A program made the translations under genes and the position numbers. A stretch of DNA of 64,000 nucleotides from a virus, in IMG/VR virus record IMGVR_UViG_3300025087_000036, positions 87,987-151,986 of that record, one strand, 5' to 3'. Numbering within the stretch: the first letter of the stretch is position 1; each line of letters begins with the position of its first letter. This document shows, piece after piece, positions 1-64,000 of the stretch. The notes beneath the pieces were generated by a model that made no database searches, was not told the origin of the DNA, and worked only from the letters and a program-made list of their open reading frames with translations.

Positions 1-177
1 TGCCATGGATTGTATCGCATTTATCCTGGTGTTCATGTTGACGAATACGATACAGAAGATCTTGGCAACGGAAAACTCAAGGTGGGAAATATGGTGTTTG
101 ATTCTTTTGCCACCATATTTTGTGATGGAAGCTCTGGAACTAGCCCCGCCATTCGTGGTATGATTGTGGAGGATTGA
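1..177 (+). CDS. 3' end of an unrecognised protein gene (partial)
   Basis: The frame is open from the window edge to a TGA at 175-177 and encodes 58 residues ending IRGMIVED. The next gene begins one base after the stop, so it belongs to the same tight operon. The start lies outside the window. No family recognised. Confidence 0.7.
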   Translation, partial: CHGLYRIYPGVHVDEYDTEDLGNGKLKVGNMVFDSFATIFCDGSSGTSPAIRGMIVED

Positions 178-178
178 A

Positions 179-352
179 ATGAAAGTTTATGTTGTAAAAG
201 TACAACCATATTGTGAGGACGAAGAGACTTGCAGTTGTCATGATTGGGCTTTTGAAATTGTTGGTATCTTTACAGACAAAGAAAAAGCAAAAACAGAAGC
301 CATGACCACTTTTCCACCTTCTTTGGTTGAAGAATACGAGGTTATCGACTAA
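179..352 (+). CDS. Small unknown protein, 57 aa
   Basis: ATG at 179 follows GGAGGATTGAAA, a good ribosome-binding site formed by the end of the previous gene. The protein (MKVYVVKVQPYCED...) has a CSCHDW stretch and ends EEYEVID. Its stop overlaps the ATG of the phosphoesterase gene (TAATG). It resembles small phage proteins of unknown role; no function is assigned. Confidence 0.75.
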   Translation: MKVYVVKVQPYCEDEETCSCHDWAFEIVGIFTDKEKAKTEAMTTFPPSLVEEYEVID

Positions 353-1125
353 TGGCAAAGATTCTCATAACTGGTGATGTGCATGGCAGTCCTATACAAC
401 ACCTAAATTATAGGAAGATTAAGCCTGGAACTCTAACGGAAGATGATTTTCTCATTATCCTTGGCGACTTTGGGGTTATCTTTGGAAAACCCTGTAGTGA
501 AGAAAGGTATATCCTGGATTGGTTTAATCGTAAACCATGGACAACCTTTGTGGTTGGTGGAAATCACGATGATTGGGATAGGCTTCGGGTTTTACCTTAT
601 GAGGATACTCCTTGGGGGAGATTGCAAAGGATTAGCCACAGGGTGTTTTTTATTCCCAACGGCACCATCCTGTATATTGGTGATAGGAAGATTTTTTGTA
701 TGGGTGGGGCAATGTCCACCGATAGATACATGAGGGTTGAGGGAAAAAATTGGTGGGCAGGAGAGATTGCCACTAATGAGGAAATGCAGCGTGGGGTGGA
801 CCTGCTGGACAGCGTAGATTGGAACGTGGACTACGTTCTAACCCACACCATGCCGTCAGAATGTGTTAGCAAGTTTACCGAATCCATGGGATATCATGAA
901 GATAGGATTAATGACCCCATGGCAAGGTACTTTTCCTTCCTTACTAAGCAAGGAATCAAATTCAAGGGGTGGTATTGTGGTCACTTTCACAAGAATCAGA
1001 AGTTTGGTGATGTGAATGTGATTTACCACAATATTGTTGACCTTGATACTGGACAGCTTGTGTTCAAACAACCGGATGATGTGATACACCAATATCCGAA
1101 AAACATTTTTTGGAAAAATGCTTGA
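352..1125 (+). CDS. Calcineurin-like metallophosphoesterase
   Basis: 257 aa. The five metal-binding blocks of the family are visible in order: GDVHG (residues 8-12), GDFG (38-41), GGNHDD (68-73), THTMP in the second half, and GHFHKN near the C-terminus. These bind a dinuclear metal centre that hydrolyses phosphomono- or diesters. The substrate (nucleotide, tRNA end, protein phosphate) cannot be told from sequence. The start overlaps the preceding stop, implying translational coupling. A second, unrelated-looking member lies at 9380. Confidence 0.9.
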   Translation: MAKILITGDVHGSPIQHLNYRKIKPGTLTEDDFLIILGDFGVIFGKPCSEERYILDWFNRKPWTTFVVGGNHDDWDRLRVLPYEDTPWGRLQRISHRVFFIPNGTILYIGDRKIFCMGGAMSTDRYMRVEGKNWWAGEIATNEEMQRGVDLLDSVDWNVDYVLTHTMPSECVSKFTESMGYHEDRINDPMARYFSFLTKQGIKFKGWYCGHFHKNQKFGDVNVIYHNIVDLDTGQLVFKQPDDVIHQYPKNIFWKNA

Positions 1126-1150
1126 CAAATGGTCCCGGTTGTGTTATTCT
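1122..1150 (+). promoter_or_regulatory. Sigma70-type early promoter
   Basis: TTGACA (1122-1127), 17 bp spacer, TATTCT (1145-1150). The spacer shares TCCCGGTTGTG with the promoter at 17241. It overlaps the stop of the phosphoesterase gene and fires toward the 1217 gene. Confidence 0.75.
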
Positions 1151-1216
1151 TATGAGTGTAGAAACTAGGTTGCAATACCTAGTGTGTTTTAAACAAACAA
1201 TGAAAGAGGTAAGACT

Positions 1217-1426
1217 ATGAAGAGTGCAAGGTTTACTAGGAATAGGGTTCGGTTTGTGGTTGCTGAAAACGGTGTTCGTGCATATGATCGTGAATACTGG
1301 AATGGGCATAGTTTTGAGTATGCTATCTATGATAAAAAGCGTATGAAGAAGCTCATTTCCAAACACAGTGAGGATATCCTTGCTGCGGCAAAAAAGGCTA
1401 AGATCAAGAACTTTGTTCTTGCTTAA
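1217..1426 (+). CDS. Small basic unknown protein, 69 aa
   Basis: ATG after AGAGGTAAGACT. Basic protein (MKSARFTRNRVRFVVAENG...) ending in a lysine-rich helix. It is the first gene after the 1122 promoter, 67 bp from the -10 box, and is followed by a long non-coding stretch. No family recognised. Confidence 0.7.
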   Translation: MKSARFTRNRVRFVVAENGVRAYDREYWNGHSFEYAIYDKKRMKKLISKHSEDILAAAKKAKIKNFVLA

Positions 1427-1434
1427 TTAGCCAC

Positions 1435-1468
1435 AGGAGAGTGGGGTGTGAATTAGCGCCCCTCTCCT
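1435..1468 (+). other. Strong hairpin after the 1217 gene
   Basis: AGGAGA pairs with TCTCCT and GGGG with CCCC across a 12-nt loop. On the + strand it is followed by A, not T, so it lacks the U-run of an intrinsic terminator; it may instead protect the mRNA 3' end. The rest of 1469-1780 contains another hairpin (ATTGAGC/GCTCAAT near 1500-1560) and no gene. A stretch at about 1485-1520 resembles one at 2330-2365 (shared TGCAAAG and AAACAAATTG). Confidence 0.45.
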
Positions 1469-1780
1469 AAAAAAAAAACAAGGAGTGCAAAGTCCAAAAC
1501 AAATTGAGCGTAGACCGTATGGAAGTCGGTAAAAAGTAAAGACCCCTCTTCACCTATGCTCAATTTTCTAAAGAAAAGTTGAATAATTTTTGGATTTTTG
1601 TAGGAGATTGGTGTATATTTAGAAATGTGACGGTGGTTTGAGTCAGATAACACTTTGACATATAAACCATGGAAACGTTCCTAATCACATAACAAAAGCA
1701 AACGAAACTGCCGTCACTTCAAAACAAAATGCCAGTTTTTCGGGTGGTTCTGGCTTGCCAAAAACCTCCGTTCAAAATTT

Positions 1781-1856
1781 GGGGATGTAGCTTAATTGGG
1801 AAAGCATTTGACTGTCAATCAAGAGAGAGTGGGATCGTAACCCATCTTTCCCGCCA
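1781..1856 (+). tRNA. tRNA-Asp (GTC)
   Basis: Acceptor GGGGATG pairs with CTTTCCC with one T-T mismatch; anticodon arm TTTGA-CTGTCAA-TCAAG with GTC at 1814-1816; T stem GTGGG/CCCAT; G73 and encoded CCA. The T loop reads ATCGTAA instead of TTCGAAT, which is unusual and recurs in several tRNAs here. Confidence 0.8.
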
Positions 1857-1873
1857 ACAAAAGGAAAGATGAA

Positions 1874-2185
1874 ATGAGCATTGTTAGGCACACAAAAAGC
1901 GGTGTTGTGATTGATGTCACAAACAGAGGAAAAAACCTAACGCTTATCTTTACAAATGCTCTTTGCGCAGGTCAGCCTTGGACTTGCCATGTTCCAGAGG
2001 AAATCGTTGGAAAACCACTTACGATGAATTATGGGTTTGTAGACCTAGATGAAATGATGGAGTATGCCGGAAGGTTTGAAGATGGCAGCGTTAGCCACAG
2101 GAATGAAGAGTTGATTGATATGATCTACATGATCAAAGAAGCACAATGGGATCTTGAAGATCAAATGGAGTTCATGGGGGTTTAA
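1874..2185 (+). CDS. Unknown protein, 103 aa
   Basis: ATG at 1874 after AAAGGAAAGATGAA. Sequence MSIVRHTKSGVVIDVTNRGKN..., beta-rich start and acidic helical end (EEAQWDLEDQMEF-like). Its last ten bases form the 5' acceptor strand of the next tRNA, so gene and tRNA overlap. No family recognised. Confidence 0.7.
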   Translation: MSIVRHTKSGVVIDVTNRGKNLTLIFTNALCAGQPWTCHVPEEIVGKPLTMNYGFVDLDEMMEYAGRFEDGSVSHRNEELIDMIYMIKEAQWDLEDQMEFMGV

Positions 2186-2249
2186 CATAACGGAAGTGTG
2201 ATTGGTCTACACCCAATTAATGGGGGTTCAATTCCCTCAGCCCTCACCA
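2176..2249 (+). tRNA. tRNA-Val (TAC)
   Basis: Acceptor GGGGGTT/AGCCCTC, D stem ACAT/GTGT, anticodon arm ATTGG-TCTACAC-CCAAT (anticodon TAC at 2208-2210), T arm GGGGG-TTCAATT-CCCTC, A73 and CCA all fold. Position 33 is C rather than the near-universal T. Overlaps the 3' end of the preceding gene. Confidence 0.75.
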
Positions 2250-2270
2250 AAAATATTTTCCAGTTTTTTG

Positions 2271-2299
2271 TTTACATTCTGGAAAAAGTGTGGTAAACT
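2271..2299 (+). promoter_or_regulatory. Sigma70-type promoter
   Basis: TTTACA (2271-2276), 17 bp, TAAACT (2294-2299), directly after tRNA-Val and upstream of a 270-bp non-coding leader. The leader 2300-2550 has hairpins (for example CTGTAAAA/TTTTACAG at about 2531-2548) but no convincing gene. Confidence 0.65.
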
Positions 2300-2551
2300 A
2301 AACCAAGAAAATGGGGTAACAAAAAACGAGTCCTGCAAAGACTTGAAACAAATTGCCCGCCCTTTTGCAGAGGGAAACCGTTGACAGTTCCATATAGGGC
2401 TGTCTTATACATGACGGTGGTATTTTCATCTTATTTGCCATGTGTAGAAAAAGTAAAGTTACGCAATTTGCATAACGCAGCCTGCGTAACTTCAAATGGA
2501 TGAGCGGCAACGGCGGTGGTGTTGCAGCAGACTGTAAAAACTTTTACAGAC

Positions 2552-2559
2552 TATTTATA
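2552..2559 (+). promoter_or_regulatory. Candidate late-promoter element TATTTATA
   Basis: One of 13 TATTTAT[TA/G/C] elements found just upstream of genes on the coding strand. Here it lies 16 bp before the tRNA-like gene that precedes an HNH endonuclease. Assignment rests on the shared motif only. Confidence 0.4.
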
Positions 2560-2574
2560 TATGGGGTGAATTGT

Positions 2575-2670
2575 GGGAGAGTAACAACAACGGCCTGTAA
2601 AGCCGCCCTGCCCAACAACTGTTGTATGGACTCTGGCAGTAAGTAAGTTCGAATCTTACCTCTCCCACCA
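2575..2670 (+). tRNA. Aberrant tRNA-Tyr-like element
   Basis: A perfect 7-bp acceptor (GGGAGAG/CTCTCCC, A73, CCA) and canonical T arm (GTAAG-TTCGAAT-CTTAC) enclose an arm CGGC-CTGTAAA-GCCG whose loop matches tRNA-Tyr (GTA). Only about 9 nt separate acceptor and anticodon stems, so no D arm can form, and the variable region is about 40 nt (CTGCC/GGCAG stem). It could be decayed or fold differently. The HNH start codon follows two bases later. Confidence 0.45.
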
Positions 2671-2672
2671 AA

Positions 2673-3314
2673 ATGGATTATGTTTGTGAAAAATGTGGAT
2701 TGGGGTTCTCTGGGTATATAAGGTCTGGTAGATTGGTTAGGTGTAGTTCTTGTAAAAGAAAAGTTGTCCACAAAAAGGAAACCGGAGAAATAACTAATCT
2801 CTTTGATCTTTCTACTAGAACCATTGGAAAAATTTTAGCAAGACTCAATATGTCGTGTTCTATTTGTGGGTGGAATGTTGCAACTTGTGATCTTCACCAC
2901 ATTGTTTCAAGAAAGAAAGGTGGGTCAAATCACCACACAAATTTAGCTTGTGTTTGTCCAAATTGTCATAGAGCAATTCACAACGGAAAGTTAACCACAA
3001 GCATAACTTTACAAGAACAAATTGGTGACAATTGGTTGAAGGAATATGCACCACCATTAAAAATAACCAACTTGCCAAAAAAAGAATTTGTCTGTAAAAC
3101 ATGCGGTGGCAGATTTGAGCTAAAAAGGAAAAATTCCAAATATTGTTCTACTAAATGCTTTGGGATATCACAAAGAGAAAAAGGTATCGTTATACCGTCC
3201 AAAGAAGAGTTGCAGATACTTATAGACAACAATTCTTGGGTTGCAATCGGAAGGATGTTTGGGGTTAGTGATAATGCTGTTCGCAAATGGGCGATAAGGC
3301 GTGAGATTTTATGA
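2673..3314 (+). CDS. HNH homing endonuclease with zinc ribbons and C-terminal HTH
   Basis: 213 aa. N-terminal zinc ribbon (CEKCG...CSSCKRK), then HNH core: CSICGW...DLHHIVSRKKGG...NLACVCPNCHRAIH (residues about 60-110), a further CKTCGGRF...YCSTKCF pair, and a C-terminal helix-turn-helix typical of NUMOD-like DNA readers (SWVAIGRMFGVSDNAVRKW). HNH nucleases nick or cut one site to spread their own gene. It sits between two tRNA genes, starting 2 bp after a CCA end. Confidence 0.88.
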   Translation: MDYVCEKCGLGFSGYIRSGRLVRCSSCKRKVVHKKETGEITNLFDLSTRTIGKILARLNMSCSICGWNVATCDLHHIVSRKKGGSNHHTNLACVCPNCHRAIHNGKLTTSITLQEQIGDNWLKEYAPPLKITNLPKKEFVCKTCGGRFELKRKNSKYCSTKCFGISQREKGIVIPSKEELQILIDNNSWVAIGRMFGVSDNAVRKWAIRREIL

Positions 3315-3320
3315 TAACAT

Positions 3321-3391
3321 GGGGGATCCAGAGGGCTGGTCCTATCGCTTGCACCGATGGCTAAAGGGATCGTTACCCTTATCCTCCACCA
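3321..3391 (+). tRNA. tRNA-Ala (TGC)
   Basis: Acceptor GGGGGAT/ATCCTCC, anticodon arm TATCG-CTTGCAC-CGATG (TGC), T arm AAGGG-ATCGTTA-CCCTT, A73, CCA. The D arm is short (CCAG/CTGG with a 4-nt loop), giving only 71 nt. The 5' end lies 7 bp after the HNH stop. Confidence 0.78.
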
Positions 3392-3455
3392 AACTGACAT
3401 GGGAGTAGGTAAGCTATCTAACGAATAGAAACCGATAGCTGGTTTAGAAAAAAGC

Positions 3456-3484
3456 TTTACAAATAGTTCTAGGTGTGTTATGGT
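3456..3484 (+). promoter_or_regulatory. Sigma70-type promoter
   Basis: TTTACA (3456-3461), 17 bp, TATGGT (3479-3484). It would drive tRNA-Glu and the genes after it. The stretch 3392-3706 otherwise shows no gene or recognisable tRNA. Confidence 0.6.
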
Positions 3485-3706
3485 ATAGTGGTGTTGTGGT
3501 ATAAACACCGGGTTCAGGCAACAGCAATTGTGGTATATAGGATCGCAGATCATTGAAAACCGCAAGCGTTGAAAATCGCAATAGCTCGTATTAGTTCTTG
3601 TCTGTTGATGCTAACGCTGTTAGGTGTAGGACAAGATGTTCATAATACTGCCGTCTGGGACAAGACCCGACCCAGGTTGGTACGAAAACCCAACACAGAG
3701 TATTTT

Positions 3707-3782
3707 GGCCGCATCGTCTAACAGGTAAGGATGGAAGACTTTCAATTTTTCGATAGGAGTTCGAGTCTCCTTGCGGCTACCA
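3707..3782 (+). tRNA. tRNA-Glu (TTC)
   Basis: Acceptor GGCCGCA/TGCGGCT with one G-T pair, anticodon arm GAAGA-CTTTCAA-TTTTT (TTC), T arm AGGAG-TTCGAGT-CTCCT, A73, CCA. The 318-bp stretch after it (3783-4100) holds no gene I can support. Confidence 0.85.
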
Positions 3783-4100
3783 AATTTCCTGGTGGTGAAA
3801 AAGAGGGCATGGGATGGCATCCTGAAAAAGCCTAAGCCTACTAGCAGGGTAAAACAGTGACATTGCCAATCAGATCGTGTTAGACCAGGAAAGCAATTTT
3901 GGACGTATAAAACACTAGCAAGAGGCTGACGTACCTCACTATAAGCTAGTTACCAAACCCATCTTGGTGGATAATCTGGTCTAGTCAACCAAGCATGATG
4001 GGGTCCCAAAACCTTGAGCAATCGGAGAGATAAAAGCCACGATTAAGTTCGGAAAAACAAGGCTCTCCATATTTACCTTAAGAAAAAGGATGGTTCTGAA

Positions 4101-4406
4101 ATGAGCGAACGTAAAGAAAAGTTTTTGGATTTGATTTCCGTGGTTGATACTTGGATCGTTGAGGTTGCAGTTATCGTGGCGTTGTTCCTTTGGTTTCTGT
4201 TTTTCTCCTGTGGTGGATATGCAAGCACAGAGGGATACACAATTAGGAGAGATTACTGTTCTGGTGATTCTCCAAATCCCAATGTCTTTTTTGATGTTGT
4301 TGAAGTAAGGAAAATGGGTGAAGATAGAAAAGTTTACACAACTTTTGACATTGATGATGCAATCAGAGTGATGAAGGAAATTGCGGCAAATGGACAAGTA
4401 CGCTAA
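4101..4406 (+). CDS. Single-pass membrane protein, 101 aa
   Basis: ATG after AAGGATGGTTCTGAA. Charged N-terminus, then one hydrophobic helix (IVEVAVIVALFLWFLFFS, residues 19-36), then a soluble domain of about 65 residues. This predicts an N-in inner-membrane protein or uncleaved anchor. It stands between tRNA genes; no family recognised. Confidence 0.7.
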   Translation: MSERKEKFLDLISVVDTWIVEVAVIVALFLWFLFFSCGGYASTEGYTIRRDYCSGDSPNPNVFFDVVEVRKMGEDRKVYTTFDIDDAIRVMKEIAANGQVR

Positions 4407-4410
4407 AGTT

Positions 4411-4483
4411 TGCGGGTTGGGGAAGTGGTCATCCCGTTTGGCTCATAACCAAAAGATCGTGAATTCGAATTTCACACCCGCTA
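4411..4483 (+). tRNA. tRNA-Met (CAT)
   Basis: Anticodon arm TTTGG-CTCATAA-CCAAA, T arm GTGAA-TTCGAAT-TTCAC. The acceptor (TGCGGGT/ACCCGCT) pairs except for a T-T at position 1-72, and the 3' end is A-CTT, so CCA is not encoded, unlike its neighbours. The unpaired 1-72 recalls initiator tRNA but the anticodon stem lacks the GGG/CCC of initiators. A tRNA-Ile with modified CAT is also possible. Confidence 0.7.
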
Positions 4484-4736
4484 CTTTGCAAAGGTTAGAT
4501 ACGTTGGAGATTGATGCTTACACCATCAACCAAACATTAGACTACTCTAAGGTATTGGGAAGTGTATGACCCAATATACATTGGCATGAGATTGTTTGGC
4601 GTTGTAAAGCTAACCACTAAAATTACTAAGGCAAGTGCCGGTTGCTTGTCTTAGAAGAAAACACCGCCGATCACGTTGCTTCGGTCGGGATAAAAACGGT
4701 GGGGTAAAAGTCCTACGTTTAGAAGCAACCAGTTTT

Positions 4737-4810
4737 GCCTTGTTAATACAACGGAAGTATCTTTGGTTTCCACCCAAAAGATATCGGTTCGATCCCGATA
4801 CAAGGCTCCA
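4737..4810 (+). tRNA. tRNA-Gly (TCC)
   Basis: Perfect acceptor GCCTTGT/ACAAGGC, anticodon arm TTTGG-TTTCCAC-CCAAA (TCC), T arm ATCGG-TTCGATC-CCGAT, T73, CCA. The preceding 4570-4736 has one imperfect 10-bp hairpin (CTAAGGCAAG/CTTGTCTTAG) and no gene. Confidence 0.88.
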
Positions 4811-4923
4811 AATACACCTATGTTATATACCCCTTGGGCGATCACTAACTATGGGCTGGAAGATCAGATCCAGGGTGAACATTTTAGACTTGGAGTGTTT
4901 TCCGAATGTTAAAAATCAGGTCA

Positions 4924-4969
4924 GTGTGTTGCCAGTGTGTAGGAGTTGTAAACAGCATTGGCAACACAC
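4924..4969 (+). ncRNA. 11-bp hairpin, possible structured RNA
   Basis: GTGTGTTGCCA pairs perfectly with TGGCAACACAC around a 24-nt loop, in a gene-free stretch (4811-5040) of the tRNA cluster. There is no U-run after it. It may be part of a structured non-coding RNA; identity unknown. Confidence 0.35.
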
Positions 4970-4981
4970 AAAAACTTGTAC

Positions 4982-5018
4982 GACCGTGGTGTAATGGTAA
5001 CATAGCACTCTCCAAAAC
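4982..5018 (+). pseudogene. Truncated tRNA 5' half
   Basis: The stretch has a tRNA-like D arm (GTGT-AATGGTA-ACAT) and a following CTCCAAA that matches the tRNA-Trp anticodon loop (CCA), but no 3' half exists. The loop bases are instead paired in a new hairpin (CCAAAAC 5012-5018 with GTTTTGG 5028-5034). It ends 50 bp before an HNH gene, suggesting the homing insertion destroyed it. A complete tRNA-Trp lies on the other side of the HNH gene. Confidence 0.4.
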
Positions 5019-5038
5019 TATTTCTGCGTTTTGGATTC

Positions 5039-5062
5039 CTTCCACATATTTATATGTGGAGG
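5039..5062 (+). promoter_or_regulatory. Hairpin with late-promoter element in the loop, hiding the HNH ribosome-binding site
   Basis: The stem CCACATA/TATGTGG, extendable to 10 bp, contains TATTTATA (5047-5054) across its loop and buries GGAGG (5058-5062), the ribosome-binding site of the HNH gene at 5069. Confidence 0.6.
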
Positions 5063-5068
5063 TTTGGG

Positions 5069-5434
5069 ATGTCATACAAAGATAGAGAAAAAAGGATAGA
5101 GTATAGTAAAGCTTGGCACAAGAAAAACTATAATGGAGAATATCGTCAAGCAAGATTGGATAATGCAAAAGCTAGACATAAAGATTTGGAAAGGGATTTC
5201 AAGCAATATAAGAAAACTTTATGTTGTTCGGTTTGTGGTGAAAATGATGCGTGTTGTTTAGACTTTCACCACAAAGACCCAACAAAAAAAGATATGACAA
5301 TATCATCGGCAATAGGAAACAATTGGTCTTGGAAAAGGTTGATGGTTGAAATTGAAAAGTGTGAGGTTCTATGTTCCAATTGTCATAGAAAATTTCACAA
5401 AATAAAAGATGCGGGCGAATGTTCCAAGGATTAG
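5069..5434 (+). CDS. HNH homing endonuclease
   Basis: 121 aa from the ATG at 5069 (GGAGGTTTGGG upstream). A basic N-terminal helix precedes the HNH core CSVCGENDACCLDFHHKDPTKKDM and CEVLCSNCHRKFH. The D-F-HH motif supplies the metal-binding histidines. The last 24 bases of the gene are the 5' end of tRNA-Trp, so the stop codon lies inside the tRNA; the insertion has evidently been fitted to its tRNA neighbour. Confidence 0.85.
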   Translation: MSYKDREKRIEYSKAWHKKNYNGEYRQARLDNAKARHKDLERDFKQYKKTLCCSVCGENDACCLDFHHKDPTKKDMTISSAIGNNWSWKRLMVEIEKCEVLCSNCHRKFHKIKDAGECSKD

Positions 5435-5488
5435 GCGAATTCGACTCCAAATCGAATTGGGAGGGTTCGATTCCTTCCGCCCGTGCCA
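5411..5488 (+). tRNA. tRNA-Trp (CCA)
   Basis: Acceptor GCGGGCG/CGCCCGT, anticodon arm TTCGA-CTCCAAA-TCGAA (CCA), T arm GAGGG-TTCGATT-CCTTC, G73, CCA. The 5' strand overlaps the end of the HNH coding sequence by 24 nt. Confidence 0.85.
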
Positions 5489-5497
5489 AAATTAATT

Positions 5498-5575
5498 AGA
5501 GGATTGGCGAAGTGGTCTAACGCAGCTGACTTTGAATCAGCTATTTCATAGGTTCAAATCCTATATCCTCTACCA
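5498..5575 (+). tRNA. tRNA-Gln (TTG)
   Basis: Perfect acceptor AGAGGAT/ATCCTCT, anticodon arm GCTGA-CTTTGAA-TCAGC (TTG), T arm ATAGG-TTCAAAT-CCTAT, A73, CCA. All arms are canonical. Confidence 0.9.
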
Positions 5576-5582
5576 AAATGAT

Positions 5583-5685
5583 GGTGAGTGTGGGTCTACT
5601 CTTTGGAGCGGAAATCACTCGCCACAACAGCCACAAGTTTATCGGTGGCATAGTTGCACAGAATAGGATAAATGGGTATGCAACT
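5583..5685 (+). ncRNA. Three consecutive hairpins, possible structured RNA
   Basis: GGTGAGTG/CACTCGCC (5583-5623), GCCAC/GTGGC (5630-5649) and AGTTGCA/TGCAACT (5653-5685) follow one another between tRNA-Gln and tRNA-Phe with no open reading frame. The density of pairing suggests a folded RNA; no known class recognised. Confidence 0.35.
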
Positions 5686-5718
5686 AAATCCCGTGATCAT
5701 GTGCAACAACAAGAAAAT

Positions 5719-5794
5719 GCCAATGTGGTGTAGATGGTCTGCACGCTAGTCTGAAGAACTAGAGGTATCCATTCGAGTTGGATCGTTGGCACCA
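5719..5794 (+). tRNA. tRNA-Phe (GAA)
   Basis: Acceptor GCCAATG/CGTTGGC, anticodon arm CTAGT-CTGAAGA-ACTAG (GAA), T arm ATCCA-TTCGAGT-TGGAT, A73, CCA. Confidence 0.9.
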
Positions 5795-5912
5795 AATAAC
5801 GATCTGGAAAAGTTGGCCAAGTCTGTGTGGATGGCTAATTTTCCAAGTGATGACTGTATCCAGCCAGTAGAAGTGCAAAGAAATACGTTTGCCGCCGCAC
5901 TACAGTTTTTTG

Positions 5913-5941
5913 TTTACATTCACTCTAGGATGTGTTAGTAT
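5913..5941 (+). promoter_or_regulatory. Sigma70-type promoter for the His-Thr-Leu-Thr-Leu tRNA run
   Basis: TTTACA (5913-5918), 17 bp, TAGTAT (5936-5941), 21 bp before tRNA-His. It shares CAGTTTTTTGTTTACATTC with the promoter at 2271. No gene in 5795-5912. Confidence 0.65.
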
Positions 5942-5962
5942 TTAGATGTAAAGAGGGATTGT

Positions 5963-6051
5963 GTGTAAGTAGGATAATTGGTAGTCCCCTTGACTGTGGA
6001 TCAAGCTGGTTTAAAAACCTTGTAAGGGTTCGAATCCCCTCTTACACCCCA
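5963..6051 (+). tRNA. tRNA-His (GTG) with a long variable arm
   Basis: Acceptor GTGTAAG/CTTACAC, anticodon arm CTTGA-CTGTGGA-TCAAG (GTG), T arm AAGGG-TTCGAAT-CCCCT, C73 as in other tRNA-His, CCA. Position -1 is T, not the usual G. Between anticodon and T arms lie about 18 nt (with GGTTT/AACC-type pairing) instead of the usual 5, making it class II-like. Confidence 0.75.
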
Positions 6052-6096
6052 TGCAATGAGGCTAGTTGTGTAAATATTGGATGACCCATTGGATTT

Positions 6097-6171
6097 GCTA
6101 CCATAGCTTAATAGGAAGAGCGCAATCTTGGTAAGGTTGTGACATGGGTTCAAATCCCGTTGGTAGCTCCA
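6097..6171 (+). tRNA. tRNA-Thr (GGT)
   Basis: Acceptor GCTACCA/TGGTAGC, anticodon arm CAATC-TTGGTAA-GGTTG (GGT), T arm with TTCAAAT loop, T73, CCA. Confidence 0.88.
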
Positions 6172-6177
6172 AGAATT

Positions 6178-6262
6178 GCCGGAATGGTGAAATTGGCATA
6201 CACGCAAGTCCTAGGAATTTGTGTCTTCGGGCATGGGGGTTCGAGTCCCCCTTCCGGCACCA
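6178..6262 (+). tRNA. tRNA-Leu (TAG)
   Basis: Acceptor GCCGGAA/TTCCGGC, anticodon arm CAAGT-CCTAGGA-ATTTG (TAG), long variable arm TGTC-TTCG-GGCA, T arm GGGGG-TTCGAGT-CCCCC, A73, CCA. Position 33 is C. Confidence 0.85.
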
Positions 6263-6268
6263 AAATTT

Positions 6269-6345
6269 GCCCTTGTAACTCAATTGGCTAGAGTACCACA
6301 TTTGTACCGTGGATGTTTAGGGTTCAAATCCCTACAGGGGCTCCA
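6269..6345 (+). tRNA. tRNA-Thr (TGT)
   Basis: Acceptor GCCCTTG/CAGGGGC, anticodon loop TTTGTAC (TGT) on a CCAC/GTGG stem with one A-C mismatch, T arm TAGGG-TTCAAAT-CCCTA, T73, CCA. Confidence 0.85.
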
Positions 6346-6355
6346 AAAATATTAT

Positions 6356-6432
6356 GCCCGCATATCCCAATTGGAAGAGGAATTGGCTTCAAAACCCAAG
6401 TGATGGTGGTTCGAATCCACCTGCGGGCACCA
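6356..6432 (+). tRNA. tRNA with CAA anticodon (Leu?), class I
   Basis: Acceptor GCCCGCA/TGCGGGC, T arm GGTGG-TTCGAAT-CCACC, A73, CCA are perfect. The anticodon stem TTGGC/CCCAA has a C-C mismatch next to loop TTCAAAA, giving CAA (Leu). A tRNA-Leu should have a long variable arm; this one has 5 nt. Reading the loop one base earlier gives TCA, an opal suppressor, but then no anticodon stem forms. Confidence 0.65.
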
Positions 6433-6509
6433 CTTAACTGAGTTTGCGTTGGTCTTAACTGTGTGACGGGGTGGGGACGTAAGCTCTTCAACAAACGAAA
6501 GGTTATGCG

Positions 6510-6740
6510 ATGATAAAAGTAGAAATAACTGAACAATTCCATGTTGTGAGACAAATTGACTACCCAACACTAAAAATGGAGCCATGTTCTCTCTTAACGG
6601 TTTTATTTGTTTCTCCGAATACAGGTATGGTTCTTAGACCAGGAAAATCTGAATACAAAACAGGAACATATTGCGGTGATTGGCATGAGGGGGCATTTGA
6701 CAGATGGGATGGGGTGTTGGAAGTCAGAAATGATTATTGA
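6510..6740 (+). CDS. Unknown protein, 76 aa
   Basis: ATG after GAAAGGTTATGCG. Beta-rich small protein (MIKVEITEQFHVVRQ...) with a C-G-D-W motif near the end. It starts a five-gene overlapping operon (6510-7873) after the tRNA run. No family recognised. Confidence 0.65.
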   Translation: MIKVEITEQFHVVRQIDYPTLKMEPCSLLTVLFVSPNTGMVLRPGKSEYKTGTYCGDWHEGAFDRWDGVLEVRNDY

Positions 6741-6966
6741 CAATCTAAAGAAATGGTGCTTCTGTTTCTTCTTTCATAGGAAGCACAGATGCTATCCAGA
6801 AGTGTGGAAAGTAGAATTGGGATCTTGGCATTGTGCAAAATGTCATCCGTGTGGGGAAGATTTGGAAACCGTTTTGAAAATGGCTGACAATCTTTTATCA
6901 AAATCAGTTGACCTTGATAGTGACATTCAAAGAGCCGTTAGTGAAAATTTTTGGGATCTGTTATAA
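6730..6966 (+). CDS. Small cysteine/histidine-rich protein, 78 aa
   Basis: ATG at 6730, preceded by GGAAGTCAGAA, overlaps the preceding gene by 11 bp. CFCFFFHRKHRC and WHCAKCHPCG suggest a small zinc-binding fold. Function unknown. Confidence 0.65.
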   Translation: MIIDNLKKWCFCFFFHRKHRCYPEVWKVELGSWHCAKCHPCGEDLETVLKMADNLLSKSVDLDSDIQRAVSENFWDLL

Positions 6967-6978
6967 TGGGAGATAAAA

Positions 6979-7365
6979 ATGGCTAAGTGCAACTGGTATG
7001 GTGAACCACAAGAGGAATTCACATGCCCCCATTGTAATGATCAATTTGATGATAGCGGGTTGTGTTCTTGTGGTAGGGGGCCATGCAATGAACAAACTAG
7101 TAAGAGGATAAACAAAAGAGGACATAAATCATACATTCTTGAATACAGATACACACCAGAGTCTTGGGAAGAATACAAAAAAAGTCGAAGCCTATTTGTA
7201 TTTGGAAAGAACAGAACCAATGTATGGCGAGTAGAAGGTAGATACAGAACAGAAAAAGCCTTGAATGATGCATACAACGACAGGATGAAACGAAAACTTA
7301 CACCAATGAAAACGTGGAATAATGATTGGTATAAACAGTACGAATATAGAAGGGTTTTACCATGA
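6979..7365 (+). CDS. Zinc-ribbon unknown protein, 128 aa
   Basis: N-terminal CPHC...CSCGRGPC (residues 16-36) looks like a zinc ribbon, followed by a basic, tyrosine-rich domain. Start after GGGAGATAAAA. Its stop overlaps the next ATG. No family recognised. Confidence 0.7.
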   Translation: MAKCNWYGEPQEEFTCPHCNDQFDDSGLCSCGRGPCNEQTSKRINKRGHKSYILEYRYTPESWEEYKKSRSLFVFGKNRTNVWRVEGRYRTEKALNDAYNDRMKRKLTPMKTWNNDWYKQYEYRRVLP

Positions 7366-7631
7366 AGGATAGTATAGAACTGTTTGCAAAAGTTATTGCT
7401 ACAATTTTTGTGTGTGCCGCCATTATTTTGGCTGTTGTATTTATCGGGGGTGGGTTTTCTAAAGATAGGGAAGCATACATATCAATCTGGGGTGATAAAT
7501 TTATGGTGATGTTAGATAGGAGCTTTGGCGATGATCGACCATTGTTTATCAGTGAAGATGTGAAAGAAGCAGAGGATTTTTTGGAAAGATGGGATGAGCG
7601 TAAACTTGCAAAGCAGGGGGTTCTGGAATGA
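7362..7631 (+). CDS. Membrane-anchored unknown protein, 89 aa
   Basis: ATGA overlap with the previous gene. One transmembrane helix (VIATIFVCAAIILAVVFIGGG, residues 11-31) followed by an acidic soluble domain. Likely an inner-membrane protein with the C-terminus outside or inside undetermined. Confidence 0.7.
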   Translation: MKDSIELFAKVIATIFVCAAIILAVVFIGGGFSKDREAYISIWGDKFMVMLDRSFGDDRPLFISEDVKEAEDFLERWDERKLAKQGVLE

Positions 7632-7873
7632 AGATAACTACTGTTAGTCGTGATCGTGGGTATGAAGGTATTTCTGGTTTTGAGGTAACAATTGAAACTC
7701 ATGAAGGAAAGCAACACATCTCTGCGTATGATATGTGTGAATGCCCAGAAGACGCAATCATGGATAGAGGTTTAGGGTTCATTTATGATGTACCCCATAT
7801 GCTTAAACTTGCATATGAAGCTGGAAAGAGTGGAGAGGAATTTCTTCTTGTTGAAGAGACAGATGATGAATAA
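7628..7873 (+). CDS. Unknown acidic protein, 81 aa
   Basis: ATGA overlap with the preceding gene. Sequence begins MKITTVSRDRGYEG and ends EEFLLVEETDDE. The stop (TAA) is directly followed by tRNA-Met. No family recognised. Confidence 0.68.
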   Translation: MKITTVSRDRGYEGISGFEVTIETHEGKQHISAYDMCECPEDAIMDRGLGFIYDVPHMLKLAYEAGKSGEEFLLVEETDDE

Positions 7874-7874
7874 T

Positions 7875-7949
7875 GCCGATACGGAATAGAGTCCAACACG
7901 ATCTCATAAGTCGTTAGTCCTAGTGGAGCGTTACCACTTATCGGCACCA
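7875..7949 (+). tRNA. tRNA-Met (CAT), second copy
   Basis: Acceptor GCCGATA/TATCGGC, D stem GGA/TCC, anticodon arm ACGAT-CTCATAA-GTCGT (CAT), T arm AGTGG-AGCGTTA-CCACT, A73, CCA. Differs strongly from the copy at 4411, so one may be a tRNA-Ile whose C34 is modified to read AUA. Confidence 0.8.
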
Positions 7950-7955
7950 AAAATT

Positions 7956-8219
7956 GTGGGAAATGTAAATGACTTTGCCAAACACTAGCTATAATGGTCG
8001 GGGTTGAATTCCGTGACAAATTGGTTTTATAGAGATTGCAATTTGACTTGGGTTCATAAAAAGTTTGGTATTTTCCCACAAGCAAATAGATGGGATGTTT
8101 TCGGGGAAGCAAACCAAAGTGTGCATTTTGCAAGTGAATCATAGTAATATGCTGTTGGGTTGTGGAGTGAAAAATTGGGGTTAACTGATACCGAATATAA
8201 CCAGCATCCCACCAAAAAT
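7956..8219 (+). ncRNA. Two segments each closed by a long inverted repeat
   Basis: GTGGGAAA (7956) pairs with TTTTCCCAC (near 8083), and GGGATGT (8092) pairs with GCATCCC followed by A-CCA (8219). Each segment is about 125 nt, without reading frames, between tRNA-Met and tRNA-Ser. The ends look like tRNA acceptor stems, but no anticodon or T arm folds inside. They could be decayed tRNAs or structured RNAs. Confidence 0.3.
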
Positions 8220-8252
8220 TTTGGGTGGTAGCGCCGTTCTGGATCGGCAAAT

Positions 8253-8337
8253 AGAGGGTGCCGTCAATGGTGACAAATCCGGTTTGAACCCGGAGGGCAG
8301 GTTAAACTGTGGCGTTCAATTCGTCCACCCTCTGCCA
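8253..8337 (+). tRNA. tRNA-Ser (TGA)
   Basis: Acceptor AGAGGGT/ACCCTCT, D stem GTC/GAC, anticodon arm TCCGG-TTTGAAC-CCGGA (TGA), variable arm CAG/CTG, T loop TTCAATT, G73, CCA. Class II as expected for Ser. Confidence 0.82.
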
Positions 8338-8363
8338 AAATTTTTAATTGGTTCGGAGAACCG

Positions 8364-8384
8364 CTCCATATTTATTATATGGAG
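8364..8384 (+). promoter_or_regulatory. Hairpin with late-promoter element, hiding the HNH ribosome-binding site
   Basis: CTCCATAT pairs with ATATGGAG around loop TTATT; TATTTATT occupies 8369-8376; the GGAGG of the HNH gene (8381-8385) is in the 3' strand. Same design as 5039, 25807, 46681 and 51604. Confidence 0.6.
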
Positions 8385-8392
8385 GTACAAAT

Positions 8393-8722
8393 ATGCGTGG
8401 AGGATGGAATAGGGGTACTTATACTCTAATTGAAAGTAACAGAAAGAAAAGGTTCCCAGATAGTCGTGTTTTTGTGGAAAATTCAACTTTTCCAAGACAT
8501 AGATTGAAAAAAAGAATCATTGATGAAAATATGCTTGAATGTAAAAAATGTGCCATATGCGGAATGGAGGCAACGTGGCAAGGGAAACCGATGATATTAA
8601 TACTTGATCATATCAACGGAAAAAACAATGATAATAGACTTGAAAATTTAAGACTTATTTGCAGTAATTGTGATTCACAGTTGCCAACATACAAATCTAA
8701 AAATAGAGCTTTTCGGGGTTGA
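8393..8722 (+). CDS. HNH endonuclease
   Basis: 109 aa from ATG 8393. HNH core: CAICGM (residues 58-63), ILDHINGKNNDNRLENLRLICSNCDSQ (about 75-101), matching the common phage HNH consensus with LDHINGxxxDNRLENLRxxCxNCxxQ. Such proteins are mobile homing nucleases. It is inserted after tRNA-Ser, and only its own hairpin leader precedes it. Confidence 0.85.
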   Translation: MRGGWNRGTYTLIESNRKKRFPDSRVFVENSTFPRHRLKKRIIDENMLECKKCAICGMEATWQGKPMILILDHINGKNNDNRLENLRLICSNCDSQLPTYKSKNRAFRG

Positions 8723-8754
8723 TAGATAGAAAGACAAAAGAAAGAGAGAAAGAC

Positions 8755-9057
8755 ATGATACTAAAAATTCAAAATCCCTCAGAAAACGATGGGATAAGAT
8801 GTGGGTGGGTTTTTATCGATCACATCTTTGAGTGTCAAGTGAGGCATGTTGCAGAGGGGTCCGAAAAGATGAAAGTTTTTTGGGGAGCAAGAAGAAGTGC
8901 AACATATGAAAGTGGTCGCGGATTAGAAGATCCAGCACCGCATTTTATTTGTGTTACTTGCACCTTTGACAACGGAAGAGAAGACGAAGACTATAACGTA
9001 GCTACAGCATCATACCTTCTTGCCGATAGTGGTAAGACGGTAGAAAAATTGTTCTAA
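8755..9057 (+). CDS. Unknown protein, 100 aa
   Basis: I chose ATG 8755 (after AAAGAGAGAAAG) rather than a TTG inside the preceding gene. Protein begins MILKIQNPSENDG; it contains CTFDNGREDEDYN and ends KTVEKLF. Beta-rich, no recognised family. Confidence 0.65.
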   Translation: MILKIQNPSENDGIRCGWVFIDHIFECQVRHVAEGSEKMKVFWGARRSATYESGRGLEDPAPHFICVTCTFDNGREDEDYNVATASYLLADSGKTVEKLF

Positions 9058-9099
9058 GAGAAAAATAGTCAACCCCGAAAAACAAAGGTAGGTTACAAA

Positions 9100-9345
9100 A
9101 TGCCAACTGTTATGAAGACATACTGTGATGTATGCAAGAGTGAAATATCAAATGACTGTTCTGGTGAAAAGGCATATGGACTTGGTGAACCATTCATGGA
9201 CAGGGGGAAGAATTTTTGACAAAGACTGTGTTGCTTCCTAGAACCATCAATTTGGAAAGACGATGGTTGGAAATGGCAACATGGGTGGAATTTCGTAAAT
9301 TTGATTTTTGGAAATCGCTGCGTTGGACTGCGGATCATTGGCTAG
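9100..9345 (+). pseudogene. Probable frameshifted small zinc protein
   Basis: ATG 9100 opens YCDVCKSEI...DCSG and stops at 9219. One frame over, the sequence continues IFDKDCVAS, and then back in the first frame LEPSIWKDDGWKWQHGWN. Read together these give a plausible double-cysteine-pair protein broken by two compensating indels near 9213 and 9235. Alternatively only the 39-aa product is made. Confidence 0.4.
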
Positions 9346-9351
9346 ACTAGA

Positions 9352-9359
9352 TATTTATT
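9352..9359 (+). promoter_or_regulatory. Candidate late-promoter element TATTTATT
   Basis: GATATTTATTG lies 20 bp before the start of the secreted-type phosphoesterase gene at 9380, whose ribosome-binding site AAGGGAG follows. Not part of a hairpin. Confidence 0.45.
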
Positions 9360-9379
9360 GTGAACGCAAGGGAGAATAG

Positions 9380-10162
9380 ATGATCACATTATTTTTGGCT
9401 AGTCTTATTTTCATTGGTGATGTACAGATAAACAGTTTGTCCACCTACCCAGACAGTGTTGCTTCAATCATATCTTCACAGATAGGAAATGAAGTAATCT
9501 ATGATGCTGGGGATGTTGTTGAACATGGGTCGATGTTTGAGGAACAAGAGTACGCTAGATACCAACAACTGTTTCCCAATTCTATTCCAGTACCAGGAAA
9601 TCATGATTGGTATGATGGTCTGGAAAATTGGAATTGGGGCACTAGTGTTAATGTATACGATGAGGGGATTCACGTTGTTGGCTTTGATACACAGCAATAT
9701 TGGAATACAGTTGCCCTTGGAAATCTAAGACAAAACCTAAACGATGGTAAAAATATCACCATACTTTTCATGCACCATCAAGTATATTCTGATAATCTAA
9801 GGAATGGGGCAATATCAAATAGCATTAGACCATACTTGCTTCCCATTATAGAGGGGACAAAAACAAGTTTGGTTATCTGTGGTCATGGTCATGCCTACGA
9901 GAGGCATTATAGCAATGGTGTAACCTACCTAGTTATTGGTGGAGCAGGGGCACCGTTGGATTTGGTTGGAGATAGTGAGACACAAATTATTTCATCTAGT
10001 GAACACCATTGGGTGGAGATTGTTGTAACAAGGACAGGTATACATTGTGTGGTTCATGGGTTGGTGCCAGGACAAGTGATTGATGTTTTTGATATAGCAA
10101 CCCCTGTGTCGAGTGTATCTATCCCAGATGTTAATTATACCATTGGGGGGTTTGTAAAATGA
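9380..10162 (+). CDS. Metallophosphoesterase, purple-acid-phosphatase-like
   Basis: 260 aa. Metal-binding blocks: GDVQ (13-16), AGDVV (41-45), GNHDW, MHHQ, and CGHGHAYERH. The GHxH and GNHD(W) forms are those of extracellular acid phosphatase-like enzymes. The first residues are hydrophobic (MITLFLASLIFIG) but run straight into the first metal motif, so a cleaved signal peptide would remove it; the protein is probably cytoplasmic or virion-associated. Preceded by a TATTTATT element, suggesting late expression; its stop overlaps the next ATG. Confidence 0.88.
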   Translation: MITLFLASLIFIGDVQINSLSTYPDSVASIISSQIGNEVIYDAGDVVEHGSMFEEQEYARYQQLFPNSIPVPGNHDWYDGLENWNWGTSVNVYDEGIHVVGFDTQQYWNTVALGNLRQNLNDGKNITILFMHHQVYSDNLRNGAISNSIRPYLLPIIEGTKTSLVICGHGHAYERHYSNGVTYLVIGGAGAPLDLVGDSETQIISSSEHHWVEIVVTRTGIHCVVHGLVPGQVIDVFDIATPVSSVSIPDVNYTIGGFVK

Positions 10163-10389
10163 AGGCTATTTTGGAGTTTGACTTGCCAGAAGAGAGATCA
10201 GAGTTTAATGCTGCCTCTAAGGGGGTGGATTATTATTTGGTGTTGTGGGATCTTGACCAGTATTTGAGAAACTCTTTGAAGTATGGGACAGCCACAAAAA
10301 TAACACCAGAACAAACATTGGAACTTGTCAGAAAACTTTTGCATGAAAAAATGGAAATTCGTGGCGTATCGTTTGATGATGTAGACTAA
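10159..10389 (+). CDS. Conserved small phage protein, 76 aa
   Basis: ATGA overlap with the phosphoesterase. The sequence EFDLPEERSEFNAASKGVDYYLVLWDLDQYLR matches a small protein found in many phage genomes without known function. Helical and acidic. Confidence 0.75.
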   Translation: MKAILEFDLPEERSEFNAASKGVDYYLVLWDLDQYLRNSLKYGTATKITPEQTLELVRKLLHEKMEIRGVSFDDVD

Positions 10390-10413
10390 ACAAAAGTAAG
10401 AGAAGCTAATGGG

Positions 10414-10602
10414 GTGTTGCAGAACGTAAAAACAGCGATGAATGTCATATTGGCTTACAAGAGATTAACAAAGGTGTCTGACTTAATAGTGGAAAAAATA
10501 GAAAAGAACGAAGGGGTTTCGGTTGATTTGTTGGCTGGGTATAAGATGCACAGGAACGAATTGGCTAAGATCTTGAACGAAATAGACAGGAAGAAGCAAT
10601 GA
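10414..10602 (+). CDS. Small helical protein, 62 aa
   Basis: Starts at GTG 10414 after AAGAGAAG; an overlapping ATG at 10409 is closed after six codons. Mostly helical (VSDLIVEKIEKNEGV...HRNELAKILNEIDRKKQ). Function unknown. Confidence 0.55.
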   Translation: MLQNVKTAMNVILAYKRLTKVSDLIVEKIEKNEGVSVDLLAGYKMHRNELAKILNEIDRKKQ

Positions 10603-10721
10603 GTTTTATGGAGTATAGCACACTCATGAGTACAGTACGCTCCCTTCTTGCAAGAAGAGTGTTTACCATTTCAGAGTACATGCAAGAAACCAAACACATC
10701 CAAAGAACATTCTACAGATAA
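10599..10721 (+). CDS. Small protein, 40 aa
   Basis: ATGA overlap with the previous gene; MSFMEYSTLMSTVRSLLARR..., basic helix. Supported by overlap and by the ribosome-binding site AGGAAGAAGC. No function assigned. Confidence 0.5.
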   Translation: MSFMEYSTLMSTVRSLLARRVFTISEYMQETKHIQRTFYR

Positions 10722-10724
10722 ATG

Positions 10725-10753
10725 TTTACAAATCCATCAACATATGATATAGT
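10725..10753 (+). promoter_or_regulatory. Sigma70-type promoter
   Basis: TTTACA (10725-10730), 17 bp, TATAGT (10748-10753), 31 bp before the exonuclease gene. Confidence 0.65.
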
Positions 10754-10783
10754 TACGGACAACCAAGGGAGAAACAATATCCA

Positions 10784-11737
10784 ATGAAAGATAAAAAATA
10801 CTGTAAACATTGTGGTGGATTGTTGTGGGTGCATGGATCTAAGAAGTTAAGGTCATTAGACAAAAAAGCAAAGCAATATAAGTGTTCTGTTTGTGGGAGA
10901 TTTGAAACAATCAATAGTGTAAGATCAGGGGAAAGCGATATAGTTGATGATTTTCCAGCACCAAAAATTCTTGTGCTTGATATCGAGACAGCACCATCTA
11001 TAGCCTATGTGTGGGATATCTGGGAGCAAAACATAGGGATAAACCAAATAGAAAAGAACTGGCACATCCTATGCTGGGCAGCAAAGTGGTTGGGTGAAGA
11101 ACAGATTATTTGTGATTCCTTGCCGCAACACCCAGCCAAATATAAGAAGAACCCAGAAGACGATTCCAGTATCCTAATTGGAATGTGGAAATTGTTAGAT
11201 GAAGCAGACGTAGTGATAACCCACAATGGGGATAAGTTTGATGTCCCAAAACTCAACACAAGATTCATTCTAGCTGGCATGACACCACCATCCCCATATA
11301 GGTCGATTGATACCCTAAAGGTTGCTAGGGGTGTGTTTGAGTTTACCTCAAATAAACTAGCATACATATCAGAATTTTTGGGGGTTGGATCAAAGATGGA
11401 AACAGGGGGGTTTTCCTTGTGGAAAGGCTGTTTAAGTGGAGATAAAGAGTCTTGGAATTCAATGGTGACGTATAATGCCAATGATGTTAGCATCCTGGAG
11501 GCCGTCTATTTTAAGCTAAGACCGTGGGTAAAGAACCACCCCAACCTTGGGTTGTTTACAGACAAAGGATTGGTGTGCGTGGCTTGTGGTTCGTCTGACG
11601 TTGCTCCTGTTGAGGGTAAGTTTGTCTACACGAATGCCAGCAAGTTCCAATGCTATTTGTGTGATAGCTGCGGAAAATTCATGAGGGGTAGGAAATCCCT
11701 AACAACCAAAGAAGAGAGAAAGAGTCTTTTAGCATAG
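10784..11737 (+). CDS. DnaQ-like 3'-5' exonuclease with flanking zinc ribbons
   Basis: 317 aa. N-terminal zinc ribbon (CKHCGG...CSVCGR, residues 7-39); RNase H-fold exonuclease with Exo I LVLDIETAPS (D66, E68), Exo II ITHNGDKFDVPKLN, and Exo III YNANDVSILE; C-terminal ribbon CVACGSS...CYLCDSCGK. The three acidic blocks bind two metals for removal of 3' nucleotides. It has no polymerase domain; with a stand-alone polymerase core elsewhere (59205) it could supply proofreading in trans, but this is conjecture. Confidence 0.85.
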   Translation: MKDKKYCKHCGGLLWVHGSKKLRSLDKKAKQYKCSVCGRFETINSVRSGESDIVDDFPAPKILVLDIETAPSIAYVWDIWEQNIGINQIEKNWHILCWAAKWLGEEQIICDSLPQHPAKYKKNPEDDSSILIGMWKLLDEADVVITHNGDKFDVPKLNTRFILAGMTPPSPYRSIDTLKVARGVFEFTSNKLAYISEFLGVGSKMETGGFSLWKGCLSGDKESWNSMVTYNANDVSILEAVYFKLRPWVKNHPNLGLFTDKGLVCVACGSSDVAPVEGKFVYTNASKFQCYLCDSCGKFMRGRKSLTTKEERKSLLA

Positions 11738-11739
11738 GT

Positions 11740-11813
11740 GCATCCATAGTTCAATGGTAGAACATTGCCTTCGTAATGTGGAAATTTCGGATCGTTACCG
11801 AATGGATGCTCCA
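11740..11813 (+). tRNA. tRNA-Thr (CGT)
   Basis: Acceptor GCATCCA/TGGATGC, D arm GTTC/GAAC, loop TTCGTAA (CGT), T arm TTCGG-ATCGTTA-CCGAA, T73, CCA. The anticodon stem TTGCC/TGTGG is weak (three G-T pairs and a C-T mismatch). It begins three bases after the exonuclease stop. Confidence 0.7.
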
Positions 11814-11823
11814 AAAAACAAAA

Positions 11824-11846
11824 CTCCCCCAATCAAATGAGGGGAG
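11824..11846 (-). terminator. Intrinsic terminator for the minus-strand gene
   Basis: CTCCCC/GGGGAG stem; on the minus strand it is followed by TTTTGTTTTTT. It lies 20 bp past the stop of the 11867-12415 gene. Confidence 0.7.
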
Positions 11847-11866
11847 CTTGTTCTAGGAGAGGTTGT

Positions 11867-12415
11867 TTAACCATTTCTCCAATAACCCAGGTATGATCCA
11901 GACGTTAGTTTTATGGAGGTTAATCCAGATTGGTTCCACCATACACCGGCAGTTCCAACAGAAGTTCCATCTGGCAATGTTCCGTTGTAGTATACACCAT
12001 CTATGCGTATAGTGTGATACACAGAGTTTGAGGTATAGGTATATGGGGTTGTTCCAATGCCTTGTGGTTGGCCAGAATACAAAGTAGAAATGCTTATGTG
12101 CCCACTAAAGTTACTGTCTGTATTAGATCCACTTATACCAACCCACAATCCTTCACCAGTGGCACCTGTTCCGGTTGCACCAGAAAACCTCAATATAGCA
12201 CAAACTCCAAACTCATTTCCACCACGCGCTGAAAAAATAAGTTGATCATCTGGGGTGTAGATTACGCTTTGTGTTCTTGCTGAGGTTGTTTGTCTCCATG
12301 TCTGTCCAGATGTGGAATATGAAAATGGTGGGGGTGGAACCGCAGCCAAGTTAGCTGTGTCCCTAGCAAGTTCCAACGCTTGGTTGTCTTGCCAATAACT
12401 AGTGGTTCTAGCCAT
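11867..12415 (-). CDS. Unknown beta-rich protein, possibly virion-associated, 182 aa
   Basis: Alone on the minus strand among early genes, with its own AAAGGAG ribosome-binding site, a TATTTATA element 46 bp upstream and an intrinsic terminator. Sequence is rich in S, T, G and aromatic residues (FSGATGTGATGEGLWVGISG, VYHTIRIDGVYYNGTLPDG), resembling carbohydrate-binding or decoration proteins of phage virions. No catalytic motif. The isolated, inverted late-type cassette suggests a moron-like acquisition. Confidence 0.75.
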   Translation of the reverse strand: MARTTSYWQDNQALELARDTANLAAVPPPPFSYSTSGQTWRQTTSARTQSVIYTPDDQLIFSARGGNEFGVCAILRFSGATGTGATGEGLWVGISGSNTDSNFSGHISISTLYSGQPQGIGTTPYTYTSNSVYHTIRIDGVYYNGTLPDGTSVGTAGVWWNQSGLTSIKLTSGSYLGYWRNG

Positions 12416-12460
12416 AGTATTTCTCCTTTGTTTTGTAAATAGTTAACCTAGATTCTATGG

Positions 12461-12468
12461 TATAAATA
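12461..12468 (-). promoter_or_regulatory. Candidate late-promoter element on the minus strand
   Basis: Reads TATTTATA on the minus strand, upstream of the only minus-strand gene in this region; flanked by TTCTAT/ATAGAA pairing. Supports the strand-specific meaning of the motif. Confidence 0.5.
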
Positions 12469-12499
12469 GAAGAAACCTTTGTGAAATGACAAGATTGTA

Positions 12500-12528
12500 T
12501 TTACATTTTCCCTTAAATCTGGTATCCT
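12500..12528 (+). promoter_or_regulatory. Sigma70-type promoter
   Basis: TTTACA (12500-12505), 17 bp, TATCCT (12523-12528), 25 bp before the membrane-protein gene; it restarts + strand transcription after the inverted gene. Confidence 0.6.
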
Positions 12529-12553
12529 TATTAAAACACTTGGAGGTAAACCC

Positions 12554-12820
12554 ATGCGATTTGTTTTTGGTTTTTTGAGTGGAATGCTAGAAGCCACAAA
12601 GTTAGTCTTGGGAGCCATTGTTGGATTGGTTATGCTCTTTATCCCAACAGCAATTGTTGGTTGGTTGGGCGCAATTGTGTTCAATGGTTTACTAGGCACA
12701 CCAATAGACCTTGATCATATGTGGCTTGCAGTAATTCTTTGGTTTCTTTTTGCATCTGCAATCGTAGCGTCTTATTTGTTTGTTCAAATGGTCAACGAAA
12801 AGAGGGGAAAAAATGAGTGA
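12554..12820 (+). CDS. Membrane protein, two to three helices, 88 aa
   Basis: Hydrophobic stretches at about 14-50 (LEATKLVLGAIVGLVMLFIP, AIVGWLGAIVFNG) and 58-78 (LAVILWFLFASAIVASYLFV), basic tail EKRGKNE. Ribosome-binding site TTGGAGGTAAACCC. Possible superinfection-exclusion or lysis-related role, not provable. Confidence 0.7.
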   Translation: MRFVFGFLSGMLEATKLVLGAIVGLVMLFIPTAIVGWLGAIVFNGLLGTPIDLDHMWLAVILWFLFASAIVASYLFVQMVNEKRGKNE

Positions 12821-13085
12821 TAAGTTTCAGAACTGGATAGATGATGGCCAGGAGTTTTCCGATTTTTGTGTTCTGTTTTGCAAGACCTATATTGAAAAAC
12901 AGGGGCATCCAATGGATGAAGGTGAGTTCGAGCGAATAGTTATGTGGTTGCGTGATGCTGAAATAACATCGACAATATTGAACCTTATCAAGAAGGGGTT
13001 GTTTGCCATATCTTTTCCAGAAGATAAGGATGATGCAATGCTTTCTTTGACCAAAGCTGGGATGCATATAGCAGAAAATTTGTAA
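12813..13085 (+). CDS. Unknown protein, 90 aa
   Basis: ATG 12813 (AGAGGGGAAAAA upstream) overlaps the previous stop by 8 bp. MSDKFQNWIDDGQEFSDF..., helical, with ITSTILNLIKKGLFAI. Similar in composition to small phage regulators but no family recognised. Confidence 0.65.
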   Translation: MSDKFQNWIDDGQEFSDFCVLFCKTYIEKQGHPMDEGEFERIVMWLRDAEITSTILNLIKKGLFAISFPEDKDDAMLSLTKAGMHIAENL

Positions 13086-13266
13086 TCTGAAAGTGTAAGT
13101 TCGGAGTTGAAAGCCCTCATGAGAAAAGTTGAAAGGAACGAAACCGATTGAAAACAAACAACTTATAAATTTCTCAAATTTTCTTCATTTTTTTGTTTAC
13201 ATTTCTCCTAAAATAGACGATATTGATGTTGTGGTTGAGATGAAACCCAAACAAGGAGAAAAGGAA

Positions 13267-13413
13267 ATGGATTGGGAATTTGAAGTCATGGATGAAATGT
13301 TCTCCGATGAAAATTGGGACTTCGAAGAACTGAATGAGAGTGACGAGAGCTTTGAGGATGCTATGGCCCTGGAAACAGAAGCCATAATGTTCGAAGATTC
13401 GAAGGAATTCTAA
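13267..13413 (+). CDS. Highly acidic small protein, 48 aa
   Basis: ATG after CAAGGAGAAAAGGAA. About 40 percent D/E (DEMFSDENWDFEELNESDES). Strongly acidic phage proteins often mimic DNA or bind host RNA polymerase or nucleoid proteins; that is analogy only. A weaker promoter-like pair (TTTACA at 13196, GATATT 17 bp on) precedes it. Confidence 0.6.
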   Translation: MDWEFEVMDEMFSDENWDFEELNESDESFEDAMALETEAIMFEDSKEF

Positions 13414-13415
13414 CC

Positions 13416-13571
13416 ATGGTTGCCAAGATCCAAATCGTCAACAAGTTCGTGATCCTGTTTGATGTGGAAAACAACAAGGTGATCAAGGAAGTTGCTTTCT
13501 CTGGGCACCCTGTTATCGCGGAAACCAAAATCCGCGTGTGGGCTAAAAACCATGAAGTGGTGGTGAAGTGA
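13416..13571 (+). CDS. Small basic protein, 51 aa
   Basis: ATG after GAAGGAATTCTAACC. MVAKIQIVNKFVILFDVENNK..., alternating strands, ends HEVVVK. Its TGA overlaps the next ATG (GTGATG). Unrecognised. Confidence 0.6.
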   Translation: MVAKIQIVNKFVILFDVENNKVIKEVAFSGHPVIAETKIRVWAKNHEVVVK

Positions 13572-13798
13572 TGAATCATGGTGTGCTTAGTGGTGTGGTG
13601 GAAAGCTACCATGCAAATTCTTGGGTTGTTCGGGTTCCCTGTTTCTCCAGGGATCACATCTTTGGGGAACACAACATTGGACCATGGCAGATTGCCCCAA
13701 GTCTTAGGGGAATCCTAACAGTTGGGATGAAGGTTAGAATGGTTTATGTACAGGGTCCATCTGTTCGGGGTTGGCATGTAATGGGAGAGGTTGAATAA
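13571..13798 (+). CDS. Unknown beta-rich protein, 75 aa
   Basis: TGATG overlap with the preceding gene. GVLSGVVESYHANSWVVRVP and VGMKVRMVYVQGPSVRGWHV suggest a small beta-barrel (SH3/OB-like) fold. Stop overlaps next ATG. Confidence 0.65.
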   Translation: MNHGVLSGVVESYHANSWVVRVPCFSRDHIFGEHNIGPWQIAPSLRGILTVGMKVRMVYVQGPSVRGWHVMGEVE

Positions 13799-14046
13799 TG
13801 AACGACCACATGCTGGCAATCAGGCTTGGCGAACTCCAGGTGGAAAGGGACATACTTAAGGCTGAGTTGGTACACCTGGAGCAAGATCTTGCTTGTCTTC
13901 GTGATGAGTACGCAAAGATTCACAATGAAGATACTGCCAAGAATATCGCTGGAAAACTGCTTGGTGCTGATTTTCGTTGCAGCTACACCAAGGGTCGGAT
14001 CGAAGAACTGGAAAGCGAAATCAAACTTCTTGTTGGGGGAGACTGA
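13798..14046 (+). CDS. Coiled-coil protein, 82 aa
   Basis: TAATG overlap. Heptad-like pattern through residues 9-40 (LQVERDILKAELVHLEQDLA) and 60-80, so a helical hairpin or dimeric coiled coil is likely. Function unknown. Confidence 0.65.
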   Translation: MNDHMLAIRLGELQVERDILKAELVHLEQDLACLRDEYAKIHNEDTAKNIAGKLLGADFRCSYTKGRIEELESEIKLLVGGD

Positions 14047-14047
14047 A

Positions 14048-14344
14048 ATGGACGTTTACGAACTCATGGAAAATAGGTGGGAAAAGAAAGAGGGTTATAA
14101 AATGATTAAGATGACTGACGCGACCAACAGGGTTAATGGGCGCAACCCCACCCCCGATGTTACCGATGGCAATCGGTATACTGTTGTCACTTCCGGGGGA
14201 GCGGAGGTTAGGATTGAGGTAATGGATGAGAGTTCTTATGCCGATTTGTACTTGATTATGACCGTGAATCATCAAACCTTTGGGTCGGCTTCAATCCAGG
14301 AGCTTATCGATCTGCTAACGGCAATAAGGAACAAGGATCAGTAA
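14048..14344 (+). CDS. Unknown protein, 98 aa
   Basis: ATG 14048 directly follows the previous stop. An internal ATG (MIKMTDATNRVNG, preceded by AAAGAGGG) is an alternative start. C-terminal part is an alternating beta/alpha domain ending IQELIDLLTAIRNKDQ. Unrecognised. Confidence 0.6.
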   Translation: MDVYELMENRWEKKEGYKMIKMTDATNRVNGRNPTPDVTDGNRYTVVTSGGAEVRIEVMDESSYADLYLIMTVNHQTFGSASIQELIDLLTAIRNKDQ

Positions 14345-14345
14345 A

Positions 14346-14456
14346 GTGGACTACATCATTCTAGTTGTGGTGTTTCTTTTGGTGTGCTTCTGTTCGATGA
14401 TGATTAGTTCTGTCTTTGTGAATGAGAAAGTGAGGATTGAAAATGGACTTCAATGA
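14346..14456 (+). CDS. Tiny membrane peptide, 36 aa
   Basis: GTG start; one helix (DYIILVVVFLLVCFCSMMIS) then a short charged tail. Overlaps the next gene by 14 bp. Supported by position and hydrophobicity only. Confidence 0.45.
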   Translation: MDYIILVVVFLLVCFCSMMISSVFVNEKVRIENGLQ

Positions 14457-14598
14457 TTCTTTGTACTACGATGAAGATTACTATAACTCCCTTTATTTTG
14501 GGGGGGACGAAGACGATACCGAATTGGAAGATGATTGGGATGATTACGAGTGTGAAGACGACTACGAAGAAGACGATGATTGGGATAAGGACTACTAA
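14443..14598 (+). CDS. Extremely acidic protein, 51 aa
   Basis: ATG after GAGGATTGAAA. Composition is almost entirely D, E, Y, W (ELEDDWDDYECEDDYEEDDD). Second acidic mini-protein of the region (see 13267); possible DNA mimic by analogy, unproven. Confidence 0.55.
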   Translation: MDFNDSLYYDEDYYNSLYFGGDEDDTELEDDWDDYECEDDYEEDDDWDKDY

Positions 14599-14621
14599 GC
14601 TTTCGAGAAAGGAAAGTTGAA

Positions 14622-14867
14622 ATGAACAGGGACAAGGATTTGACGGTTGAGTTGGATGAAAAGGATCTTGCTAGGGTGAAGAAGTCTGCCAGGAGGAAGG
14701 CGATGATCAAGTATAGCAAGGTTGATCCGACGACCAAGGTTCACAAGACCAAGGTGCGTTACAGCCGTAAGCCAAAGCACAAGGTTGACCCTCTGGATAT
14801 CTTTGTTGAAGATCTGGAGCAAGACAACCAAGAACTTGAAAACCTTATGTTTGAGTTGGGGTGCTGA
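14622..14867 (+). CDS. Basic unknown protein, 81 aa
   Basis: ATG after GAAAGGAAAGTTGAA. Strongly basic middle (KKSARRKAMIKYSK, KVRYSRKPKHK) and acidic tail (FVEDLEQDNQELENLMFE). Suggests nucleic-acid binding. Unrecognised. Confidence 0.65.
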   Translation: MNRDKDLTVELDEKDLARVKKSARRKAMIKYSKVDPTTKVHKTKVRYSRKPKHKVDPLDIFVEDLEQDNQELENLMFELGC

Positions 14868-14868
14868 A

Positions 14869-15066
14869 ATGAAACACGTTTGTGCAGTCTGTGGTAGTAT
14901 CTTGGTTGCAGTTAGCCAAGATTCTGAAATTGTTCTTGTTTTTCCCTGCCAAGTTTGTTTAGGCAAGGAATATGAAGCTGGTCAGGTTGGTCTTTATGAA
15001 GAAAAGAAGCTGTGTAAAGAATTTAAGGACTTTCCCTACAGGAATTCTTATAGAGAGGGTTGGTAA
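14869..15066 (+). CDS. Zinc-ribbon protein, 65 aa
   Basis: CAVCG (residues 5-9) and CQVC (29-32) form a four-cysteine zinc ribbon. ATG directly follows the previous TGA. Function unknown. Confidence 0.6.
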   Translation: MKHVCAVCGSILVAVSQDSEIVLVFPCQVCLGKEYEAGQVGLYEEKKLCKEFKDFPYRNSYREGW

Positions 15067-15149
15067 CAAAAATGTTTCTACCAGATTATTAAACCAGAAG
15101 GATTGCCGATGTCATTACCAAGAAGTTTCCCACTTTTGGTGGGGGCCGT

Positions 15150-15281
15150 GTGAATAAGGACAACCCAATTTCCTTAGCTTTGAAGGATGAACCAAGTATG
15201 TTTGCCGCTGGGGTTGATGTTTACGAAGTGGTGAGACAGGTTGTGCTGGAAATAGGTAGTGAGGGGAGTTATGTGAGATGA
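15150..15281 (+). CDS. Small conserved-looking protein with uncertain start
   Basis: From GTG 15150 it reads MNKDNPISLALKDEPSMFAAGVDVYEVVRQ. The frame stays open upstream to 15090 and reads IADVITKKFPTFGGGRV, which looks like genuine coding sequence without an ATG/GTG/TTG, so the true start may be non-canonical or the 5' end damaged. Its TGA overlaps the next ATG. Confidence 0.5.
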   Translation: MNKDNPISLALKDEPSMFAAGVDVYEVVRQVVLEIGSEGSYVR

Positions 15282-15433
15282 AAACCGTATCAATGTATTT
15301 TCTGATGATCATGATTGGATTCTTGCTGGCTGAAACCAGTTGGACATTTTCAGATTGGCAACCATGGGTTGTGTGTGTTTTGTCTGGAATGTTTATTTCC
15401 TTTCTAGAAGGGAAAGATAATGCATATCGTTGA
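15278..15433 (+). CDS. Small membrane protein, 51 aa
   Basis: ATGA overlap. Two hydrophobic segments (MYFLMIMIGFLLAET, PWVVCVLSGMFISFL). The end overlaps the next gene by 14 bp. Function unknown. Confidence 0.55.
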   Translation: MKTVSMYFLMIMIGFLLAETSWTFSDWQPWVVCVLSGMFISFLEGKDNAYR

Positions 15434-15659
15434 GGTAGTATCAATTTTTAGTGCTTGGCTAAACGATGAGCCAACTTGCATTCTTGATCGTTGGGAAGTA
15501 AGACCTTGGTGTGTACCATGGCAAAATAATCGTGGCATTTTTGAATTGTATGACAGACACGGTTTCGTTGGAACGTATGAGGCAGAATACAAAACTATTA
15601 CCCCCATGCATCTTGGTGTTGATGATATTTATGTGGTAACAGCGATTGAACAAATTTAG
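15420..15659 (+). CDS. Unknown protein, 79 aa
   Basis: ATG after AGAAGGGAAAGATA. MHIVEVVSIFSAWLNDEPTC..., tryptophan-rich beta domain. Its stop TAG is shared with the first base of tRNA-Ser. Confidence 0.65.
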   Translation: MHIVEVVSIFSAWLNDEPTCILDRWEVRPWCVPWQNNRGIFELYDRHGFVGTYEAEYKTITPMHLGVDDIYVVTAIEQI

Positions 15660-15747
15660 GCAAGTTGGCAGAGTTGGCATTGCTCCTGATTGCTAATCAG
15701 CGGACTAGGTAAAACTAGCAAAGGTTCGAATCCTTTACTTGCCGCCA
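15659..15747 (+). tRNA. tRNA-Ser (GCT)
   Basis: Acceptor GGCAAGT/ACTTGCC, anticodon loop TTGCTAA (GCT) on CTGA/TCAG, variable arm CTAG/CTAG, T arm AAAGG-TTCGAAT-CCTTT, G73, CCA. Overlaps the stop of the preceding gene by one base. An isolated tRNA just upstream of the RNA ligase gene. Confidence 0.85.
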
Positions 15748-15828
15748 AAAAAGAAAGGTTCTAAAATGAAAACTTGGGTTGTTGAACAATACGAAACTGC
15801 CATAGGTTAAAACATGATGGAGAATAAC

Positions 15829-16980
15829 ATGCTAACTAAACTAGAAAAATTGGGAAAACCCTTTCACATATATGCTAATCTGGAAACCTTAGATCCAAAT
15901 GCTCTAAACCAATTTATTGGTGTTATGGAATTAGATTGGGTTGTTAGAGGGGCTTTGATGCCAGATGCCCATGTTGGGTATTCATTACCCATAGGGGGTG
16001 TTGTGGCGACAAGAGAAATGATCTCTCCGCAATTTGTCGGCTACGATATTGGGTGTGGGATGTGTGCTACCAAGCTAGACACTTCCAAGGAAGACATTAT
16101 CGCTAATGCAGATAACATCTTCAACGAGATCTATAAGATTGTCCCCGTTGGGTTTTCTCATCACCAAAAAGAACAAGCCTGTGGTTGGGATGATTCTACC
16201 ATAGAGGATTTTTCTCCGCTGGCAACGGGGATCTTCAAGGATTGTGAAGCCTTAAGGCAAGTCGGAACCCTTGGCGGTGGGAATCACTTCATAGAAATTG
16301 GCTACGATGAAAACGATAGCTGTTGGATTATTATTCATTCTGGGTCCAGGGGGTTCGGTTGGAAGGTAGCTCAAGCATACATGAAACTTGCTTCCCCAAG
16401 TGGAAAGGCAAGTGAGGGACATTTTGGATTCAGAACTGATTCCACCCTTGGTGAAGAATACATTGCCGATATGAATGGGTGCTTGGAATTTGCTTTGACC
16501 AATAGACTATGCATCAATCGTTCCGTCTATGCAGCCATAAAGAAGTTTGTTGACTGTGTACCAAGCCAAGATGATGTAAGCTTCATCAACAGAAACCACA
16601 ACCATGCCGTCTTGAAGAACGGATTGTGGATTCATCGCAAGGGTGCTACTCATGCAGAGGAAGGAATGATGGGTGTCATTCCAGGCAACATGAGGGATGG
16701 TTCTTTTATCGTTGAAGGTAAAGGAAACCCAGAATCATTGTGGTCAAGTTCTCACGGTGCCGGGAGGGTGTCCAGCAGAAAGGCTATCAAGGAATCAACC
16801 AACGTGGTTGACTTTGAAGTTGCAATGAGAGGGATCAAGGCAAAGGTAAATGCCGATACCCTTGATGAATCCCCATTCGCATACAAGAACATTTTCGATG
16901 TGATGTTGGCGCAAAAGGATCTTGTGGAAATCGTGCATAGGGTACGTCCATTAATCAATGTTAAGGGGGTAACAAAGTGA
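15829..16980 (+). CDS. rtcB: RtcB-type tRNA-splicing/repair RNA ligase
   Basis: 383 aa, close to the family length. RtcB signatures are all present: MPDAHVGYSLPIGGVVAT, VGYDIGCGM (metal-binding Cys), GGGNHFIEI, HSGSRGFG, RKGATHAEEG and SSHGAGR (guanylylated His). The enzyme joins 2',3'-cyclic phosphate or 3'-phosphate RNA ends to 5'-OH ends using GTP and Mn2+. In a tRNA-rich phage it would mend tRNAs cut by host anticodon nucleases. I prefer ATG 15829 (GGAG at 15819) over 15814. Its stop overlaps the next GTG. Confidence 0.95.
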   Translation: MLTKLEKLGKPFHIYANLETLDPNALNQFIGVMELDWVVRGALMPDAHVGYSLPIGGVVATREMISPQFVGYDIGCGMCATKLDTSKEDIIANADNIFNEIYKIVPVGFSHHQKEQACGWDDSTIEDFSPLATGIFKDCEALRQVGTLGGGNHFIEIGYDENDSCWIIIHSGSRGFGWKVAQAYMKLASPSGKASEGHFGFRTDSTLGEEYIADMNGCLEFALTNRLCINRSVYAAIKKFVDCVPSQDDVSFINRNHNHAVLKNGLWIHRKGATHAEEGMMGVIPGNMRDGSFIVEGKGNPESLWSSSHGAGRVSSRKAIKESTNVVDFEVAMRGIKAKVNADTLDESPFAYKNIFDVMLAQKDLVEIVHRVRPLINVKGVTK

Positions 16981-17138
16981 AGAAAGTTCTTTCAAACCTA
17001 ATCGTGTTTTCAGCATTGACGCTTTGTTTTCTTGGGGTGTTGGATAGCAGTTTGGATGGATATGAACGATCTATGCTTGGCTTTTTAATTTTTGTCCTTG
17101 GTCTTGTCATGGTTTCTGTGGTTAACGAGAATGAGTGA
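16977..17138 (+). CDS. Small membrane protein, 53 aa
   Basis: GTG start overlapping the RtcB stop (GTGA), after AAGGGGGTAACAAA. Two hydrophobic helices (LIVFSALTLCFLGVL, MLGFLIFVLGLVMVSVV) separated by a short loop. Function unknown. Confidence 0.6.
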   Translation: MKKVLSNLIVFSALTLCFLGVLDSSLDGYERSMLGFLIFVLGLVMVSVVNENE

Positions 17139-17208
17139 GGACAAGGTTAACCATCCAACCCACTACACAACCAGGAAAATGAGGATCATTCTCAATAAAG
17201 AATTCTAG
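17131..17208 (+). pseudogene. Truncated DUF3310 protein
   Basis: ATG 17131 opens MSEDKVNHPTHYTTRK, the conserved N-terminal VNHPxHY signature of DUF3310 phage proteins, then reads KMRIILNKEF and stops after 25 codons, well before the rest of the domain. A deletion or rearrangement with loss of the 3' part is the simplest reading. Confidence 0.55.
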
Positions 17209-17240
17209 TTTTTTACCAACTTCTTGATAGTTAGAAAAAA

Positions 17241-17269
17241 TTGACAACCAGTCCCGGTTGTGGTATAAT
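17241..17269 (+). promoter_or_regulatory. Consensus sigma70 promoter
   Basis: TTGACA (17241-17246), exactly 17 bp, TATAAT (17264-17269): a perfect match. Spacer AGTCCCGGTTGTG is nearly that of the 1122 promoter. Confidence 0.85.
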
Positions 17270-17306
17270 TGTTCTTATTAGGGGGAAAGATGAAATTTCC
17301 ATTACC

Positions 17307-17435
17307 GTGAAAAGTGGTGATCCAGGTGGGGACGGAAATGAGTTTGTAGAATTCATGCGTGAAGCTCTTGCTGAATGGTACGATGGTGGAAAGATCATGT
17401 TAGACAGTGAGCTTCCTAAAGACATGGGTTGGTAA
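17307..17435 (+). CDS. Small protein with damaged or unusual start
   Basis: The frame encodes EISITVKSGDPGGDGNEFVE...LPKDMGW. Upstream, AGGGGGAAAG-ATG is an ideal start site but lies one frame off and closes after six codons; either a 1-bp deletion has broken the gene or translation begins at GTG 17307 or a rare ATT. Position directly after a perfect promoter argues it was a real gene. Confidence 0.45.
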   Translation: MKSGDPGGDGNEFVEFMREALAEWYDGGKIMLDSELPKDMGW

Positions 17436-17454
17436 ATGAAAGGATGATATAACT

Positions 17455-17610
17455 ATGGGAATTTTGAGTGTGCTTGGGGTTTTGTTTGTGGCGCTTAAGC
17501 TGTGCGGGGTTATTGCGTGGTCTTGGTGGTTAGTAACACTTCCATTTTGGATGGTCTTTGCGATTGTTGCTCTCTTGCTTATATCAGGTGTGGGGGCTTA
17601 TGGTTTTTAA
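17455..17610 (+). CDS. Small membrane protein, 51 aa
   Basis: ATG 17455 after GAAAGGATGATATAACT. Two transmembrane segments (MGILSVLGVLFVALKLCGVI, LPFWMVFAIVALLLISGVGAY). Function unknown. Confidence 0.6.
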   Translation: MGILSVLGVLFVALKLCGVIAWSWWLVTLPFWMVFAIVALLLISGVGAYGF

Positions 17611-17668
17611 GGCTGTGAACAATATCGAATATAGGTTTAAATTGTGGAAAAACAGAAAGAGGTAAAAA

Positions 17669-17965
17669 ATGTCAAAACATGATGAACTAAGAAATTGGCT
17701 TTACAAAAAAGAAGCCTTCGATATTTGCGGGGTTTATGATCTTCCTGGTCAAGCGCATAGCGAAAAAGAAAGATCACCAAGGACACATGCACACAAGCTG
17801 GAGGTTAAAAGTTGTGACCCAGGAAGCTATGTGAACCTAGATATCCAGGATAAAAATGGGCAACCACAACGGGGTGCCAGTTTTTCCTCTACCCAGCTTA
17901 GGGCTTTTGGTGGTATGTTGTTAGACATTGCCTCCGCAATGGACAAAGCTAGGGGGGATAAGTAA
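17669..17965 (+). CDS. Unknown protein, paralog family A, copy 1
   Basis: 98 aa, ribosome-binding site AAAGAGGTAAAAA. Shares an order of motifs with the products of 21042 and 21985: HDELRNWL, then G-x-Y-x-LP, then a basic/His stretch, PGSYVNLDI, a hydrophilic turn, and FSSTQLRAFGGMLLDIASAM. Three diverged copies within 5 kb indicate local duplication. Function unknown. Confidence 0.72.
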   Translation: MSKHDELRNWLYKKEAFDICGVYDLPGQAHSEKERSPRTHAHKLEVKSCDPGSYVNLDIQDKNGQPQRGASFSSTQLRAFGGMLLDIASAMDKARGDK

Positions 17966-17966
17966 G

Positions 17967-18176
17967 ATGGACAAAGACGCAAAATTCAGCAAGCTAATCC
18001 CAGCTAGATTTATCCGTGATGCAATCAGGAATGGATATACCAGGGACGTTGCAGATTCAAAGGAACGAAACAGACGTAGTGATTGGGAAGCAAAAAATTG
18101 GATCGGCAATCCACAGTATGGGAAATATTCCATGTTGATGGGTTTCACAAAAAAGTGTAGGCAAGAATATGTCTGA
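17967..18176 (+). CDS. Unknown protein, 69 aa
   Basis: ATG 17967 lies one base after the preceding stop. Basic, helical (FSKLIPARFIRDAIRNGYTRDVAD). Overlaps the next gene by 8 bp. Confidence 0.65.
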   Translation: MDKDAKFSKLIPARFIRDAIRNGYTRDVADSKERNRRSDWEAKNWIGNPQYGKYSMLMGFTKKCRQEYV

Positions 18177-18543
18177 AATCAAGTTCAACGTAAACCATGG
18201 TGTTAAGGTTAAGCTAACCAATCGTGGCAAAAAGTTGTTAGAAGAAGATTACCTAAAGCTAATGGGAGAAAACTGGTCAAAGATCCACCCATATGAATCT
18301 CCACACGAAGATGGTGAGGGTTGGTCAACTTGGCAGCTTTGGGTTTTAATGAGTGATCTTGGTGAGCATATGGGGTGGGGTTTTGACCCACTATTTGAAA
18401 CAGAGATCAAGTTTATTGTGGAAGAGAAAGAAAACTCTGTGCTTGACGCGGACAATTGGTTCGCTAACCTTTCCAATATCGAGAAAGATTATGTTCACAG
18501 AATGTTCCTGGAAAGATTGGCTGAATTAAAGGGGGAAAAGTAA
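18169..18543 (+). CDS. Unknown phage protein, 124 aa
   Basis: VNHGVKVKLTNRGKKLLEED..HPYESPHEDGEGWSTWQLWVLMSDLGEHM resembles small phage proteins of unknown role that begin with a VKVxLTxxG motif. Overlaps both neighbours (TAATG at the 3' end). Confidence 0.7.
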   Translation: MSEIKFNVNHGVKVKLTNRGKKLLEEDYLKLMGENWSKIHPYESPHEDGEGWSTWQLWVLMSDLGEHMGWGFDPLFETEIKFIVEEKENSVLDADNWFANLSNIEKDYVHRMFLERLAELKGEK

Positions 18544-18776
18544 TGCTTTGGTTCCTTAGAAATGCGGGTTTTTACGTTGAACAAATGAAAAACAGAGATG
18601 AGCAGATTGAAAAACTGCTTAAGATGTGCGATGAGTGGTCTGATTTACACAATAAAATGAAAGAGCAAATCAAGACCAAAGATGCCATAATTGAGATACA
18701 AAGACAGACGATTGAAACCCAAAGGGAATCAATTGGAATCCAAAAAAGAATGTTGGAATTAAAGGGGATGAAATGA
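18543..18776 (+). CDS. Coiled-coil protein, 77 aa
   Basis: TAATG overlap. After a short hydrophobic start (MLWFLRNAGFYVEQ) almost the whole protein is a Q/E/K-rich coiled coil with repeated IETQRES/IEIQRQT segments. ATGA overlap with the next gene. Confidence 0.65.
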   Translation: MLWFLRNAGFYVEQMKNRDEQIEKLLKMCDEWSDLHNKMKEQIKTKDAIIEIQRQTIETQRESIGIQKRMLELKGMK

Positions 18777-19270
18777 GACTACAAAGTTATTACACAACCA
18801 AAAAAATGTTAGAAGTAACTGGTCTTTGCCCATCTTTTGAGTACTATTATAAGGCAAATACGGTTGATGAACTTATCCGTAACTATGATATACAAATTGG
18901 TGAGTGGAGGGCAAAAGTTCATCAACTAGAGGATGACAATGTAAATCGAGATATGCACAAAATAAATGAGTTGATATCATCACAACAAGAAGAAATCTAT
19001 AGGCTTGGTGGAGAAAACAGAAGGCTAAAGCGCAAAGCGAATCGTCTGGAAGCCATAAGCATTTTTAATAGGAGCAAAGTATTTGACGAATACATCACCT
19101 ATTCCAAGCGTGAGGGAAAAACACAAGGGGCTAGTGAACCAGACCTTACAAACATCTATTTGACGACATGCGGGAAACTAGACCAGATATTGGATGAGGC
19201 AAAAAAGACAAACAAACACCTAGCTAATATTAGCTTTCATTTTGCAAAATCTTGGGGGTTTGGTAAGTGA
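18773..19270 (+). CDS. Unknown protein with central coiled coil, 165 aa
   Basis: ATGA overlap. Begins LQSYYTTKKMLEVTGL, an MerR/NUMOD-like recognition-helix pattern, then a coiled coil (VHQLEDDNVN... ENRRLKRKANRLE). Could be a DNA-binding dimer; not provable. Confidence 0.65.
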   Translation: MRLQSYYTTKKMLEVTGLCPSFEYYYKANTVDELIRNYDIQIGEWRAKVHQLEDDNVNRDMHKINELISSQQEEIYRLGGENRRLKRKANRLEAISIFNRSKVFDEYITYSKREGKTQGASEPDLTNIYLTTCGKLDQILDEAKKTNKHLANISFHFAKSWGFGK

Positions 19271-19719
19271 TGAAAAATCCAGAAAGAAATCATATCCTAT
19301 CTGTGTTTAGGATTGCCGGTTTGGACGGTCTTACGGTTTCACAAATCGCCAAGATATTTTTCTTGGTTGATCGTGAGTGGCTTTCCATACCAATGTTCTT
19401 TTGGGAAAGTGGTGGATATGGACCGTATAGCAAAGATGTATTTCCAATCATAAACGAGCTAGTGGAAAGCAAACACCTAAGATGCTATCGGGAAAACCCA
19501 GGTTTATCTCAACCAGATAGAACTATCTTTTATCAGATAACTCAACTTGGTATGGATGATTGGGGAGAAAATCAAACAGAAGATCCAGCGTTTAGGTCAA
19601 CCGTAAAGGGCATAATTATGCTTGTTAGGAGCATGGGTTTTAAAGAGTTGTTTTGTTACGTTGCCAAGAGATACCCAGAATATAATGGCAACCTGATATT
19701 CGAAGGATGGGGTAACTAA
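19270..19719 (+). CDS. Winged-helix-like protein, 149 aa
   Basis: ATG 19270 overlaps the previous TGA. VFRIAGLDGLTVSQIAKIFFLVDREW and GGYGPYSKDVFPIINELVESKHLR look like a winged helix with the GPYS loop seen in MarR-like and Panacea-like proteins. A regulatory or antitoxin-like role is possible; no partner toxin is adjacent. Confidence 0.6.
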   Translation: MKNPERNHILSVFRIAGLDGLTVSQIAKIFFLVDREWLSIPMFFWESGGYGPYSKDVFPIINELVESKHLRCYRENPGLSQPDRTIFYQITQLGMDDWGENQTEDPAFRSTVKGIIMLVRSMGFKELFCYVAKRYPEYNGNLIFEGWGN

Positions 19720-19934
19720 TGAAAAATCTAGGTCTAAATGTGTTAGAGGGGGAGTTGTTAGCCATGTTGGCAATGGCGTGGAACAGTTATTGTGAATTGC
19801 CAGATAGAAGTAAGAATGATAATGAATTGTTTAGGGATGGCATAAATGACTGTGAAAGAATCATTGCGCTAAGGGTTGCTAGGAGAGTTAACCCATTAGC
19901 TTGGACGCAACCATGCAAGAAAGAGGAAGGCTAA
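19719..19934 (+). CDS. Small conserved-type phage protein, 71 aa
   Basis: TAATG overlap. GLNVLEGELLAMLAMAWNSYCELPDR...FRDGINDCERIIALRVARRV is typical of a small helical family common in T4-like genomes; function unknown. TAATG overlap with the next gene. Confidence 0.7.
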   Translation: MKNLGLNVLEGELLAMLAMAWNSYCELPDRSKNDNELFRDGINDCERIIALRVARRVNPLAWTQPCKKEEG

Positions 19935-20341
19935 TGAGACACAAACACCCAATTCAGCCATTAGAGTTAGACGATCATGGAACCCTACGCTTCAAACAAA
20001 ACAAGATAGTAAGGTATTTGCTTGATAATGATGGTGGCATAGATCTTAACGAGATAGCTTTCTTGGATTTTACCAATGATGACAGACAACAGTTTGCTCA
20101 ACTGATTGGATATAGTCTTAGTGGCTATGGTGATCTTGGTTATTGTGATGAAAGCGTAATCGAGATAGCAGAAAGAAGGCACCAATCCAAAGAGGAAACA
20201 GAGGACAAACTAAGGATTGAGTATCTTGAGAATGAGCTAAATAGAACTAAACAAGCCTTTGCCGATGCTTGTCAATTGATTTTTGGTATTGACCCACTGG
20301 AGGAATACCATAGCAACCTGGACAATGGAGTTGAATACTAG
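19934..20341 (+). CDS. Unknown protein, 135 aa
   Basis: ATG 19934 after GAGGAAGGCTA. The stretch HPIQPLELDDHGTLRFKQNKIVRYLLD followed by FTNDDRQQFAQLIGYSLSGYGDLGYC matches a small conserved phage family of unknown role. C-terminal coiled coil. Confidence 0.72.
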   Translation: MRHKHPIQPLELDDHGTLRFKQNKIVRYLLDNDGGIDLNEIAFLDFTNDDRQQFAQLIGYSLSGYGDLGYCDESVIEIAERRHQSKEETEDKLRIEYLENELNRTKQAFADACQLIFGIDPLEEYHSNLDNGVEY

Positions 20342-20350
20342 GGTACTTGA

Positions 20351-20358
20351 TATTTATT
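20351..20358 (+). promoter_or_regulatory. Candidate late-promoter element TATTTATT
   Basis: CTTGATATTTATTCAT, 20 bp before the ATG at 20378 and before its GTAAGGAG ribosome-binding site. Not in a hairpin. Confidence 0.45.
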
Positions 20359-20377
20359 CATAACGTAAGGAGACACA

Positions 20378-20713
20378 ATGAAGTCAACTTTTAGCGGTTC
20401 AACAACCATTGGCTCTTTGCCTCCTAGCTTAATCCATTGGACAATCAGATATGATAAGCATTGGCAAATGCCGGAACAGATGCAAGGTGTGTTTGTTGGT
20501 GCCTCTGAAAAATACAAGTCAGGGGCAGCCCTTGTCATGGGTAACATCTTATCTATCGATATGCAGAACAAAACCATGACCCTAGATGATGGGCAAGTGT
20601 TCAATCTCATTGGTAAAGGCAAGAGAATGATCATCTTGGATGAACAAGAAGTTATTGAAGAAATGATGAACATCTCAAAGAAAAGACTTGAGGATGATAA
20701 TGACTTAGATTGA
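20378..20713 (+). CDS. Unknown protein, 111 aa
   Basis: Ribosome-binding site AAGGAGACACA. Beta-rich centre with GNILSIDMQNKTMTLDDGQVFNLIGKG, then a helical tail. Own late-type element upstream. No family recognised. Confidence 0.7.
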   Translation: MKSTFSGSTTIGSLPPSLIHWTIRYDKHWQMPEQMQGVFVGASEKYKSGAALVMGNILSIDMQNKTMTLDDGQVFNLIGKGKRMIILDEQEVIEEMMNISKKRLEDDNDLD

Positions 20714-20729
20714 GAATGGTTACTTTTCC

Positions 20730-20758
20730 TTGACATCTGCCGAAAATGGTGTTATGAT
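20730..20758 (+). promoter_or_regulatory. Sigma70-type promoter
   Basis: TTGACA (20730-20735), 17 bp, TATGAT (20753-20758), 33 bp before the 20791 gene. Confidence 0.75.
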
Positions 20759-20790
20759 TCTTCTGTAAAACTAAATAAAGGGTTCCAAAA

Positions 20791-20913
20791 ATGTTCATCT
20801 ACTTTTTCCTATATGTGATTTGGTGGCTGTTATGCCTTGGTGCAACAGTTGTTGGACTGGCCATAGGATTGGTTTGGGTTCTCATTGGTGAAATCAAGAG
20901 TGGGAGAAATTGA
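20791..20913 (+). CDS. Small membrane protein, 40 aa
   Basis: First gene of the 20730 promoter. Nearly all hydrophobic (IWWLLCLGATVVGLAIGLVW) with a KSGRN tail; one or two membrane passes. Function unknown. Confidence 0.5.
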   Translation: MFIYFFLYVIWWLLCLGATVVGLAIGLVWVLIGEIKSGRN

Positions 20914-20931
20914 AATGGAAGAGGTTGAATC

Positions 20932-21045
20932 ATGGAATTTTTAAATCAGATTATTGGCTTTCTGTTGATTGGATTGATGGCAAGGTTTATGGGGACGATG
21001 ATGGTTTTCCACACTATACTAAAACAAAAGGGAGTTAAGAAATGA
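20932..21045 (+). CDS. Small membrane protein, 37 aa
   Basis: MEFLNQIIGFLLIGLMARFM..., one helix and basic tail. Overlaps the next ATG (GAAATGAG). Supported by position only. Confidence 0.45.
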   Translation: MEFLNQIIGFLLIGLMARFMGTMMVFHTILKQKGVKK

Positions 21046-21320
21046 GTAATGATAAGAGAAGTCAGTTGAAGAAATTTATTTCTGATGAGAATTTTGACAT
21101 TAATGGAGTCTATGTTTTGCCAAAGGATGGTGTGCATAGGATTACTGATTCTTTTTTGTGGGTTGGCACAATTAATCCCGGAGAATATATCAATCTACAG
21201 CTTAATAATTCAGTGAATGTCAGTAGTAGCGACAATGTTACCTTTACTCGCAAGCAACTAAATGATCTAATAGATTTGCTTGGTGAGCTTAGGTCGGCAA
21301 TAGAAAAATCGAGCAAGTGA
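21042..21320 (+). CDS. Unknown protein, paralog family A, copy 2
   Basis: 92 aa. RSQLKKFI, then GVYVLP, PGEYINLQL, FTRKQLNDLIDLLGELRSAI: same motif order as 17669 and 21985. Ribosome-binding site GGGAGTTAAGA. Confidence 0.7.
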   Translation: MSNDKRSQLKKFISDENFDINGVYVLPKDGVHRITDSFLWVGTINPGEYINLQLNNSVNVSSSDNVTFTRKQLNDLIDLLGELRSAIEKSSK

Positions 21321-21328
21321 GGTAAACC

Positions 21329-21688
21329 ATGAGCTATGACATTTACCTAAAAGACCCAATCACCAAAGAAGTTTTGAAATCAGATGAGTTACACCAGATG
21401 CAAGGTGGAACCTATGCGATGGGTGGAATAAGAGATATGTGGCTGAATGTAACCTGGAACTATGCACCATTCTTTTCCAAGGTATTTCTGGGTGGAAAGG
21501 GTATCAGAACCATATACGGAATGACCGGAGCAGAAAGTATTCCTGTGCTTGATGAGGCAATCTCCAAGCTTTGTGATGATGTGGATGATGACTACTGGAA
21601 AGCTACAGAAGGTAACACAAAGGCAGCATTAATTCAGTTGAAGGAAATGGCGCTCATGTTTCCTCTTGGCATGTGGGAAGGGGACTGA
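21329..21688 (+). CDS. Conserved phage protein, 119 aa
   Basis: Starts MSYDIYLKDPITKEVL and contains GGTYAMGG...MWLNVTWNYAPFF and GIRTIYGMTGAESIPVLDEAI, the pattern of a widespread phage family of unknown function. Ribosome-binding site GAGGTAAACC. Confidence 0.78.
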   Translation: MSYDIYLKDPITKEVLKSDELHQMQGGTYAMGGIRDMWLNVTWNYAPFFSKVFLGGKGIRTIYGMTGAESIPVLDEAISKLCDDVDDDYWKATEGNTKAALIQLKEMALMFPLGMWEGD

Positions 21689-21689
21689 A

Positions 21690-21929
21690 ATGAAATTCAT
21701 CCTAACCAAATTCAGCAAGGTTGTTGACGCCACCAAGGATTGTGAGTGCCTAACCCATGAAGGTCCACGTTGGGTTCACATGGATAGTATTTGGAAGGAA
21801 TCCAATCAGAGGTTCATGCCTGATAACCCGATGGCTTGGGCTGTTGAAGAAGAGGCTAGGCTTAGGGAAAAACTTTTTCAGATGGAATCACATGGGGTAG
21901 CTGAAATCATTCATGAAGATGGAGACTGA
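21690..21929 (+). CDS. Unknown protein, 79 aa
   Basis: ATG 21690 right after the previous TGA. MKFILTKFSKVVDATKDCEC..., ends AEIIHEDGD. A 16-codon frame (21931-21981) follows directly and may be a remnant. Unrecognised. Confidence 0.62.
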   Translation: MKFILTKFSKVVDATKDCECLTHEGPRWVHMDSIWKESNQRFMPDNPMAWAVEEEARLREKLFQMESHGVAEIIHEDGD

Positions 21930-21984
21930 AATGAACAGAAGATGCCACAGAGAAGTGGTTTGGATAAACAAGAGAGGTTAAAAA

Positions 21985-22272
21985 ATGAGTGATACAACTA
22001 AGAAACAAGAGCTTAAGAATTGGTTGGGAAAAGTTGACAAGATTTACTTGGAAGGAAATTATGGGCTTCCTCCTTGTAAAACCCCTGGTATCAGAGACGA
22101 TTGGGTAACTCTGGAGGTTAAGACATTTGATGATTCCAAGTACCTAAATCTAATGTTAAGAAATTCATCTGGTGCAGCCTTTTCATCTTTCGATGAGGAA
22201 AGCTTGCGGGATCTTGCCGAACTTATCACATTGCTGGCAGATGGCATGAAGAAAAAGAAGGAACAAGAATGA
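21985..22272 (+). CDS. Unknown protein, paralog family A, copy 3
   Basis: 95 aa. KQELKNWL, GNYGLP, SKYLNLML, FDEESLRDLAELITLLADGM align with copies at 17669 and 21042. Ribosome-binding site AGAGGTTAAAAA. Confidence 0.7.
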   Translation: MSDTTKKQELKNWLGKVDKIYLEGNYGLPPCKTPGIRDDWVTLEVKTFDDSKYLNLMLRNSSGAAFSSFDEESLRDLAELITLLADGMKKKKEQE

Positions 22273-22287
22273 AAAGGATACAAAGTA

Positions 22288-23040
22288 ATGAACACAACAA
22301 AAATTGATCAAGAAACTTTAAGGGTGCTTAGTAGGGCAACAATAAGTGAAAACACCATTACCTTAACTTGTGGTCAACTTGACAGAAAGCAATATGTGGC
22401 AGTCAACAAAGTGTTAGAAGGTATGGGGGGAAAGTGGAATAGAAAACTAGCAGCACACATATTTGAATCAGACCCAACAAATTTCTTGGAACAGGTTCTT
22501 CTTTCTGGGGAAATTGTTTTGCCTAAGAAGCAAGGGTTCTTTCCTACACCACCAGAACTAGCAGAGAGAATTGTTAAGATGGCACACACGGAACCCGGTG
22601 ATCTTGTCCTAGAACCATCCGCCGGCCAAGGTGGGATTGCTGATTACATAAACAAGGATTGTATTGTGGACTGTATAGAAATCTTACCAGCTAATGTTGA
22701 GGTTCTAAGAAGCAAGGGTTACAACGTGATTTATGAAGGAGATTTTCTTCAAACCAAATCAGAACCAATGTACAATAGGGTGATTATGAATCCACCATTT
22801 GAGAAGCAAGCAGACATTGACCATGTGCTTCATGCTTGGGAATTTCTAGTACCAGGGGGAAGGCTAGTTTCTATTATGGCTGCCGGTGTTTTGTTTAGAG
22901 AGAACAAGAAGACAGTCAACTTTAGAGAGTTGATTGAGAAATATGGCTTCGCTGAAAAGAACAGCCCAGAAGCATTCAAGTCTTCTGGAACAATGGTCAA
23001 CACTGTAATAGTTGTGCTTAACAAACCAAAAGGAGAATGA
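22288..23040 (+). CDS. DNA N6-adenine methyltransferase
   Basis: 250 aa. SAM-binding motif I VLEPSAGQGGIADYI, catalytic NPPF (motif IV), and the preceding GFFPTPPELAERIVKMA helix typical of gamma-class adenine methyltransferases. N-terminal 80 residues carry an extra domain (LTCGQLDRKQYVAVNKVLE...KWNRKLAAHIF) resembling those found on phage DNA methylases. Would methylate adenine in phage DNA, shielding it from restriction. No cognate restriction gene is nearby. A second methylase remnant lies at 23647. Confidence 0.88.
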   Translation: MNTTKIDQETLRVLSRATISENTITLTCGQLDRKQYVAVNKVLEGMGGKWNRKLAAHIFESDPTNFLEQVLLSGEIVLPKKQGFFPTPPELAERIVKMAHTEPGDLVLEPSAGQGGIADYINKDCIVDCIEILPANVEVLRSKGYNVIYEGDFLQTKSEPMYNRVIMNPPFEKQADIDHVLHAWEFLVPGGRLVSIMAAGVLFRENKKTVNFRELIEKYGFAEKNSPEAFKSSGTMVNTVIVVLNKPKGE

Positions 23041-23043
23041 CCC

Positions 23044-23307
23044 ATGCCTAGATATTACTTAACAGAAAAAGACATTGGTGATTTTGCGAAGCAAGTGCTT
23101 GGCGAAAACTCTATAGATCATGCTATCGATTGGATTTGTAGTAACATAAATCCAGAGTGTGTTTACAGTGATAAAGCACTAAAGGAATGGGCAGAAGAAA
23201 ACCTTGGTTATATAGCCACTCCAGAAGATGTGTTTACAGTCAAGACACTAGAAGAGTGGGCAAGGGATAATGATTGGGTGAAGAAAGACGAGGTACGTTT
23301 CTTATAA
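23044..23307 (+). CDS. Unknown protein with internal repeat, 87 aa
   Basis: ATG four bases after the methyltransferase stop. Two similar segments, KALKEWAEEN (about 45-54) and KTLEEWARDN (about 69-78), each after a VYSD/VFTV strand, suggest duplicated beta-alpha units. Function unknown. The gap 23308-23408 holds no supported gene. Confidence 0.62.
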   Translation: MPRYYLTEKDIGDFAKQVLGENSIDHAIDWICSNINPECVYSDKALKEWAEENLGYIATPEDVFTVKTLEEWARDNDWVKKDEVRFL

Positions 23308-23408
23308 GAACAGTAACCGATAGACAAATCCAACAAAGAGACTTGCGAAGAGTTAGAAAAAGCCATCGCTTATGCTTTGAAGGAAACAAACTCATTGGAG
23401 GATAAGTC

Positions 23409-23621
23409 ATGAGTATCATCAAAATTTTTAGGATCAAAGATGGTACAAAGGTTGGCTATGTTATTGTCCAGTTTGACTTGGACACCAACAAATGGGTTGG
23501 CAAGGTTGAAATGTCTAGGCCACAATTCATCGGTATGGTTGATGTTGGTTTGCTTGAATTTCGTATAGAGGATACCTCAAAGGACAAGTTTGAGGATTGG
23601 CTGATAACACACGCTTCCTAA
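23409..23621 (+). CDS. Unknown protein, 70 aa
   Basis: Ribosome-binding site GGAGGATAAGTC. MSIIKIFRIKDGTKVGYVIV..., small beta domain with short C-terminal helix. Unrecognised. Confidence 0.65.
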   Translation: MSIIKIFRIKDGTKVGYVIVQFDLDTNKWVGKVEMSRPQFIGMVDVGLLEFRIEDTSKDKFEDWLITHAS

Positions 23622-23646
23622 AATTGAAGACAAGGAGAAAGAGACA

Positions 23647-23823
23647 TTGGAACTAAACACAATTTACCAGGGTGAATGTCTTGAAACCCTAAAGACATTC
23701 GAAGAAAACACAGTAGATGCTATTGTGACCGATCCACCATACGGACTTTCCTTCATGGGAAAGAAATGGGATTATAATGTGCCTAGTGTAGAGATATGGA
23801 GAGAGTGCTTGATTTTTTCTTGA
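23647..23823 (+). pseudogene. 5' fragment of a DNA methyltransferase
   Basis: From TTG 23647 (AAGGAGAAAGAGACA upstream) it reads IYQGECLETLKTFEENTVDA-IVTDPPYGLSFMGKKWDY, an unmistakable beta-class amino-methyltransferase start with catalytic DPPY, then diverges (VPSVEIWRECLIFS) and stops after 58 codons. The SAM-binding and recognition domains are gone. The stop overlaps the -35 box of a strong promoter, so the deletion fused the gene to a regulatory segment. Confidence 0.75.
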
Positions 23824-23848
23824 CAAAGGATGGTGGTTGTGTTATACT
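23820..23848 (+). promoter_or_regulatory. Near-consensus sigma70 promoter
   Basis: TTGACA (23820-23825), 17 bp, TATACT (23843-23848). Spacer GGTGGTTGTG resembles those at 1122 and 17241. Drives the run of small genes 23891-25776. Confidence 0.82.
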
Positions 23849-23890
23849 ATGCCTAGAAGTTGAGATAACCTCAAGACAGGGAGAAAAGAA

Positions 23891-23995
23891 ATGCGACATG
23901 AAATGATCGTTGTCCAGTACGATGATGAGCAGATGGTTCACATCCTGCAACTGGACACCCAGAGCAAAGAGGAACTTTTCCATGATCGACAGTGA
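23891..23995 (+). CDS. Small protein, 34 aa
   Basis: ATG after GGGAGAAAAGAA. MRHEMIVVQYDDEQMVHILQ... First frame of an overlapping chain from the 23820 promoter. Overlaps the next gene by 14 bp. Confidence 0.5.
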   Translation: MRHEMIVVQYDDEQMVHILQLDTQSKEELFHDRQ

Positions 23996-24059
23996 TCATC
24001 TTCCCCACATGGACTTCGCTGATTTCAAGCGGTATGTTACCGAGAGCTATGTGGACTAA
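23982..24059 (+). CDS. Small protein, 25 aa
   Basis: MIDSDHLPHMDFADFKRYVTE...; ribosome-binding site GAGGAACTTTTCC. Kept because frames chain by overlap (23891, 23982, 24049) in a gapless operon. Confidence 0.4.
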   Translation: MIDSDHLPHMDFADFKRYVTESYVD

Positions 24060-24114
24060 CCAAGAATACACCATTATTGAGTATCCATCTGGTGAAGAAA
24101 AAAGTAAGGGGTAG
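24049..24114 (+). CDS. Small protein, 21 aa
   Basis: MWTNQEYTIIEYPSGEEKSK; ribosome-binding site GAGAGC close upstream; four bases before the next ATG. Weakly supported. Confidence 0.35.
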   Translation: MWTNQEYTIIEYPSGEEKSKG

Positions 24115-24118
24115 AGCT

Positions 24119-24328
24119 ATGTTTTCAGTCAGACAGAAGAGAGAAATAGCAGACGCCATTCAGAAGATCCTGCGTGATACGAATCACCCAGAGCTTCCCA
24201 TTGAAGAGATTACCTTTCACTTGCATGTCCAGGGTGCATTTGCTTGGTCCTGGGCTGATATTCAAAACAACGGTGCTGTGACCAATCCTGGTGTGAACCC
24301 ATGGAATGAAGATCAAGACAAGGAGTAG
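24119..24328 (+). CDS. Unknown protein, 69 aa
   Basis: ATG 24119 after AAGGGGTAGAGCT. KREIADAIQKILRDTNHPELPIEEITFHLHVQGAFAWSWADIQNN is typical of a small phage family of unknown function that carries a WSWADIxNN signature. Confidence 0.68.
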   Translation: MFSVRQKREIADAIQKILRDTNHPELPIEEITFHLHVQGAFAWSWADIQNNGAVTNPGVNPWNEDQDKE

Positions 24329-24332
24329 AGCC

Positions 24333-24536
24333 ATGATCAAGGTTGATTCATCTTGCATCAATGCTGTGGAGTATAGGAATCTTGAAAGTGAACTGGTGGT
24401 TCTTTTCAACAGTGGTGATACCTACACCTACTTTGGTGTTCCCAAGACTGTTTACTCTGGTCTGATCAGATCTAGGTCAAAGGGTAGGTATCTCAATTCC
24501 AAGGTCAAGGGAAAGTTCGAATACAGAAAGGTATGA
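24333..24536 (+). CDS. KTSC-domain protein
   Basis: 67 aa, whole length is one KTSC domain: VDSSCINAVEYRNLESELVVLF, then DTYTYFGVP-TVYSGLIRSRSKGRYLNSKVKG. The domain is found fused to lysyl-tRNA synthetases and alone in many phages; its molecular role is unclear. Ribosome-binding site AAGGAGTAGAGCC, shared in form with the next three genes. Confidence 0.85.
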   Translation: MIKVDSSCINAVEYRNLESELVVLFNSGDTYTYFGVPKTVYSGLIRSRSKGRYLNSKVKGKFEYRKV

Positions 24537-24540
24537 AGCT

Positions 24541-25047
24541 ATGCCATATTTGAATCAGAAGATCATCAAGAAGATCGTAAAAGTACCAACTGGTATTCAG
24601 TTGTTTTTTCTACAAACCACAAAAGAGGGCAAACAACTGTTTTCCAATGGCTTCTATGCAATCAATTTTGGGATTGGAATACTCCCCCCAGAGTTAAGTG
24701 TGTTATGGCCAAGACCAGGAAAAACAATTCGGTGGGATAAAGCTGGTTTTTCAGATTCAACAATAGACATCCTGGATGTTGTTTCCAAAACTGTTGGGGT
24801 TGAAATCAAACCCACTCAATGGATCTATCTTAATTATGGTTATGAGAAACGTCTTTTAGCAAGGGGTGATGAAAAGCTTTTTGTTGACAGCAGCTATTGG
24901 AACACCCTCACTAGTTTGTTTGTCGGTGATTATACCTTTGACCAGGAAGACTTGGACAAGCCTATTGTCTGCCGAGACAATGACAAGTCTTGGTTGTTTA
25001 TCCTTATGCCATGGAAGACAACCGAAACAATTGATTTTCCATTCTAA
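24541..25047 (+). CDS. Unknown protein, 168 aa
   Basis: MPYLNQKIIKKIVKVPTGIQLFFLQTT..., alpha/beta protein with WPRPGKTIRWDKAGFS and a C-terminal KSWLFILMPWK. No family recognised. Four bases after the KTSC stop. Confidence 0.68.
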   Translation: MPYLNQKIIKKIVKVPTGIQLFFLQTTKEGKQLFSNGFYAINFGIGILPPELSVLWPRPGKTIRWDKAGFSDSTIDILDVVSKTVGVEIKPTQWIYLNYGYEKRLLARGDEKLFVDSSYWNTLTSLFVGDYTFDQEDLDKPIVCRDNDKSWLFILMPWKTTETIDFPF

Positions 25048-25063
25048 GGAAGGAGTAAAGACC

Positions 25064-25279
25064 ATGCTTAAATTTTTCAAAGTCTACGATACACAAAAAG
25101 ATATCGATATCAACCACCTTGGAAACATTTGGATTGTTGACATGGGGGAGTGGTGGTTGGAGAAGATTTTTGTGCCCAATGGTGATTTCGAGAGGTTTTT
25201 CAAAGTGGGTGCAATCTCGGATGTTGTCCAGGTTTGCACCACAGAGCAATTCGATGAGTGGTTAAGAGAGAAGGAGTAA
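25064..25279 (+). CDS. Unknown protein, 71 aa
   Basis: ATG 25064 after AAGGAAGGAGTAAAGACC. MLKFFKVYDTQKDIDINHLG... ends FDEWLREKE, resembling the 23044 repeat style. Unrecognised. Confidence 0.65.
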   Translation: MLKFFKVYDTQKDIDINHLGNIWIVDMGEWWLEKIFVPNGDFERFFKVGAISDVVQVCTTEQFDEWLREKE

Positions 25280-25283
25280 AACC

Positions 25284-25466
25284 ATGTTACAGTATATTGG
25301 AGAATATAACCTTGGTTGTCAGAGGTTTAGATATTTCCGCTGTGATAAGTGTAAAACTGATTACCCTGTTATTGGAGGTATACTTAAGTGCAATGGCCAC
25401 ATCATTGATGACTGCCCTTGGTGTAAGCCTAACAGTGAAACCTGGAAAGGTGGAAGGGGGATCTAG
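25284..25466 (+). CDS. Zinc-ribbon protein, 60 aa
   Basis: CDKCKTDYP and CPWCKP (with C near 37) give a four-cysteine zinc ribbon. ATG after AAGGAGTAAAACC. Probably binds nucleic acid or protein; unknown. Confidence 0.65.
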   Translation: MLQYIGEYNLGCQRFRYFRCDKCKTDYPVIGGILKCNGHIIDDCPWCKPNSETWKGGRGI

Positions 25467-25521
25467 CACAATCAATTTCTGTGTGATCAACACCAAAAAC
25501 CCTAACAAAGAAGGAATGGCG

Positions 25522-25776
25522 ATGACATTTGACCAAATGAAAAAAGAGTATACTCTTCGTTACAGTAGTGATAAAGAGTTTGCTGACCTGTTGAATCTAT
25601 TTAAAAAGGCAGATAATCTTAGTCAAAATGCTAAGAAGGAATTTGTTGTGGCCTTTAATTTTGATTTTGCATTAGATGGAACCATGTATCTAGGTGGTAA
25701 GAAGACTGCTACCATAAAGTTTCCAAACCTAGTAGCTGAAGCACCACTAGTTGGAATTCATATCGAAACTAGATAG
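25522..25776 (+). CDS. Unknown protein, 84 aa
   Basis: I start at ATG 25522 (AAGGAATGGCG upstream); a longer frame to 25258 would overlap the zinc-ribbon gene entirely. FDQMKKEYTLRYSSDKEFADLLNLFKKADNLSQ, then a beta domain. Last gene of the early region. Confidence 0.65.
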   Translation: MTFDQMKKEYTLRYSSDKEFADLLNLFKKADNLSQNAKKEFVVAFNFDFALDGTMYLGGKKTATIKFPNLVAEAPLVGIHIETR

Positions 25777-25806
25777 TACCAGTTACCAATTTTTGCATCA
25801 AGCAAG

Positions 25807-25836
25807 CCTCCTGTGATATTTATATATCATAGGGGG
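25807..25836 (+). promoter_or_regulatory. 13-bp hairpin with late-promoter element before the terminase gene
   Basis: CCTCCTGTGATAT pairs with ATATCATAGGGGG (two G-T pairs) around TTAT; TATTTATA is at 25817-25824; the ribosome-binding site AGGGGG is in the 3' strand. A TTTCGCTTTTT follows, so it may also terminate early read-through transcripts. Confidence 0.65.
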
Positions 25837-25847
25837 TTTCGCTTTTT

Positions 25848-28800
25848 ATGCCTGCATTATCCAAGCAACAGATGACCGAAGAGATCATCAAGTGTTCCGC
25901 TAGTCCAGAATATTACCTACTCAATTATGGTGTGGTGAGAGACCCAAAGGGTGGGTACGTTAAGTTTCAGTTGTATGATTTCCAGAAAGATTGCTTGAGA
26001 GAATTCCAAGAGCATAGATTCAACATCATTCTAAAATCAAGACAGTTGGGTATTTCAACAATAGCAGCAGGTTACATTGCTTGGTTGGTGGCTTTTCATA
26101 AGGCAACAGAGGTTGCAGTTGTGGCAAATAAGCAAGTGAACTCTTCTGGGTTTGTTCGCAAGATAAAGTTGATACTGAAAAAGTCTCCCACTTGGTTGGT
26201 TCCAAAACTTTTATTGGATAACCAGGGTTCAATCGAACTCATTAATGGTTCCAGGGTTATTGCTCACGCCACCACAGATGATGCAGCTAGGTCTGAATCA
26301 TTGACCCTATTGGTTATTGATGAGGCAGCAGCCATTCCTACGAATAAGGTTGAGGACTTGTGGGCAGCAGCTTACCCTACATTGTCAATGGGTGGTGCTG
26401 GTATTGTTATCTCTTGCGTTACACCTGACACTTACATTTACACGGATAGGGGTATAAAGCAAATTGGTGACTATGCAAACCTGGACTTACTTGGTGAACA
26501 AACAGTTGCTTCTTATGGTGTGTTAGGCAAGGATAAACTAAGAACTGGCAGCATAGCTTACAACAATGGAGTGTGTAAAACTAAAATTATATCTACTAGG
26601 AGTGCAAAGCTAGAGGGTTCATTGAATCATAAGCTATGGGCTTTCTCAAATAAAGTTGGAAGATACGATTGGTTTCAATTGAGAGATTTAGAAGTTAATG
26701 ATTTCGTTGCAGTACAGTATGGGATGAATGTCTGGGGAAATAACGATACACTAACCGATTTTCGTCTAACACCAGACCTTAGCACAAACACAACCCTGCA
26801 TGATAACTTTCTTCCAACAGTGATTACACCAGACCTTGCCTATCTCCTGGGTGTGTACATTGCCAATGGATCAATGAGCATAATAAATTCTCAACAGGCA
26901 AATGAACTCATAGGGGGATATGTAAGTTTTGTTTCTATAACCCAGGATATGAAGGATAGATTTACTCTTGAAAATGTAGACATCCAAACCCATACTGACA
27001 ATATTTTTACCACTTCAAAGAACTTCATTGAATTCCTTCTTTACCTGGGCTTTAAACCAGACACAAAGAACACCCAACGCTCCATACCTCCAAGACTATT
27101 GGAGTTGTCTGGGGGCAATCTAGGGGCCTTGGTGAACGGAATTTTTGATTGCAAAGGATTCTCCAGAGCAGACAGAGGGATTGTGTCCATAGGACTTTCC
27201 TCAAAGGTTCTAATAGATCAAATAAGAATCATCCTAGACAACATTGGAATCTTGAGTGAGTACGGGGCAGTCAATGGAAGGAACAGCTACTTTCAATACG
27301 ATACCATCCAGTACAGGTTAACTCTCAATCAATCAGAATCGAAATTGTTCTATGAATTGATTGGGTTCAACTCCCAGGAAAAACAGGATAATCAAAACGT
27401 CCTTCCTATGCTTTGTGAGTTGCCCGGCATTTTGCTACAAAGTCAAGCGATGCGCTCACCAATTGAAAATGAGAATCAAATAATTACATCCCAGACTTGG
27501 CATGATTCTTGCTATAGCAAGTTCTGTGCCAACCAAATCGAACAAAATTCCCCTAGCAAGAATCATACCAGAAATTTTGCAGTTAAAAATCATACAATAA
27601 AACCAAATATCAAAAACTGTGATGGCGAATTTGAGAATCATAATGTTTTGTTGGCTGCTGCTCCGCATGTTAAAAAATTAACAGGCACAGAACTTGAAGG
27701 TATCGGTAAACTCCACCTATTGCCAATTTTGCCTGGCACGCTTCTTGCTAGGGACGAAAATTTTGATGATTTAGAATCAGGAGATGTTAAAACTTTAACA
27801 TGCAGGGACGCAGACAACCAAAAACTTGGAACGAAAATTGCTTCCCAAAATCTTGTTAAACTTTTAACAACCAAAACTGAAATTTCCGGGGAAAAACACA
27901 CTATAGATCAAAATAATCAAAAACCCATAAGGGGTAAAATGAATTGTTTTGACGTTTTGTATGATAAAAAATTAACAACTGGGTTCACAATTTCACAAAA
28001 AGAGAGCATTATAAATCAAACCTTTAGCAAGAATCGTGCCAACTATGGGCTGCCCGACAAATTGCTTACAGATGAAAATGCTAGTCAAAACCAATTTGAG
28101 TGTGGGTCTAGCAAGAATCGTGCCAAACAAAATTCTGTGCAGCCCGGTTTTGGCACAGAACTTGCTATAGCAAGAAACGTGCCAGAAAATTTTGAGGTTG
28201 AAAATGAGAATCAATTAGAAAAAAAATGCCGGGCAGCTAACCAAAGTAATATTACACAAACACTTAGCTCAAAAAACCCAAGTGAGAGCTTCACAAAAAG
28301 TAATATTGTAAAGTCAAGCTCACATGATGTAATACCCAACGGAGTTTATTACTGCAAGTGTTTGTTTGACTTATTACCTTTTGGAACGTGGACGCTGATT
28401 AAGAAGTGGGGTTTGAATATTAATGGGGTACTAAATAAAAAAAGTTTGTACAAAACCCACCATACCTCACGCCAAAACCTATTGAAGCTAAAAAATATTT
28501 GCCTACAAAACACAACCATTCCTAACAAACTAACAATTGAACTAGATAAGATACTCTCACCAAACGTCAAGTGGGAACCTATTCGTAGCATTACAGTTAG
28601 CTCAAACCCTACAGTTGATTTTTCATTGCCTAGCACCAAAAACTCACACAAAATTTCTTCTGAAATTTCAGAAAGTGATATCAACATGATATCATTTTGG
28701 GATCACTCGGTAATATATAACTCAATACTTGGACACCAAACCCCCAAGGGAGTCGGAAATTGGTATCACAAGCAATGGACGCTTGCGGTCAACAAAGAAT

Positions 28801-29951
28801 CTGACTTTAATCCGATAACCATTCATTGGACGGAACATCCATTATACTCTGAAAACTTGGAGTGGATTTGTGCCAGTTGTGGTAATAGACAATTGACAGG
28901 ATCTATGTTCAATGGTGAAGTGCTTTGTGAGATTTGTGCTGAATCTAGTTTTCATCCTACCTCATCTTGGTATGAAAACCAAAAGAGACAGTTAGCTTCT
29001 GACAGGCTTATCGCTCAAGAGTTGGATATGGACTTTCTTGGTTCTGGGGATATGGTTATTGAGAACAAGTATATACTTGAAGCAGAGAAAGAATGTAGAA
29101 AACCTCTATATGAAGGCTTTGAAGTGTTGCAGTACCATAAAAAGGAAGATGTTCCTTTCAGTATGTTCTATAAGAATCTTTGGGTATGGGAAGACCCCAT
29201 TGAAGGCGAAGAGTATTTAATATGTGCGGACGTAGCTAGGGGAGATTCTTCTGATTACTCTGCTTTTCATGTTATCAATTCTAGTGATGAGCAAGTTGCA
29301 GAGTACAGGCATAGACTTCCTCCAGATGAATATGCTGGGTTGTTGTATGATGTTGGAACTCTCTATAACAATGCTTTGATTGTTCCTGAAGCTAATAGCA
29401 TTGGATATGCAACTTGTCTTAAGCTAGTTGACCTTGATTATAAGAACTTATTCTATTCACAAAAGGGAATGTACAGCAAAGAGAAAATGAAAAAGATGAA
29501 TGATCACCCAACCAAACATGATGTCTCTGCTATACCTGGGTTTCAGACAACGAATACTTCTAGGCCACTTATTATTTCTGCATTGGAAGAGGGTATTAGA
29601 GTTGGGAGCTTTAAGATAAGATCTACCAGGACAATTTCAGAGCTTAGGACTTTGGTTTGGATAAATGGAAAGCCTCAAGCTATGCCAGGGTATAATGATG
29701 ACTTGTGTATAGCTGGGGGGATTGGATTGTTTGTTAAGTCTACTCACCTTAAAGACAGATCAAGTGGAAGGGAAGCTGTGGTTGCTGCCTTGAAAGCTAT
29801 GCAAGGGGAAAGTAATCTAGCAGAGAATTCTCTTCCTACAAATAGGGGGTTCATGAATTCTAGGGCAAACCCCAATCCTTGGGTACAGATTGGTCCAAGG
29901 GGAGAAAGAGAAAGTTTGACTTGGTTGATTGATAGAAAACGCAAAGGATGA
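25848..29951 (+). CDS. 17: Terminase large subunit (gp17-like) with intein and zinc ribbon
   Basis: 1367 codons; removing the intein (residues 190-964) leaves 592 aa, normal for gp17. ATPase: Walker A KSRQLGIST (63-71), Walker B LLVIDEAAA (154-162), coupling STPKG formed by extein joining. RNase H-like nuclease acidic residues in ICADVARGDSSDY, VPEANSIG and GYNDDLCIA. The protein pumps DNA into proheads and cuts concatemers. Between the domains an extra CASC...CEIC zinc ribbon is inserted, absent from T4 gp17. Preceded by the late-type hairpin; portal follows after 3 bp. Confidence 0.95.
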   Translation: MPALSKQQMTEEIIKCSASPEYYLLNYGVVRDPKGGYVKFQLYDFQKDCLREFQEHRFNIILKSRQLGISTIAAGYIAWLVAFHKATEVAVVANKQVNSSGFVRKIKLILKKSPTWLVPKLLLDNQGSIELINGSRVIAHATTDDAARSESLTLLVIDEAAAIPTNKVEDLWAAAYPTLSMGGAGIVISCVTPDTYIYTDRGIKQIGDYANLDLLGEQTVASYGVLGKDKLRTGSIAYNNGVCKTKIISTRSAKLEGSLNHKLWAFSNKVGRYDWFQLRDLEVNDFVAVQYGMNVWGNNDTLTDFRLTPDLSTNTTLHDNFLPTVITPDLAYLLGVYIANGSMSIINSQQANELIGGYVSFVSITQDMKDRFTLENVDIQTHTDNIFTTSKNFIEFLLYLGFKPDTKNTQRSIPPRLLELSGGNLGALVNGIFDCKGFSRADRGIVSIGLSSKVLIDQIRIILDNIGILSEYGAVNGRNSYFQYDTIQYRLTLNQSESKLFYELIGFNSQEKQDNQNVLPMLCELPGILLQSQAMRSPIENENQIITSQTWHDSCYSKFCANQIEQNSPSKNHTRNFAVKNHTIKPNIKNCDGEFENHNVLLAAAPHVKKLTGTELEGIGKLHLLPILPGTLLARDENFDDLESGDVKTLTCRDADNQKLGTKIASQNLVKLLTTKTEISGEKHTIDQNNQKPIRGKMNCFDVLYDKKLTTGFTISQKESIINQTFSKNRANYGLPDKLLTDENASQNQFECGSSKNRAKQNSVQPGFGTELAIARNVPENFEVENENQLEKKCRAANQSNITQTLSSKNPSESFTKSNIVKSSSHDVIPNGVYYCKCLFDLLPFGTWTLIKKWGLNINGVLNKKSLYKTHHTSRQNLLKLKNICLQNTTIPNKLTIELDKILSPNVKWEPIRSITVSSNPTVDFSLPSTKNSHKISSEISESDINMISFWDHSVIYNSILGHQTPKGVGNWYHKQWTLAVNKESDFNPITIHWTEHPLYSENLEWICASCGNRQLTGSMFNGEVLCEICAESSFHPTSSWYENQKRQLASDRLIAQELDMDFLGSGDMVIENKYILEAEKECRKPLYEGFEVLQYHKKEDVPFSMFYKNLWVWEDPIEGEEYLICADVARGDSSDYSAFHVINSSDEQVAEYRHRLPPDEYAGLLYDVGTLYNNALIVPEANSIGYATCLKLVDLDYKNLFYSQKGMYSKEKMKKMNDHPTKHDVSAIPGFQTTNTSRPLIISALEEGIRVGSFKIRSTRTISELRTLVWINGKPQAMPGYNDDLCIAGGIGLFVKSTHLKDRSSGREAVVAALKAMQGESNLAENSLPTNRGFMNSRANPNPWVQIGPRGERESLTWLIDRKRKG
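26415..28739 (+). mobile_element. Large intein in the terminase, 775 residues
   Basis: Begins with Cys (GIVIS-CVTPDTYIY), block B GSLNHKLWAF, LAGLIDADG-type endonuclease motifs LLGVYIANGSM and LVNGIFDCKG, and C-terminal block F/G VDFSLPST...HSVIYNSILGHQ followed by Thr. Ending in Gln is known for some inteins. Splicing restores IVIS-TPKGVGNW, the gp17 motor motif. It is roughly 300 residues longer than usual because of a repeat-rich insert (27421-28325). Confidence 0.9.
27421..28325 (+). repeat. In-frame cluster of palindromes and dispersed repeats inside the intein
   Basis: Core 17-mer TAGCAAGAATCGTGCCA occurs at 28025 and 28109, with variants at 27554 and 28168 and inverted at 27734. Two long palindromes, 27497-27532 and 28151-28184, share the design TGGCA-N5-CTTGCTATAGCAAG-N5-TGCCA. 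GTTAAA/TTTAAC palindromes at 27669, 27786, 27855. Direct 17-mer TTGAAAATGAGAATCAA at 27463 and 28198; inverted TGCCCGGCAT at 27421 and 28226. The reading frame stays open throughout but the translation is low-complexity. Confidence 0.8.
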
Positions 29952-29954
29952 TGT

Positions 29955-31799
29955 ATGCCATATAATTTTAACAGTAACAACAAACTAGCAAGGGATGTAT
30001 TTACTTCACCAAAGAATATTGATATCAGGGATAAGAGGTTGGATCTTCCATCCAAGCTTACACTGTTATTGAAGAGGGGAATTGGTAAAAAGTATTATAC
30101 GGAACCCAAGCAGGTTGATGCTCCAATAAGGAAACAACACAAGCAATATTTGAAAGACCAATTCATGAAGGCAACATATGACAAGTATGTTAGGACCACT
30201 TCATTGGAGATAGATAGAAGGAAGTCTTTTGAAGATTTCACTACTATGCAATACAGTCCAGAGATTGCTTCTGCGTTGGATATCTATGCCGATGAAAGTC
30301 TTACCAAGAATGAGTATGGAGAGATTATCCACGTTGAATCAGACAATGAGAAAATCAAGATGGTGCTTGAGAACTTGTTCAACGATATTCTTTGTGTTGA
30401 ATCTAACCTTTGGACTTGGACAAGGAACACTTGCCAGTTTGGGAATCACTTTCTTCTATTGGACATTCAACCAAACAGGGGTGTTGTTGGATATCTTCCA
30501 ATCAAGGTTGATGAAATAAGGAGAGAGGAAGCTTATGATGGACAGATAAGCTCCGTCAAGTTTTATTGGGATACGAATAACATCACGTTTGATAACTGGC
30601 AGATTGCTCACTTTAGATTGTTGTCTGACTTGCAGAGAGAACCATATGGAACTTCTGCCTTAGAGGCTGGGCGTTTGGTTTGGAAGCAATTACAGTTAGC
30701 AGAGGATTCAATGCTTATCTATCGTATAACCAGGGCTCCTGAAAGAAGGATCTTCTACATTGATGTTGGGAACATAAACCCAGAAGATGTTGCAGAGTTT
30801 ATCAAGGGTATCAAGGATGAAATCAAGAGAACACCTTCGGTTAATATGGCTAGTGGTAATATGGACTTCAAGTATAACCCAATGGCTATTGATGAGGACT
30901 TCTTCATTCCACGGAGAGGGGAAAAGAATACAGAGATTGAAACTCTTCCTGGTGCTTCGAACTTGGATGAGATTGCAGACATAGAGTACATGCAACAGAA
31001 ACTTTACACTTCATTGAAAGTGCCGAAGGCTTATTTTTCGGATGAGTCTGATATCAGGGCGAAGGCAACCTTGGCTGGGCAGGACTTTAGGTTTGCTAGG
31101 ACGATCAATAGAATGCAACAGGCTATGCTTGCAACCTTGAATCAAATTGCGGTGCTGCATTTGTATGCTCTTGGGTTTAGAGAGAAAGAACAGTTGACAA
31201 GCTTTGAGTTGGAACTTACCAACCCTTCAACCATGTCAGAGATTGAAAAGATTGACCTATGGGATAAGAAGGGAACTGTGTTCAAGAACTTGTGGGATGA
31301 GTCAACCTTGTCACCAATTTCTTATGTGTGGGGTGCTAGAGAGATCCTTGGGTTTACCGATGATCAGATCAAGGTTATCCTCAACCAACAATTCTTGGAA
31401 GGAAAGATAAAACTACAGATTGAGACAGTTTCACAACCTGACCTTGGTGATATGAGTATGGATATGGGTGGAGGGTTTGGTTCAACAGAAGGTGTGCCAG
31501 GGGTTGCTGATTCTCCTTTCGTTGATCAGAATGGAAATGCTTTGCCAGCTACACCACCAGAGGGAAAGAAGTATGTGGCAACAGAGATTAGGACAACCAT
31601 GGAGAATGTAAAACAGGGGTTGGATGTTATGCTTGAGAACTACAATGCAGCATTTAAGAAAAAGAAAAAGCCAAGGAATAATGCCTTGGCAACAAACTCT
31701 TTTGCCTATGCAAACATGATCACAACCCTATCTGAATTAGAAAGAGGGCTTGAGAATCCGATAAAAAATATAAATGAAATCAAATCCAATGAGGACTAG
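29955..31799 (+). CDS. 20: Portal protein (gp20-like)
   Basis: 614 aa, T4 gp20 is 524. Conserved: RTTSLEIDRRKSFEDF, ALDIYADES, TRNTCQFGNHFLLLD, ITRAPERRIFYIDVGN and TEIETLPGASNLDEIADIEYMQQKLY. Twelve copies form the channel at the capsid vertex, docking the terminase and neck. C-terminal 100 residues are specific to this phage. Ends before a 44-bp gap with a TATATTTCA sequence that only partly matches the late motif. Confidence 0.93.
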   Translation: MPYNFNSNNKLARDVFTSPKNIDIRDKRLDLPSKLTLLLKRGIGKKYYTEPKQVDAPIRKQHKQYLKDQFMKATYDKYVRTTSLEIDRRKSFEDFTTMQYSPEIASALDIYADESLTKNEYGEIIHVESDNEKIKMVLENLFNDILCVESNLWTWTRNTCQFGNHFLLLDIQPNRGVVGYLPIKVDEIRREEAYDGQISSVKFYWDTNNITFDNWQIAHFRLLSDLQREPYGTSALEAGRLVWKQLQLAEDSMLIYRITRAPERRIFYIDVGNINPEDVAEFIKGIKDEIKRTPSVNMASGNMDFKYNPMAIDEDFFIPRRGEKNTEIETLPGASNLDEIADIEYMQQKLYTSLKVPKAYFSDESDIRAKATLAGQDFRFARTINRMQQAMLATLNQIAVLHLYALGFREKEQLTSFELELTNPSTMSEIEKIDLWDKKGTVFKNLWDESTLSPISYVWGAREILGFTDDQIKVILNQQFLEGKIKLQIETVSQPDLGDMSMDMGGGFGSTEGVPGVADSPFVDQNGNALPATPPEGKKYVATEIRTTMENVKQGLDVMLENYNAAFKKKKKPRNNALATNSFAYANMITTLSELERGLENPIKNINEIKSNED

Positions 31800-31843
31800 G
31801 GGTATATTTCATTATAGCGACAACATTTAAGGAGCGTATGTAA

Positions 31844-32653
31844 GTGAACTTTGGAACAATACTACAATCAGTAACAAGTGTCTGTGCAAAGAAAGCATTG
31901 GCAAACCAGGAACAGGACGCTAAGATGTTAGCTAAGACCTTCATAAATTTTGTGAACATCAAGGAAGTATTACACAAGCAATTCAATGTGTTCACACGAT
32001 TGGAATCATCATATATGGCCGACAGAAGACTAGCAGAGATGTTTGTCAATGAAACGGTATCCGCATTGGATGGAATGAACTTCAAGGATGTTCAAGCTTA
32101 CAATACTCTTCTTGAATCTAAGTGTAAGATACCAGCTATGAAGTCTTCTCAATTGAACATGGATATTGGAACAGTCATAAGGTATCGGTTGGATAAGGAA
32201 TCAGTTGACCCAAAGAGATATGTTGAATCATTCGATAGAGTTGTTCAGCATGTGAACTCATTGCATGAGGACAAAGATCCCTATGAGAACTTGAGTGAGA
32301 TGGTTGCCAATTCGGAACTGAAATTCTTGAAGCCAAAGCATGTTATTAGAATTGCCCTTGGAAAATTCAACAGCAAATACTCAAACCAATTGAATGAAGA
32401 TGACCGCAAGGTTTTCTTTTTGTTGAAAGAGAATGATCAAGGCAAGATAGCTGATAAACAAAAATTGATGATAGCGGAAATAGAGTCCCTATTGGTGAAA
32501 CTTGGTGGATCAATGGGCGAAGAGTTGTCTAGTAAGGCAGCAGCAGCCACCAAGCAATGCAAAGAGAACCAAACAGCAGATGGCCTATTGGATACATATG
32601 AGTTGGTTTGTGAGTTAAGAAATCTAAGGGAGAAAGACAATGAAGAAAAGTGA
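31844..32653 (+). CDS. Unknown virion-region protein, 269 aa
   Basis: GTG start after AAGGAGCGTATGTAA. All-helical (QSVTSVCAKKALANQEQDAKML..., EIESLLVKLGGSMGEELSSK). Position between portal and prohead protease, where T4 carries gp67/gp68 prohead core genes, hints at a prohead core or internal protein; similarity itself not visible. Overlaps the next gene by 14 bp. Confidence 0.7.
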   Translation: MNFGTILQSVTSVCAKKALANQEQDAKMLAKTFINFVNIKEVLHKQFNVFTRLESSYMADRRLAEMFVNETVSALDGMNFKDVQAYNTLLESKCKIPAMKSSQLNMDIGTVIRYRLDKESVDPKRYVESFDRVVQHVNSLHEDKDPYENLSEMVANSELKFLKPKHVIRIALGKFNSKYSNQLNEDDRKVFFLLKENDQGKIADKQKLMIAEIESLLVKLGGSMGEELSSKAAAATKQCKENQTADGLLDTYELVCELRNLREKDNEEK

Positions 32654-32876
32654 ACTGAAAAAAATTATCAAGGAAACCTTGAATGAGGATGTTATGGATG
32701 GATACAAAAAGGTAAAGCTACCGATAAGCTTTCCTTTTACATGGGACGCAAGAGATTATCACAAATTTGATGATATAAAGAATCTACTACAAAAGCTAAC
32801 TAAAAAGAAAATTCTTTCTAAAGAGATTGAGGCAGACAATGTGTTTCCTTATAAAGCAATATTTTATGTTAAGTAA
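32640..32876 (+). CDS. Putative internal head protein 1 (shared leader)
   Basis: 78 aa. Leader MKKSELKKIIKETLNE (1-16) with protease-type sites I-K-E12 and L-N-E16, then a small alpha/beta domain (YKKVKLPISFPFTWDARDYHKF...). Eight genes here share this leader. I infer capsid targeting and removal by the gp21-type protease. Lies next to the protease and scaffold genes. Confidence 0.7.
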   Translation: MKKSELKKIIKETLNEDVMDGYKKVKLPISFPFTWDARDYHKFDDIKNLLQKLTKKKILSKEIEADNVFPYKAIFYVK

Positions 32877-32888
32877 CGGAGGAAATTA

Positions 32889-33440
32889 ATGGCTAAATTT
32901 GGACCAGGAACAAAGAAAGAACTAAGTGTTAACAGAAAAGATTGGAAAGTGACCATTGGTGCTATTGAGAACAAAAATAGACCAGAGGCTTTGTACATCG
33001 TCTTTAACTCTTGGGTGAAGCCTAAATTATCGGTTGTAAAGGCCCAGAATACGGCCACACACGAATCAGACGAGTTGGTTGGGGTCATTATGTCTGACTT
33101 CGAAAAAGAACTTAAGGTACGCGGTAGGAGCTTCAAGAATTACTTCAACTCAAAGTTTTTCGATCCAGCTTCTTTGATCTTTGATTATAGTTTTATTGCA
33201 GAGGGGGCAGAGATAGGGAAAAGACAGTTTTTGGAACTAGAATTCAATATCGATACAGTGAATGATATTGATTGGAATGGTGGCCCAGCACAAAACAAGG
33301 ATACTGGAAAAGTGAACAATATTCCCTTTGCTAGTTTTGAGAGTGAGTTACAAGACACAATGAACAGGATTTTGGATATGGATATCTTCAATGAGAGCAA
33401 ATCCAACTTGAACTTTTCGAAGGTAAAGGGGGCAGCATAG
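32889..33440 (+). CDS. Unknown virion-region protein, 183 aa
   Basis: Ribosome-binding site GGAGGAAATTA. MAKFGPGTKKELSVNRKDWKVTIGAIENKNRP..., alpha/beta, ends NESKSNLNFSKVKGAA. Embedded in the prohead-core gene group and touching the next leader gene (33441). No family recognised. Confidence 0.7.
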   Translation: MAKFGPGTKKELSVNRKDWKVTIGAIENKNRPEALYIVFNSWVKPKLSVVKAQNTATHESDELVGVIMSDFEKELKVRGRSFKNYFNSKFFDPASLIFDYSFIAEGAEIGKRQFLELEFNIDTVNDIDWNGGPAQNKDTGKVNNIPFASFESELQDTMNRILDMDIFNESKSNLNFSKVKGAA

Positions 33441-33680
33441 ATGAAAAAGAGTGAACTGAAAAAGCTTATCAAAGAAATACTCCAAGAGGATGTATTTGAT
33501 CACTACGTTACCGTTTGGAGTAAAGATGAGAAAAAATTTGTTCTGTCACAATTGAACCATAGGAGTTACAACCTTGGATATGGGTCTAAGATTTTCAAAA
33601 AGTGGAATGATGCTGACGTTGAAGAAATAGAGGGTGACCTAAAGAAGCATGGATATCGTCAATTGAGAATAGAGGATTAA
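33441..33680 (+). CDS. Putative internal head protein 2 (shared leader)
   Basis: 79 aa. Leader MKKSELKKLIKEILQE, then VFDHYVTVWSKDEKKFVLSQLNH and an ADVEEIEGDLKKHGYRQLRIED tail, which resembles phage proteins of the YfdR/DUF-like KTSC neighbourhood only in style. ATG directly follows the previous stop. Confidence 0.7.
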   Translation: MKKSELKKLIKEILQEDVFDHYVTVWSKDEKKFVLSQLNHRSYNLGYGSKIFKKWNDADVEEIEGDLKKHGYRQLRIED

Positions 33681-33683
33681 CCA

Positions 33684-33968
33684 ATGAAGAAAAGCGAACT
33701 GAAAAAGATTATCAAGGAAACAATATTAGAAGCAAACATCCACAAACATGGATTTACCACTGTGGAATGGGACTTCAGAAAAGAGTACCAAAACGTATAT
33801 GGGAATGCAATAGAAGCATTGGAAGTAGTGTACAGTGTCATCGAAAAAATGAAATCAAAAAAGCAGGCGGCTGTCTTTATGGAAATTTTCAAGAAAGTTA
33901 TCAGAGAACTTAGTCAAATTGAGGAAGAAATTGCTAAAGAACTAAAGAACGGGGGAGGCTCCAAATAG
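33684..33968 (+). CDS. Putative internal head protein 3 (shared leader)
   Basis: 94 aa. Leader MKKSELKKIIKETILEA, then a mostly helical body with VVYSVIEKMKSKKQAAVFMEIFKKVIREL. Nucleotide sequence of the leader is close to that of 32640 and 33441, suggesting duplication of the leader segment. Confidence 0.7.
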   Translation: MKKSELKKIIKETILEANIHKHGFTTVEWDFRKEYQNVYGNAIEALEVVYSVIEKMKSKKQAAVFMEIFKKVIRELSQIEEEIAKELKNGGGSK

Positions 33969-33970
33969 CT

Positions 33971-35650
33971 ATGAACCAAAAACTACTCATAACAGAATGG
34001 TTTGAACTAGATGTTGGTGCTGACATTTTACAAGAGATTGCAGACAACCCAAGCAAACCAGTAATAATCAAAGACAAGCTTCTACAAAAAGCCAACGTGA
34101 AAAACCACAATGGTAGGGTCTACCCAAAAGAGATCTTAGCCAGAGAGGTTAAGAAGTATTCACACATAGTAAAAGATCGTAGGGCCATGGGGGAATTAGA
34201 TCACCCAGATTGCAATATATCAAAAAACTTTGATGTATTGTCAGAATTTGGTTGGAAACCATTTTCTGAGTTAAAACTAGGGGAGAAGATATATGCAATC
34301 AATGAAAATAACAGGTTAGAATTAAATGAAATAGAAAGAATTATCGATGAACCATATAGCGGAAACGCTTATAAAATAAGAGGCAGAGGAATAGATTCTT
34401 CGTTTACCCCAACCCACAAATTGTTACTAGAAGCAAGGTATGGAAAAAGGGAGTATGTCACAATTGAGGAAATACACAACAATAGAGGCAAATACAATAA
34501 ACATAAAATATTAAAATCTAATTTTGATTGGTTTGGTAACAACCCAGATTTCATTGAAATTCCAGGTGTGTCAAAAGAAAAATATTCAAATAGATTTACG
34601 AATAATGTTGAGGAACCACTTAAAATAGACACAATGACATTTGTTCAATTCCTAGGAATTTGGCTCGCAGAGGGCCACACCCGCATAGGGGGTGGATCTT
34701 ATTTATCAGTAATCACACAAAAATCTGGTGTTAAGGCTGATTTGATCAGAGAAATGTTAAGCAAATTCCAAATTGAAATAAAAGAATACAATAAGGGGAA
34801 TGATAAAATAGTATTCTCAATCCAAGATATAAGATTGGCAAAATATTTGGATATATTGGGAAAGTGCCATGAAAAATATATCCCTAGTGATATCAAACAA
34901 CTTGATCCAATTTATCTATCTGAATTGATTGATTGGTTTATCATGGGAGATGGAAGAAAACAAACACACCAACATGGAATTAGACAAAATTTGTTTTCCA
35001 CCTCGAAAAGGCTTGTTGAGGATTTACACGAATGTCTTATCAAAATTGGTGGGTCTGGAAATTGGCAAGAAATAATAACCAAGGATGATTATATGTTTGC
35101 TGATCATCTAATAGAGGCCAAAAATAAACGACCACTATATCAGTTAAACATATCCACAACAAATGGTATATATTTGGATGAAAGGTTCTTAAAGATAGAA
35201 AAAGTAGAACACAAGGGAAATATATATTGTCTAACAGTTAAGAATGGAAACTTTTATATGAAGGAAAATGGCAAAGCATTTCTTACAGGAAACTCGGCAA
35301 TAATTGAATTAAAAAATGTTTCACACTTAGTAACTGATATTTATATGCGAGATGAAGAGGTTAGGGGATCACTGGAAATTTTGAACACACCCCCAGGGCA
35401 GATTCTAAAAAACCTTATTCAGCAGGGTGTGAAGATCGGAATATCGTCTAGGGGAATTGGATCACTACAGCAAGAGGCTGAAATAAATGTGGTTCAAGAT
35501 GACTTCGAACTCATTGCTTTTGACGCAGTTTCGTCGCCATCCACTCCAGGCGCATATTTAGTAGAGAGTGTTGGAAAAAATGTTACGGACAGATACAATG
35601 GACTACGCAATATCCTTCATGGAATATTGAAAGATTCATACTTTAAGTAA
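33971..35650 (+). CDS. 21: Prohead protease (gp21-like) with intein
   Basis: 559 codons; the extein is 198 aa, matching gp21 (212). Catalytic His in GELDHPD (residues 74-80) and Ser in GISSRGIGS, plus NHNGRVYPKEIL and ELKNVSHLVTDIY. It is a serine protease that cleaves scaffold, core proteins and capsid N-termini after [LI]-x-E. The intein interrupts right after the catalytic His motif. Targets here probably include both capsid proteins and the leader proteins around it. Confidence 0.94.
   Translation: MNQKLLITEWFELDVGADILQEIADNPSKPVIIKDKLLQKANVKNHNGRVYPKEILAREVKKYSHIVKDRRAMGELDHPDCNISKNFDVLSEFGWKPFSELKLGEKIYAINENNRLELNEIERIIDEPYSGNAYKIRGRGIDSSFTPTHKLLLEARYGKREYVTIEEIHNNRGKYNKHKILKSNFDWFGNNPDFIEIPGVSKEKYSNRFTNNVEEPLKIDTMTFVQFLGIWLAEGHTRIGGGSYLSVITQKSGVKADLIREMLSKFQIEIKEYNKGNDKIVFSIQDIRLAKYLDILGKCHEKYIPSDIKQLDPIYLSELIDWFIMGDGRKQTHQHGIRQNLFSTSKRLVEDLHECLIKIGGSGNWQEIITKDDYMFADHLIEAKNKRPLYQLNISTTNGIYLDERFLKIEKVEHKGNIYCLTVKNGNFYMKENGKAFLTGNSAIIELKNVSHLVTDIYMRDEEVRGSLEILNTPPGQILKNLIQQGVKIGISSRGIGSLQQEAEINVVQDDFELIAFDAVSSPSTPGAYLVESVGKNVTDRYNGLRNILHGILKDSYFK
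34211..35293 (+). mobile_element. Intein in the prohead protease, 361 residues
   Basis: Starts Cys (HPD-CNISKNFDVLSEFG), block B FTPTHKLLLEA, LAGLIDADG endonuclease motifs FLGIWLAEGHT and LIDWFIMGDGRK, and C-terminus FYMKENGKAFLTGN before Ser. Penultimate residue is Gly instead of His. Normal intein plus homing endonuclease length. Splicing joins GELDHPD to SAIIELKNVSH. Confidence 0.92.
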
Positions 35651-35664
35651 GGAGAAACGGAACT

Positions 35665-36792
35665 ATGTTGAAACAAAAGAAAGACGTTATTAAGAATGCT
35701 CTGCTTGAGGCAGAAGAACTAGAAAGAGCTTCCTTGGAAGCGGCAAAAAATCTTGTCATTGAGAATTTTGCTCCTAACCTAACTGATTTTTTCAAGGATG
35801 TATTGAAGGAAGCGGAACATGATATTGGTAAGGAAGAGGATCTTGGTAGGGAAGATACCGATGCTGCCTTTGATACAGAGGAACCAATCAAGGAAAGAAA
35901 AAAGGTTCGTAAAGAGGAAGATGAAAAGATTGACCTTGACGATGATGGGGATGATGATGTTGATATCGACTTCGATGATGAAGACGATGAGGATGAAGAA
36001 CTGGATGAGGTTGACGATGTAGCTGGCGATCCAGTTCCAGAGAAAAATCAATCTGCTCAACCAATAAATTTGACTGTTAAGCAAACAGCAGATGGTTGGG
36101 AAGCAACAGCCTCCGCAGCAAAACCAGAACCCATCACCCAAGAGGGAAAAAAGAGGAGTGCCAAAAAACTTCGCAAAGAAGAATTTGGTGATGAAGATGA
36201 ATTGAAAGACGATGATGAAGAGTTTGAAGTGCCCGATGAACTCTTTGATGATGAAGAAGATCTAGGTGAGGCAGACGATGAAGACCTAGACATAGATATC
36301 GATTTGGATGATGAAGACGAGATTGATGTTGACGATCTTGACAGTGAAGACTCAGAAATGGGAGATGAAGAGGATGATGAATTTAAGGATCTTGGAGAGG
36401 GTAGAAAGATTAGTAAGACTACGTTGAAACTAGTAAGAGAAAACAAGAAGCTTAAGAGGCTGATTGAATCTTTGACTACCCAAATGAGAGAGACAAACCT
36501 TTTCAACAGTAAGCTTGCTCACCTGAATAAGCTTTACATGAGTGGTATGTTTACCAACAGGGAAAAGGAAAGGATAGCCGAAAGGTTAGACAGATGCAAG
36601 AGCTTGAAGACAGTAAAGCTTCTTTATGGAAAGATCATCAAGGAAGCAGCAAACAGTGATCCGTCAACTAGTTTCTCTAGCATAATCAAGGAAGTTAAGA
36701 CTACCTCGAAAGCAAAGGAAGCAAAGAAGGATAAGCTATACGAATCAGAAGAGTTGAAGAGAATGCGTCAACTGTCTGGTTTGAAAGGTTAA
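35665..36792 (+). CDS. 22: Prohead scaffold/core protein (gp22-like)
   Basis: 375 aa. Helical ends flank a huge acidic centre (residues about 85-260: DDDGDDDVDIDFDDEDDEDE and similar). N-terminus has L-L-E-A and V-L-K-E-A sites matching the prohead protease rule; C-terminus is helical and ends RMRQLSGLKG. Position between protease and major capsid fixes the identity as the assembly core that is digested during maturation. The acidic tracts are far longer than in T4 gp22. Confidence 0.85.
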   Translation: MLKQKKDVIKNALLEAEELERASLEAAKNLVIENFAPNLTDFFKDVLKEAEHDIGKEEDLGREDTDAAFDTEEPIKERKKVRKEEDEKIDLDDDGDDDVDIDFDDEDDEDEELDEVDDVAGDPVPEKNQSAQPINLTVKQTADGWEATASAAKPEPITQEGKKRSAKKLRKEEFGDEDELKDDDEEFEVPDELFDDEEDLGEADDEDLDIDIDLDDEDEIDVDDLDSEDSEMGDEEDDEFKDLGEGRKISKTTLKLVRENKKLKRLIESLTTQMRETNLFNSKLAHLNKLYMSGMFTNREKERIAERLDRCKSLKTVKLLYGKIIKEAANSDPSTSFSSIIKEVKTTSKAKEAKKDKLYESEELKRMRQLSGLKG

Positions 36793-36819
36793 CGAAAAGA
36801 AATTGAAGGAGTAATATTT

Positions 36820-38352
36820 ATGGGAATGAAACTATTAAAATCAGGGTTGGTGGGGAACATCCAAACCAATCAACTGAAAGAACAAAGAATGAAGGTTGTT
36901 AATAGATGGGAAAAGACAGGTCTTCTTGAGGGACTAGAAGCCCAAAAGAAAACCAACATGGCCCAACTATTGGAAAACCAAGCTGGTGCTTTGTTGAAGG
37001 AAGCGGACAACTCAACTTCTAACATAGCTGGGTTTGATATCATTGTGTTCCCAATGGTGCGTAGAGTTTTCTCTCGCCTATTGGCAAACGATATTGTATC
37101 GGTTCAACCATTGAACCTACCTAGTGGATTGTTATTCTATCTTGATCATCAAGTGGAGACAGTTACTACAGGTGCCAGAGGAACCTATGCAAGCGTGTAT
37201 GATGCACACTATGACAATGGTGGGCACAACTATTCATTTGCTACAGGGGCCACAACCTATGGTGCATGGGCAAATGTTGGTGGAGATAACTATGTAACTT
37301 TAACTTATAGTGGTAGCGAGGAATCTCTTGCTTCATTGCAAATTGAAGTTATCTCTGGTATTGGTGCAACTGTAACAGGTGTTACTCACTTTGCTATTGA
37401 TCCACAAACCTGGACCGCTGGGTTGTTTGCTAACAACCAAATCTTGGTTAAGGTTAATGATAGCGGTTATACTGGTACTAACGTAGCCTACGTTGATTGC
37501 GTAGCTAACTCTGCTAGAACTTCATACACAGTGTATGGAGATTTAGAAGGTAGCTCTAACATGGCAGAAGTGAAGTTGATCGTAACTTCTACAACTGTAA
37601 GTGTTACCAGCAGAAAGATGAAAGCTCACTGGACCCCAGAATTGGCACAGGACTTGGCTGCATACCACAGCTTGGACGCCGAAGCTGAATTGACTGCTTT
37701 GTTGAGTGAGGAACTTGCAGCAGAAATCGACCGCGAAATCATTCGTGACTTGATCCGTGTTGCTCCTTACCAAACAAGCTGGTCTTACGATAGAACAGCT
37801 TCGATAACCAGGACAGATGGTACAACCATTCCTGGCGATCCTGCAAGCGCATATGTTACCCAAAAGGAATGGAACCAAACTCTGTTGACACAGGTTAACA
37901 AGGTTAGCGCCCAAATCCACAAGGCAATGTTGCGCGGTGGTGCAAACTGGATTGTTTGCTCCACTGAGGTTGGATCGGTTATGGAAGACATCGAGAAATT
38001 CCACGCCGTTTCCGAAGCCGACACCGAGCAATACAACATGGGTATCGAAAAGATGGGAACCCTATCTTCAAGGTACACCGTTTACAAGGATCCTTACCTA
38101 CCTGCTCAAATTTGTTTGATTGGGCACAAGGGAAGCAACTTCATGGATACTGGATATGTGTATGCTCCATACATTCCATTCCAGCTAACTCCTGTAGTCC
38201 TGGATCCAGATGACTTCACACCAAGGAAGGGTATTATGACCAGATACGCTAAGAAAGTTGTTAACAACAAGTATTACGGTATGGTTAGGGTTATCTTCCC
38301 AACAAGCTACACTTTGATTAATGGTTCAAGCACCAATGTTTCGAACTTCTAA
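36820..38352 (+). CDS. 23: Major capsid protein (gp23-like)
   Basis: 510 aa. N-terminal propeptide ends in ALLKE61-ADNSTSN, a predicted prohead-protease cut (L-x-E/A). HK97-fold landmarks: VFPMVRRVFSRLLANDIVSVQPL, ELAQDLAAYHSLDAEAEL, ANWIVCSTEVGSVMED, and C-terminal YGMVRVIFPTSYTLING. A TATTTATG sequence (36815-36822) overlaps the start codon and so cannot serve as its promoter. A strong terminator follows. Confidence 0.95.
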   Translation: MGMKLLKSGLVGNIQTNQLKEQRMKVVNRWEKTGLLEGLEAQKKTNMAQLLENQAGALLKEADNSTSNIAGFDIIVFPMVRRVFSRLLANDIVSVQPLNLPSGLLFYLDHQVETVTTGARGTYASVYDAHYDNGGHNYSFATGATTYGAWANVGGDNYVTLTYSGSEESLASLQIEVISGIGATVTGVTHFAIDPQTWTAGLFANNQILVKVNDSGYTGTNVAYVDCVANSARTSYTVYGDLEGSSNMAEVKLIVTSTTVSVTSRKMKAHWTPELAQDLAAYHSLDAEAELTALLSEELAAEIDREIIRDLIRVAPYQTSWSYDRTASITRTDGTTIPGDPASAYVTQKEWNQTLLTQVNKVSAQIHKAMLRGGANWIVCSTEVGSVMEDIEKFHAVSEADTEQYNMGIEKMGTLSSRYTVYKDPYLPAQICLIGHKGSNFMDTGYVYAPYIPFQLTPVVLDPDDFTPRKGIMTRYAKKVVNNKYYGMVRVIFPTSYTLINGSSTNVSNF

Positions 38353-38371
38353 TCAGTAGTTTTTAGCTAAG

Positions 38372-38402
38372 AGAGGAAACAAGAAATTGTTTCCTCTTTT
38401 TT
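38372..38402 (+). terminator. Intrinsic terminator after the major capsid gene
   Basis: GAGGAAACAA-GAAA-TTGTTTCCTC, a perfect 10-bp stem with GAAA tetraloop, followed by TTTTTT. It separates the abundant capsid transcript from the endonuclease gene; TATAAT at 38413 may restart transcription. Confidence 0.9.
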
Positions 38403-38458
38403 GTCTTTGTGCTATAATTATACTTGATGGTGTAATATCGTTCAGAAAGGCGAAAATT

Positions 38459-39772
38459 ATGGTATACAAGCACGGGTGTAAAATGTGTGGGATAGATTTT
38501 GAGACAAAGAAAAAGACAAGCAAATTTTGCTCAAAGGTTTGTTTATCAAAAAACAATGTGAAGGCAACACAAATAAAACAAGAGAAAATATGCACAATTT
38601 GTAACAAACCATTTTTAGGAAAATCAAACCAAAAATATTGCTCACCAAAATGTGCCAGAAAAGCAAACAATGAATCTTGTATGAAGATAGTTTGTTGTAA
38701 AATTTGTGGAAATGAATTCAAAACCAGACACCATAAAACACAGAAGTGTTGTTCGCCAGCTTGTGGAAATAAACTTAAGTCAAAATCAAATACCATAAAG
38801 AAAATATGCAAAAAATGCGGAGAGGAATTCTATGTAAAAAATAGTAGAGATAACAGATATAATGTAACGTATTGTTCGATAGATTGTTATGGAAAAACAC
38901 ACCAATCTTCTTATGAACACGAAATAAAATCAATATTGGAAAGTAGTGGTATTAATAATATTGTTGAAAGGTACAAACCAGATTGGTTGTCCAGAAAGGA
39001 AATAGACTTATATTTACCGGACCATAAAATCGGGGTAGAATTCAATGGCATATATTGGCATTCAGAAAGTGCTGGCAAAAATAAGGGATATCACTTCAAT
39101 AAATCAAAATTGTGTGCTGAAAATGGGGTGAGATTAGTCCACATATTCGAAGATGCTTGGGTTAGTAGAAGGGAAGCAATTATGAAAAGATTGTTTAATA
39201 TGATACCCAACAATGACAAGATATATGCAAGAAATTGTGTAGTCAAGTTTGGCAATAAACAGGAGGTTGTGAAATTTGTGGGAAAATACCATACCCAGGG
39301 AAATATAAGTTTTGAATACAGCGTGAAACTCCTATGCGATGGAGAAATTGTTTCTGTTTTAACAATAGGAAAACAAAGAAAGATTCTTGGTTCCAACCCA
39401 GAAGAAGGAAAATTTGAAATATTGAGATATTGTTCTAAAAAAAGAGTGGTGGGTGGCTTTTCAAAAATGCTAAAATATTTCATAAAATCAATAAACCCAA
39501 AAGAGATAACAACCTTTATGGATTTGGATTGGAATTTCGATACTGCAAATAATGTTTACGCAAAAAATGGGTTCGCACTTTCCCATATTTCTCCACCAAA
39601 TTATTGGTATGTCAGCAAAGAAATGGTAAGGAAACATAGAATCCAGTGTAGAAAGTCAAAGCTGGTGGATAGTGGGTATGATAAAAACAAATCTGAATCA
39701 GAAATAATGAAAGAACTTGGGTATTGGAAGGTGTGGAATTGTGGATCTGCCAAATTCATAATGTCATTTTAG
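38459..39772 (+). CDS. Homing endonuclease, Vsr/PD-(D/E)XK-like, with zinc fingers
   Basis: 437 aa from ATG 38459. Four C-x2-C...F-C-S-x2-C fingers (CKMCGIDFE...KFCSKVC and similar, residues 7-130), then EIDLYLPDHKIGVEFNGIYWHSE, the Vsr-type catalytic core of phage homing endonucleases, then LVHIFEDAW and a C-terminal domain of 200 residues found in long members. Inserted between the two capsid genes, a classic target for homing. Confidence 0.88.
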   Translation: MVYKHGCKMCGIDFETKKKTSKFCSKVCLSKNNVKATQIKQEKICTICNKPFLGKSNQKYCSPKCARKANNESCMKIVCCKICGNEFKTRHHKTQKCCSPACGNKLKSKSNTIKKICKKCGEEFYVKNSRDNRYNVTYCSIDCYGKTHQSSYEHEIKSILESSGINNIVERYKPDWLSRKEIDLYLPDHKIGVEFNGIYWHSESAGKNKGYHFNKSKLCAENGVRLVHIFEDAWVSRREAIMKRLFNMIPNNDKIYARNCVVKFGNKQEVVKFVGKYHTQGNISFEYSVKLLCDGEIVSVLTIGKQRKILGSNPEEGKFEILRYCSKKRVVGGFSKMLKYFIKSINPKEITTFMDLDWNFDTANNVYAKNGFALSHISPPNYWYVSKEMVRKHRIQCRKSKLVDSGYDKNKSESEIMKELGYWKVWNCGSAKFIMSF

Positions 39773-39835
39773 TTAATTTTTGTATCCTGCTTGTAATATT
39801 TAAAGATGTACAATGAACAATCTTAAGGAGTTTAC

Positions 39836-41716
39836 ATGATCGAAGTTAGTATCAGTGAGAAGTATAAAGCAGAACTGTCTAGCCTAAGAGGGGTTTCCAA
39901 AGATATCCAAGCAGAATGGAACAAAGTATTTCCAGGAGTGGATAGCAAGTCTGCAATCCTATTGGAAAACCAAAGAAGATTTTTGAATGAAGTAAACTCA
40001 ACCACCGATCTTGGTGGAGATTTAGATGGTGGAACTCAATCGCAATTTCCAATGATGCCAATCGTTAGGAGAATCATACCAACAGGAATTTCTAGGAAGC
40101 TTGTTTCAATCCAACCGATACTGTATCCAACAGCTATGGTGTTTTACTATGATCCAAAAATAGAAACAGCAAAGGGAAGCTCTGCCTACATTTCTTTAAT
40201 TGAAGCAAGAAGCGGTCATTCAAATTATGATATCTCTCTTGGTGAGGCAACTTCCGTAAATGGGGCTATGACTGCCATAACGGCAGCACAATATTTGTCA
40301 GGTGCTTCTTTTACTGTTCCCTATTCGGGTGGGGTGGGTAGTCTTTCTTCACTTCAAGTGTTCCTGGAGTATGACCAAACTGGATTGAGTGGACGAAATG
40401 GAATTGTAACATCCTCCCCAACAAGTCTGTTTACTGGGATGACATTCGATGATAACGTGGACGCGGGAACCAACTATCTTATTGTAAGCACGGCAAACCA
40501 AACTGGATGGTGTCAGTTTCAATTTACTTCTCTCACCCCAAATATTACATCATACACACTTAAAAGTAGTTTAGCTTTGCCACCAACATTAATAGAGTTG
40601 TGTGGTTCAACAGACTCAACATCTTGGTCACAACTAGATTATCATTCTGGATTATCTCTTGTTGCAAACACAACATACAGGTACAACTTGGCAACAGAAT
40701 CAACGGGGAACACTTACTTTAGATTCAATTTCAGTGGGGCAATTGGAACTCTTGTCACTGAATTAGAATTGTTAGGTTATGAAGCTTTACCATATGCCGT
40801 ATCTCCACAAACATGGGGTCAAAATTTGTTTGCAAACAACCGATTGAGTTTAATAGCAACAACAGATGAAACATGGTTGTCTGGAAGCAATCGGACAGCC
40901 TACACAAGATACAATACATATGCTTCTAATGAAGCTGTGTCTGGAATGCAACAAGTCCAATTGAACATAACCGGAACCTCAATCTCTTGTAACACAAGAA
41001 AGCTCAAGGCAAGTTGGACAGAAGAGCTAGACCAAAATTTGAAATCGTTCTTTGGTATCTCTATGGTTGATGAAGTGGCTAACCTCATGGCAACAGAGAT
41101 AGCTTTGGAGATAGACAGACAAGTAATATCGGACCTGATAAACATTGCACCTTATCAAACCAGTTGGCACTATAGCCCAAGGTCTGCCGTAACTAGGATT
41201 GATGGAACTGTTATTCCAGTTGAAGCCTCAAGTGCTAGAGTAACCCAAGAGGAATGGAATCAAACTTTGCTCATAGAAGCCAACAAAATAAGTGCTATGA
41301 TAGGTCGCGCAAACTTCAACCACGAGGCTAATTGGATTGTTTGCTCGGCAAAGGTTGGGAGTGTTCTAAGAGACAACATTGACTTTGTGCCAACCTCAAA
41401 GGATTATAACCCACACGATGATTATATGATAAGTTATGCTGGGAGGGTGAATTGCAAATATGATCTTTACATAGATCCGATGTTGCCAGATGATATTTGC
41501 CTCATTGGATATTTGGGGGATAATGATTACGATTGCGGATACATATATGCACCATACATTGCCCTTCAACCAACACCAAAAGTTGTCGATCCAAGCACCT
41601 TGTATGATTGGAAATTTGGTATAATGAATAGGGCAGCAAAGAAAGTTGTGAATAACAAAAAGTATGGTTTGATAAGAGTCACTTTCCCAAGTGATTATGA
41701 AGTGATAAATGGATAG
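39836..41716 (+). CDS. 24: Second capsid protein, probably vertex (gp24-like)
   Basis: 626 aa paralog of the major capsid protein: shared PMVRRI, VSIQP, RKLKASWTEELDQNLKSFFG, ANWIVCSAKVGSVL, YIYAPYI, AAKKVVNNKKYGLIRVTFPSDYEVING. Predicted protease site FLNE52-VNST. It carries about 110 extra residues (roughly 180-300, TSLTPNITSYTLK...TGNTYFRFNFSG) that look like an inserted beta-sandwich. Role as pentamer/vertex is inferred from T4; it could also be a decoration variant. Confidence 0.85.
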   Translation: MIEVSISEKYKAELSSLRGVSKDIQAEWNKVFPGVDSKSAILLENQRRFLNEVNSTTDLGGDLDGGTQSQFPMMPIVRRIIPTGISRKLVSIQPILYPTAMVFYYDPKIETAKGSSAYISLIEARSGHSNYDISLGEATSVNGAMTAITAAQYLSGASFTVPYSGGVGSLSSLQVFLEYDQTGLSGRNGIVTSSPTSLFTGMTFDDNVDAGTNYLIVSTANQTGWCQFQFTSLTPNITSYTLKSSLALPPTLIELCGSTDSTSWSQLDYHSGLSLVANTTYRYNLATESTGNTYFRFNFSGAIGTLVTELELLGYEALPYAVSPQTWGQNLFANNRLSLIATTDETWLSGSNRTAYTRYNTYASNEAVSGMQQVQLNITGTSISCNTRKLKASWTEELDQNLKSFFGISMVDEVANLMATEIALEIDRQVISDLINIAPYQTSWHYSPRSAVTRIDGTVIPVEASSARVTQEEWNQTLLIEANKISAMIGRANFNHEANWIVCSAKVGSVLRDNIDFVPTSKDYNPHDDYMISYAGRVNCKYDLYIDPMLPDDICLIGYLGDNDYDCGYIYAPYIALQPTPKVVDPSTLYDWKFGIMNRAAKKVVNNKKYGLIRVTFPSDYEVING

Positions 41717-41727
41717 GAGAAAATACT

Positions 41728-42819
41728 TTGGCTAACTATAGTGCAACAAGTATAGAGGTAACTGGATTCACTGATTATGTTGAAGCAATGTTCGGTGCGC
41801 CAGTTGTCAATGTTGAACTGTCTGCAAACCAGTACACCCATGCTTTCAACAATTCGATTCAGGAGTACAGCAACTACATAAACCAATGGGCAATCAGAAA
41901 CAATATTGCAGGAGCATTTGGTTTACCTAGTGCAACAGACTTCACCCAAAGATGGGTTGCCAAGAATTTTGAGTTTGCCAAGTCATTCTCGGAAGCATAT
42001 TCTGAACAGGCAAATGTTGGGGGAACTGTGCCGATATACAAGTCTGCCTTTACCCTATCGAATGGAACGCAAGCGTATGGTTTACCGGATGACATAAACA
42101 TTAATGAAGTCATGTGGCAAGAGCCAGCAGCCATAACGAGATACCTAGCAGATCCAAACAACAACCCAGCGTGGGTAAACTTTGAGTTTGGTTGGGGGTA
42201 CATGGGATACTCTTATCAATACATTGTTCCGGTGTATTACTCAATCCAGTTAGCGCAAGCTACAGAGATGAGATGGAAGATATACAAGGGGGACTATACA
42301 TACAAGATATTCCCTGGACAAGCAGACGCAACGAGGGCTGGATATACAGGTAAGACAAGGAATGTTGTTCACATTTATCCAATCCCCCAAGAGTCACAAG
42401 ATGGAATAAATGTCTGGTATTTCTACAAGAGGATTGATGAACTGAATTTGTACTCTGCCCAAAGTGCGGGGGAGTATGTGAACAACCCAGGAACCATACG
42501 GGTTGATGAGATTCCCTATAGTGCTTTCAACTCAACTTCACAAAGATGGGTCAAGCAGTTTGCCTTTGCCACATGCAAGGAAATTCTTGGTAGGATAAGG
42601 AACAAGTTTTCAACCCTACCTATACCAGATGCGGAAGTTACCCTTGACGGGGAAAGGTTGTTAACAGAAGGGCAAGAGGAAAAGAGAGAGCTTAAGGAAT
42701 ACTTGCTTAATGAGTTGCAGGAACTAAGTACAAGGAAGCTACTTGAAGAGGATGCTATGGCAGCAGAGAACATAAACAAAACCCTAGCCTTCACGCCCAA
42801 CAAGATATATTTGTTTTGA
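41728..42819 (+). CDS. 13: Neck protein (gp13-like)
   Basis: 363 aa from TTG 41728 (GGAGAAAATACT upstream). QEYSNYINQWAIRNNIAGAFGLP and LPDDININEVMWQEPA...VWYFYKRIDELNLY match T4-type gp13, a head completion protein that closes the portal after packaging. Ends TLAFTPNKIYLF. Confidence 0.85.
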   Translation: MANYSATSIEVTGFTDYVEAMFGAPVVNVELSANQYTHAFNNSIQEYSNYINQWAIRNNIAGAFGLPSATDFTQRWVAKNFEFAKSFSEAYSEQANVGGTVPIYKSAFTLSNGTQAYGLPDDININEVMWQEPAAITRYLADPNNNPAWVNFEFGWGYMGYSYQYIVPVYYSIQLAQATEMRWKIYKGDYTYKIFPGQADATRAGYTGKTRNVVHIYPIPQESQDGINVWYFYKRIDELNLYSAQSAGEYVNNPGTIRVDEIPYSAFNSTSQRWVKQFAFATCKEILGRIRNKFSTLPIPDAEVTLDGERLLTEGQEEKRELKEYLLNELQELSTRKLLEEDAMAAENINKTLAFTPNKIYLF

Positions 42820-42833
42820 TAAGGAGACAAATA

Positions 42834-43124
42834 GTGAACAAAAGTGAACTGAAAGCCCTCATCAAAGAGATATTGATGGAAGAAAAAAAGAGGGACTACA
42901 AAAAGGAATACAACGATTACCATGGGTCTAGTAAACAGAAGAAAAATCGTGCCCAAAGGAATGCAGCAAGAAGAACTCTTGAGGCAGATGGTAGGGTTAG
43001 CAAAGGTGACGGTAAAGATGTTGACCACAAGAGAAAGATTAAGAGTGGTGGTTCAAACTCCAAGTCGAACTTGAGGGTTAGAAGTAGAAGCTCAAACAGG
43101 GCAGATAATAAACACAAGGGGTAA
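42834..43124 (+). CDS. HNH-like protein with shared leader
   Basis: 96 aa from GTG 42834 (AAGGAGACAAATA). Leader MNKSELKALIKEILME, then a basic body ending VDHKRKIKSGGSNSKSNLRV-RSRSSNRADN, the signature of a small phage HNH-type family (VDHxxPxxxGGxNxxxNLRV). The complete HNH triad is partial. A nuclease carrying the leader may be packaged in the head. It lies between two neck genes. Confidence 0.72.
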   Translation: MNKSELKALIKEILMEEKKRDYKKEYNDYHGSSKQKKNRAQRNAARRTLEADGRVSKGDGKDVDHKRKIKSGGSNSKSNLRVRSRSSNRADNKHKG

Positions 43125-43130
43125 ATTTTA

Positions 43131-43625
43131 GTGGCTTATTCAGGAATGTCATTGTGGTTTGGTGAAGCTGAAAATACTCTATTCAACAATCTTGGTAGGG
43201 AGTTGGTTGAAACTCTTATCACCCAGCATTTTACTCTGTATAGACCAGACCCAAACAATACAGAAACAAACTTCTATGGGGAGGCGAAGCGTAAGGTTTG
43301 GCTACCAGCAGTTGATGTCAAGGCTAGGATATCCATAACTGATTCTGACGTTGTTGAAGAGGGTGGGGCAAGAAGAATGGGCAAGGGGGATATGCAGGCT
43401 TGGGTGTACTTGCAACACTTGTCTGAATTGAACGTGGCGATTTCTGTGGGAAATTTCATAGGGTTTCAGGGTAAGGTGTATGAGGTATATGATAACAGTC
43501 CAAACAAGGATAATATGAGAAGAAAATTTGCAGGTGATAGGAACTATTTCCAAGAGATTTTAGCTAAGGTTGTCTTGGAAGACATATTTGCTGGATCGGC
43601 AACAGAACAAGGATACCAGGAATGA
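43131..43625 (+). CDS. Probable neck/head-closure protein (gp14 position)
   Basis: 164 aa, GTG start after AAGGGGTAAATTTTA. SLWFGEAENTLFNNLGRELVETLITQHFTLYRPDPNNTETNFYGE, VYLQHLSELNVAISVGNFIGF...DNSPNKDNMRRKFAGDRNYFQEI. Position between gp13-like and gp15-like genes corresponds to gp14, but the protein is shorter and similarity is not evident to me. Confidence 0.65.
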   Translation: MAYSGMSLWFGEAENTLFNNLGRELVETLITQHFTLYRPDPNNTETNFYGEAKRKVWLPAVDVKARISITDSDVVEEGGARRMGKGDMQAWVYLQHLSELNVAISVGNFIGFQGKVYEVYDNSPNKDNMRRKFAGDRNYFQEILAKVVLEDIFAGSATEQGYQE

Positions 43626-44347
43626 CCTACGATAAGAGAATCCCAAGTGGTAAGCAGCTATCTCAAATAGAGGAAAAGGAGTGGATGCAAAAGAATCCAT
43701 TGAAAGATCAAAAGACTTTCTTTCCTAGAAGCATATCTTTAGAAGATATTGATAAATCAGTTTATTCTTGGTTCACCACAAATGACCTGGAAATAGATGG
43801 GGTTAAAATTCCTGTTCACGTTCTGACAACAGAAAAATGGGCAGAGTTTGTGAAGCGTTGGAAGGCAATGGATAACGACAGAAATGTTACCTATCCATAC
43901 ATAACCATGCGAAGATCCAACACCAACCCTGGGCAAGATCCAATCAAGGCTAGGATACCAAACATGAAATATACAACATACAGGGTTCCCTTTTACACCC
44001 CAGCAGGACCAACCTATAAGCTATACAAGGTTCCGGCACCAATAAGGGTTGACTTGGAGTATCAAGTGAGGATATTAACCCATTACATAAAGGACATAAA
44101 TACGATTAATGAAATCCTACTAAGGCATTTCGCAAGTCTCCAAGCATATTTAGATATTGACAAGCATTATATGCCCATGACAATTGAAAGCATCTCGGAT
44201 GAGTCAAATGCAGAGGACATACAAGAAGAAAGGGTTATACATACGTTGTATTCGATAAAGGTAAAGGGTTATCTGATCGACGAAAAAGAATTCGAAGAGA
44301 AGATTGGAATCAGTAACATTTTGGTTGATATCAGAGAAGATGTCTAA
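43622..44347 (+). CDS. 15: Tail terminator/sheath stabiliser (gp15-like)
   Basis: 241 aa, ATGA overlap. APIRVDLEYQVRILTHYIKDINTINEILLRHFASLQAYLDIDKHY and the following ...ERVIHTLYSIKVKGYLIDEKEFEE match the core of T4 gp15 (P-x-K-x-YELxIxTRYxDDxxQIVEQILPYF). gp15 hexamers cap the contractile tail and bind the neck. Confidence 0.78.
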   Translation: MTYDKRIPSGKQLSQIEEKEWMQKNPLKDQKTFFPRSISLEDIDKSVYSWFTTNDLEIDGVKIPVHVLTTEKWAEFVKRWKAMDNDRNVTYPYITMRRSNTNPGQDPIKARIPNMKYTTYRVPFYTPAGPTYKLYKVPAPIRVDLEYQVRILTHYIKDINTINEILLRHFASLQAYLDIDKHYMPMTIESISDESNAEDIQEERVIHTLYSIKVKGYLIDEKEFEEKIGISNILVDIREDV

Positions 44348-44364
44348 TAAAAGAGAGGTAAATC

Positions 44365-46632
44365 ATGAGTGAGGTATTCGTTTCGCCGGGGGTCTACGTT
44401 AGGGAGAGAGATTTCTCATACTACGTTTCTAGTGTGGGAAACTCATCACTGGCATTGGTTGGAGAAACCAAGAAGGGTCCAGCATTTTTGCCAACCCTAG
44501 TTAAAAATATGAGTGAGTTTAGAGAAAAATTTGGCAACATGGATCCAAACAAACTTGTTGGATATGCGGCAAAGAGTTATTTCAAGTATGCTAACTCTGC
44601 CTATGTGGTTAGGGTGCTTGGTAATGATGCGCTTAGACCATCTGGGACAGAGCTATTGACATTTGTTGTCCAAGGAACTTCGGAAAAGCTTGTTGCAGCT
44701 ACCCTACTATGTGATGGTCTGACTGTTGCAAACACTGTGAAGATTGAGAGTGGAAAGACTTCAATTCAAAGTTTCAGAATGACAGCAGACACAATTTATA
44801 CTGGAAGCGTTAACCTGTATGATACAAATGCTGCCGACTACATTGGAACCCTATTCCCAAGAGGAACAACTGTTGCTGCCAGCGCAAATGCTATGGCTTT
44901 GCAACATATTTTCCCATTGACAATTGCTAGAGGATTAACCTTGACAGGATCCACAGCAGCGATGCCAACTTATTCAGCGTGGACAGGTGCCTCTGTTCAA
45001 ATTTCTGATACGGCTTTGAATATTACAGGATACAGTAAAGCAAGTTCACCATTGATTGTTGCGAACGTACCGGATACAACAAACGCTGGAACAGGGTTGT
45101 TTACTGTTCATACAATCAGTGATGGTATTGATGCAAACTCTATAATCAAAATTGGGATAGAGAACATCAATACTGCTAACACAACCTTTGATATTGTGGT
45201 TAGAGATTATGCTGATACCAATGCAAGTCAAATTGTATTGGAGAGGTTTGCTAAGTGTACCATGGATCCAACTAGCGATGATTACATCTTGAAACAAATT
45301 GGAGACAGCAGAGATGAAACAGGAAACTTCAAATTGGTTTCTGGTTACATCTATATTGAAGCGGAAAGTGGGGATCACACAGGGTTAGTACCCTACGGTT
45401 GGAATGGTACAACTATTCCATCTGCGACAACTTTTGCTAGTTTTGCTGGGAGCGCCGTATTTCCACAGTATTCTTGCACAACTGCTTATGCAACCACAAC
45501 CTCAATTAGCAGACAGTACCTTGGATTAGATTATGTAAACACAGACCCAGATCTTCTTATGATTGGAAATGGTAGTGCCTGGGATAAAGATTTGGGTGGG
45601 CAGGCAAGGAAAGGTTTCCACCTAAACAGTGGAGCTAATACTACATTGTATGCTACTGGTCCATCTGCCATAACTTCTTATGCCACAACACACGCTAAGT
45701 TCTTGGTGCCTGTTTTTGGTGGTAGAGATGGCTGGGTGTATAGTGCCGCAACTAGGGATCTATTGACAAACGATCCAACCGCTTCACAAATCACACAATG
45801 GGATGCCGCCTTGGATACCCTTCGTAATCCAGAAGAGTATGATATAAATCTATTGGCTGTTCCTGGTGTAGATCTTACTTGTTCAATCGGAACCTATGCT
45901 CAAGAGCTTGCAGAAGAAAGGGCAGACTGTTTGTACATTGGAGATATGCCTTCTGGAAAGACTTCTTCCTCTCAAGCTGCGGCAGTAACCTTGCCGGATA
46001 GCAGCTATGCTTGTACCTACTGGCCTTATGTCAAAATCTATGATAGCGACAATTCGCAAGATGTGTACATTCCACCTACACCACAGGCTTTGGAAGCTTT
46101 GGCCTATACGGATAGTGCTGCATTCCCATGGTATGCCCCTGCCGGTATGAATCGTGGTCTGTTGACAGACGTTATCAGGGCACAATACAGATTGACGGCA
46201 GCAGACAGGGAGACCTTGTATAACGCAAAGATCAACCCTATCGCTACCTTCCCAGGACAAGGTATCACAATTTGGGGACAAAAGACCTTGCAAACCAGAC
46301 CAACGGCATTGGATAGAATCAATGTTCGTAGGATGATGCTTTACATTGAAAAAGTTATCGCTGGCGCAAGCAAGTATCTTGTGTTCGAACAGAATGATGT
46401 GAATACTTGGAATCGTTTCAAGGGCATGGTCCAACCAATCATGGATATTGTGAAGATCAACAGGGGATTGTATGACTTCCGTGTTATCATGGATGAGACA
46501 ACCAATACCCCAGACATGATTGACAGAAATCAAATGGTTGGGCAAATTTATGTGAAGCCAACCAAGACAGCAGAAGCTATCTTGGTCAATTTCAATATTT
46601 TGGCCTCAGGTGCCGAATTTAGTGAATCATAA
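44365..46632 (+). CDS. 18: Tail sheath protein (gp18-like)
   Basis: 755 aa. N-terminal SPGVYVRERDFSYYVSSVG, SAYVVRVLG; C-terminal ALDRINVRRMMLYIEKVIAGASKYLVFEQND...WNRFKGMVQPIMD and VGQIYVKPTKTAEAILVNF, all standard for contractile sheath. The middle holds protease-resistant-type beta domains typical of gp18. Immediately followed by an endonuclease gene. Confidence 0.95.
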   Translation: MSEVFVSPGVYVRERDFSYYVSSVGNSSLALVGETKKGPAFLPTLVKNMSEFREKFGNMDPNKLVGYAAKSYFKYANSAYVVRVLGNDALRPSGTELLTFVVQGTSEKLVAATLLCDGLTVANTVKIESGKTSIQSFRMTADTIYTGSVNLYDTNAADYIGTLFPRGTTVAASANAMALQHIFPLTIARGLTLTGSTAAMPTYSAWTGASVQISDTALNITGYSKASSPLIVANVPDTTNAGTGLFTVHTISDGIDANSIIKIGIENINTANTTFDIVVRDYADTNASQIVLERFAKCTMDPTSDDYILKQIGDSRDETGNFKLVSGYIYIEAESGDHTGLVPYGWNGTTIPSATTFASFAGSAVFPQYSCTTAYATTTSISRQYLGLDYVNTDPDLLMIGNGSAWDKDLGGQARKGFHLNSGANTTLYATGPSAITSYATTHAKFLVPVFGGRDGWVYSAATRDLLTNDPTASQITQWDAALDTLRNPEEYDINLLAVPGVDLTCSIGTYAQELAEERADCLYIGDMPSGKTSSSQAAAVTLPDSSYACTYWPYVKIYDSDNSQDVYIPPTPQALEALAYTDSAAFPWYAPAGMNRGLLTDVIRAQYRLTAADRETLYNAKINPIATFPGQGITIWGQKTLQTRPTALDRINVRRMMLYIEKVIAGASKYLVFEQNDVNTWNRFKGMVQPIMDIVKINRGLYDFRVIMDETTNTPDMIDRNQMVGQIYVKPTKTAEAILVNFNILASGAEFSES

Positions 46633-46680
46633 TTGATTACAAACTAAGTTGGAGCAATTGATAAAAAAATAAAGTTTTTT

Positions 46681-46717
46681 CTCTCCTTGTTTGATATTTA
46701 TTATTAAGCAAGGAGAG
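46681..46717 (+). promoter_or_regulatory. Hairpin with late-promoter element, hiding the endonuclease ribosome-binding site
   Basis: CTCTCCTTG pairs with CAAGGAGAG, extended by three inner pairs; loop contains GATATTTATT (motif 46695-46702). AAGGAG (46710-46715) is sequestered in the stem. TTTTT after the stem means it could also terminate sheath transcripts. Confidence 0.65.
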
Positions 46718-46722
46718 TTTTT

Positions 46723-47496
46723 ATGTCAAGAGATGGAAGCTATGGGTTAGCAAAAATACCATATGAAAAAGTTTGTGAATATTGCGGGCAACCATTTACA
46801 CCAAAATCCTGGCAATACAGGAACCAAAGGTTTTGTTCCAAACCCTGCATGTATACTTGGAGAAAGTCCAACAGTAAAGAGAACCGAATTTGTAAATGTG
46901 GGATTGCTTTTGAAACCTACAAAATGTCCCCCAAAAAATATTGTTCAAACTTCTGCCCCCAAAAACATAAAGATCAAGGTAAATTTGTTTCTGATTGGTT
47001 GATTGAAAACAACCCAATGAAAAACCTAGAAAGTAGAAAGAAAATATCTGAAAAATTGAAGGGGAGAAATGTTGGGTTTGGAGCGGAGGGTAAAAGATGC
47101 AGGCACACTAAAGAATCAAAGAGAATAATGGGTTGTAAAAGAATCGAAAAAATGAAAACCAATGGCTATAAGGTTTCAAAACTAGAAACCGATGTTTGTG
47201 TGCATTTGATTGAAGCTGGAATAAAAATAGAAACTCAATTTAGAGTGGAAAATTTTTTGTATGACATATACATCCCAAACAAAAATACATTGATAGAAGT
47301 AAATGGTGATTATTGGCATTGTAACCCAAGTGTTTATAAAGAACCAAGAGATAAAATACAAGTGATAAAGGTTGAAAGAGATGAAAGAAAGACAAAATGT
47401 GCAATAGATCATGGATATAGACTTTTGGTGATTTGGGAAAGTGATATAAAAAGCAAGGGCATCCAGCATATCCTGGAATCAAGTGATATTTATTGA
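46723..47496 (+). CDS. Vsr-like homing endonuclease
   Basis: 257 aa. Zinc fingers CEYCGQPFTPKSWQYRNQRF-CSKPC and CKCG...YCSNFC, then NIMKNLES-type NUMOD3-like helix (NNPMKNLESRKKISEKLKG), then catalytic DIYIPNKNTLIEVNGDYWHCNP and LLVIWESDI. D and E of the Vsr fold are in D-x-Y-I-P and IEVNGDYWH. Inserted after the sheath gene. Confidence 0.88.
   Translation: MSRDGSYGLAKIPYEKVCEYCGQPFTPKSWQYRNQRFCSKPCMYTWRKSNSKENRICKCGIAFETYKMSPKKYCSNFCPQKHKDQGKFVSDWLIENNPMKNLESRKKISEKLKGRNVGFGAEGKRCRHTKESKRIMGCKRIEKMKTNGYKVSKLETDVCVHLIEAGIKIETQFRVENFLYDIYIPNKNTLIEVNGDYWHCNPSVYKEPRDKIQVIKVERDERKTKCAIDHGYRLLVIWESDIKSKGIQHILESSDIY
47487..47494 (+). promoter_or_regulatory. Candidate late-promoter element TATTTATT
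   Basis: AGTGATATTTATTGAG overlaps the last codons of the endonuclease gene and lies 50 bp before the next gene. It suggests the late promoter of the downstream genes is carried on the end of the mobile gene. Confidence 0.45.
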
Positions 47497-47543
47497 GTGA
47501 AGGAACTTATGGATATGCCCCACAATTTAAACAAGAGAGAGCA

Positions 47544-47816
47544 ATGAAAAAGTCTGAATTGAAAAAGATCATTCGAGAATGCTTGAATGAGTACGACAAA
47601 AAAGATGTTATCAAGCAAAAGGGACTTGAGTTCCTTGGTGGCAAGAATTATGGAAAGGGTGGAAGAGCTTTGTTCAAATCAATCAATGGGAGATTGGTTC
47701 CTATGAGTGGTCAAGAACAACTCGACTATTTAAACAAGCAAAGAGGAAAGCCAACCAAGAAACCAACAAACAAGAAACAGTTTGGGAAAAAGGTTGTGAA
47801 AGTTGTCGATAAATAA
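47544..47816 (+). CDS. Putative internal head protein 4 (shared leader)
   Basis: 90 aa from ATG 47544 (AAGAGAGAGCA). Leader MKKSELKKIIRECLNEYDKK, then a lysine/glycine-rich basic body (GGKNYGKGGRALFKSINGRL, PTKKPTNKKQFGKKVVKVV). A basic, disordered body is what T4 internal proteins that bind DNA look like. Confidence 0.7.
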   Translation: MKKSELKKIIRECLNEYDKKDVIKQKGLEFLGGKNYGKGGRALFKSINGRLVPMSGQEQLDYLNKQRGKPTKKPTNKKQFGKKVVKVVDK

Positions 47817-47834
47817 CGCTAGAGAGGGAAACCA

Positions 47835-48194
47835 ATGAAGAAATCAGAGTTGAAGAAAATAGTTATTGAGTGTAAGAAGGAACTTGTCAAAGAGGGTCCA
47901 GAACAAGCTAAGTCTAAGAAAGCTCCGTTGAAGGCTTGGGTCATGTTTGACAGGATCATACAGATGATGTCAAAGAAGAGTAAGTTCATAACCAATGTTG
48001 GCAGAAAGCGTGTCATGGGTGGAAAGTTTGTGCATGAGTTCAAGATGTATGGTGACTTTACGTTTTATGTCATATCGGATTTTGACTTCAAATCGTTGAC
48101 AAGCAGATTCAATGAAAAGAGCGAGGAAACAAACGAAGCAGCATTCACAAACCCAGGTTTAGAAAAAAAGTATCAAGAAAAGAAAAAGAAATAA
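47835..48194 (+). CDS. Putative internal head protein 5 (shared leader)
   Basis: 119 aa. Leader MKKSELKKIVIECKKELVKEG, basic body (KSKKAPLKAWVMFDRIIQMM) with a beta region (HEFKMYGDFTFYVISDFDFK) and lysine tail YQEKKKK. Function unknown. Confidence 0.7.
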   Translation: MKKSELKKIVIECKKELVKEGPEQAKSKKAPLKAWVMFDRIIQMMSKKSKFITNVGRKRVMGGKFVHEFKMYGDFTFYVISDFDFKSLTSRFNEKSEETNEAAFTNPGLEKKYQEKKKK

Positions 48195-48209
48195 CCAAAG
48201 GAGAGTTAC

Positions 48210-49013
48210 ATGGATGACGTTATGAAACCCGGCGAAATAAAACCAAAGGGTGGTTCCTCAAGTGTCTTTGACATACCTTTCGATGTGATTGAATTACCAT
48301 CAAAGGGGTTGCTATACAAGACCGGAACATTGGTTGGCAAGAGTAGTGTTGAGGTTCATTATTTGACAGCAAGGGAAGAAGACATTTTGACTTCACCAAA
48401 CTTGCTACAAAGTGGAAAGATGCTTGATGTTCTTATCAGGAGTGTCCTCAAGAACAAGACAATTGACCCAGGTGATTTTTTGCTTGGGGATAGAAACGCA
48501 ATCATCATTTGGTTAAGGTCAACCGGATATGGTGCGGAGTATCCTGTTCAAGTGTTGTGTTCGCAATGCGGAGAGAGGTACGAAAAGGAATTCGACTTGT
48601 CAAAGTTGGAAGTAAGAGAGTTAGCAGAAGACCCAGATAGTGATGGTTTGTTTTCTATGACCCTTCCCCAGACAAACAAGAAGATTAGATTTAGACTCTT
48701 GACAGCAAGAGATGAATCAGAGATTGTTAAGAAGGTTGAGGATATCAAGAAGAAGGTTGGGGGAAATGTTGACCAAACAGAATCCTTGAAGATAAAAGCT
48801 ATGATCAAGGAGGTTGATGGTAACAACGATTTGGCAACCATCACAAGTTTTGTTAGCACCATGCCTGTCAAGGATACCAAGGCATTCAGAAAGTATGCTA
48901 ACTCAATTGAACCTGGAATCATGATGGTCCAGGATTCCACTTGCACCTTCTGTGGAAACGAAACCAAGGAGGTTATCCCCCTACGGGAAAACTTTTTTTG
49001 GCCTGACAGTTGA
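48210..49013 (+). CDS. 26: Baseplate hub subunit (gp26-like)
   Basis: 267 aa. DIPFDVIELPSKGLLYKTGT, VEVHYLTAREEDILTSPNLLQSGKMLDVLIRSVLKN is the conserved N-terminal block of the T4 gp26 family. Two cysteine pairs (CSQCGERY and CTFCGNET) form a zinc site. Acts in hub assembly. Confidence 0.88.
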   Translation: MDDVMKPGEIKPKGGSSSVFDIPFDVIELPSKGLLYKTGTLVGKSSVEVHYLTAREEDILTSPNLLQSGKMLDVLIRSVLKNKTIDPGDFLLGDRNAIIIWLRSTGYGAEYPVQVLCSQCGERYEKEFDLSKLEVRELAEDPDSDGLFSMTLPQTNKKIRFRLLTARDESEIVKKVEDIKKKVGGNVDQTESLKIKAMIKEVDGNNDLATITSFVSTMPVKDTKAFRKYANSIEPGIMMVQDSTCTFCGNETKEVIPLRENFFWPDS

Positions 49014-49194
49014 TGATAAAAAGTATCTCTTGGAAGAGTTGTTCCAGCTAGTTTTTCACGGCAAGTTTAGTTTGTCGGATGCTAGGTTGTTACCTGTTTA
49101 CCAGAGAAAGTGGTTCATAGATAGAACCGTCAATGAGATAGAGAACATAAAAAAGGCAGTTGAAGCTGCTGCCAAAGCTGGAAAGAAAAAATGA
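48952..49194 (+). CDS. Small baseplate-region protein
   Basis: LTVDDKKYLLEELFQLVFHGKFSLSDARLLPVYQRKWFIDRTVNEIE matches a small family found directly after gp26 in T4-like phages (hub assembly, gp51 position). The frame has no ATG; GTG 48952 lies inside the gp26 gene. The true start may be nearer 49000 with a rare codon or by coupling at the gp26 stop. Confidence 0.65.
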   Translation: METKPRRLSPYGKTFFGLTVDDKKYLLEELFQLVFHGKFSLSDARLLPVYQRKWFIDRTVNEIENIKKAVEAAAKAGKKK

Positions 49195-50054
49195 AACATA
49201 CTGAATTGAAAAATTTGATCAAAGAGTGCTTGCTTGAATTCAAATCAGACATGGGAAAGCAATGTGTAATGTTGATGGGACTTCCGGCTTCTGGAAAGAG
49301 TAGTCTTATCAGTAGTGGAATTTTGGGTAAATATATTGCTGGGTTTAAATCATACAGTGTTAGCAATAGTGATGCACAAGTAAAGGCACTTCAATATCAA
49401 AAAGCAAAAGAACACTATGATTACATTGAAAAAAACGTAAAGACACAAAATGATTTTGATGAATTCACACGCTCAACAAGATATGATAACCCATACACAA
49501 AGAGTTCAATTGCACTACCGATAACTTGGGCTTGGTGGAAAGAAAACAAAGACAGTGGACTTAACACCTTTGTCAAGACATTTTTCAAACCATACTATTC
49601 TGTTTATTTTGATATCAGAGAATTAGCAATCAAAATGGAAAAAGATTTGTTTGACTTAAAGATAGTTAAGGCTGGAAATATACTGATCATTGACACAACA
49701 GGAACAAACGTAAAGAAAGCAGCAGAAAGATTCAAGAAAGCAAAACAAGAGGGATACACAACAACAGTTGTATATCTTAGTATTGATCCAGAGTTGTGTA
49801 TATCTAGAGACAATTTCAGGAAACTACATTCTGGCCGTGGAGTTGGAGAGAATGTCATTATGGGTTATGCTAAAGAATTGGCAAAATCTGTTCTGTCATA
49901 CAAGGCTAATGGGGAATCCGCAAATGGTTGGGTAGACAGGATAATAAAATTCAGATGGGTTGGGGGAGCTTCCCCAACAGATGGCAAATTTTCTCTTGTA
50001 TATGATATCAGATATGATGTAAAGAGAAAACTAGAGAAGAAAGGTAAGGTATAA
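49191..50054 (+). CDS. P-loop kinase, zeta-toxin-like, with shared leader
   Basis: 287 aa. Leader MKHTELKNLIKECLLEF, then Walker A GLPASGKSS (residues 30-38), Walker B-like ILIIDTTGTN, and lid region LSIDPELCISRDNFRKLHSGRGVGENVI, like the R-x4-R-x4-GR of zeta toxins and related nucleotide/sugar kinases. ATGA overlap with the preceding gene. The leader suggests delivery with the phage DNA; substrate unknown (UDP-sugar, nucleic-acid 5' end or protein). Confidence 0.78.
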   Translation: MKHTELKNLIKECLLEFKSDMGKQCVMLMGLPASGKSSLISSGILGKYIAGFKSYSVSNSDAQVKALQYQKAKEHYDYIEKNVKTQNDFDEFTRSTRYDNPYTKSSIALPITWAWWKENKDSGLNTFVKTFFKPYYSVYFDIRELAIKMEKDLFDLKIVKAGNILIIDTTGTNVKKAAERFKKAKQEGYTTTVVYLSIDPELCISRDNFRKLHSGRGVGENVIMGYAKELAKSVLSYKANGESANGWVDRIIKFRWVGGASPTDGKFSLVYDIRYDVKRKLEKKGKV

Positions 50055-50055
50055 A

Positions 50056-50307
50056 ATGGGAATATACAGTTCAAAGATGAGTTGTTGGGAGAGACAGAGA
50101 GCAAAATTGGCTCAAGATCATGCCGGGCCAGAAGTGATAGGTGAAACCCCTGGGTTGGCTCCTGTCGAACCAGAGGCAAAGGTGGAAGCAAAGCCCCAGC
50201 CAAAGGCAGAAGATTCAGCAGAGGGCAAGCTAGAGGCTTCTAATGAAGAGCTAGAGGTTGGAAAGCCAAAGAGGCCAACAAAAAAGGTGAAAACCACAGA
50301 AGTTTGA
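50056..50307 (+). CDS. Low-complexity protein, 83 aa
   Basis: MGIYSSKMSCWERQRAKLAQ then a P/E/K-rich disordered tail (VEPEAKVEAKPQPKAEDSAE). One base after the kinase stop, ribosome-binding site AAGGTATAAA. Probably a flexible linker or regulator; unknown. Confidence 0.6.
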   Translation: MGIYSSKMSCWERQRAKLAQDHAGPEVIGETPGLAPVEPEAKVEAKPQPKAEDSAEGKLEASNEELEVGKPKRPTKKVKTTEV

Positions 50308-50333
50308 CTAAAATTGACAGGTTGACAGGATTA

Positions 50334-50777
50334 TCAAGTGGGTAGATTTATTTTGCCAATAACTTTCTTTAGGCTTTTGGTTACATTTTTTGTGTTGTTA
50401 TTGATATCGTCTTCCCATATCCTGATTAATTGATAACCATACGCAATAGCAACTCTGTCTTTTATGGAATCATTCAGAATGTTTCTTTTTTGGACTCTGT
50501 TTATGGGGCCGTTTGGATATTTTTTGGGGTTACAATGCCAATAGTCTCCATCTATTTCAATGAGGATCTTTTTGGATGGTATTTGGAAGTCGTACACTTT
50601 GTATTTTTTGTGACCCCTGATTAAACTCACCCAAACAACGGCTTGCTTTTTGTAGTCAACCCCCAATTCAATGAGGATCTTTTCAAACCGTTTTTCTAGG
50701 CTATTTTGAGGACGTTTCCTAAGCAAAACCCTCACACCATAAGCATGAGGGTTCCGTTTTCTTTTGTAAGTCATCAC
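50334..50777 (-). CDS. Vsr-like endonuclease, minus strand, copy 1
   Basis: 147 aa. LEKRFEKILIELGVDYKKQ, YDFQIPSKKILIEIDGDYWHCNPKKYPNGPINRVQ, YQLIRIWEDDI: catalytic domain only, without the zinc finger of its upstream neighbour. ATGA overlap with that gene and close similarity show tandem duplication or a split long gene. Confidence 0.83.
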   Translation of the reverse strand: MMTYKRKRNPHAYGVRVLLRKRPQNSLEKRFEKILIELGVDYKKQAVVWVSLIRGHKKYKVYDFQIPSKKILIEIDGDYWHCNPKKYPNGPINRVQKRNILNDSIKDRVAIAYGYQLIRIWEDDINNNTKNVTKSLKKVIGKINLPT

Positions 50778-51595
50778 TTTATTTTCTCATACAAATCATC
50801 AAAAATAGCATTTGGTGTGTCTACTATATCTTGTTCCCAAAACCTGATTAATGTATATCCCCTTATCTTTGCCAACTTTTCTTTCAACGCATCGTTTATT
50901 ATATTTTCTGTTTGGGTTTTATTTATTGGTCCATCTTGGAAAATAGACGGATTGCAATGCCAATAATCACCATCAACTTCTATCAAAATATTCTTAGATG
51001 GAATACAAAAATCATAAATTCTAACCCCAAAAGTTCCATAAACCAATTGTTTCTGCTTTTCATACTTTACACCAAGCTTATCTAATATAAACTCAAATTT
51101 ATTTTCAAGCCCGCTATATTTTGGATTGCTTTTGTGGAAGTTTAGTATATTGTTTCTGGAAGCAATTAAAGCTTTTCCAGTTTTCTTTTTTCCCTTTGTT
51201 GTTTCTGATATCTTCTTAGATCTTTCTTCTGTGTTCATTCCAACAATGTATTTTAAAACCCTAGGATCTTCTTTGGTTAAACCTTTATTCCAAACCGTTC
51301 TAAGGCCACTTTTATATTGTTCCCTTCTGGTATCAGTTGAGTTTTGAACTGCCTTTGGATTGTGACCCCAATTGTTGTTCACCCTAGATGCATGGCCGCG
51401 AATATATTTGAGAAAGCCCTTGTTTGTCCATGGCAATTTTTCACCACAACCACAAGCGCAAATTGGATAGACCCCATCAAGGTTTACTTTAACATACACT
51501 TCGGACGAATGTATTTTGTGCGCCCTACCAACATGCCTACGAAGTGAATCGTATTTTTCAAATGTGCTTTCGCAAACCCAACATTTATGTTGCAT
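50774..51595 (-). CDS. Vsr-like homing endonuclease, minus strand, copy 2
   Basis: 273 aa. C2H2 finger CWVCESTFEKYDSLRRHVGRAH (split here by family pattern at residues 5-26), CACGCGEKLPW...YIRGH motif seen in phage homing nucleases, NUMOD-like helices, then YDFCIPSKNILIEVDGDYWH and LIRFWEQDI. Own late-type hairpin upstream. Confidence 0.85.
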   Translation of the reverse strand: MQHKCWVCESTFEKYDSLRRHVGRAHKIHSSEVYVKVNLDGVYPICACGCGEKLPWTNKGFLKYIRGHASRVNNNWGHNPKAVQNSTDTRREQYKSGLRTVWNKGLTKEDPRVLKYIVGMNTEERSKKISETTKGKKKTGKALIASRNNILNFHKSNPKYSGLENKFEFILDKLGVKYEKQKQLVYGTFGVRIYDFCIPSKNILIEVDGDYWHCNPSIFQDGPINKTQTENIINDALKEKLAKIRGYTLIRFWEQDIVDTPNAIFDDLYEKIK

Positions 51596-51603
51596 AAATT
51601 TAT

Positions 51604-51632
51604 CCTCCTACACATAATAAATATGCAGGAGG
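51604..51632 (-). promoter_or_regulatory. Hairpin with late-promoter element, hiding the endonuclease ribosome-binding site (minus strand)
   Basis: On the minus strand CCTCCTGCATA pairs with TGTGTAGGAGG (11 bp) around a loop with TATTTATT (51623-51616); the AGGAGG ribosome-binding site is in the stem. Its presence on the opposite strand shows the motif is directional. Confidence 0.68.
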
Positions 51633-51689
51633 ATTGTTAGAGTTACATTCGATTGTGCTTTTCTTCGTAACTCGTTGGAAACAAACAAT

Positions 51690-52184
51690 TTAAAAATTAA
51701 GCACTGCGTAGTCAAACCTTATCGTGATTGTTATTTCCGCTAGGTCTTCTGTACTATAATCCAATGATCCAAAGTTTCCGTTTGTTACCCAGGCTCCGTT
51801 CAAGGTCCATTGCTCAGCTATTTCCCCAGCAGGATCAAGCAAGTACAATGAAAGTTGTTTCTTGTAGTTAGAGGCATACGCCATTCTACCAGTTGAATGT
51901 TCTATACATGATCTTATCCAATCCATTACTCTTTGGGAAGTCGATGGACCAATGCAATCGATGAATGTAATATCCAATTGTTCCCAGATTGAACGACCAG
52001 CAACCCATGAACTAGTATTCATATATGGTATTTCTGTTTCGTTGACTGTGGCAGTCGGTCTATTGGCAGACTTTACCATCCAATAGTTTTCTCCGTCTGT
52101 GATTCCAGGTATGTCTAGGTAAAACCTATTCTGTCTTTTAGGCTCAGAACTAATTGGTACGGGTCTTAGCATTTCTATTGCCAT
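51690..52184 (-). CDS. 19: Tail tube protein (gp19-like), inverted
   Basis: 164 aa. NRFYLDIPGITDGENYWMVKSANRPTATVNETEIPYMN, then WEQLDITFIDCIGPSTSQRVMDWIRSC and LDPAGEIAEQWTLNGAWVTN: the gp19 pattern. It lies on the minus strand together with two endonuclease genes, while every other virion gene here is on +. Ribosome-binding site AAGGAGTTGATGCTTC. No clear late element directly upstream, though AT-rich sequence lies at 52210-52225. Confidence 0.92.
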   Translation of the reverse strand: MAIEMLRPVPISSEPKRQNRFYLDIPGITDGENYWMVKSANRPTATVNETEIPYMNTSSWVAGRSIWEQLDITFIDCIGPSTSQRVMDWIRSCIEHSTGRMAYASNYKKQLSLYLLDPAGEIAEQWTLNGAWVTNGNFGSLDYSTEDLAEITITIRFDYAVLNF

Positions 52185-52247
52185 GAAGCATCAACTCCTT
52201 AATGTTGGTTTCTCAATTAAATATGGCGCATTTTCTATGGTTCCCAT

Positions 52248-52255
52248 TATTTATA
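52248..52255 (+). promoter_or_regulatory. Candidate late-promoter element TATTTATA
   Basis: CCCATTATTTATATGAAAC, 18 bp before the tape-measure ATG at 52273 and its CAGGAGATACAC ribosome-binding site. It lies in the divergent gap with the tail tube gene. Confidence 0.5.
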
Positions 52256-52272
52256 TGAAACAGGAGATACAC

Positions 52273-54687
52273 ATGGACTTTGAAAATATTGGCAATCAAG
52301 ATGCGTTTGAAGAGTTGTCTAAGTCTTCGGATAAGATGAAGAAATCATCCCAGACATTCAAGAGTAGTGCTGGTATGTTCATGGCTGGGATACTTGCCTT
52401 TGATGCGATAACAAAAAGACATGCTCAAGGTATAAAATCCACCAAGCAAACCATAACAGACCAGCTAAAATTCTTTGTCAAGGAACCAATCAAAATCTTG
52501 TCTCTGTCTTCTGTCGCGGATTCTATTGCCCACTTGGGTAGTGAAATAGTTGGTGTAAAGGTTTTGCTTGGTAAGGAAATGGGTATAACCATTGACAGAC
52601 AGACCGGATTCTTAAGTGGTCTAATGAGGCAGCATGAACTTCTATCTGAATATGGGTTCACCCTAAACGATAACTATGAAGCATTCAAGGGACTGTATTC
52701 TGAATTCAGAAACATACAAACACCCTTCAACATCAAAGACCTAACCTCCACCACAGCCTTGATCGGTGATGTGTTTGATCTAAAGGGTAGCGATGCTTCC
52801 GAATTGGTTGGATCCCTTGTTATGTTCGGAAAAAAAGACGCCAAGGGAATAACTGATTGGTCAAACAGGTTGGTGGAATCTTCTGGGCAATACAACTTAA
52901 ACTACATTGAAGTCATGAAGCAAGTTTCTGGTATTGCCAAGTATATGTACAAATTCAACATATCATCCAAGGTTGGTATGAGCAACGTAAAAGACATGGC
53001 TATCTTTGCAGAGAGAGCCGGAGTTAACCTGGAAAAAGTTGTGGGGGCAACAGACAAGTATAGGAATTTCCAGGAAGCTATGCAAGCAACGGTGACGGCT
53101 TCTAGGTTTGGTATGAATATAGACATGAGAGCATTGATGGCGTCTGCTAGGGGTGGAGATTCCACAATGTTGTTGAAGCGTGTTCTTGATAAGATGCAAA
53201 GATACACTGATAAGAGTGGAAACATTTCTCAAATCGGAATAGACATTGCTGATAACTTGGCACCATTGGTTGGGCTAGATAGGGAAGAGTTGCTAAAGGC
53301 AACCAAGAGAATAGCTATGAACACTGGTATGTCTTCCCAAAAGTGGATTGACATGACAACATTAGCAAGAGAAAACAGGGACTACCTAAACCAAATAAAG
53401 GTTTCGTTGAGTAATCTCTTAGCAACAACCATCAACTCACTAGCTGAAAAAGCATTTCCAGCAATTCAAAAAGGTGTTGGGTTCATAACTAAATTGTTGT
53501 CTGGTTTTAAGCAACCCCTTAAGGAATTTTCAACAGCAATATTTGATATTGTTTCTCCTTTGGTGCAAGGTATATGGTGGGCAGTAGCACCAATCGTAAG
53601 TCTGTTGGGGAAACTTGTTGGTTGGGCAATGAAAAACGAAACACTGGTGAAGACCTTAACCGGGGCTGCAATTGCTTGGTTTGTATTTGATAAAGCCTGG
53701 AAAGTAAAACAATTCGTTGCTGGAAAACTTAATGTCTATAAGCATGGTTTGGCTGGAGCATCTAATCTTGGGCCAGATGGTTTTTCCATGTGGAAGCAAA
53801 AACAACTAGGGAAGGTAAGTAGGGGAGGAAGGGTATCAAGACTTTTCTCTACCTTTAGTGGAAAAGAAATACACCAAGTTAGAGATCCAGCAACCGGAAG
53901 ACTAACAAATCGTGCCCAAATAGTTAACCCAAATGTAGCAAGATCAACAAGACAACCAAGGGTACCTGGACAAGCAAGTAGGACAATGGGTGCATCGCAA
54001 ATGAGAGATCCTGCTACTGGAAGATTCACAAACCAAGGGGCTTTCAATTCAAAGATGATGGCAGCACAAGCCAAACAATGGTTAGCAGGAGCAGCAGCAA
54101 TGTTGATCTTAGCTGGTGCTGTGTGGATAATGAGTGATGCTCTAAGTAAACTAAAGAAAGCTAATGTTGGATGGAAAGAACTTGGTATTATGACCGCTGG
54201 AATTGCAGGGCTTGGTGCTATAGCTGCATTGTTAAGTACAATATCCCCAGCAATCCTTGGTGGGTCAATCGCAATTGGTGTTATGTCTGGAGCCATGTGG
54301 TTGCTTGGTTCGGCAATGACAAAGTTTGTTCCCATAGGGGAAGTGTTTAACAAGTCTCTTGAGAACATAGGCAACTTAGCAACCATCCTATCTGAATCAA
54401 ACCCATTCAAGATTGGTGCTAGTATGTTTGCAATGGCCGGCGGATATGGTGCCATGGTTGCAACAGGGGGGATTTTTAACTCAACCCCAGCTTCACCAAA
54501 GACACAGCACATGGATCTTTCGACCAACGAATTAACCAACGCCATAAGGGGTTTGACTGTAGTAATGAACAAACAAATGGAATACATTCCCGTTGAATTG
54601 AAAACAGAAGTAAAATTGGATGGGGATGTTTTGGTGGATAAAATTTCAAAGAGGGTTATCAAATTGATCCCATCTGCAAGGAGATAA
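52273..54687 (+). CDS. Tape measure-like tail protein
   Basis: 804 aa from ATG 52273. Helical N-terminal half; hydrophobic segments near 420-480 (FDIVSPLVQGIWWAVAPIVS, TGAAIAWFVF) and 590-690 (AGAAAMLILAGAVWIMS, GIMTAGIAGLGAIAALLS). Two copies of RDPATGR-[LF]-TN in the linker, a motif seen in other phage tail proteins. T4 gp29 is similar in position but sequence identity is not evident. Sets tail length and may be ejected through the membrane. Confidence 0.8.
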   Translation: MDFENIGNQDAFEELSKSSDKMKKSSQTFKSSAGMFMAGILAFDAITKRHAQGIKSTKQTITDQLKFFVKEPIKILSLSSVADSIAHLGSEIVGVKVLLGKEMGITIDRQTGFLSGLMRQHELLSEYGFTLNDNYEAFKGLYSEFRNIQTPFNIKDLTSTTALIGDVFDLKGSDASELVGSLVMFGKKDAKGITDWSNRLVESSGQYNLNYIEVMKQVSGIAKYMYKFNISSKVGMSNVKDMAIFAERAGVNLEKVVGATDKYRNFQEAMQATVTASRFGMNIDMRALMASARGGDSTMLLKRVLDKMQRYTDKSGNISQIGIDIADNLAPLVGLDREELLKATKRIAMNTGMSSQKWIDMTTLARENRDYLNQIKVSLSNLLATTINSLAEKAFPAIQKGVGFITKLLSGFKQPLKEFSTAIFDIVSPLVQGIWWAVAPIVSLLGKLVGWAMKNETLVKTLTGAAIAWFVFDKAWKVKQFVAGKLNVYKHGLAGASNLGPDGFSMWKQKQLGKVSRGGRVSRLFSTFSGKEIHQVRDPATGRLTNRAQIVNPNVARSTRQPRVPGQASRTMGASQMRDPATGRFTNQGAFNSKMMAAQAKQWLAGAAAMLILAGAVWIMSDALSKLKKANVGWKELGIMTAGIAGLGAIAALLSTISPAILGGSIAIGVMSGAMWLLGSAMTKFVPIGEVFNKSLENIGNLATILSESNPFKIGASMFAMAGGYGAMVATGGIFNSTPASPKTQHMDLSTNELTNAIRGLTVVMNKQMEYIPVELKTEVKLDGDVLVDKISKRVIKLIPSARR

Positions 54688-56211
54688 ATGATGTCTGATC
54701 GCAAAATTGATGATAGCTTGCTAGGTGGAAGACACCCTATTGTTGACACTTATGATGAAAATACAAGTTTGATTGGGGAAATTTTCGAGGTTGTTGACAG
54801 ATATGTTAACGAAAGTACCATTGTGGAAAGATCGGCAATAGCTTATGAAGCTTTGTCAACCATGTTCAAACAATATGACACAATTTGGGAGCGAATTGGA
54901 ACAGAAGATGAGAGAAAAAAGAAGCTTGAGGAAAACAAGTCCAACAACAAACCCCAATTGTTACCATCGGTTGATGATCTTGGTGATGCCATAGGAAACG
55001 TACTTGGGAGTCTATCCCTTTCTAGCTTTGGAATTGACAACATTGTGGAAGATACGGTTGCACTTATCCAGAATCCAACCGAAACCTTGGGTAACTTTTT
55101 GAATGAGGCAAAAGATTCTGCGGTGGAAGCTTCTATCCAACAGCTTCAAGCTTTGATGGCTAGAACGGTTGGACCGTTTGAAGAGATACCAGCAAGCATG
55201 ATGATCGATTCCATAAGGAGAGCATCGGTTGTAACCAACACCCAGACAGCAATAGAGCATTCGATGTTAGCAAAATTGCATCAATTGAAAGGCAACAGAC
55301 TATCCAAGGAACAGTCGTTTTTGGGAACAAACTTACTTGATACATCAAAGATATTTGGTAATGTTGAAAGTTTCTTTTCTGATATTGGTTCACTTGACCC
55401 ATCAAGTCAACTCAAAAAAGCCTTAACAAACCAAGGTGGAAACGGAACAATCAAATTCCCAATCCCAACTGGACCGATTAAACTACCAATCATACCAAAA
55501 TTTGGACCCAGCTTTGGTGGAACATACGGGAACAAATATTTACCAAATAGGTTTGGGGGTCCAGAGTACAAACCCTCTGATTTAGAGGCACCTGGGTTTG
55601 ATTTCAAAATTATGAACCTAGCCAATGGAAAAACTATGAGTTTCCCGGCATACATTGAAAGCATCAACGAAGAAGATTCTGCTTCCTGGAATAGTATCTC
55701 CCTAATAAACAGAAGTGAGGACATATACACATACCAAAGGGCAGAGAGAACCTTCACCATGGATTTCATGTTATTTGCAGACGGGGGAGACATTCCAGTT
55801 GTTGGAGACTTTGGACCGAATTCTGGAAAGGGCTTACTAGAAGAGTTGGGAACAAACCCAATGAGAAACAAACTAACGGGTCCGAATGGGGAACAGTATC
55901 CATTGCTAACAAAGAGTGAAGTGGCAAAAAGAAAGAACTTCTTACACCAATGCCAAAGACCAAAATATTCTTACGGGAAATACCAATCAGCACCATATTG
56001 CAGGCTATGGGTTGGTTCAATGTTCAGGGGAATCTATTGCATAATAGAGTCCACAAACTTTTCCTATGATCCATTGATTTGGGATTTGAATGACAACGAT
56101 ATCGTGCCTATGATTATGAAGATAACCTTGAATGGTAAACTATTACATGGAGCTTCATTGTCCGCAGACAGCGAAGACTTCTACAACTTTGACAAAGATA
56201 GTGTGAGTTAA
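54688..56211 (+). CDS. Baseplate protein, gp48/gp54-type tube-initiation domain
   Basis: 507 aa. N-terminal 300 residues helical and unique; C-terminal FPAYIESINEEDSASWNSISLINRSEDIYTYQRAERTFTMDFMLFA and YCRLWVGSMFRGIYCIIESTNFSYDPLIWDLN are the tube-like fold of baseplate tube cap proteins, on which the gp19 tube grows. An alternative ATG is at 54691. Confidence 0.78.
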   Translation: MMSDRKIDDSLLGGRHPIVDTYDENTSLIGEIFEVVDRYVNESTIVERSAIAYEALSTMFKQYDTIWERIGTEDERKKKLEENKSNNKPQLLPSVDDLGDAIGNVLGSLSLSSFGIDNIVEDTVALIQNPTETLGNFLNEAKDSAVEASIQQLQALMARTVGPFEEIPASMMIDSIRRASVVTNTQTAIEHSMLAKLHQLKGNRLSKEQSFLGTNLLDTSKIFGNVESFFSDIGSLDPSSQLKKALTNQGGNGTIKFPIPTGPIKLPIIPKFGPSFGGTYGNKYLPNRFGGPEYKPSDLEAPGFDFKIMNLANGKTMSFPAYIESINEEDSASWNSISLINRSEDIYTYQRAERTFTMDFMLFADGGDIPVVGDFGPNSGKGLLEELGTNPMRNKLTGPNGEQYPLLTKSEVAKRKNFLHQCQRPKYSYGKYQSAPYCRLWVGSMFRGIYCIIESTNFSYDPLIWDLNDNDIVPMIMKITLNGKLLHGASLSADSEDFYNFDKDSVS

Positions 56212-56213
56212 GC

Positions 56214-56513
56214 ATGGCTGTTGTTAACAGATACAGGGAAATATTCAACCTGAAAAAAAGTAAGGATAATGTTCCCCCACCAAACACCCCACCTTACAAA
56301 ATATTGGATCGGGAAACAGATGTGTTTCTTACATACAATAGTGCGGATAGGCTTGACTTGATATCCAATAGAGTATATGGCTCACCAAACTACTGGTGGG
56401 TAATCTTAGCTGCCAATAATTACCACATAGAGTTTGATATAGAAGCCGGGGAAGTAATACGAGTTCCCTATCCACTTGCAGATGTCTTGAATGAAATAAG
56501 GAACCAGGTGTAG
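56214..56513 (+). CDS. 53: Baseplate wedge protein (gp53-like)
   Basis: 99 aa. DVFLTYNSADRLDLISNRVYGSPNYWWVILAANNYHIEFDIEAGEVIRVP is the gp53/LysM-like baseplate wedge domain. T4 gp53 is longer, so this is a minimal version. Two bases after the preceding stop. Confidence 0.82.
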   Translation: MAVVNRYREIFNLKKSKDNVPPPNTPPYKILDRETDVFLTYNSADRLDLISNRVYGSPNYWWVILAANNYHIEFDIEAGEVIRVPYPLADVLNEIRNQV

Positions 56514-56514
56514 T

Positions 56515-58281
56515 GTGTCATACTCAAATCTAGTTCCCTTTGCTGTACTAACAAAAATAAGTAGGTCCACCCACAAAGACATTGTTATCGGCGGTAGCAA
56601 CTCGAACATTTTTGTGAGAAACCCTGTTTCGTTTTATGGGTTGAACAAAGTCACGATCAATAACAAGGGATCATATGTTGAAGCAGTCGCCAGCATAACC
56701 CTATCCCAGGACTTAGTAATAGAAGCAGATGATGATTCTAGTCTGTTGAATAGACTGTTGATGTTCTCTGAAAAATTTAAGCTGGAATATGGTTGGGCTG
56801 GTGACGGTGGAGAGAGCAAATATTTCAAAGGAACTCTGTCTGATTTGATGTTGGCTGGAAGACCATCTTTAACTTATGCTAGTGACACGAGAACCTTTGG
56901 TCTTGAACTACAATTGATATCCACAAACTCTTTGTTGCTAGATGACATAAAGGTTGGGGCAATTAAGACACTGGCAGAAAATGCAATGAACGTAAGCACA
57001 ACTAATACTGACTATGACCCTACCGACTATTATGTTCGTGGTGAAGGTGATAACATGAAGGTTTCATCTGGTATACCTGGGGCACAATATTGCAATTCGG
57101 ATGGAGTTTGGTTACACCCCCAATCTTTGGCTAACACCATTAAGATTTTGCTAGAGGCATCGAAGACTTTGGTGAGGAACATAAAAAGTGGTGTCTTGAA
57201 AGACGGCATAAACCCAGACCAAATGACCAGTAGAACGGAACAAAAGTTTGCCAGGATTAAAGTCGTCAATGGTTTGAATGGGCAGAGTAATGTTATCGAG
57301 AGTGAGGAAGCACAACCAACCACAAATGAAATAGCTCTTTCAAGTAGAATGTTGTTTGTGGATGAAACAGATATCCCAAGTTCAGATGACATAAGGTTGA
57401 TTTGCTTTGATATTGTGCTGCAAGATGGGTCCACAACAAATGGAACAGAATTGGCAAGAGATTTTTCCCAGGGTGCAATGCAGAACACAGAAACATTGAA
57501 CAAACTTTGGAATGTTGAAGAGTATGCTAACACTAGTGTATTGCAGATGATTGACAGTATGCTTTCTGAAAATGGTTTCACAATTTGGCAAACTCCAGAT
57601 GTGGTCAACAAAGAAGGAAAGATGAAGTGGACGATCCTTCAATCCAGTTTCAACAACATTGGGGAATATACCTCATACGAATTTCCTAGCATCCTAAACA
57701 CCATGCAAGAGACTCAAGTTGCGAGTTCATTCAAAAGCATATTCAACAAAAACGCAAGTTTTGATATACATTCAAACAACAATGTGATAATATCAATCGA
57801 CGCCGGCATTGACTCTGGTGAGTTTACCATCTACAATGCTATATCAGCAGATAAGATGGCTGGAAAAGATGGAACAGAAATGTCAATGTCAACCCCAGCC
57901 TTGATAAACAACATAAAATCCATGTATCAATTCATTGCCCAAGAGGCAAAAGAAATTGGAATGGTTATCTTGGGAACCCCGTCTGTAAGTTTATTTGATG
58001 ACATAGATTTGAACTTGGGTGGAATGTTGTGGAGTGGAAAATACAAGGTCATTGAGTTCACACATGAGATTGATGAGAATGTGTTTACAACTGCGATGAA
58101 GTTGATCCAAACGAAGACGTTTGTTGATGGTAGTAGGGCTGCAACGAGTGATCAAAATGTCACGAATGATGTTCCAGATGAGTTGGTTGTGCCTAGCTTC
58201 AATTGGAGAGAAATGGTATTCCCATCAAGCGAACACAAAACAAATGTAAATGATGCTATTGGCACTGGTGGATTTGGATAG
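56515..58281 (+). CDS. Baseplate hub-like protein, 588 aa
   Basis: GTG start. N-terminal SITLSQDLVIEADDDSSLLNRLLMFSEKFKLEYGW and later VSLFDDIDLNLGGMLWSGKYKVIEFTHEIDENVFTTAMKLIQTKTF follow the pattern of hub proteins with two tube-like domains (T4 gp27 and phage D proteins). Middle region unassigned. Identification by fold pattern and location. Confidence 0.68.
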   Translation: MSYSNLVPFAVLTKISRSTHKDIVIGGSNSNIFVRNPVSFYGLNKVTINNKGSYVEAVASITLSQDLVIEADDDSSLLNRLLMFSEKFKLEYGWAGDGGESKYFKGTLSDLMLAGRPSLTYASDTRTFGLELQLISTNSLLLDDIKVGAIKTLAENAMNVSTTNTDYDPTDYYVRGEGDNMKVSSGIPGAQYCNSDGVWLHPQSLANTIKILLEASKTLVRNIKSGVLKDGINPDQMTSRTEQKFARIKVVNGLNGQSNVIESEEAQPTTNEIALSSRMLFVDETDIPSSDDIRLICFDIVLQDGSTTNGTELARDFSQGAMQNTETLNKLWNVEEYANTSVLQMIDSMLSENGFTIWQTPDVVNKEGKMKWTILQSSFNNIGEYTSYEFPSILNTMQETQVASSFKSIFNKNASFDIHSNNNVIISIDAGIDSGEFTIYNAISADKMAGKDGTEMSMSTPALINNIKSMYQFIAQEAKEIGMVILGTPSVSLFDDIDLNLGGMLWSGKYKVIEFTHEIDENVFTTAMKLIQTKTFVDGSRAATSDQNVTNDVPDELVVPSFNWREMVFPSSEHKTNVNDAIGTGGFG

Positions 58282-58293
58282 GAGTAACAAACA

Positions 58294-59031
58294 ATGGTTC
58301 TAATGAACGTATTGATCGGTTCTGAAAAGGTTCCTGGTGAACTAAGAGAATACGACACCCCACATATTAACATATGTTCCGGCATAAGTCAAGTAAAAAC
58401 TGACAAACCAACGTTGATTTATGGAAAAAAATTAGCCAAAGAAATCTTTGGTGATTCAGTTGGCCACGATACAAAGATCAATCAATATTACTACTGGTCT
58501 TATTCGGAACAAGAGATCCCTCATGAGTGTTGGGTTGATAAATTTGTCAAGAAAACCCTGGATGAATTTTTCAGGTGCACAGATGTTAGCTTAGACTTGA
58601 TGTTTGATAAGCTAGACCCCCTTGAGTTTTTCTTACAGAAAACCAAGAAGATTTTTATTCACAATGGTAGGTATGAGATATACCTGTGCATTGATGATAG
58701 CGGGAAACTAACCATCTTTTCAATGAAAAAGGACTCCCTGGTGTATCTTGGCATGGATCCAGATAAACTAGTTGTTGATTTGATAAATGGTTGTGGCAAA
58801 TCTTGTATGATTTTTAGTAATGAAGATGTAGATATCAAGAGTTGCAAGGTGATTCCCATTGTCCTACAGGATGCGTGTCAGGCGTTGTGTGGTAAAATTC
58901 TAACCATGGACAGCATCCACAAGCAGTTTGAATCCCAACGAAACCTATCGAAACAGGAAATTTTGGTTTACATTGTGAAAAAATTTGGGTCTTTTGAAAA
59001 AATCTTTCAAAATTTTCTTTACAAATCCTAA
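58294..59031 (+). CDS. Unknown protein, 245 aa
   Basis: Ribosome-binding site TAGGAGTAACAAACA. Alpha/beta N-terminal half (TPHINICSGISQVKTDKPTLIYGKKL..., QYYYWSYSEQEIPHECWVDKF), C-terminal helical hairpin. Conserved-looking but unrecognised. The -35 box of the next promoter lies inside its last codons. Confidence 0.7.
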   Translation: MVLMNVLIGSEKVPGELREYDTPHINICSGISQVKTDKPTLIYGKKLAKEIFGDSVGHDTKINQYYYWSYSEQEIPHECWVDKFVKKTLDEFFRCTDVSLDLMFDKLDPLEFFLQKTKKIFIHNGRYEIYLCIDDSGKLTIFSMKKDSLVYLGMDPDKLVVDLINGCGKSCMIFSNEDVDIKSCKVIPIVLQDACQALCGKILTMDSIHKQFESQRNLSKQEILVYIVKKFGSFEKIFQNFLYKS

Positions 59032-59046
59032 TTTCTCTGCTATACT
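59018..59046 (+). promoter_or_regulatory. Sigma70-type promoter for the replication module
   Basis: TTTACA (59018-59023), 17 bp, TATACT (59041-59046). Starts a 160-nt leader with TATTTATC (59077), AT-rich stretches and the 27-bp repeats before the polymerase-like gene. Confidence 0.75.
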
Positions 59047-59110
59047 TTCGTAGCGGCGAAGAAAAAAAGAATATCTTATTTATCTTATATATTATAAAGA
59101 GCTTAGTAGC

Positions 59111-59191
59111 TTAAAGTACCTAATATCTAAAAAGCAGTTAAAGTACCTAATATCTAAAAAGCAGTTAAAGTACCTAATATCTAAAAAGCAG
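59111..59191 (+). repeat. Three perfect 27-bp tandem repeats (iteron-like)
   Basis: Units start at 59111, 59138 and 59165, each beginning TTAAAGTACCTAATATC and ending AAAAAGCAG; a partial fourth starts at 59192 and supplies the AAGGGG ribosome-binding site. The unit length is a multiple of 3, but no start codon serves the open frame. Placed between a promoter and the polymerase-like gene: candidate replication origin iterons or an autoregulatory operator. Confidence 0.9.
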
Positions 59192-59204
59192 TTAAGGGGT
59201 TACA

Positions 59205-60137
59205 GTGAATATAGTACAATCTACATATAAAAGGAACATAAGCTCATTAATAGCTGAAAGCATCTTAAATAACTGTATAGTGCATATAAACACAAATGCA
59301 CTCTATGTCCATTACTGTCTTAATAAGCATAAGAAAAAAAGCAGCTTAGTGAAAGTATATCAAGAAGCAGTTCAAAATAATAACTACATAAGATCAAAAT
59401 ACTATGGAAGGGATAAAAGAACCTTTAGGATATTTGCTGTTAAGGGGTATGTTAACCTAATAAATGAATCTGACCCTATTGTCCTAAAGAGTATACAATC
59501 TAGGTATGAGGATGGGTATATTGTGGTCTTTGATTACAAGGTACATGAGTACAACATATTCAGAAGCCTCCTAAACGTTCCAGATTGCCCCCAGGACATT
59601 CATAAGTTTGTATCCGATACATTGGGTGTTCCCAGGTCAGAAGCCAAGGTGATCGATTCTACGCTTCTATACGCAAGGGAAGAATCTGTTATCAGGATGT
59701 GTCAATCCCTGGTTGATTCAAAGAAATATGACAAGGAATCTCTTAGGTCAATATTTGATGTTTTCTCAAATCTAAGGGTCTACATAGAAGCATACAACAA
59801 AACCAAGATTGAGATGTTCCGAAAAACAGGGTATGTTGTCAACTCATATGGGAGAAAGATTTATCCCAAGGATGAAAGCTCTATATTTAACAATATCATA
59901 CAATCAATAGGTACAGAGTTGTTGATTGATGATCTAATCTCCATAGATTTATTGGGTTTAAAGAAAACCCATATCCTTTTTCATAGGTTTGACTCCATAT
60001 ATTTCGATGTGGACAAATCACAATTGGAGAACAGTATAGGAGTTATCAAGAGAACCATGGAAAATATCCACCCAGAGTACCACTTAGAAGTTGGCATTCA
60101 AATAGGGAGGGGTTTGACTTCCATGTTGGAGCTATAA
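59205..60137 (+). CDS. Stand-alone family A DNA polymerase core (fingers and palm)
   Basis: 310 aa, GTG start after AAGGGGTTACA. Motif A FDYKVHEYNI (D110, E115), motif B R144-x3-K148-x7-Y156 (PRSEAKVIDSTLLYARE) with the exact PolA spacing, NSYGRKIYP, N229-x3-Q233 (NNIIQSIGTE), motif C HRFDSIYFDV (D263). These align with E. coli PolI D705, R754, K758, Y766, N845, Q849, D882; E883 is Ser. No exonuclease or thumb domain. May need a partner or be specialised. Confidence 0.8.
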   Translation: MNIVQSTYKRNISSLIAESILNNCIVHINTNALYVHYCLNKHKKKSSLVKVYQEAVQNNNYIRSKYYGRDKRTFRIFAVKGYVNLINESDPIVLKSIQSRYEDGYIVVFDYKVHEYNIFRSLLNVPDCPQDIHKFVSDTLGVPRSEAKVIDSTLLYAREESVIRMCQSLVDSKKYDKESLRSIFDVFSNLRVYIEAYNKTKIEMFRKTGYVVNSYGRKIYPKDESSIFNNIIQSIGTELLIDDLISIDLLGLKKTHILFHRFDSIYFDVDKSQLENSIGVIKRTMENIHPEYHLEVGIQIGRGLTSMLEL

Positions 60138-60138
60138 A

Positions 60139-60537
60139 ATGAAATTTTTACTTCTCGCATCCTTTGTTCAAAAGGATGAACTACATAAAGCGATTGATCA
60201 AATATCCAGTATGTTGAACTTAGCCAAGAATGAAATTTTTGTGTTCATAAATGAAGACGACAATGCAGAATATATCCTTTCCTACAACTTAAACCCAGAG
60301 TTTTCAAACATGAGGTTTTCAACCATTTGGAAGAACACGATTAGCATACATAGAAAAAAGCAGACCAATACCCTCTACTCCCTAAATGCAATGAATGAGT
60401 TAATCAAGAACAAGAATGGGGGATATTTAGATAAGAGCTACAACGTAAATTGGGGAGACTATGAAAATTCCTTCCTGATTATTCGTGGTGGCAAATTGGT
60501 GTCTGTTCCAATCAGGCTAGTGAAGGTTAACTCATAG
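60139..60537 (+). CDS. Unknown protein, 132 aa
   Basis: One base after the polymerase stop. MKFLLLASFVQKDELHKAIDQISSMLN..., alpha/beta, with NTLYSLNAMNELIKNKNGGY. Similar small proteins occur near replication genes of T4-like phages; no function assigned. Confidence 0.7.
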   Translation: MKFLLLASFVQKDELHKAIDQISSMLNLAKNEIFVFINEDDNAEYILSYNLNPEFSNMRFSTIWKNTISIHRKKQTNTLYSLNAMNELIKNKNGGYLDKSYNVNWGDYENSFLIIRGGKLVSVPIRLVKVNS

Positions 60538-60549
60538 GAGAAATTGTAG

Positions 60550-60858
60550 ATGAAAAGATCAGAGCTAAAGAGTATTATCATAGAATGTTTGTTAGAAGAA
60601 AACAAACCAAACAAGAAAAATAGTAAACGCATCATAGAAAATCAGATGAAGTTTTCAGAAGATCAGTTAGATAAATTGAGAGTTGAGTTTTCTAAGATCA
60701 ATACTGTTGACCCAACTGCCCCAGCATACAAGAAGTTCCACAACTATCTGGGTGGATTATCCAAAGATCAACTGAAACAGTTGAAGGAAGCAAAGCCAAG
60801 AATAAAGTGGTTATCAAATGCGGCAGATATTATTTTGAGATATAGTTTTGGGGGATGA
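60550..60858 (+). CDS. Putative internal head protein 6 (shared leader)
   Basis: 102 aa. Leader MKRSELKSIIIECLLEE with E12 and E16, basic linker NKPNKKNSKR, then a helical domain (FSEDQLDKLRVEFSKI). Unlike the other leader genes it sits in the replication module, showing the leader is not just a local repeat of the head region. Ribosome-binding site TAGGAGAAATTGTAG. Confidence 0.65.
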   Translation: MKRSELKSIIIECLLEENKPNKKNSKRIIENQMKFSEDQLDKLRVEFSKINTVDPTAPAYKKFHNYLGGLSKDQLKQLKEAKPRIKWLSNAADIILRYSFGG

Positions 60859-60864
60859 AATCCG

Positions 60865-61656
60865 ATGCCAAAAGCTAATTTTGAAACAGGATTGAAATTG
60901 TGCCCCAAATGTGAGGTTGAAAAACCTATTGATCAATTTTTTAGTTGTAGTGGAAGCAAAGATGGGTTACAAGGTTTTTGCAAAAGTTGTGGTTGTCTTG
61001 CAATGAAAAATTGGTATGAAAATAACAAAGACAAAATGAACCAACATAAAAAAATTTACTACGAAAACAACAAAGACAAAAAAAAGCAATATTATGAGAT
61101 CAACAAAGGCGAAATAAAGCAATATGCAAAAAACTATCGAAAAACCAACAAAGACAAAATAAAACTAGCCAACAAAAACTGGAGAGAAGTCAATAGAAAC
61201 CGCATTAAAAAATACTATGAGATAAACAAAGATAAAATAAAACAATATACAAGAAACAAGTATGAAAAACGTAAAGAGTTTGGTTTGTGTGTAGATTGTG
61301 GATCACAACTTATGGGAAATAGCAAGTCATATTGCGAAAAATGTTGGTTCAAACACAAATCTTATTCTGCTTTTGGTTCAAGCAAACATTGGAAACACCT
61401 GAAAAACTTGTTTGAACAACAAGGGCATAAGTGCCATTGGACGATGCTTGATCTTGTCTTGGGGATCAACGCTTCTGTTGATCACATAAAACCAAGGTCA
61501 GAGTATCCAGAGTTGGCAAGAGATCCAAACAACATTTGTTGGTGTGATGACTCAATAAATTGTTCAAAACAGAATCGAGATCCAGATGAATTCAAAAAAG
61601 AACTTGATATACAAGTTTTTTACGACAAAAAGCTTTACAAGCAGAGCAAAACATAG
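60865..61656 (+). CDS. HNH endonuclease with asparagine/lysine repeats
   Basis: 263 aa. Zinc ribbon CPKCEVEKPIDQFFSCSGSK...CKSCG, then six to seven units of about 12-14 residues built on NKDKIKQYYEINK (residues 50-135), a second ribbon CVDCGSQL...YCEKCW, and HNH-type VDHIKPRSEYPEL...NICWCDDSINCSKQNR. The repeats would form a long basic helix over DNA. Mobile gene between leader gene and gp32; no TATTTAT hairpin precedes it. Confidence 0.82.
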   Translation: MPKANFETGLKLCPKCEVEKPIDQFFSCSGSKDGLQGFCKSCGCLAMKNWYENNKDKMNQHKKIYYENNKDKKKQYYEINKGEIKQYAKNYRKTNKDKIKLANKNWREVNRNRIKKYYEINKDKIKQYTRNKYEKRKEFGLCVDCGSQLMGNSKSYCEKCWFKHKSYSAFGSSKHWKHLKNLFEQQGHKCHWTMLDLVLGINASVDHIKPRSEYPELARDPNNICWCDDSINCSKQNRDPDEFKKELDIQVFYDKKLYKQSKT

Positions 61657-61741
61657 TATCATTACACACAACGATTCGTACCATAGTGGTATGATAACAT
61701 AGCTAAACAGCTAAAACAAATGAACCATTGGAGGTTTACAC

Positions 61742-62548
61742 ATGGCAGAACAAAAGAAAAGCAGACTAGCAGAAGAACTTGAGAACTTACGCAGGAAGAA
61801 TACAAACACAGAAAAAAGCGATGTGTTTTGTATCTCTCCGAAAGATGGGACAAAAAAGGTTATACGGCAAATTCCTTATATCCACGATCCAGATGGATAC
61901 CCCTTCTTCAAAGTGTATTGGCACTATAAGGTTGCTGGAAACAGCAGCGTTCTTTGCCCATTGAAAACCAACGGTGATCCCTGCCCCATTTGTGAAATGG
62001 TGGATGAGTTGAAAAACATTGGTTCACAAGAAGCATGGAACATGGTCAAGAAAATCAAAGCAAGACTTCGTGCATACTCCCCTGTTATCGAACGTGGGAA
62101 CGAGAGTGCTGGAATTAAGCTTTGGGGTTATGGCGTTCAAATCTATGAGGCTTTGTTGGAAAAGTTTGAGGACCCCAAGTGGGGACACCTTTCCGATGTT
62201 GCAACAGGACGGGACATTGAAATTTGGACTGTTCCCAAGAAGACGAAGGAAGAATTTGACCAACCGCAGTTTGATGTGTTTCCAACACAGTCCAAGTTGT
62301 TGGCTAAGAAAGTTGACATTGAAGCCTTGCTAAAGTCTACTCCAAACTACTTAGAGGATGACAAGAAAGCATTTCCTGTTAAGTCATACCAAGAGCTTAA
62401 GGAAATCGTTCGTAAGTTCTCAACAGATCCAGTTGAAGAAGATGAAACTGATTTTCCACCGGAAGATGATTCCGTGGTGGTTCAAGAGGAAGAGAAATCT
62501 GATCAAGGTGACTTCAAATCCAGACTAAGCAACTTGCTTGGAGACTAA
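61742..62548 (+). CDS. 32: Single-stranded DNA-binding protein (gp32-like)
   Basis: 268 aa. Basic N-terminal MAEQKKSRLAEELENLRRK for cooperativity, zinc subdomain H...CPLKTNGDPCPICE, OB-fold with LWGYGVQIYEALLEKFEDPKWGHLSDVATGRDIEIW, and acidic C-terminal tail (VEEDETDFPPEDDSVVVQEE) ending FKSRLSNLLGD, the arm that recruits replication partners. Ribosome-binding site GGAGGTTTACAC. Upstream TACCA-TAG-TGGTA palindrome (61680-61692) may be an operator. Confidence 0.93.
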   Translation: MAEQKKSRLAEELENLRRKNTNTEKSDVFCISPKDGTKKVIRQIPYIHDPDGYPFFKVYWHYKVAGNSSVLCPLKTNGDPCPICEMVDELKNIGSQEAWNMVKKIKARLRAYSPVIERGNESAGIKLWGYGVQIYEALLEKFEDPKWGHLSDVATGRDIEIWTVPKKTKEEFDQPQFDVFPTQSKLLAKKVDIEALLKSTPNYLEDDKKAFPVKSYQELKEIVRKFSTDPVEEDETDFPPEDDSVVVQEEEKSDQGDFKSRLSNLLGD

Positions 62549-62551
62549 CTC

Positions 62552-62896
62552 ATGAAAAATAAACCAAAGGTGTATATCATTAGGGGAACCGGGCTATCCA
62601 TCGATGGGCTTATTGTTGAGGTCGTGGGGGAAGGGACGGATGGATTTGTTTTCTTCCGTCCCTTTGGTAACAAGAATGTTGCCAAGTCTGCCCTTCTTGT
62701 TGACAAGAGATACTTACAGTTGTTGGGTGACGATACAAAAATCTACTCCTATGTGTTCAACATAGAACAAAAACTAGAGGGTGGTCCATCTAGCACATGT
62801 TACTTTTCGATTGAAGATTGTCCAAGGAACATTTCTTTGGAATCAATAAAAACTTTCATAGAAAATAATTTGAAACCCATTTTAAGGTTGGAGTGA
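62552..62896 (+). CDS. Unknown protein, 114 aa
   Basis: Three bases after gp32 and two before uvsX. MKNKPKVYIIRGTGLSIDGLIVEVVGEGTDGFVFFRP..., beta-rich with a C-terminal helix. Its operon position suggests a recombination or replication accessory (T4 has gp59 and gp33 near gp32), but no similarity is visible. Confidence 0.7.
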   Translation: MKNKPKVYIIRGTGLSIDGLIVEVVGEGTDGFVFFRPFGNKNVAKSALLVDKRYLQLLGDDTKIYSYVFNIEQKLEGGPSSTCYFSIEDCPRNISLESIKTFIENNLKPILRLE

Positions 62897-62898
62897 AT

Positions 62899-64000
62899 GT
62901 GGCAAAAGAAATAGATGATTTTTCTGGTATGCTTCTCAAGGATATTAAGTCTGGTTTTGCTAGTTTTAAGTCAACTGGCAAAGCTTGTTTCATGACAGAT
63001 GCAAATGTCAATGTTGAAAATTGGTTGTCAACTGGATCATGGATGCTTGACCTTGTGTTATCAAATCGTGTTGGGGTTGGTGGTATTCCCCAGGGTAGGT
63101 TGGTTGAAATTTCAGGTGGTGAGGGTGCCGGGAAATCTATGATGGGAAACTATATCATAGCAGACTGCCAGAGAAAAGGTGGGGCAGCAGTTCTTATTGA
63201 CACGGAACACGCTGGGTCACTTGAGGTAATGGAAGCTTGTGGGGTGGATGTTAATAGATTGATTCATGTTGAAGTGGATACGGTTGAAGAGGTTTTTCAA
63301 ACTATGGAGGCCATATCAAACAACTTCAAGAAAAGTAAGACCAAAGATAGACCGCCTCTTTGCATAGTATGGGATTCAGTTGCAGCAACACCATGCAAGA
63401 TTGAGGTTGAAGGTGATTATGGGGATGCCACAATAGGACTTAAAGCTAGACTGTTGGGGCAAGGGTTGAGAAAGTTTATGTCAGTTGTAGCCGACAACAA
63501 TATATACCTCGTGTTTATCAATCAGCTTAGAGCAAATATTGGTGTAACATATGGGGATAACCAAATAACTCCAGGTGGAAAAGCAATACCATTTCATTCA
63601 AGTGTTAGACTTAGGTTGACGCACTTCAAAGAAATAACAGATGTGGACAAAAATAAAATTGGTAAGATCGTAAAGTGTGATGTTAAGAAGAACAAGGTTG
63701 CGCCACCAATGAGAACCATGTATTATTACATGAAGTGGGGAGATAAGCTTGGTGCCTGGATTGATGATGAAGAGACAATTTGGGATTCAGCCGTTCGGGT
63801 TGATGTAATAAAAAAGTGTGGAGGCCAAACGTATAAATTTGTATCTCCATCAACGGGGACAGATGTTGAGTTCACCAAGAGAAAATTTTTATCGTTATGG
63901 AAAGAGGAAGTGTTTCAGCGTGAATTGAAAGAAGCATTAGCTAAGGCATACATCATAGGTCCAAAATCTTTTGGTGATGAGGATATTATGATAGGGGAAC
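62899..64000 (+). CDS. uvsX: UvsX/RecA-like recombinase (partial)
   Basis: GTG 62899 after GGTTGGAGTGAAT; 367 codons in the window, running off the edge. Walker A GGEGAGKS (73-80), IDTEHAGS, Walker B ICIVWDSVAAT-like region, LVFINQLRANIG (L1-adjacent) and ITPGGKAIPFHSSVRLRL. Catalyses strand exchange in recombination-dependent replication, loaded on gp32-coated DNA. An out-of-frame ATG at 62897 closes after five codons. Confidence 0.93.
   Translation, partial: MAKEIDDFSGMLLKDIKSGFASFKSTGKACFMTDANVNVENWLSTGSWMLDLVLSNRVGVGGIPQGRLVEISGGEGAGKSMMGNYIIADCQRKGGAAVLIDTEHAGSLEVMEACGVDVNRLIHVEVDTVEEVFQTMEAISNNFKKSKTKDRPPLCIVWDSVAATPCKIEVEGDYGDATIGLKARLLGQGLRKFMSVVADNNIYLVFINQLRANIGVTYGDNQITPGGKAIPFHSSVRLRLTHFKEITDVDKNKIGKIVKCDVKKNKVAPPMRTMYYYMKWGDKLGAWIDDEETIWDSAVRVDVIKKCGGQTYKFVSPSTGTDVEFTKRKFLSLWKEEVFQRELKEALAKAYIIGPKSFGDEDIMIGE

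Follow-up and report, generated by a model that had tools for sequence, protein, structure and literature searches.

Why does the large terminase subunit gene of a phage carry, within its intein and in a continuous reading frame, ca. 0.9 kb of palindrome-rich DNA, and what might this DNA do? The question is posed by a window of 64,000 nt, the whole stretch of DNA analysed here, which forms part of a virus record of 152 kb.

The terminase gene and its intein

The T4-like gene for the terminase large subunit (25848–29951, + strand; assigned by tblastn to the T4-like TerL extein) forms an ORF of 1367 aa with an in-frame intein and is open over its whole length; the sequence-only reading of this DNA had noted the absence of a stop over 300 codons of the palindrome cluster. 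In a Pfam search of the ORF, Terminase_6N remained below the cut-off and LAGLIDADG_3 was matched. The closest named relatives, based on capsid, portal and terminase, share ca. 35–44% identity and have Microcystis and Flavobacterium as hosts.

The intein comprises 775 aa (26415–28739, + strand), extends from C1 to HQ followed by T, and resides at the identical TerL position as the 426–468-aa inteins of other phages. Its splice motifs CVTPDT, NHK (with the block B histidine) and HSVIYNSILGHQ followed by T align with those of 15 relatives at a conserved extein site. The hallmarks of a LAGLIDADG-bearing intein, namely C1, the block B His and the C-terminal splice residues, are present. In LAGLIDADG motif 1 (LAYLLGVYIANGSM, 26835–26876, + strand) the acidic residue, which is E in most relatives, is replaced by N, and in motif 2 (LGALVNGIFDCKGFS, 27120–27164, + strand) the DGDG of most relatives has become DCKG. 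The two catalytic acids of an active endonuclease were not found in the alignment with the 15 relatives, IANG and DCKG standing in place of (S/A)EG and DGDG. The intein is degenerate, its homing endonuclease being devoid of both catalytic acids, with exchanges of E to N and of D to K. The TerL inteins of other phages (L290–L306) are inserted at the same point as that of the window and resemble it in their splice motifs and endonuclease region, whereas they are free of an array and, in most cases, have kept the catalytic acids. Further inteins were encountered in phage portal or terminase genes (L008 9003–12296, L009 8129–9439 and L010 9944–11050), some of which apparently consist of two reading frames.

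The inserted segment

Between the landmarks 'IGF' and 'IPNG' the intein of the window contains 332 residues versus 33–37 in the homologous inteins, of which three were found first and 15 readable ones in all, at the common TerL point. The surplus of ca. 297 residues or 0.9 kb, in frame inside the intein, corresponds to the segment 27421–28325, the edges of which are uncertain by ca. 30 nt. As this putative decoy array is missing from the 15 homologous inteins, it represents an insertion into the degenerate intein. The sequence-only reading had envisaged a mobile or structured DNA nested in the intein and had proposed a comparison with homologous inteins. The nesting was borne out by this comparison, the relatives having no conserved domain at this place; the mobile or structured nature was not, given that copies elsewhere and a Pfam or Rfam family are lacking and that the palindrome arms avoid complementarity (see below). 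The inverted pair TTGCCCGGCATTTT/AAAATGCCGGGCA, which had been described near the segment edges, is indeed present.

The encoded peptide matched no Pfam family, and an Rfam search of the segment gave chance matches only. The DNA sites described below fall in all three codon phases. A peptide without a Pfam match and sites read in three phases imply that the information lies in the DNA.

Sigma-54 and Rex-type sites in the insert

The repeated core TAGCAAGAATCGTGCCA, for which at least five copies in both orientations had been claimed, was detected six times when no more than 2 mismatches were allowed; the copies lie in both orientations and entirely within 27498–28184, versus 0.1 copies expected by chance, and 3 mismatches add a single outlier at 62668. 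A search of the 152-kb record for the core beyond the insert, which the earlier reading had recommended, yielded no other copy at 2 mismatches. Read on the opposite strand, the 17-bp core is recognizable as the sigma-54 (RpoN) promoter box TGGCACG-N4-TTGC.

Potential sites were scored with a matrix derived from 24 sigma-54 sites that are bound in Salmonella according to ChIP (PMC3844500). On the + strand lie site 1 (TTGGCATGATTCTTGCT, 27497–27513, 20.5 bits), site 4 (CTGGCACGCTTCTTGCT, 27733–27749, exact consensus, 21.2 bits) and site 8 (TTGGCACAGAACTTGCT, 28150–28166), and on the − strand site 2 (TTGGCACAGAACTTGCT, 27516–27532, 19.7 bits), sites 6 and 7 (both TTGGCACGATTCTTGCT and exact, 28026–28042 and 28110–28126) and site 9 (CTGGCACGTTTCTTGCT, 28169–28185, exact). 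Two weak RpoN-like sites complete the set, site 3 (CTGGTATGATTCTTGCT, 27555–27571, − strand, 12.6 bits) and site 5 (TTGGAACGAAAATTGCT, 27826–27842, + strand, 10.6 bits), the N4 of the latter being different. Sites 1 and 2 as well as 8 and 9 converge, and they coincide with the two palindromes of 34–36 bp that had been recognized earlier (27497–27532 and 28150–28185). The repeat unit is, however, an asymmetric site of ca. 17 bp with a variable 4-bp spacer rather than a palindrome, and about half of the copies are unpaired.

The seven strong sites hold the top seven matrix scores of the 152-kb record (19.7–21.2 bits versus a training median of 20.0), the best score outside the insert being 15.1 bits; Markov genomes produced 0–1 matches. 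Eight sites deviate from the consensus by at most 1 mismatch, all of them in the insert, compared to 0.6 expected for the whole record and to none in 1000 codon shuffles of the insert. Judged by the pattern TGGCAYG-N4-TTGCW at fixed spacing and by scores within the experimentally bound range, seven sites qualify as probable sigma-54 sites and two as weaker ones.

The insert also contains the three GTTAAA/TTTAAC palindromes (TGTTAAAA/TTTAACA) of the sequence-only reading, at 27668, 27785 and 27853, along with a degenerate fourth at 27962. A pattern search for TGTTAA-N4-TTAACA found three exact occurrences in the 152-kb record, all in the insert, and one near-match besides. They apparently constitute Rex-type operators: TGTTAAAAAATTAACA (27668–27683), TGTTAAAACTTTAACA (27785–27800), TTGTTAAACTTTTAACAA (27853–27870), which conforms to the full 18-bp consensus, and, with 1 mismatch, TGATAAAAAATTAACA (27962–27977). 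Measured against the Rex consensus of Clostridiaceae, TTGTTAANNNNTTAACAA (PMC8457756), one operator is complete and two are exact in the core. RpoN and Rex-type sites together account for every palindrome of the segment with arms of at least 6 bases. Fur boxes, suspected from AATGAGAATCA, were dismissed because a match of 13/19 is nothing unusual in the record, exactly 13 being reached at 77 places, and DnaA boxes were not found in the insert.

Occurrence and evolution of RpoN arrays in other phages

RpoN arrays recur at ca. 250 viral loci in IMG/VR, the larger of which comprise ca. 100 unrelated groups, mostly in non-coding gaps; IMG/VR may include host fragments, yet terminase genes adjoin several array loci. 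Exact RpoN cores within 30 bp of each other form 108 convergent pairs, 64 divergent pairs and at least 120 tandem stretches in IMG/VR, the convergent pattern being expected less than once by chance (our estimate, assuming equal base frequencies and ca. 50 Gb). The loci carry clusters of 2–12 sites, and neighbours are preferentially separated by gaps of 1–5 bp when convergent, 3–8 bp when divergent and 7–12 bp in tandem. Searching 30 array records over their whole length revealed ca. 120 exact sites versus none for a reversed control pattern. The TATA-centred palindrome was present in 6 viral contigs versus none in 257 Gb of bacterial and archaeal genome contigs, and BLAST searches with the arrays gave no matches in plasmids and E. 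coli. In 88 of the 101 unrelated groups with at least three sites, the arrays are mostly situated outside ORFs of at least 150 aa; the window array, in frame and intein-borne, is exceptional. None of the 15 relative inteins contains an RpoN site.

Within families of related arrays, 145 alignments revealed a divergence of 9.6% for the consensus bases, 18.4% for N4 and 22.5% outside the sites, pooled values that are dominated by one 16-member family. Taken family by family, the order of site below N4 holds in 9 of 11 families (sign test, p = 0.065). In related phages, the RpoN contact bases hence change about half as fast as the spacer of the same site.

Among named phages, paired or clustered RpoN sites were detected in the Pseudomonas phages EM and vB_PpS_SYP and in the T5-like Vibrio phages VCPH, VF16, D419 and D260. 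Matches to a pooled array query came from 288 phage records and from no plasmid; Vibrio phages, many of which are near-identical, make up 286 of these records. All exact RpoN sites, all exact SOS boxes and most DnaA boxes of VCPH, VF16, D419 and D260 share a common zone of 3–5 kb, which lies near homologues of the T5 pre-early genes, i.e. the first-entering DNA. The corresponding terminal repeat of T5 is the first-step-transfer DNA, which enters first (AY543070). Its non-coding regions (L317 6121–6213 and 9411–9658) contain two exact SOS, three DnaA and 1–2 Fur boxes, and one of these two stretches is the annotated injection stop signal. The T5 regions (AY543070) thus resemble the arrays in their SOS, DnaA and Fur boxes, to which RpoN sites are added in the T5-like Vibrio phages; they differ from the window array in being non-coding, in their position at the genome end and in the absence of an RpoN site from the first-step-transfer stretch of T5 itself.

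Sites of other host regulators

Enrichment was assessed within 300 bp of the arrays relative to the rest of the same contigs, with related arrays counted separately. For regulators other than sigma-54 and Rex, generally known consensus sequences were used. DnaA boxes (TTATCCACA) were found 30 times versus 1.0 expected, NtrC-type sites 11 versus 0.8, Fur sites 5 versus 0.3, parS 3 versus 0.1 and the Rex core 2 versus 0; GANTC, NtcA and NifA patterns were not enriched within this distance. A de novo motif search near the arrays recovered the NtrC and Fur dyads, and in 7 contigs an exact SOS (LexA) box lies at most 30 bp from an RpoN core. One Rex site beside an RpoN site (L289) looks like a chance occurrence.

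Three further observations concern individual patterns. The dyad GTGAG-N2-CTCAC (as in TTAGTGAGTGCTCACT, L199 and others), likewise recovered by the de novo search, is enriched in 7 unrelated array groups and looks like a TetR-family operator. At L245 3077–4313, three exact chromosomal parS sites (GTTTCACGTGAAAC) are interleaved with RpoN sites and adjoin terminase genes. At L022 1650–5700, many GAAC-N4-GTTC palindromes (TCGAACGTTYGTTCGA), perhaps phage operators or LexA decoys, occur near sigma-70-like promoters together with ca. 25 RpoN-like sites.

Functional implications

In view of the dense sites confined to an insert in an intein, of the recurrence of such arrays with sites of other host regulators in many unrelated phages and of the slower change of the contact bases in related phages, we consider it fairly probable that the insert is a DNA decoy (sponge) array which titrates the host regulators sigma-54 and Rex. 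A phage-encoded RpoN is absent from the 152-kb record. Each phage genome presents nine sigma-54 boxes, of which seven are strong and two weak, along with four Rex-type operators. Sigma-54, free or in its holoenzyme, would bind to the boxes and Rex to the operators, yet productive transcription would not ensue, since the closed complexes of sigma-54 are silent in the absence of an activator. As these complexes bind and await the activator, extra sites would sequester the factor without giving rise to RNA. Once a few tens of phage genomes are in the cell, their nine sites each could dominate. The sites on replicating phage DNA could outnumber the ca. 70 sigma-54 sites of a bacterial genome (PMC3844500) and draw the regulators off host promoters, whereby sigma-54-dependent programmes would be damped. 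Within an essential gene, the intein might provide a stretch whose DNA is free to vary provided that the reading frame is not interrupted, since splicing removes the encoded peptide, and the region of the inactive endonuclease may be a tolerated parking space. Clustered high-scoring sites with conserved contacts, as appropriate for a titration locus, are present, the conservation deriving from other phages and not from the window phage.

A more general proposal, on which we consider the balance to be even, is that many tailed phages carry multi-target sponge loci for sigma-54, LexA, DnaA, NtrC, Fur, ParB and Rex which act as DNA only, in T5-like phages from the first-entering DNA, the sponge of the window being accommodated in frame in a degenerate intein. 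As such loci would act as DNA alone, gene expression would not be needed. Several considerations count against the decoy interpretation. Cyanobacteria are not known to possess RpoN, which is relevant in view of the Microcystis-phage relatives, and close convergent pairs can probably not hold two holoenzymes simultaneously. The sites of other phages face gene starts more often than not, and the conservation of the sites taken family by family reaches 9 of 11 only. Searches of the open-licence PMC literature yielded no report of sigma-54 decoys in phages.

Clusters of binding sites that titrate a DNA-binding protein are familiar from the datA-type loci of bacterial chromosomes, which titrate DnaA. 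The present arrays differ in being phage-borne and in combining at one locus sites for host sigma-54, Rex, LexA, NtrC, Fur, ParB and DnaA, titration being here a prediction from the sites. The genome of mycobacteriophage L5 likewise bears numerous asymmetric regulator sites, the stoperators; these are dispersed and bound by the phage's own repressor, whereas the array sites are clustered and match host regulators.

That the sites are instead working sigma-54 promoters, through which the host factor would control the expression of phage genes or of antisense RNA, with the Rex sites providing redox regulation, appears unlikely. In site sequence and matrix score they do resemble functional sigma-54 promoters, including the intragenic ones known in Salmonella (PMC3844500); NtrC-type enhancer boxes stand beside some arrays, and in other phages the sites point towards gene starts more often than away (134 versus 77), so that some may be promoters. 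The window sites are, however, dense and arranged on both strands and in facing pairs inside terL, a single coding gene, without an apparent gene to drive. A sigma-54-dependent promoter would be expected upstream of and facing its gene together with an activator site, and this arrangement is absent: no activator site was identified in the insert. Moreover, both orientations coexist in 70 of the 101 array groups, convergent pairs 1–5 bp apart would occlude each other, and 6–12 boxes are needless for one promoter.

We regard it as rather improbable that the clusters are landing platforms on which DNA-binding proteins of the host assemble for a structural task of the phage, be it the initiation of replication (DnaA), partition (parS), the onset of packaging close to the terminase or, as with the injection stop signal of T5-like phages, a pause in DNA entry. 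The co-occurrence of DnaA boxes and parS with the arrays would fit, as would the T5 boxes in two non-coding stretches, one of them the injection stop signal. Proximity to a terminase gene is about twofold commoner for arrays than for control ORFs from their loci (15 versus 7 for phrog_2); given this modest excess, a strong link between array and terminase was discarded. Against platforms speaks that the mix of sites varies by phage and includes the metabolic regulators NtrC, Fur and Rex, which have no structural role, and that the window array, which is free of DnaA boxes, lies in a coding intein of a T4-like record of 152 kb.

A mobile or structured palindromic element, similar to Rickettsia palindromic elements (RPEs) or REPs, inserted in frame and amplified in the intein, is very improbable. 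Rickettsia RPEs are palindromes that do insert in frame, and the insertion is clean in comparison with the 15 relatives. Yet the dispersed copies that characterize RPE and REP families are missing from the 152-kb record outside the insert, the N4 spacers vary between copies and are non-complementary in the palindromes, and the same site grammar recurs in unrelated phages without common flanking sequence. Across 138 distinct convergent pairs, pairing of the inner N4 bases would amount to 28.6% versus 33.9% for shuffled partners, an argument against hairpin selection; a hairpin or RNA function was rejected on the basis of this complementarity below random and the Rfam result. The 36-bp palindrome might finally bind some other dimeric regulator, with an incidental likeness to RpoN sites, but this scarcely credible option is consistent with palindromic pairing at a preferred spacing and at odds with the many unpaired sites of the window, with substitutions that obey sigma-54 rules (C/T at −21, W at −11, free N4) and with scores typical of experimentally bound sites.

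If the decoy interpretation is correct, phages would rewire host transcription through binding sites alone, without protein or RNA, by a new takeover route active from the moment of DNA entry. Unexplained non-coding repeats of phages, including those of the T5 first-step-transfer region, would obtain a function, natural sigma-54 decoys would be on offer, and the intein would act as a neutral store of DNA-level information in an essential gene.

Further features of the window

The window contains 16 tRNA genes in its first quarter (1781–15747), including three for Thr and two for Leu. The intein alignment also disclosed a second small insertion of 14–16 aa (28641–28694), which harbours the palindromes TTCTGAAATTTCAGAA and TGATATCA-N3-TGATATCA, among them a perfect one of 16 bp. 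These palindromes, with their CodY-like core TTTCAGAAA, might be recognized by a further regulator of the host.

Follow-up and report, generated by a model that had tools for sequence, protein, structure and literature searches.

An N-terminal leader shared by unrelated proteins of a T4-like phage is probably a capsid-targeting propeptide

In phage T4, the internal proteins IPI, IPII and IPIII carry a short N-terminal capsid-targeting sequence (CTS), and the prohead protease gp21 cleaves after L/I-x-E (PMC9026906). The internal-protein propeptides are 10-19 residues long, with targeting assigned to residues 4 and 7 and processing to residues 8 and 10 (PMC9026906), and T4 also packages the ADP-ribosyltransferase Alt (PMC9026906). 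In the giant phage SPN3US, many ejected head proteins are reported to be processed by a prohead protease (PMC5694885, PMC10052503). The virus record analyzed here is 151,986 bases long, and the window, its final 64 kb, contains a leader of different sequence. The consensus N-terminus MKKSELKxxIKExxxE begins eight genes of the window and two more elsewhere in this 152-kb phage, where a profile scan places strong leaders at positions 18947 and 68723 of the full record, plus a weak leader at 82384.

The window phage is T4-like in that Gp23 capsid, Portal_T4 and Peptidase_S77 matches are all present, and its head genes are on the plus strand. They comprise a T4-type portal (gp20; 29955..31799; PF07230, E = 8e-72), a gp21-type prohead core protease (Peptidase_S77; 33971..35650; PF03420, E = 7e-22), a gp22-type scaffold assigned by position (35665..36792), a gp23-type major capsid protein (36820..38352; PF07068, E = 3e-79) and a second Gp23-type capsid protein (39836..41716; PF07068, E = 2e-51). 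The two capsid proteins have predicted cuts after LLKE61 and FLNE52, exactly where the first-pass annotation had placed matching protease sites (LKE61 and LNE52). The protease gene is split by an intein-like insert of 361 residues (34211..35293, plus strand; residues 81-441; Intein_splicing match below cut-off) that is flanked by a GELDHPD motif and SAIIEL, so the protease would need splicing to work. A long intein-like insert with a LAGLIDADG_3 match is also found in the terminase large subunit (25848-29951; 1367 aa), and a gene with an MTES_1575-type nuclease match lies between the two capsid genes.

The eight leader genes are likewise on the plus strand, and all were found where they had first been reported. 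The first (32640..32876; leader 32640-32687, MKKSELKKIIKETLNE; 78 aa) is in the head-gene cluster upstream of gp21. It is followed by the second (33441..33680; leader 33441-33488, MKKSELKKLIKEILQE; 79 aa) and the third (33684..33968; leader 33684-33731, MKKSELKKIIKETILE; 94 aa), and the gp21 gene starts 2 bases past the end of this third gene. The fourth (42834..43124; leader 42834-42881, MNKSELKALIKEILME) begins with GTG and has an HNH-like body that matches PHROG 4590. The fifth (47544..47816; leader 47544-47591, MKKSELKKIIRECLNE; 90 aa), the sixth (47835..48194; leader 47835-47882, MKKSELKKIVIECKKE) and the seventh (49191..50054; leader 49191-49238, MKHTELKNLIKECLLE), which has an AAA_33 or zeta-toxin-like kinase body, precede an eighth gene much further downstream (60550..60858; leader 60550-60597, MKRSELKSIIIECLLE; 102 aa). 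Residues S/T4, E5, L6, K7, E12 and E16 are indeed invariant across the eight leaders, and the bodies share no Pfam or PHROGs family, which agrees with the original description of them as unrelated. E16 closes an [LI]xE motif in seven of the eight leaders and I10-x-E12 is also present in seven. The exception in both cases is the gene at 47835, which has KKE and VIE at these places and a VKE that ends at residue 20.

The leader is far more frequent than chance would produce. When ten leader-bearing phages were scanned with a 12-position profile, each genome gave 1-14 leaders, and shuffling residues 2-12 left close to none. The back-translated leader occurs in at least 119 stretches in IMG/VR, as opposed to 0 for a shuffled peptide of equal degeneracy. 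Among 84,980 prokaryotic genomes there are three matches, each on a small MAG contig, and two of these are from the same MAG and have neighboring genes that also bear leaders. Relatives of the leader, the variant MKITKxQLRxIIKEE included, precede about 400 clusters of bodies in IMG/VR. Bacterial genomes are nearly free of them. A translated DNA or RNA element, such as a recombination cassette, a promoter or a ribosome-binding leader, might also be found nearly always at gene starts and in front of shuffled bodies. However, the codons vary as much as chance permits while the residues are retained: synonymous codon identity among the ten leaders of the window phage is 0.436, and 0.426 is expected for independent codons. 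Because the residues are kept while synonymous codons agree only at the codon-usage expectation, selection acts on the peptide itself, and the nucleic acid element is ruled out for practical purposes.

Searches of cultured phages were less productive. A tblastn search with the bare leader, a query that is too short, gave no match, and a body-family query likewise gave no result. The HNH-like body also had no match there, despite hundreds of relatives in IMG/VR, and the motif letters do not occur in the literature searched. In several long proteins the leader motif is internal (residue 113 of a 376-aa protein at position 1950 of L310, and others in G017, G014_270023 and L372:9344). These internal leaders often stand behind a possible cut site, which suggests polyproteins with several tagged parts.

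The end of the leader resembles a prohead protease site. An [LI]xE motif with its glutamate at residues 13-26 is found in 141 of 180 body clusters. Shuffling gives 62 +/- 6 and control stretches about 13-19%. The search profile does not extend to these residues, although it partly builds in the conservation of I10 and E12. The variant leader has the motif in 147 of 230 clusters (shuffle 49 +/- 6), and the enrichment at the leader end is about 2-3x over chance. The glutamate is mostly residue 16, 17, 19 or 20. Capsid propeptides in the same phages end in LLRE, LLKE, LITE, LMTE, LLSE or LVTE, and the corresponding T4 gp23 site is FLTE.

Homologous bodies exchange their tags at this same motif. 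The HNH-like body of the gene at 42834 matches PHROG 4590 from residue 17 on, and 80 IMG/VR relatives of this body usually start it within 7 residues of the initiating methionine. The body is found with the leader (in the window phage and behind MKRSELKEFIKECIKEVMNELNE in its close relative L004), with a T4-type CTS (MKTFKNFITEA in L423) or bare. The L423 contig is a 79-kb fragment without S77, and it is one of 23 contigs >30 kb among the HNH-body relatives, none of which has S77. In L382, L395 and L412, the HNH-like body is a C-terminal fusion on a protein of about 700 residues with a T4-tag-like N-terminus. A second, DarT-like body has junctions that read MKKSELKQLIKEETHKILNE/GKQVGTLYHFT in L052 and MIKLLDILKEITE/GKQVGTLYHFT in L033. 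Here the alignment begins one residue past the predicted cuts (...ILNE/GKQVGTLYHFT and ...EITE/GKQVGTLYHFT). Additional exchanges pair G001_37646 with L008_13053, G024_95927 with L374_664 and L047_4526, G028_76960 with L042_5216, and G024_28072 with L037_14551 (body 83% identical). One and the same body can be preceded by the leader, by a T4-type targeting sequence, by another tag or by none, and the swap junctions are at [LI]xE. This natural exchange on homologous bodies comes closest to indicating that the leader may be sufficient to bring a foreign protein to the head.

These observations bear on whether the leader is removed at all. It might be an uncleaved docking helix by which proteins are fixed permanently, as structural components, to the prohead core or portal. 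In a model of the L052 protein, the leader is a separate amphipathic helix (residues 3-20) with a low-confidence joint at residues 15-23, and the canonical [LI]xE at 13-26 is missing in the other 39 of the 180 clusters, the window gene at 47835 among them. In addition, [LI]14xK16 is almost as frequent as [LI]14xE16. At residues 18-20, however, [LI]xE exceeds [LI]xK, D and Q by about tenfold or more, the spacing of the site varies as it does between T4 IPI and IPIII, and tag swaps break at the site, all of which make a permanent helix improbable.

A gp21-type protease usually accompanies the leader in large contigs. Its gene (Peptidase_S77) is present in 30 of 46 leader-bearing contigs >30 kb, as compared with 4 of 29 random contigs drawn by an arbitrary 15-mer. 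It is present in 12 of 13 leader-bearing contigs that exceed 90 kb, and in 13 of 14 contigs >100 kb with the variant leader. Overall the protease is found in 25 of 27 leader-bearing contigs >90 kb. The first-pass annotation had proposed a test for such a co-occurrence and had considered that leaders in genomes lacking the protease would speak against a packaging role. Judged by their gene content, the large leader contigs without S77 that were examined are pieces of genomes of this same phage type. G024 has 41 genes in common with the S77-positive G028, largely in the same order, and stops short of the head cluster. G025, G017, G030 and G035 have many genes in common with S77-positive phages, and G109 has many in common with G031. 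Probing variant-leader contigs without S77 with a T4-gp6-like query and a second, apparently chaperonin, query gave mixed results that left G115 and G119 unplaced.

The co-occurrence partly reflects common ancestry, since only T4-like lineages carry the leader. Position matters because co-occurrence alone could be ancestry. In six of eight genomes (0.42 expected), no more than 600 bp separate a leader gene from gp21, and the remaining two (G008 and G028) have no leader gene adjoining gp21. Alternatively, the leader might be a targeting signal with no link to the head, one that binds an enzyme of the host or phage, associates with a membrane or directs tail assembly. Several leader genes of the window do lie among tail genes (42834-49191), and one is at 60550. 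This alternative is very unlikely given the adjacency to gp21, the restriction to S77 phages and the exchange with a T4-type CTS. Separately, a small protein with the motif G-x-V-x-G-[YF]-x-T-x-x-A-F is encoded near the prohead protease, mostly just upstream, and usually has a leader-like N-terminus (L143:3406, G014:259061, G008:70836, L306:15449 and L372:18693).

The leader is most probably a propeptide that targets proteins to the capsid in the manner of the T4 CTS but with a different sequence, because the peptide rather than the DNA is conserved, the leader is restricted to S77 phages and adjoins the protease gene, the cut motif is enriched at variable spacing, and a T4-type CTS takes its place at the predicted cut. 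The initial proposal of a modular head-packaging tag is supported by near-exclusive occurrence in S77 phages, gp21 adjacency, [LI]xE enrichment and exchange with a T4-type CTS and other tags at the predicted cut. Residues 1 to about 12 would form an amphipathic helix with L6, I9 and I10 as its hydrophobic side chains, and this helix could attach the protein that carries it to the core or shell of the prohead while the prohead is still open. Based on the motif and the swap junctions, the gp21-type protease may then cleave after [LI]xE, at E12 and/or at E16 to E20, which would free the body within the head. The bodies would be interchangeable cargo, and some of them probably reach the host cell together with the DNA, like IPI and Alt of T4.

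The cargo is diverse, and most leader bodies have no known family. Of the two cargo types named originally, the HNH-like protein is supported by the PHROG 4590 match, and the kinase is AAA_33/zeta-like by sequence. The patterns used for the kinase body found no relatives in IMG/VR, and single-sequence AlphaFold gave no usable model of it (pLDDT 35). A moderate-confidence model of the L052 body (pLDDT 69.6) has an ADP-ribosyltransferase fold, for which the best structural match is DarT (7omw, E = 1.7e-4). Other bodies include GP88 (PF17338) and DUF5661, the latter in the cultured Flavobacterium phage immuto.

Other N-termini may serve the same purpose. The window scaffold ends in RMRQLSGL (36700-36792), scaffolds of relatives end similarly in R-M-x-x-L-A-G-[IL], and this motif plus [LI]TE also heads unrelated small proteins. 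The presence of RMxxLAG both at the scaffold end and as an N-terminal tag suggests more than one docking signal. In G109, about 18 variant-leader genes with MKITKRQLRRIIKEE variants occupy about 10 kb (53-64 kb, within loci L588 and L589). We give roughly even odds to the broader reading that large T4-like phages use several interchangeable N-terminal tag families for general cargo loading, and thereby maintain large, fast-changing arsenals that act on the host. These families would be MKKSELK, MKITKxQLRxII, RMxxLAGxITE (copied from the scaffold C-terminus), MIKLxxILxE and FDLKKFLxE, and the arsenal would include the DarT-like ADP-ribosyltransferase-fold protein and come from clusters of up to 18 adjoining tagged genes.

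No role has been assigned to the majority of genes in large uncultured phages. If the leader is a targeting propeptide, then one motif of 16-20 residues flags hundreds of unrelated families as predicted head cargo. Many of these proteins could be delivered at infection, and the list of early effectors obtained in this way could be tested. CTS-type loading, which has been described in T4 and in phages closely related to it, would also prove to be widespread under different sequences, and new tags would become available for protein loading into phage heads.

A comparison is possible with cyanophage S-CREM2, in which LxE-ending tags occur on a SAM hydrolase, an APH-like kinase and a cytidylyltransferase of virions, although the tag is of the T4 type and not MKKSELK (PMC10665884). 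The sections of that paper covered here make no mention of a tag. We applied the T4 rule (residue 4 hydrophobic, 7 aromatic, 8 hydrophobic and 10 Glu) to 217 annotated proteins. According to the published virion mass spectrometry, five of the six proteins that fit the T4 rule were detected versus 20 of 185 others not annotated as structural (p = 1.4e-4), and the five are the three enzymes and two unknowns. This test is not fully blind because the rule postdates sight of several N-termini, and the authors warn of co-purification. The result backs the rule where the tag is of the T4 type, and not directly for MKKSELK. The likeness to SPN3US lies in the reported prohead-protease processing of many ejected head proteins. 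In T4, the small core genes 67 and 68 lie directly upstream of gene 21, in the same place as the gp21-adjoining leader genes, whose bodies are unrelated to each other and show no similarity to gp67 or gp68 that was noticed.

Packaging and cutting are proven for the T4 CTS and predicted for the leader. The leader (MKKSELKxIIKE) has no clear homology to T4 MKTYQEFIAEA, is two residues longer to the first glutamate than MKTYQEFIAE, often has a second [LI]xE, and can head up to 18 adjoining genes where T4 has few tagged ones. The spacing of L6/I9/I10/E12 resembles that of Y4/F7/I8/E10 in the T4 CTS, as judged only by eye for a very short peptide. Both are short N-terminal peptides on unrelated proteins that end in L/I-x-E in phages with gp21. 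The distance to the cut varies in both, from 10 aa in T4 IPIII to 19 aa in T4 IPI, and the 16-20 residues of the leader on 180 body clusters compare with the T4 range of 10-19. Finally, a single HNH-like family bears either tag.

What the first reader, a model, noticed from the sequence alone, without database searches (positions are those of the whole stretch)
49191..50054. Zeta-toxin-like kinase carrying the head leader: possible injected effector
Walker A GLPASGKSS, IDTTGTN and SRDNFRKLHSGRGVGENV resemble zeta-type kinases, which can poison cells or disarm nucleotides. No antidote gene is adjacent, so delivery in the capsid rather than expression may control it.
Basis: partly seen in the sequence, partly recalled or inferred. 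Interest (0 to 1): 0.75.

Follow-up and report, generated by a model that had tools for sequence, protein, structure and literature searches.

The report
Head-tagged kinase in T4-like phage
[quoted passage not shown] what it phosphorylates is unknown.

Summary
The ORF (49191-50054, 287 aa) and its motifs are real. A 21-sequence AlphaFold2 model (pLDDT 82.5) has the zeta-toxin/polynucleotide-kinase fold; zeta (Z 14.2) and CthPnkp (13.7) tie. The leader is genuine: 32 bits against a profile of the phage's own leaders, versus 7.8 for the next non-leader Met. Eight leader ORFs lie in the window, two elsewhere in the genome, many in relatives. The phage has a T4-type head set with an S77 prohead protease; leaders carry [L/I]xE, the T4 gp21 cleavage motif, which the capsid proteins also keep.

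A 45%-identical kinase in another T4-like phage keeps a different leader. A distant kinase family (386 IMG/VR stretches) has [LIM]xE|G exactly at the leader/kinase junction in all 46 distinct members examined (background 0.5%). In three sister phages the kinase's slot is empty (two) or holds another leader-tagged ORF (one).

Delivery from the head is well supported but not shown. 'Zeta toxin' as a poison is not supported: no antitoxin, Thr121 missing, substrate open; the polynucleotide-kinase Arg (D+3) is absent too. New variant of a known kind: CTS-tagged T4 internal proteins.

The parts
49191..50054 (+). Leader-tagged zeta/PNK-type P-loop kinase, 287 aa; ATG overlaps the TGA stop of the upstream ORF
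49191..49238 (+). Leader MKHTELKNLIKECLLE (residues 1-16); candidate cleavage sites after E12 (IKE|C) or E16 (LLE|F)
   Evidence: profile score 32.4 bits vs 7.8 for next non-leader Met; motif counts
49278..49301 (+). Walker A, GLPASGKS (residues 30-37)
   Evidence: invariant G30 P32 S34 G35 K36 in 21-sequence alignment
49365..49373 (+). NSD (59-61); D61 = predicted catalytic base, at the position of zeta Asp67
   Evidence: invariant; PMC3062530
49692..49703 (+). DTTG (168-171); T170 at the position of zeta Thr118
   Evidence: D168 and T170 invariant
49806..49838 (+). LID-type arginines R206, R210, R216
   Evidence: R210 and R216 invariant
48952..49194 (+). Small ORF after the gp26-like gene, 80 aa; conserved tail-operon neighbour, not an antitoxin
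   Evidence: similar ORF beside gp26 in Microcystis phage Mel-JY01, LR756508 and G001, none with a kinase there
50056..50307 (+). MGIYSS... ORF, 83 aa; right boundary of the variable cargo slot
   Evidence: present at the same place in G001, G004, G005
48210..49013 (+). T4 gp26-like baseplate hub gene, left anchor of the slot
   Evidence: phrog_150 E 3e-14; 51-54% identical copies in G001, G004, G005
33971..35650 (+). Prohead core serine protease (S77, T4 gp21 family), interrupted by an intein
   Evidence: PF03420 E 7.3e-22, Intein_splicing E 1.1e-4; phrog_207
36820..38352 (+). gp23-like major capsid protein with propeptide site LLKE|A
   Evidence: phrog_138; site conserved in relatives
32640..32876 (+). 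Leader ORF MKKSELKKIIKETLNE, 78 aa
33441..33680 (+). Leader ORF MKKSELKKLIKEILQE, 79 aa
33684..33968 (+). Leader ORF MKKSELKKIIKETILE, 94 aa
42834..43124 (+). Leader ORF (GTG start) (M)NKSELKALIKEILME, weak HNH-like match
   Evidence: read from sequence; Pfam HNH E 0.05, below cut-off
47544..47816 (+). Leader ORF MKKSELKKIIRECLNE, 90 aa
47835..48194 (+). Leader ORF MKKSELKKIVIECKKE, 119 aa
60550..60858 (+). Leader ORF MKRSELKSIIIECLLE, 102 aa

Best explanation
The gene encodes a P-loop phosphotransferase of the zeta-toxin/polynucleotide-kinase superfamily, fused at its N-terminus to this phage's own capsid-targeting leader. Inferred mechanism: it is made late with the tail and head proteins; the amphipathic leader docks it on the scaffold core of the prohead; the gp21-type S77 protease cuts the leader after E12 (IKE|C) or E16 (LLE|F); the freed kinase stays in the head and is ejected with the DNA, and phosphorylates a nucleotide-type target before phage genes are expressed. 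Shown here: the leader and its sharing with unrelated proteins, the kinase fold (predicted) and conserved catalytic residues, the protease gene and an LxE motif in the capsid protein, recurrence of leader-plus-kinase in several phage lineages, and a variable cargo slot. Not shown: packaging, cleavage, ejection, activity and substrate. Rough substrate odds (judgement): RNA end or tRNA 35%, NAD-type or other nucleotide metabolite 35%, UDP-GlcNAc (true zeta action) 15%, other 15%.
For: Leader identity 32.4 bits vs 7.8 next; leader on non-homologous ORFs of this phage and six relatives; [L/I]xE at 10-12 in 28/30 and at 14-16 in 25/30 leaders, background 1.4%; L/I-X-E is the T4 gp21 rule and short N-terminal propeptides are the T4 CTS (PMC9026906); S77 protease in the genome and LxE|A kept in the MCPs. 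The 45% relative L105 keeps a different leader and the same leader/body junction. 46 of 46 distinct Melnitz-type kinases have [LIM]xE|G at the junction, background 0.46%. Leader-like N-termini on kinases of LR756508, Atu_ph07 (fused to an ART-like domain), L109, CC2, S13. Cargo slot empty in two sisters, other leader ORF in a third. Fold.
Against: No virion proteomics. The gene lies in the tail operon, not beside head genes. The kinase leader is one of the two least consensus-like, and the residue after E16 is Phe, unlike the small residues after T4-type sites; E12|C13 fits better but is unproved. The amphipathic helix alone would space Leu/Ile and Glu. HTVC008M's kinase has a poorer leader (MIPFILKEG). 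The 46 junctions come from related sequences, so they are not independent.
Confidence: 0.72

Rival explanations
1. A true zeta toxin: injected or expressed, it phosphorylates UDP-GlcNAc and blocks cell-wall synthesis, weakening or killing the host.
For: Pfam Zeta_toxin passes the cut-off; zeta/PezT are the top fold matches; catalytic Asp and the Thr118 equivalent are conserved; zeta-like domains fused to MuF were proposed to act at injection (PMC5512222).
Against: Tied with CthPnkp in fold (Z 14.2 vs 13.7) and slightly behind it in the profile search; Thr121 is Asn173 here and Asp in the Melnitz family; no antitoxin; producing cells would be exposed during late expression, though a phage about to lyse its host may tolerate that.
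Confidence: 0.13
2. A head-delivered RNA 5'-end or tRNA healing kinase that undoes host anticodon nucleases at the start of infection.
For: Fold and profile similarity to CthPnkp, T4 Pnk and PSTK; closest relative L105 lies near a leader-tagged CCA-adding enzyme and a Thg1 gene.
Against: The Arg three residues after the catalytic Asp (R41 position in CthPnkp) is Val64 here and Tyr/Phe in relatives; no ligase or phosphatase partner beside it; the phage carries RtcB, which joins 5'-OH ends (general knowledge).
Confidence: 0.28
3. A head-delivered kinase for an NAD-type or other nucleotide metabolite, working with a HIGH-family nucleotidyltransferase to rebuild or rewrite nucleotide pools or defence signals.
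For: HIGH-type nucleotidyltransferase in the fetched flanks of 40 of 80 relatives, fused in L075 and L101; L105 has an ORF with an ART-like YRG motif and CTP_transf_like domain two genes on; Atu_ph07 fuses the kinase to an ART-like domain; AvrRxo1, a fold neighbour, phosphorylates NAD (PMC5491322).
Against: No such partner was found by motif in this phage; adjacency is not pathway; the association is strongest in the distant family.
Confidence: 0.28
4. The leader is not a capsid address but a tail, scaffold or membrane docking helix, or an inhibitory propeptide; the kinase acts late in the producing cell.
For: Several leader ORFs, the kinase included, lie among tail genes. The leader alone does not prove its destination.
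Against: Three leader ORFs lie between portal and protease. The [L/I]xE motif matches the prohead protease rule, and leader-like N-termini on non-homologous enzymes recur in other T4-like phages, where T4 has the CTS precedent (PMC9026906).
Confidence: 0.12

Closest known systems
T4 internal proteins IPI-III and Alt with capsid targeting sequences (CTS; PMC9026906)
   Same: Short N-terminal leader shared by otherwise unrelated proteins, carrying the L/I-X-E gp21 motif, in a phage with an S77 prohead protease
   Different: Leader sequence differs from T4's MKTYQEFIAE; the cargo is a P-loop kinase; leader ORFs are scattered through head and tail operons; packaging not shown
Zeta / PezT toxins (UNAG kinases)
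   Same: Fold, Walker A, catalytic Asp, DxTG motif with the Thr118 equivalent
   Different: No antitoxin, Thr121 equivalent is Asn, long insert between residues about 62 and 160, leader present, substrate unknown
Polynucleotide 5'-kinases (CthPnkp, T4 Pnk)
   Same: Fold (Z 13.7 and 11.8), catalytic Asp, LID arginines
   Different: Arg at D+3 missing; no phosphatase or ligase domain
Zeta-like kinases fused to MuF or in polyvalent proteins (PMC5512222)
   Same: Idea of a virion-delivered zeta-type kinase
   Different: Here delivery would be by a short cleavable leader on a stand-alone kinase in T4-type phages; no MuF domain
AvrRxo1 (zeta-like NAD kinase, PMC5491322)
   Same: Zeta-like fold (Z 12.5) and an injected way of life
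   Different: Different delivery system; 11% identity; no evidence here for NAD as substrate

Membership tests
CTS-tagged internal head proteins of T4-type phages | Short N-terminal leader shared by non-homologous proteins of the phage | tested here: met
CTS-tagged internal head proteins of T4-type phages | L/I-X-E cleavage motif in the leader and a gp21-family protease in the genome | tested here: met
   which Glu is cut is open
CTS-tagged internal head proteins of T4-type phages | Present in the mature head, leader removed, ejected into the host | not testable with these tools
   needs virion mass spectrometry; Atu_ph07 gp053 lies in a virion-protein cluster but the supplement was not readable
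Zeta/PezT toxin | Zeta fold with Walker A and catalytic Asp | tested here: met
   fold tied with polynucleotide kinases
Zeta/PezT toxin | UNAG-contacting Thr118 and nearby conserved Thr121 | tested here: inconclusive
   T170 fits Thr118; the Thr121 position is N173; judged by alignment only
Zeta/PezT toxin | Adjacent epsilon/PezA-type antitoxin | tested here: not met
   both neighbours are conserved structural-operon ORFs found without the kinase
Zeta/PezT toxin | UDP-GlcNAc 3'-kinase activity and toxicity | not testable with these tools
   needs enzyme assay and expression test
5'-OH polynucleotide kinase | Pnk-type kinase fold with catalytic Asp | tested here: met
   4jt2 Z 13.7, T4 Pnk Z 11.8; profile E 1.9e-7 to CthPnkp
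5'-OH polynucleotide kinase | Arg three residues after the catalytic Asp (T4 Pnk R38, CthPnkp R41; role from general knowledge) | tested here: not met
   V64 here, Tyr/Phe in relatives
5'-OH polynucleotide kinase | Fused or adjacent phosphatase/ligase as in Pnkp systems | tested here: not met
   single domain; neighbours are tail genes
MuF-fused / polyvalent virion effector | Fusion to MuF or other head/polyvalent domains | tested here: not met
   287-aa protein; only kinase-type Pfam domains pass their cut-off

The most novel reading that the evidence does not exclude
T4-like phages carry a pre-loaded enzyme kit in the head: a zeta/PNK-type kinase, often with a HIGH-family nucleotidyltransferase and in some phages ART-like proteins, a HAD phosphatase or a CCA-adding enzyme, tagged by phage-specific cleavable leaders (or strung as a polyprotein with internal LxE sites) and injected to repair or rewrite nucleotide, tRNA or NAD pools before host defences act.
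Probability: 0.35. Interest if true: 0.82.

Novelty: new variant of a known kind. Interest (0 to 1): 0.62.

Why it matters
It turns a one-gene guess into a testable rule: phage-specific cleavable leaders mark which uncharacterised proteins T4-like phages load into their heads. The rule points to a kinase family found in hundreds of uncultured viral contigs, one cultured member of which (phage Melnitz on Methylophilales) has a leader close to T4's CTS. If right, injected effectors could be listed directly from sequence, and an unknown early-infection phosphorylation could be assayed.

Tried and rejected
Single-protein scans of IMG/VR and tblastn of phage records found no relative of the kinase; an alignment query did. 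A leader-plus-Walker-A DNA pattern in IMG/VR gave zero hits; leaders in other phages differ in sequence, which would explain it. AlphaFold2 without an alignment was useless (pLDDT 35) and was not used. Repeat scans with the two-sequence alignment found only L105 again plus L109 and nothing in prokaryote genomes. That 48952-49194 is an antitoxin was considered and rejected. That the tagged kinase is an accident of this one phage was rejected because L105 keeps leader and kinase. PADLOC gave nothing convincing and NCBIfam only a weak bacter_Pnkp match. A plasmid search gave no match.

Full report
Observation. The ORF at 49191-50054 (+) is intact, 287 aa, and holds the quoted motifs. Its ATG overlaps the TGA of the ORF before it. 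Pfam AAA_33 (4.7e-8) and Zeta_toxin (1.4e-6) both pass their cut-offs. The window is bases 87987-151986 of a 152-kb IMG/VR virus record. The phage is a distant T4-type myovirus: portal phrog_213, head protease phrog_207, gp23-like MCP phrog_138, gp26-like hub phrog_150, gp19 tube.

Leader. The first 16 residues belong to a leader seen on eight ORFs of the window (32640, 33441, 33684, 42834, 47544, 47835, 49191, 60550) and two elsewhere in the genome. Six relatives with 63-71% identical MCPs were fetched, and leader ORFs were found in four of them (L010, L013, L014, L015). The 30 distinct leaders read MKKSELKx(I/L)IKEC(I/L)xE, and most bodies differ. Scored with a profile built from the others, the kinase leader gets 32.4 bits; the best non-leader Met in the genome gets 7.8; 125,000 random peptides reach 6.7. 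It is one of the two lowest-scoring leaders of the set.

Cleavage motif. T4 gp21 cuts after L/I-X-E, and 10-19-residue CTS propeptides address internal proteins to the head (PMC9026906). The leaders carry [L/I]xE at 10-12 in 28 of 30 and at 14-16 in 25 of 30, against 1.4% in the bodies. The first site is followed by Cys in 20 of 30 and resembles T4's MKTYQEFIAE|A (T4 sequence from general knowledge) in pattern: hydrophobic-I-x-E|small. The second is followed by varied, often bulky residues, Phe in the kinase, so E12 may be the real site. The MCPs of the window and its relatives keep [LIM]xE|[AV] near the expected propeptide end (one close pair aligns with a gap there), an independent hint of this protease's taste.

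Relatives of the kinase. Close homologues are rare: one 45%-identical protein, L105, in a 32.5-kb contig. That contig also reads, by inspection, as terminase, portal, gp21-like protease and gp23-like MCP. Its leader differs (MNLNIKTVINEVILE|F), but the body starts at the same place. Neighbouring ORFs begin with that phage's own leader-like sequences (MIKLKQLIKEGILE on a CCA-adding-enzyme-type protein, MIKLKEILLTE, MVKLQKILFES); an ORF with an ART-like YRG motif and a CTP_transf_like domain, and a Thg1 gene, lie nearby. A third kinase, L109, starts MKLNLKNLKNLIKEAVEE. LR756508.1 has a kinase (MLKLKDLIKEVFLKE) in a run of about ten leader-like ORFs. In Atu_ph07 the kinase is fused behind an ART-like domain; its N-terminus MKWNDLNEA resembles five neighbours (MKWEQLTE...). 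It lies in CDS 31-76, a cluster from which 29 proteins were detected in virions (PMC6102473), though gp053 itself could not be checked.

A distant family seeded from phage Melnitz has 386 confirmed relatives in IMG/VR (80 kept). All 46 distinct kinases examined have [LIM]xE immediately before the conserved G[VL]xDPxIFK start, against 0.46% in the bodies, with leaders of varying length and sequence. These sequences are related and are not 46 independent events, but the leader around the motif varies while the motif does not. Melnitz has T4-like N-termini on a nucleotidyltransferase (MKKFSEIIEA), a HAD-like protein and others. A HIGH-type nucleotidyltransferase motif is found within the fetched flanks of 40 of 80 kinase loci, often with its own leader (MRFKDFIKE|SIIDIPR). 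In the fused proteins L075 and L101 the same boundary reads LQE|SIIDIPR or LNE|SIIDIPK inside the chain.

Synteny. Between the gp26 partner and the MGIYSS ORF, sister phages G001 and G005 have nothing, G004 has an unrelated 108-aa leader ORF, and the window has the kinase. This is what an exchangeable cargo slot looks like. It also argues that the flanking ORFs are not antitoxins.

Fold and active site. With a 21-row alignment the model reaches pLDDT 82.5, pTM 0.72. Second-look scores: zeta 3q8x/1gvn 14.2, PezT 13.7, CthPnkp 13.7, AvrRxo1 12.5, T4 Pnk 11.8, PSTK 11.5; rows within 1 are tied. Profile search: CthPnkp 1.9e-7, zeta 4.7e-7, PSTK 2e-6. Invariant residues include G30, P32, S34, G35, K36, N59, S60, D61, D168, T170, R210, R216. 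D61 sits at the catalytic base of zeta (Asp67; PMC3062530). T170 matches zeta Thr118, but the Thr121 position is N173. The Arg at D+3 typical of polynucleotide kinases is V64. So neither 'zeta toxin' nor 'polynucleotide kinase' is earned as a functional name.

Mechanism. Most likely the kinase is late-made, docked in the prohead by the leader, freed by the S77 protease, and injected. Recruitment, cleavage, ejection and catalysis are inferred. The target is open. HIGH-nucleotidyltransferase and ART-like company favours nucleotide/NAD chemistry; Thg1 and the CCA-adding enzyme near the closest relative favour RNA ends. RtcB in the window argues weakly against 5' phosphorylation of RNA ends, since RtcB uses 5'-OH (general knowledge).

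Prior work. Zeta-like kinases fused to MuF or in polyvalent proteins were proposed to act during injection (PMC5512222), and packaged ARTs are well argued (PMC9503650). The searches made here found no description of CTS-tagged zeta/PNK-type kinases, but the library lacks many subscription papers.

Noticed in passing
window 33971-35650 and 25848-29951: The prohead protease gene carries an intein (Intein_splicing and LAGLIDADG matches inside the S77 domain), and the terminase-like gene holds a LAGLIDADG stretch, probably a second intein.
   Followed up: partly
window 46723-47496, 50334-50777(-), 50774-51595(-), 38387-39772: Several free-standing Vsr/DUF559-type endonuclease genes (likely homing endonucleases) sit between structural genes, two of them just downstream of the kinase on the minus strand (for the first three; the fourth by inspection).
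   Followed up: partly
L075 1111-4653; L101 2197-4611: Long ORFs joining leader, zeta-like kinase, (in L075) PAP2, polymerase-beta-type and HIGH nucleotidyltransferase domains with an LxE|SIIDIPR/K junction inside; possibly a polyprotein cut by the prohead protease.
   Followed up: partly
L021 656-7590 (Atu_ph07 gp053-gp058): Six adjacent ORFs with a common N-terminus (MKWEQLTE-like) and an ART-like YRGM motif, one fused to the zeta-like kinase: a candidate family of Alt-like injected proteins.
   Followed up: partly
L019 24495-32235 (LR756508.1): A run of about ten ORFs of 200-285 aa whose N-termini share an MxLKxLLxE-like leader, in a 484-kb phage; a candidate block of head-loaded proteins.
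   Followed up: no
window 39836-41716: A second gp23-like capsid protein, larger than the first, with its own LxE|V site (FLNE|V); possibly the vertex protein.
   Followed up: partly
window 15814-16980: RtcB RNA ligase (PF01139 E 6e-86), so the phage has an RNA-repair route that does not need a 5' kinase.
   Followed up: no
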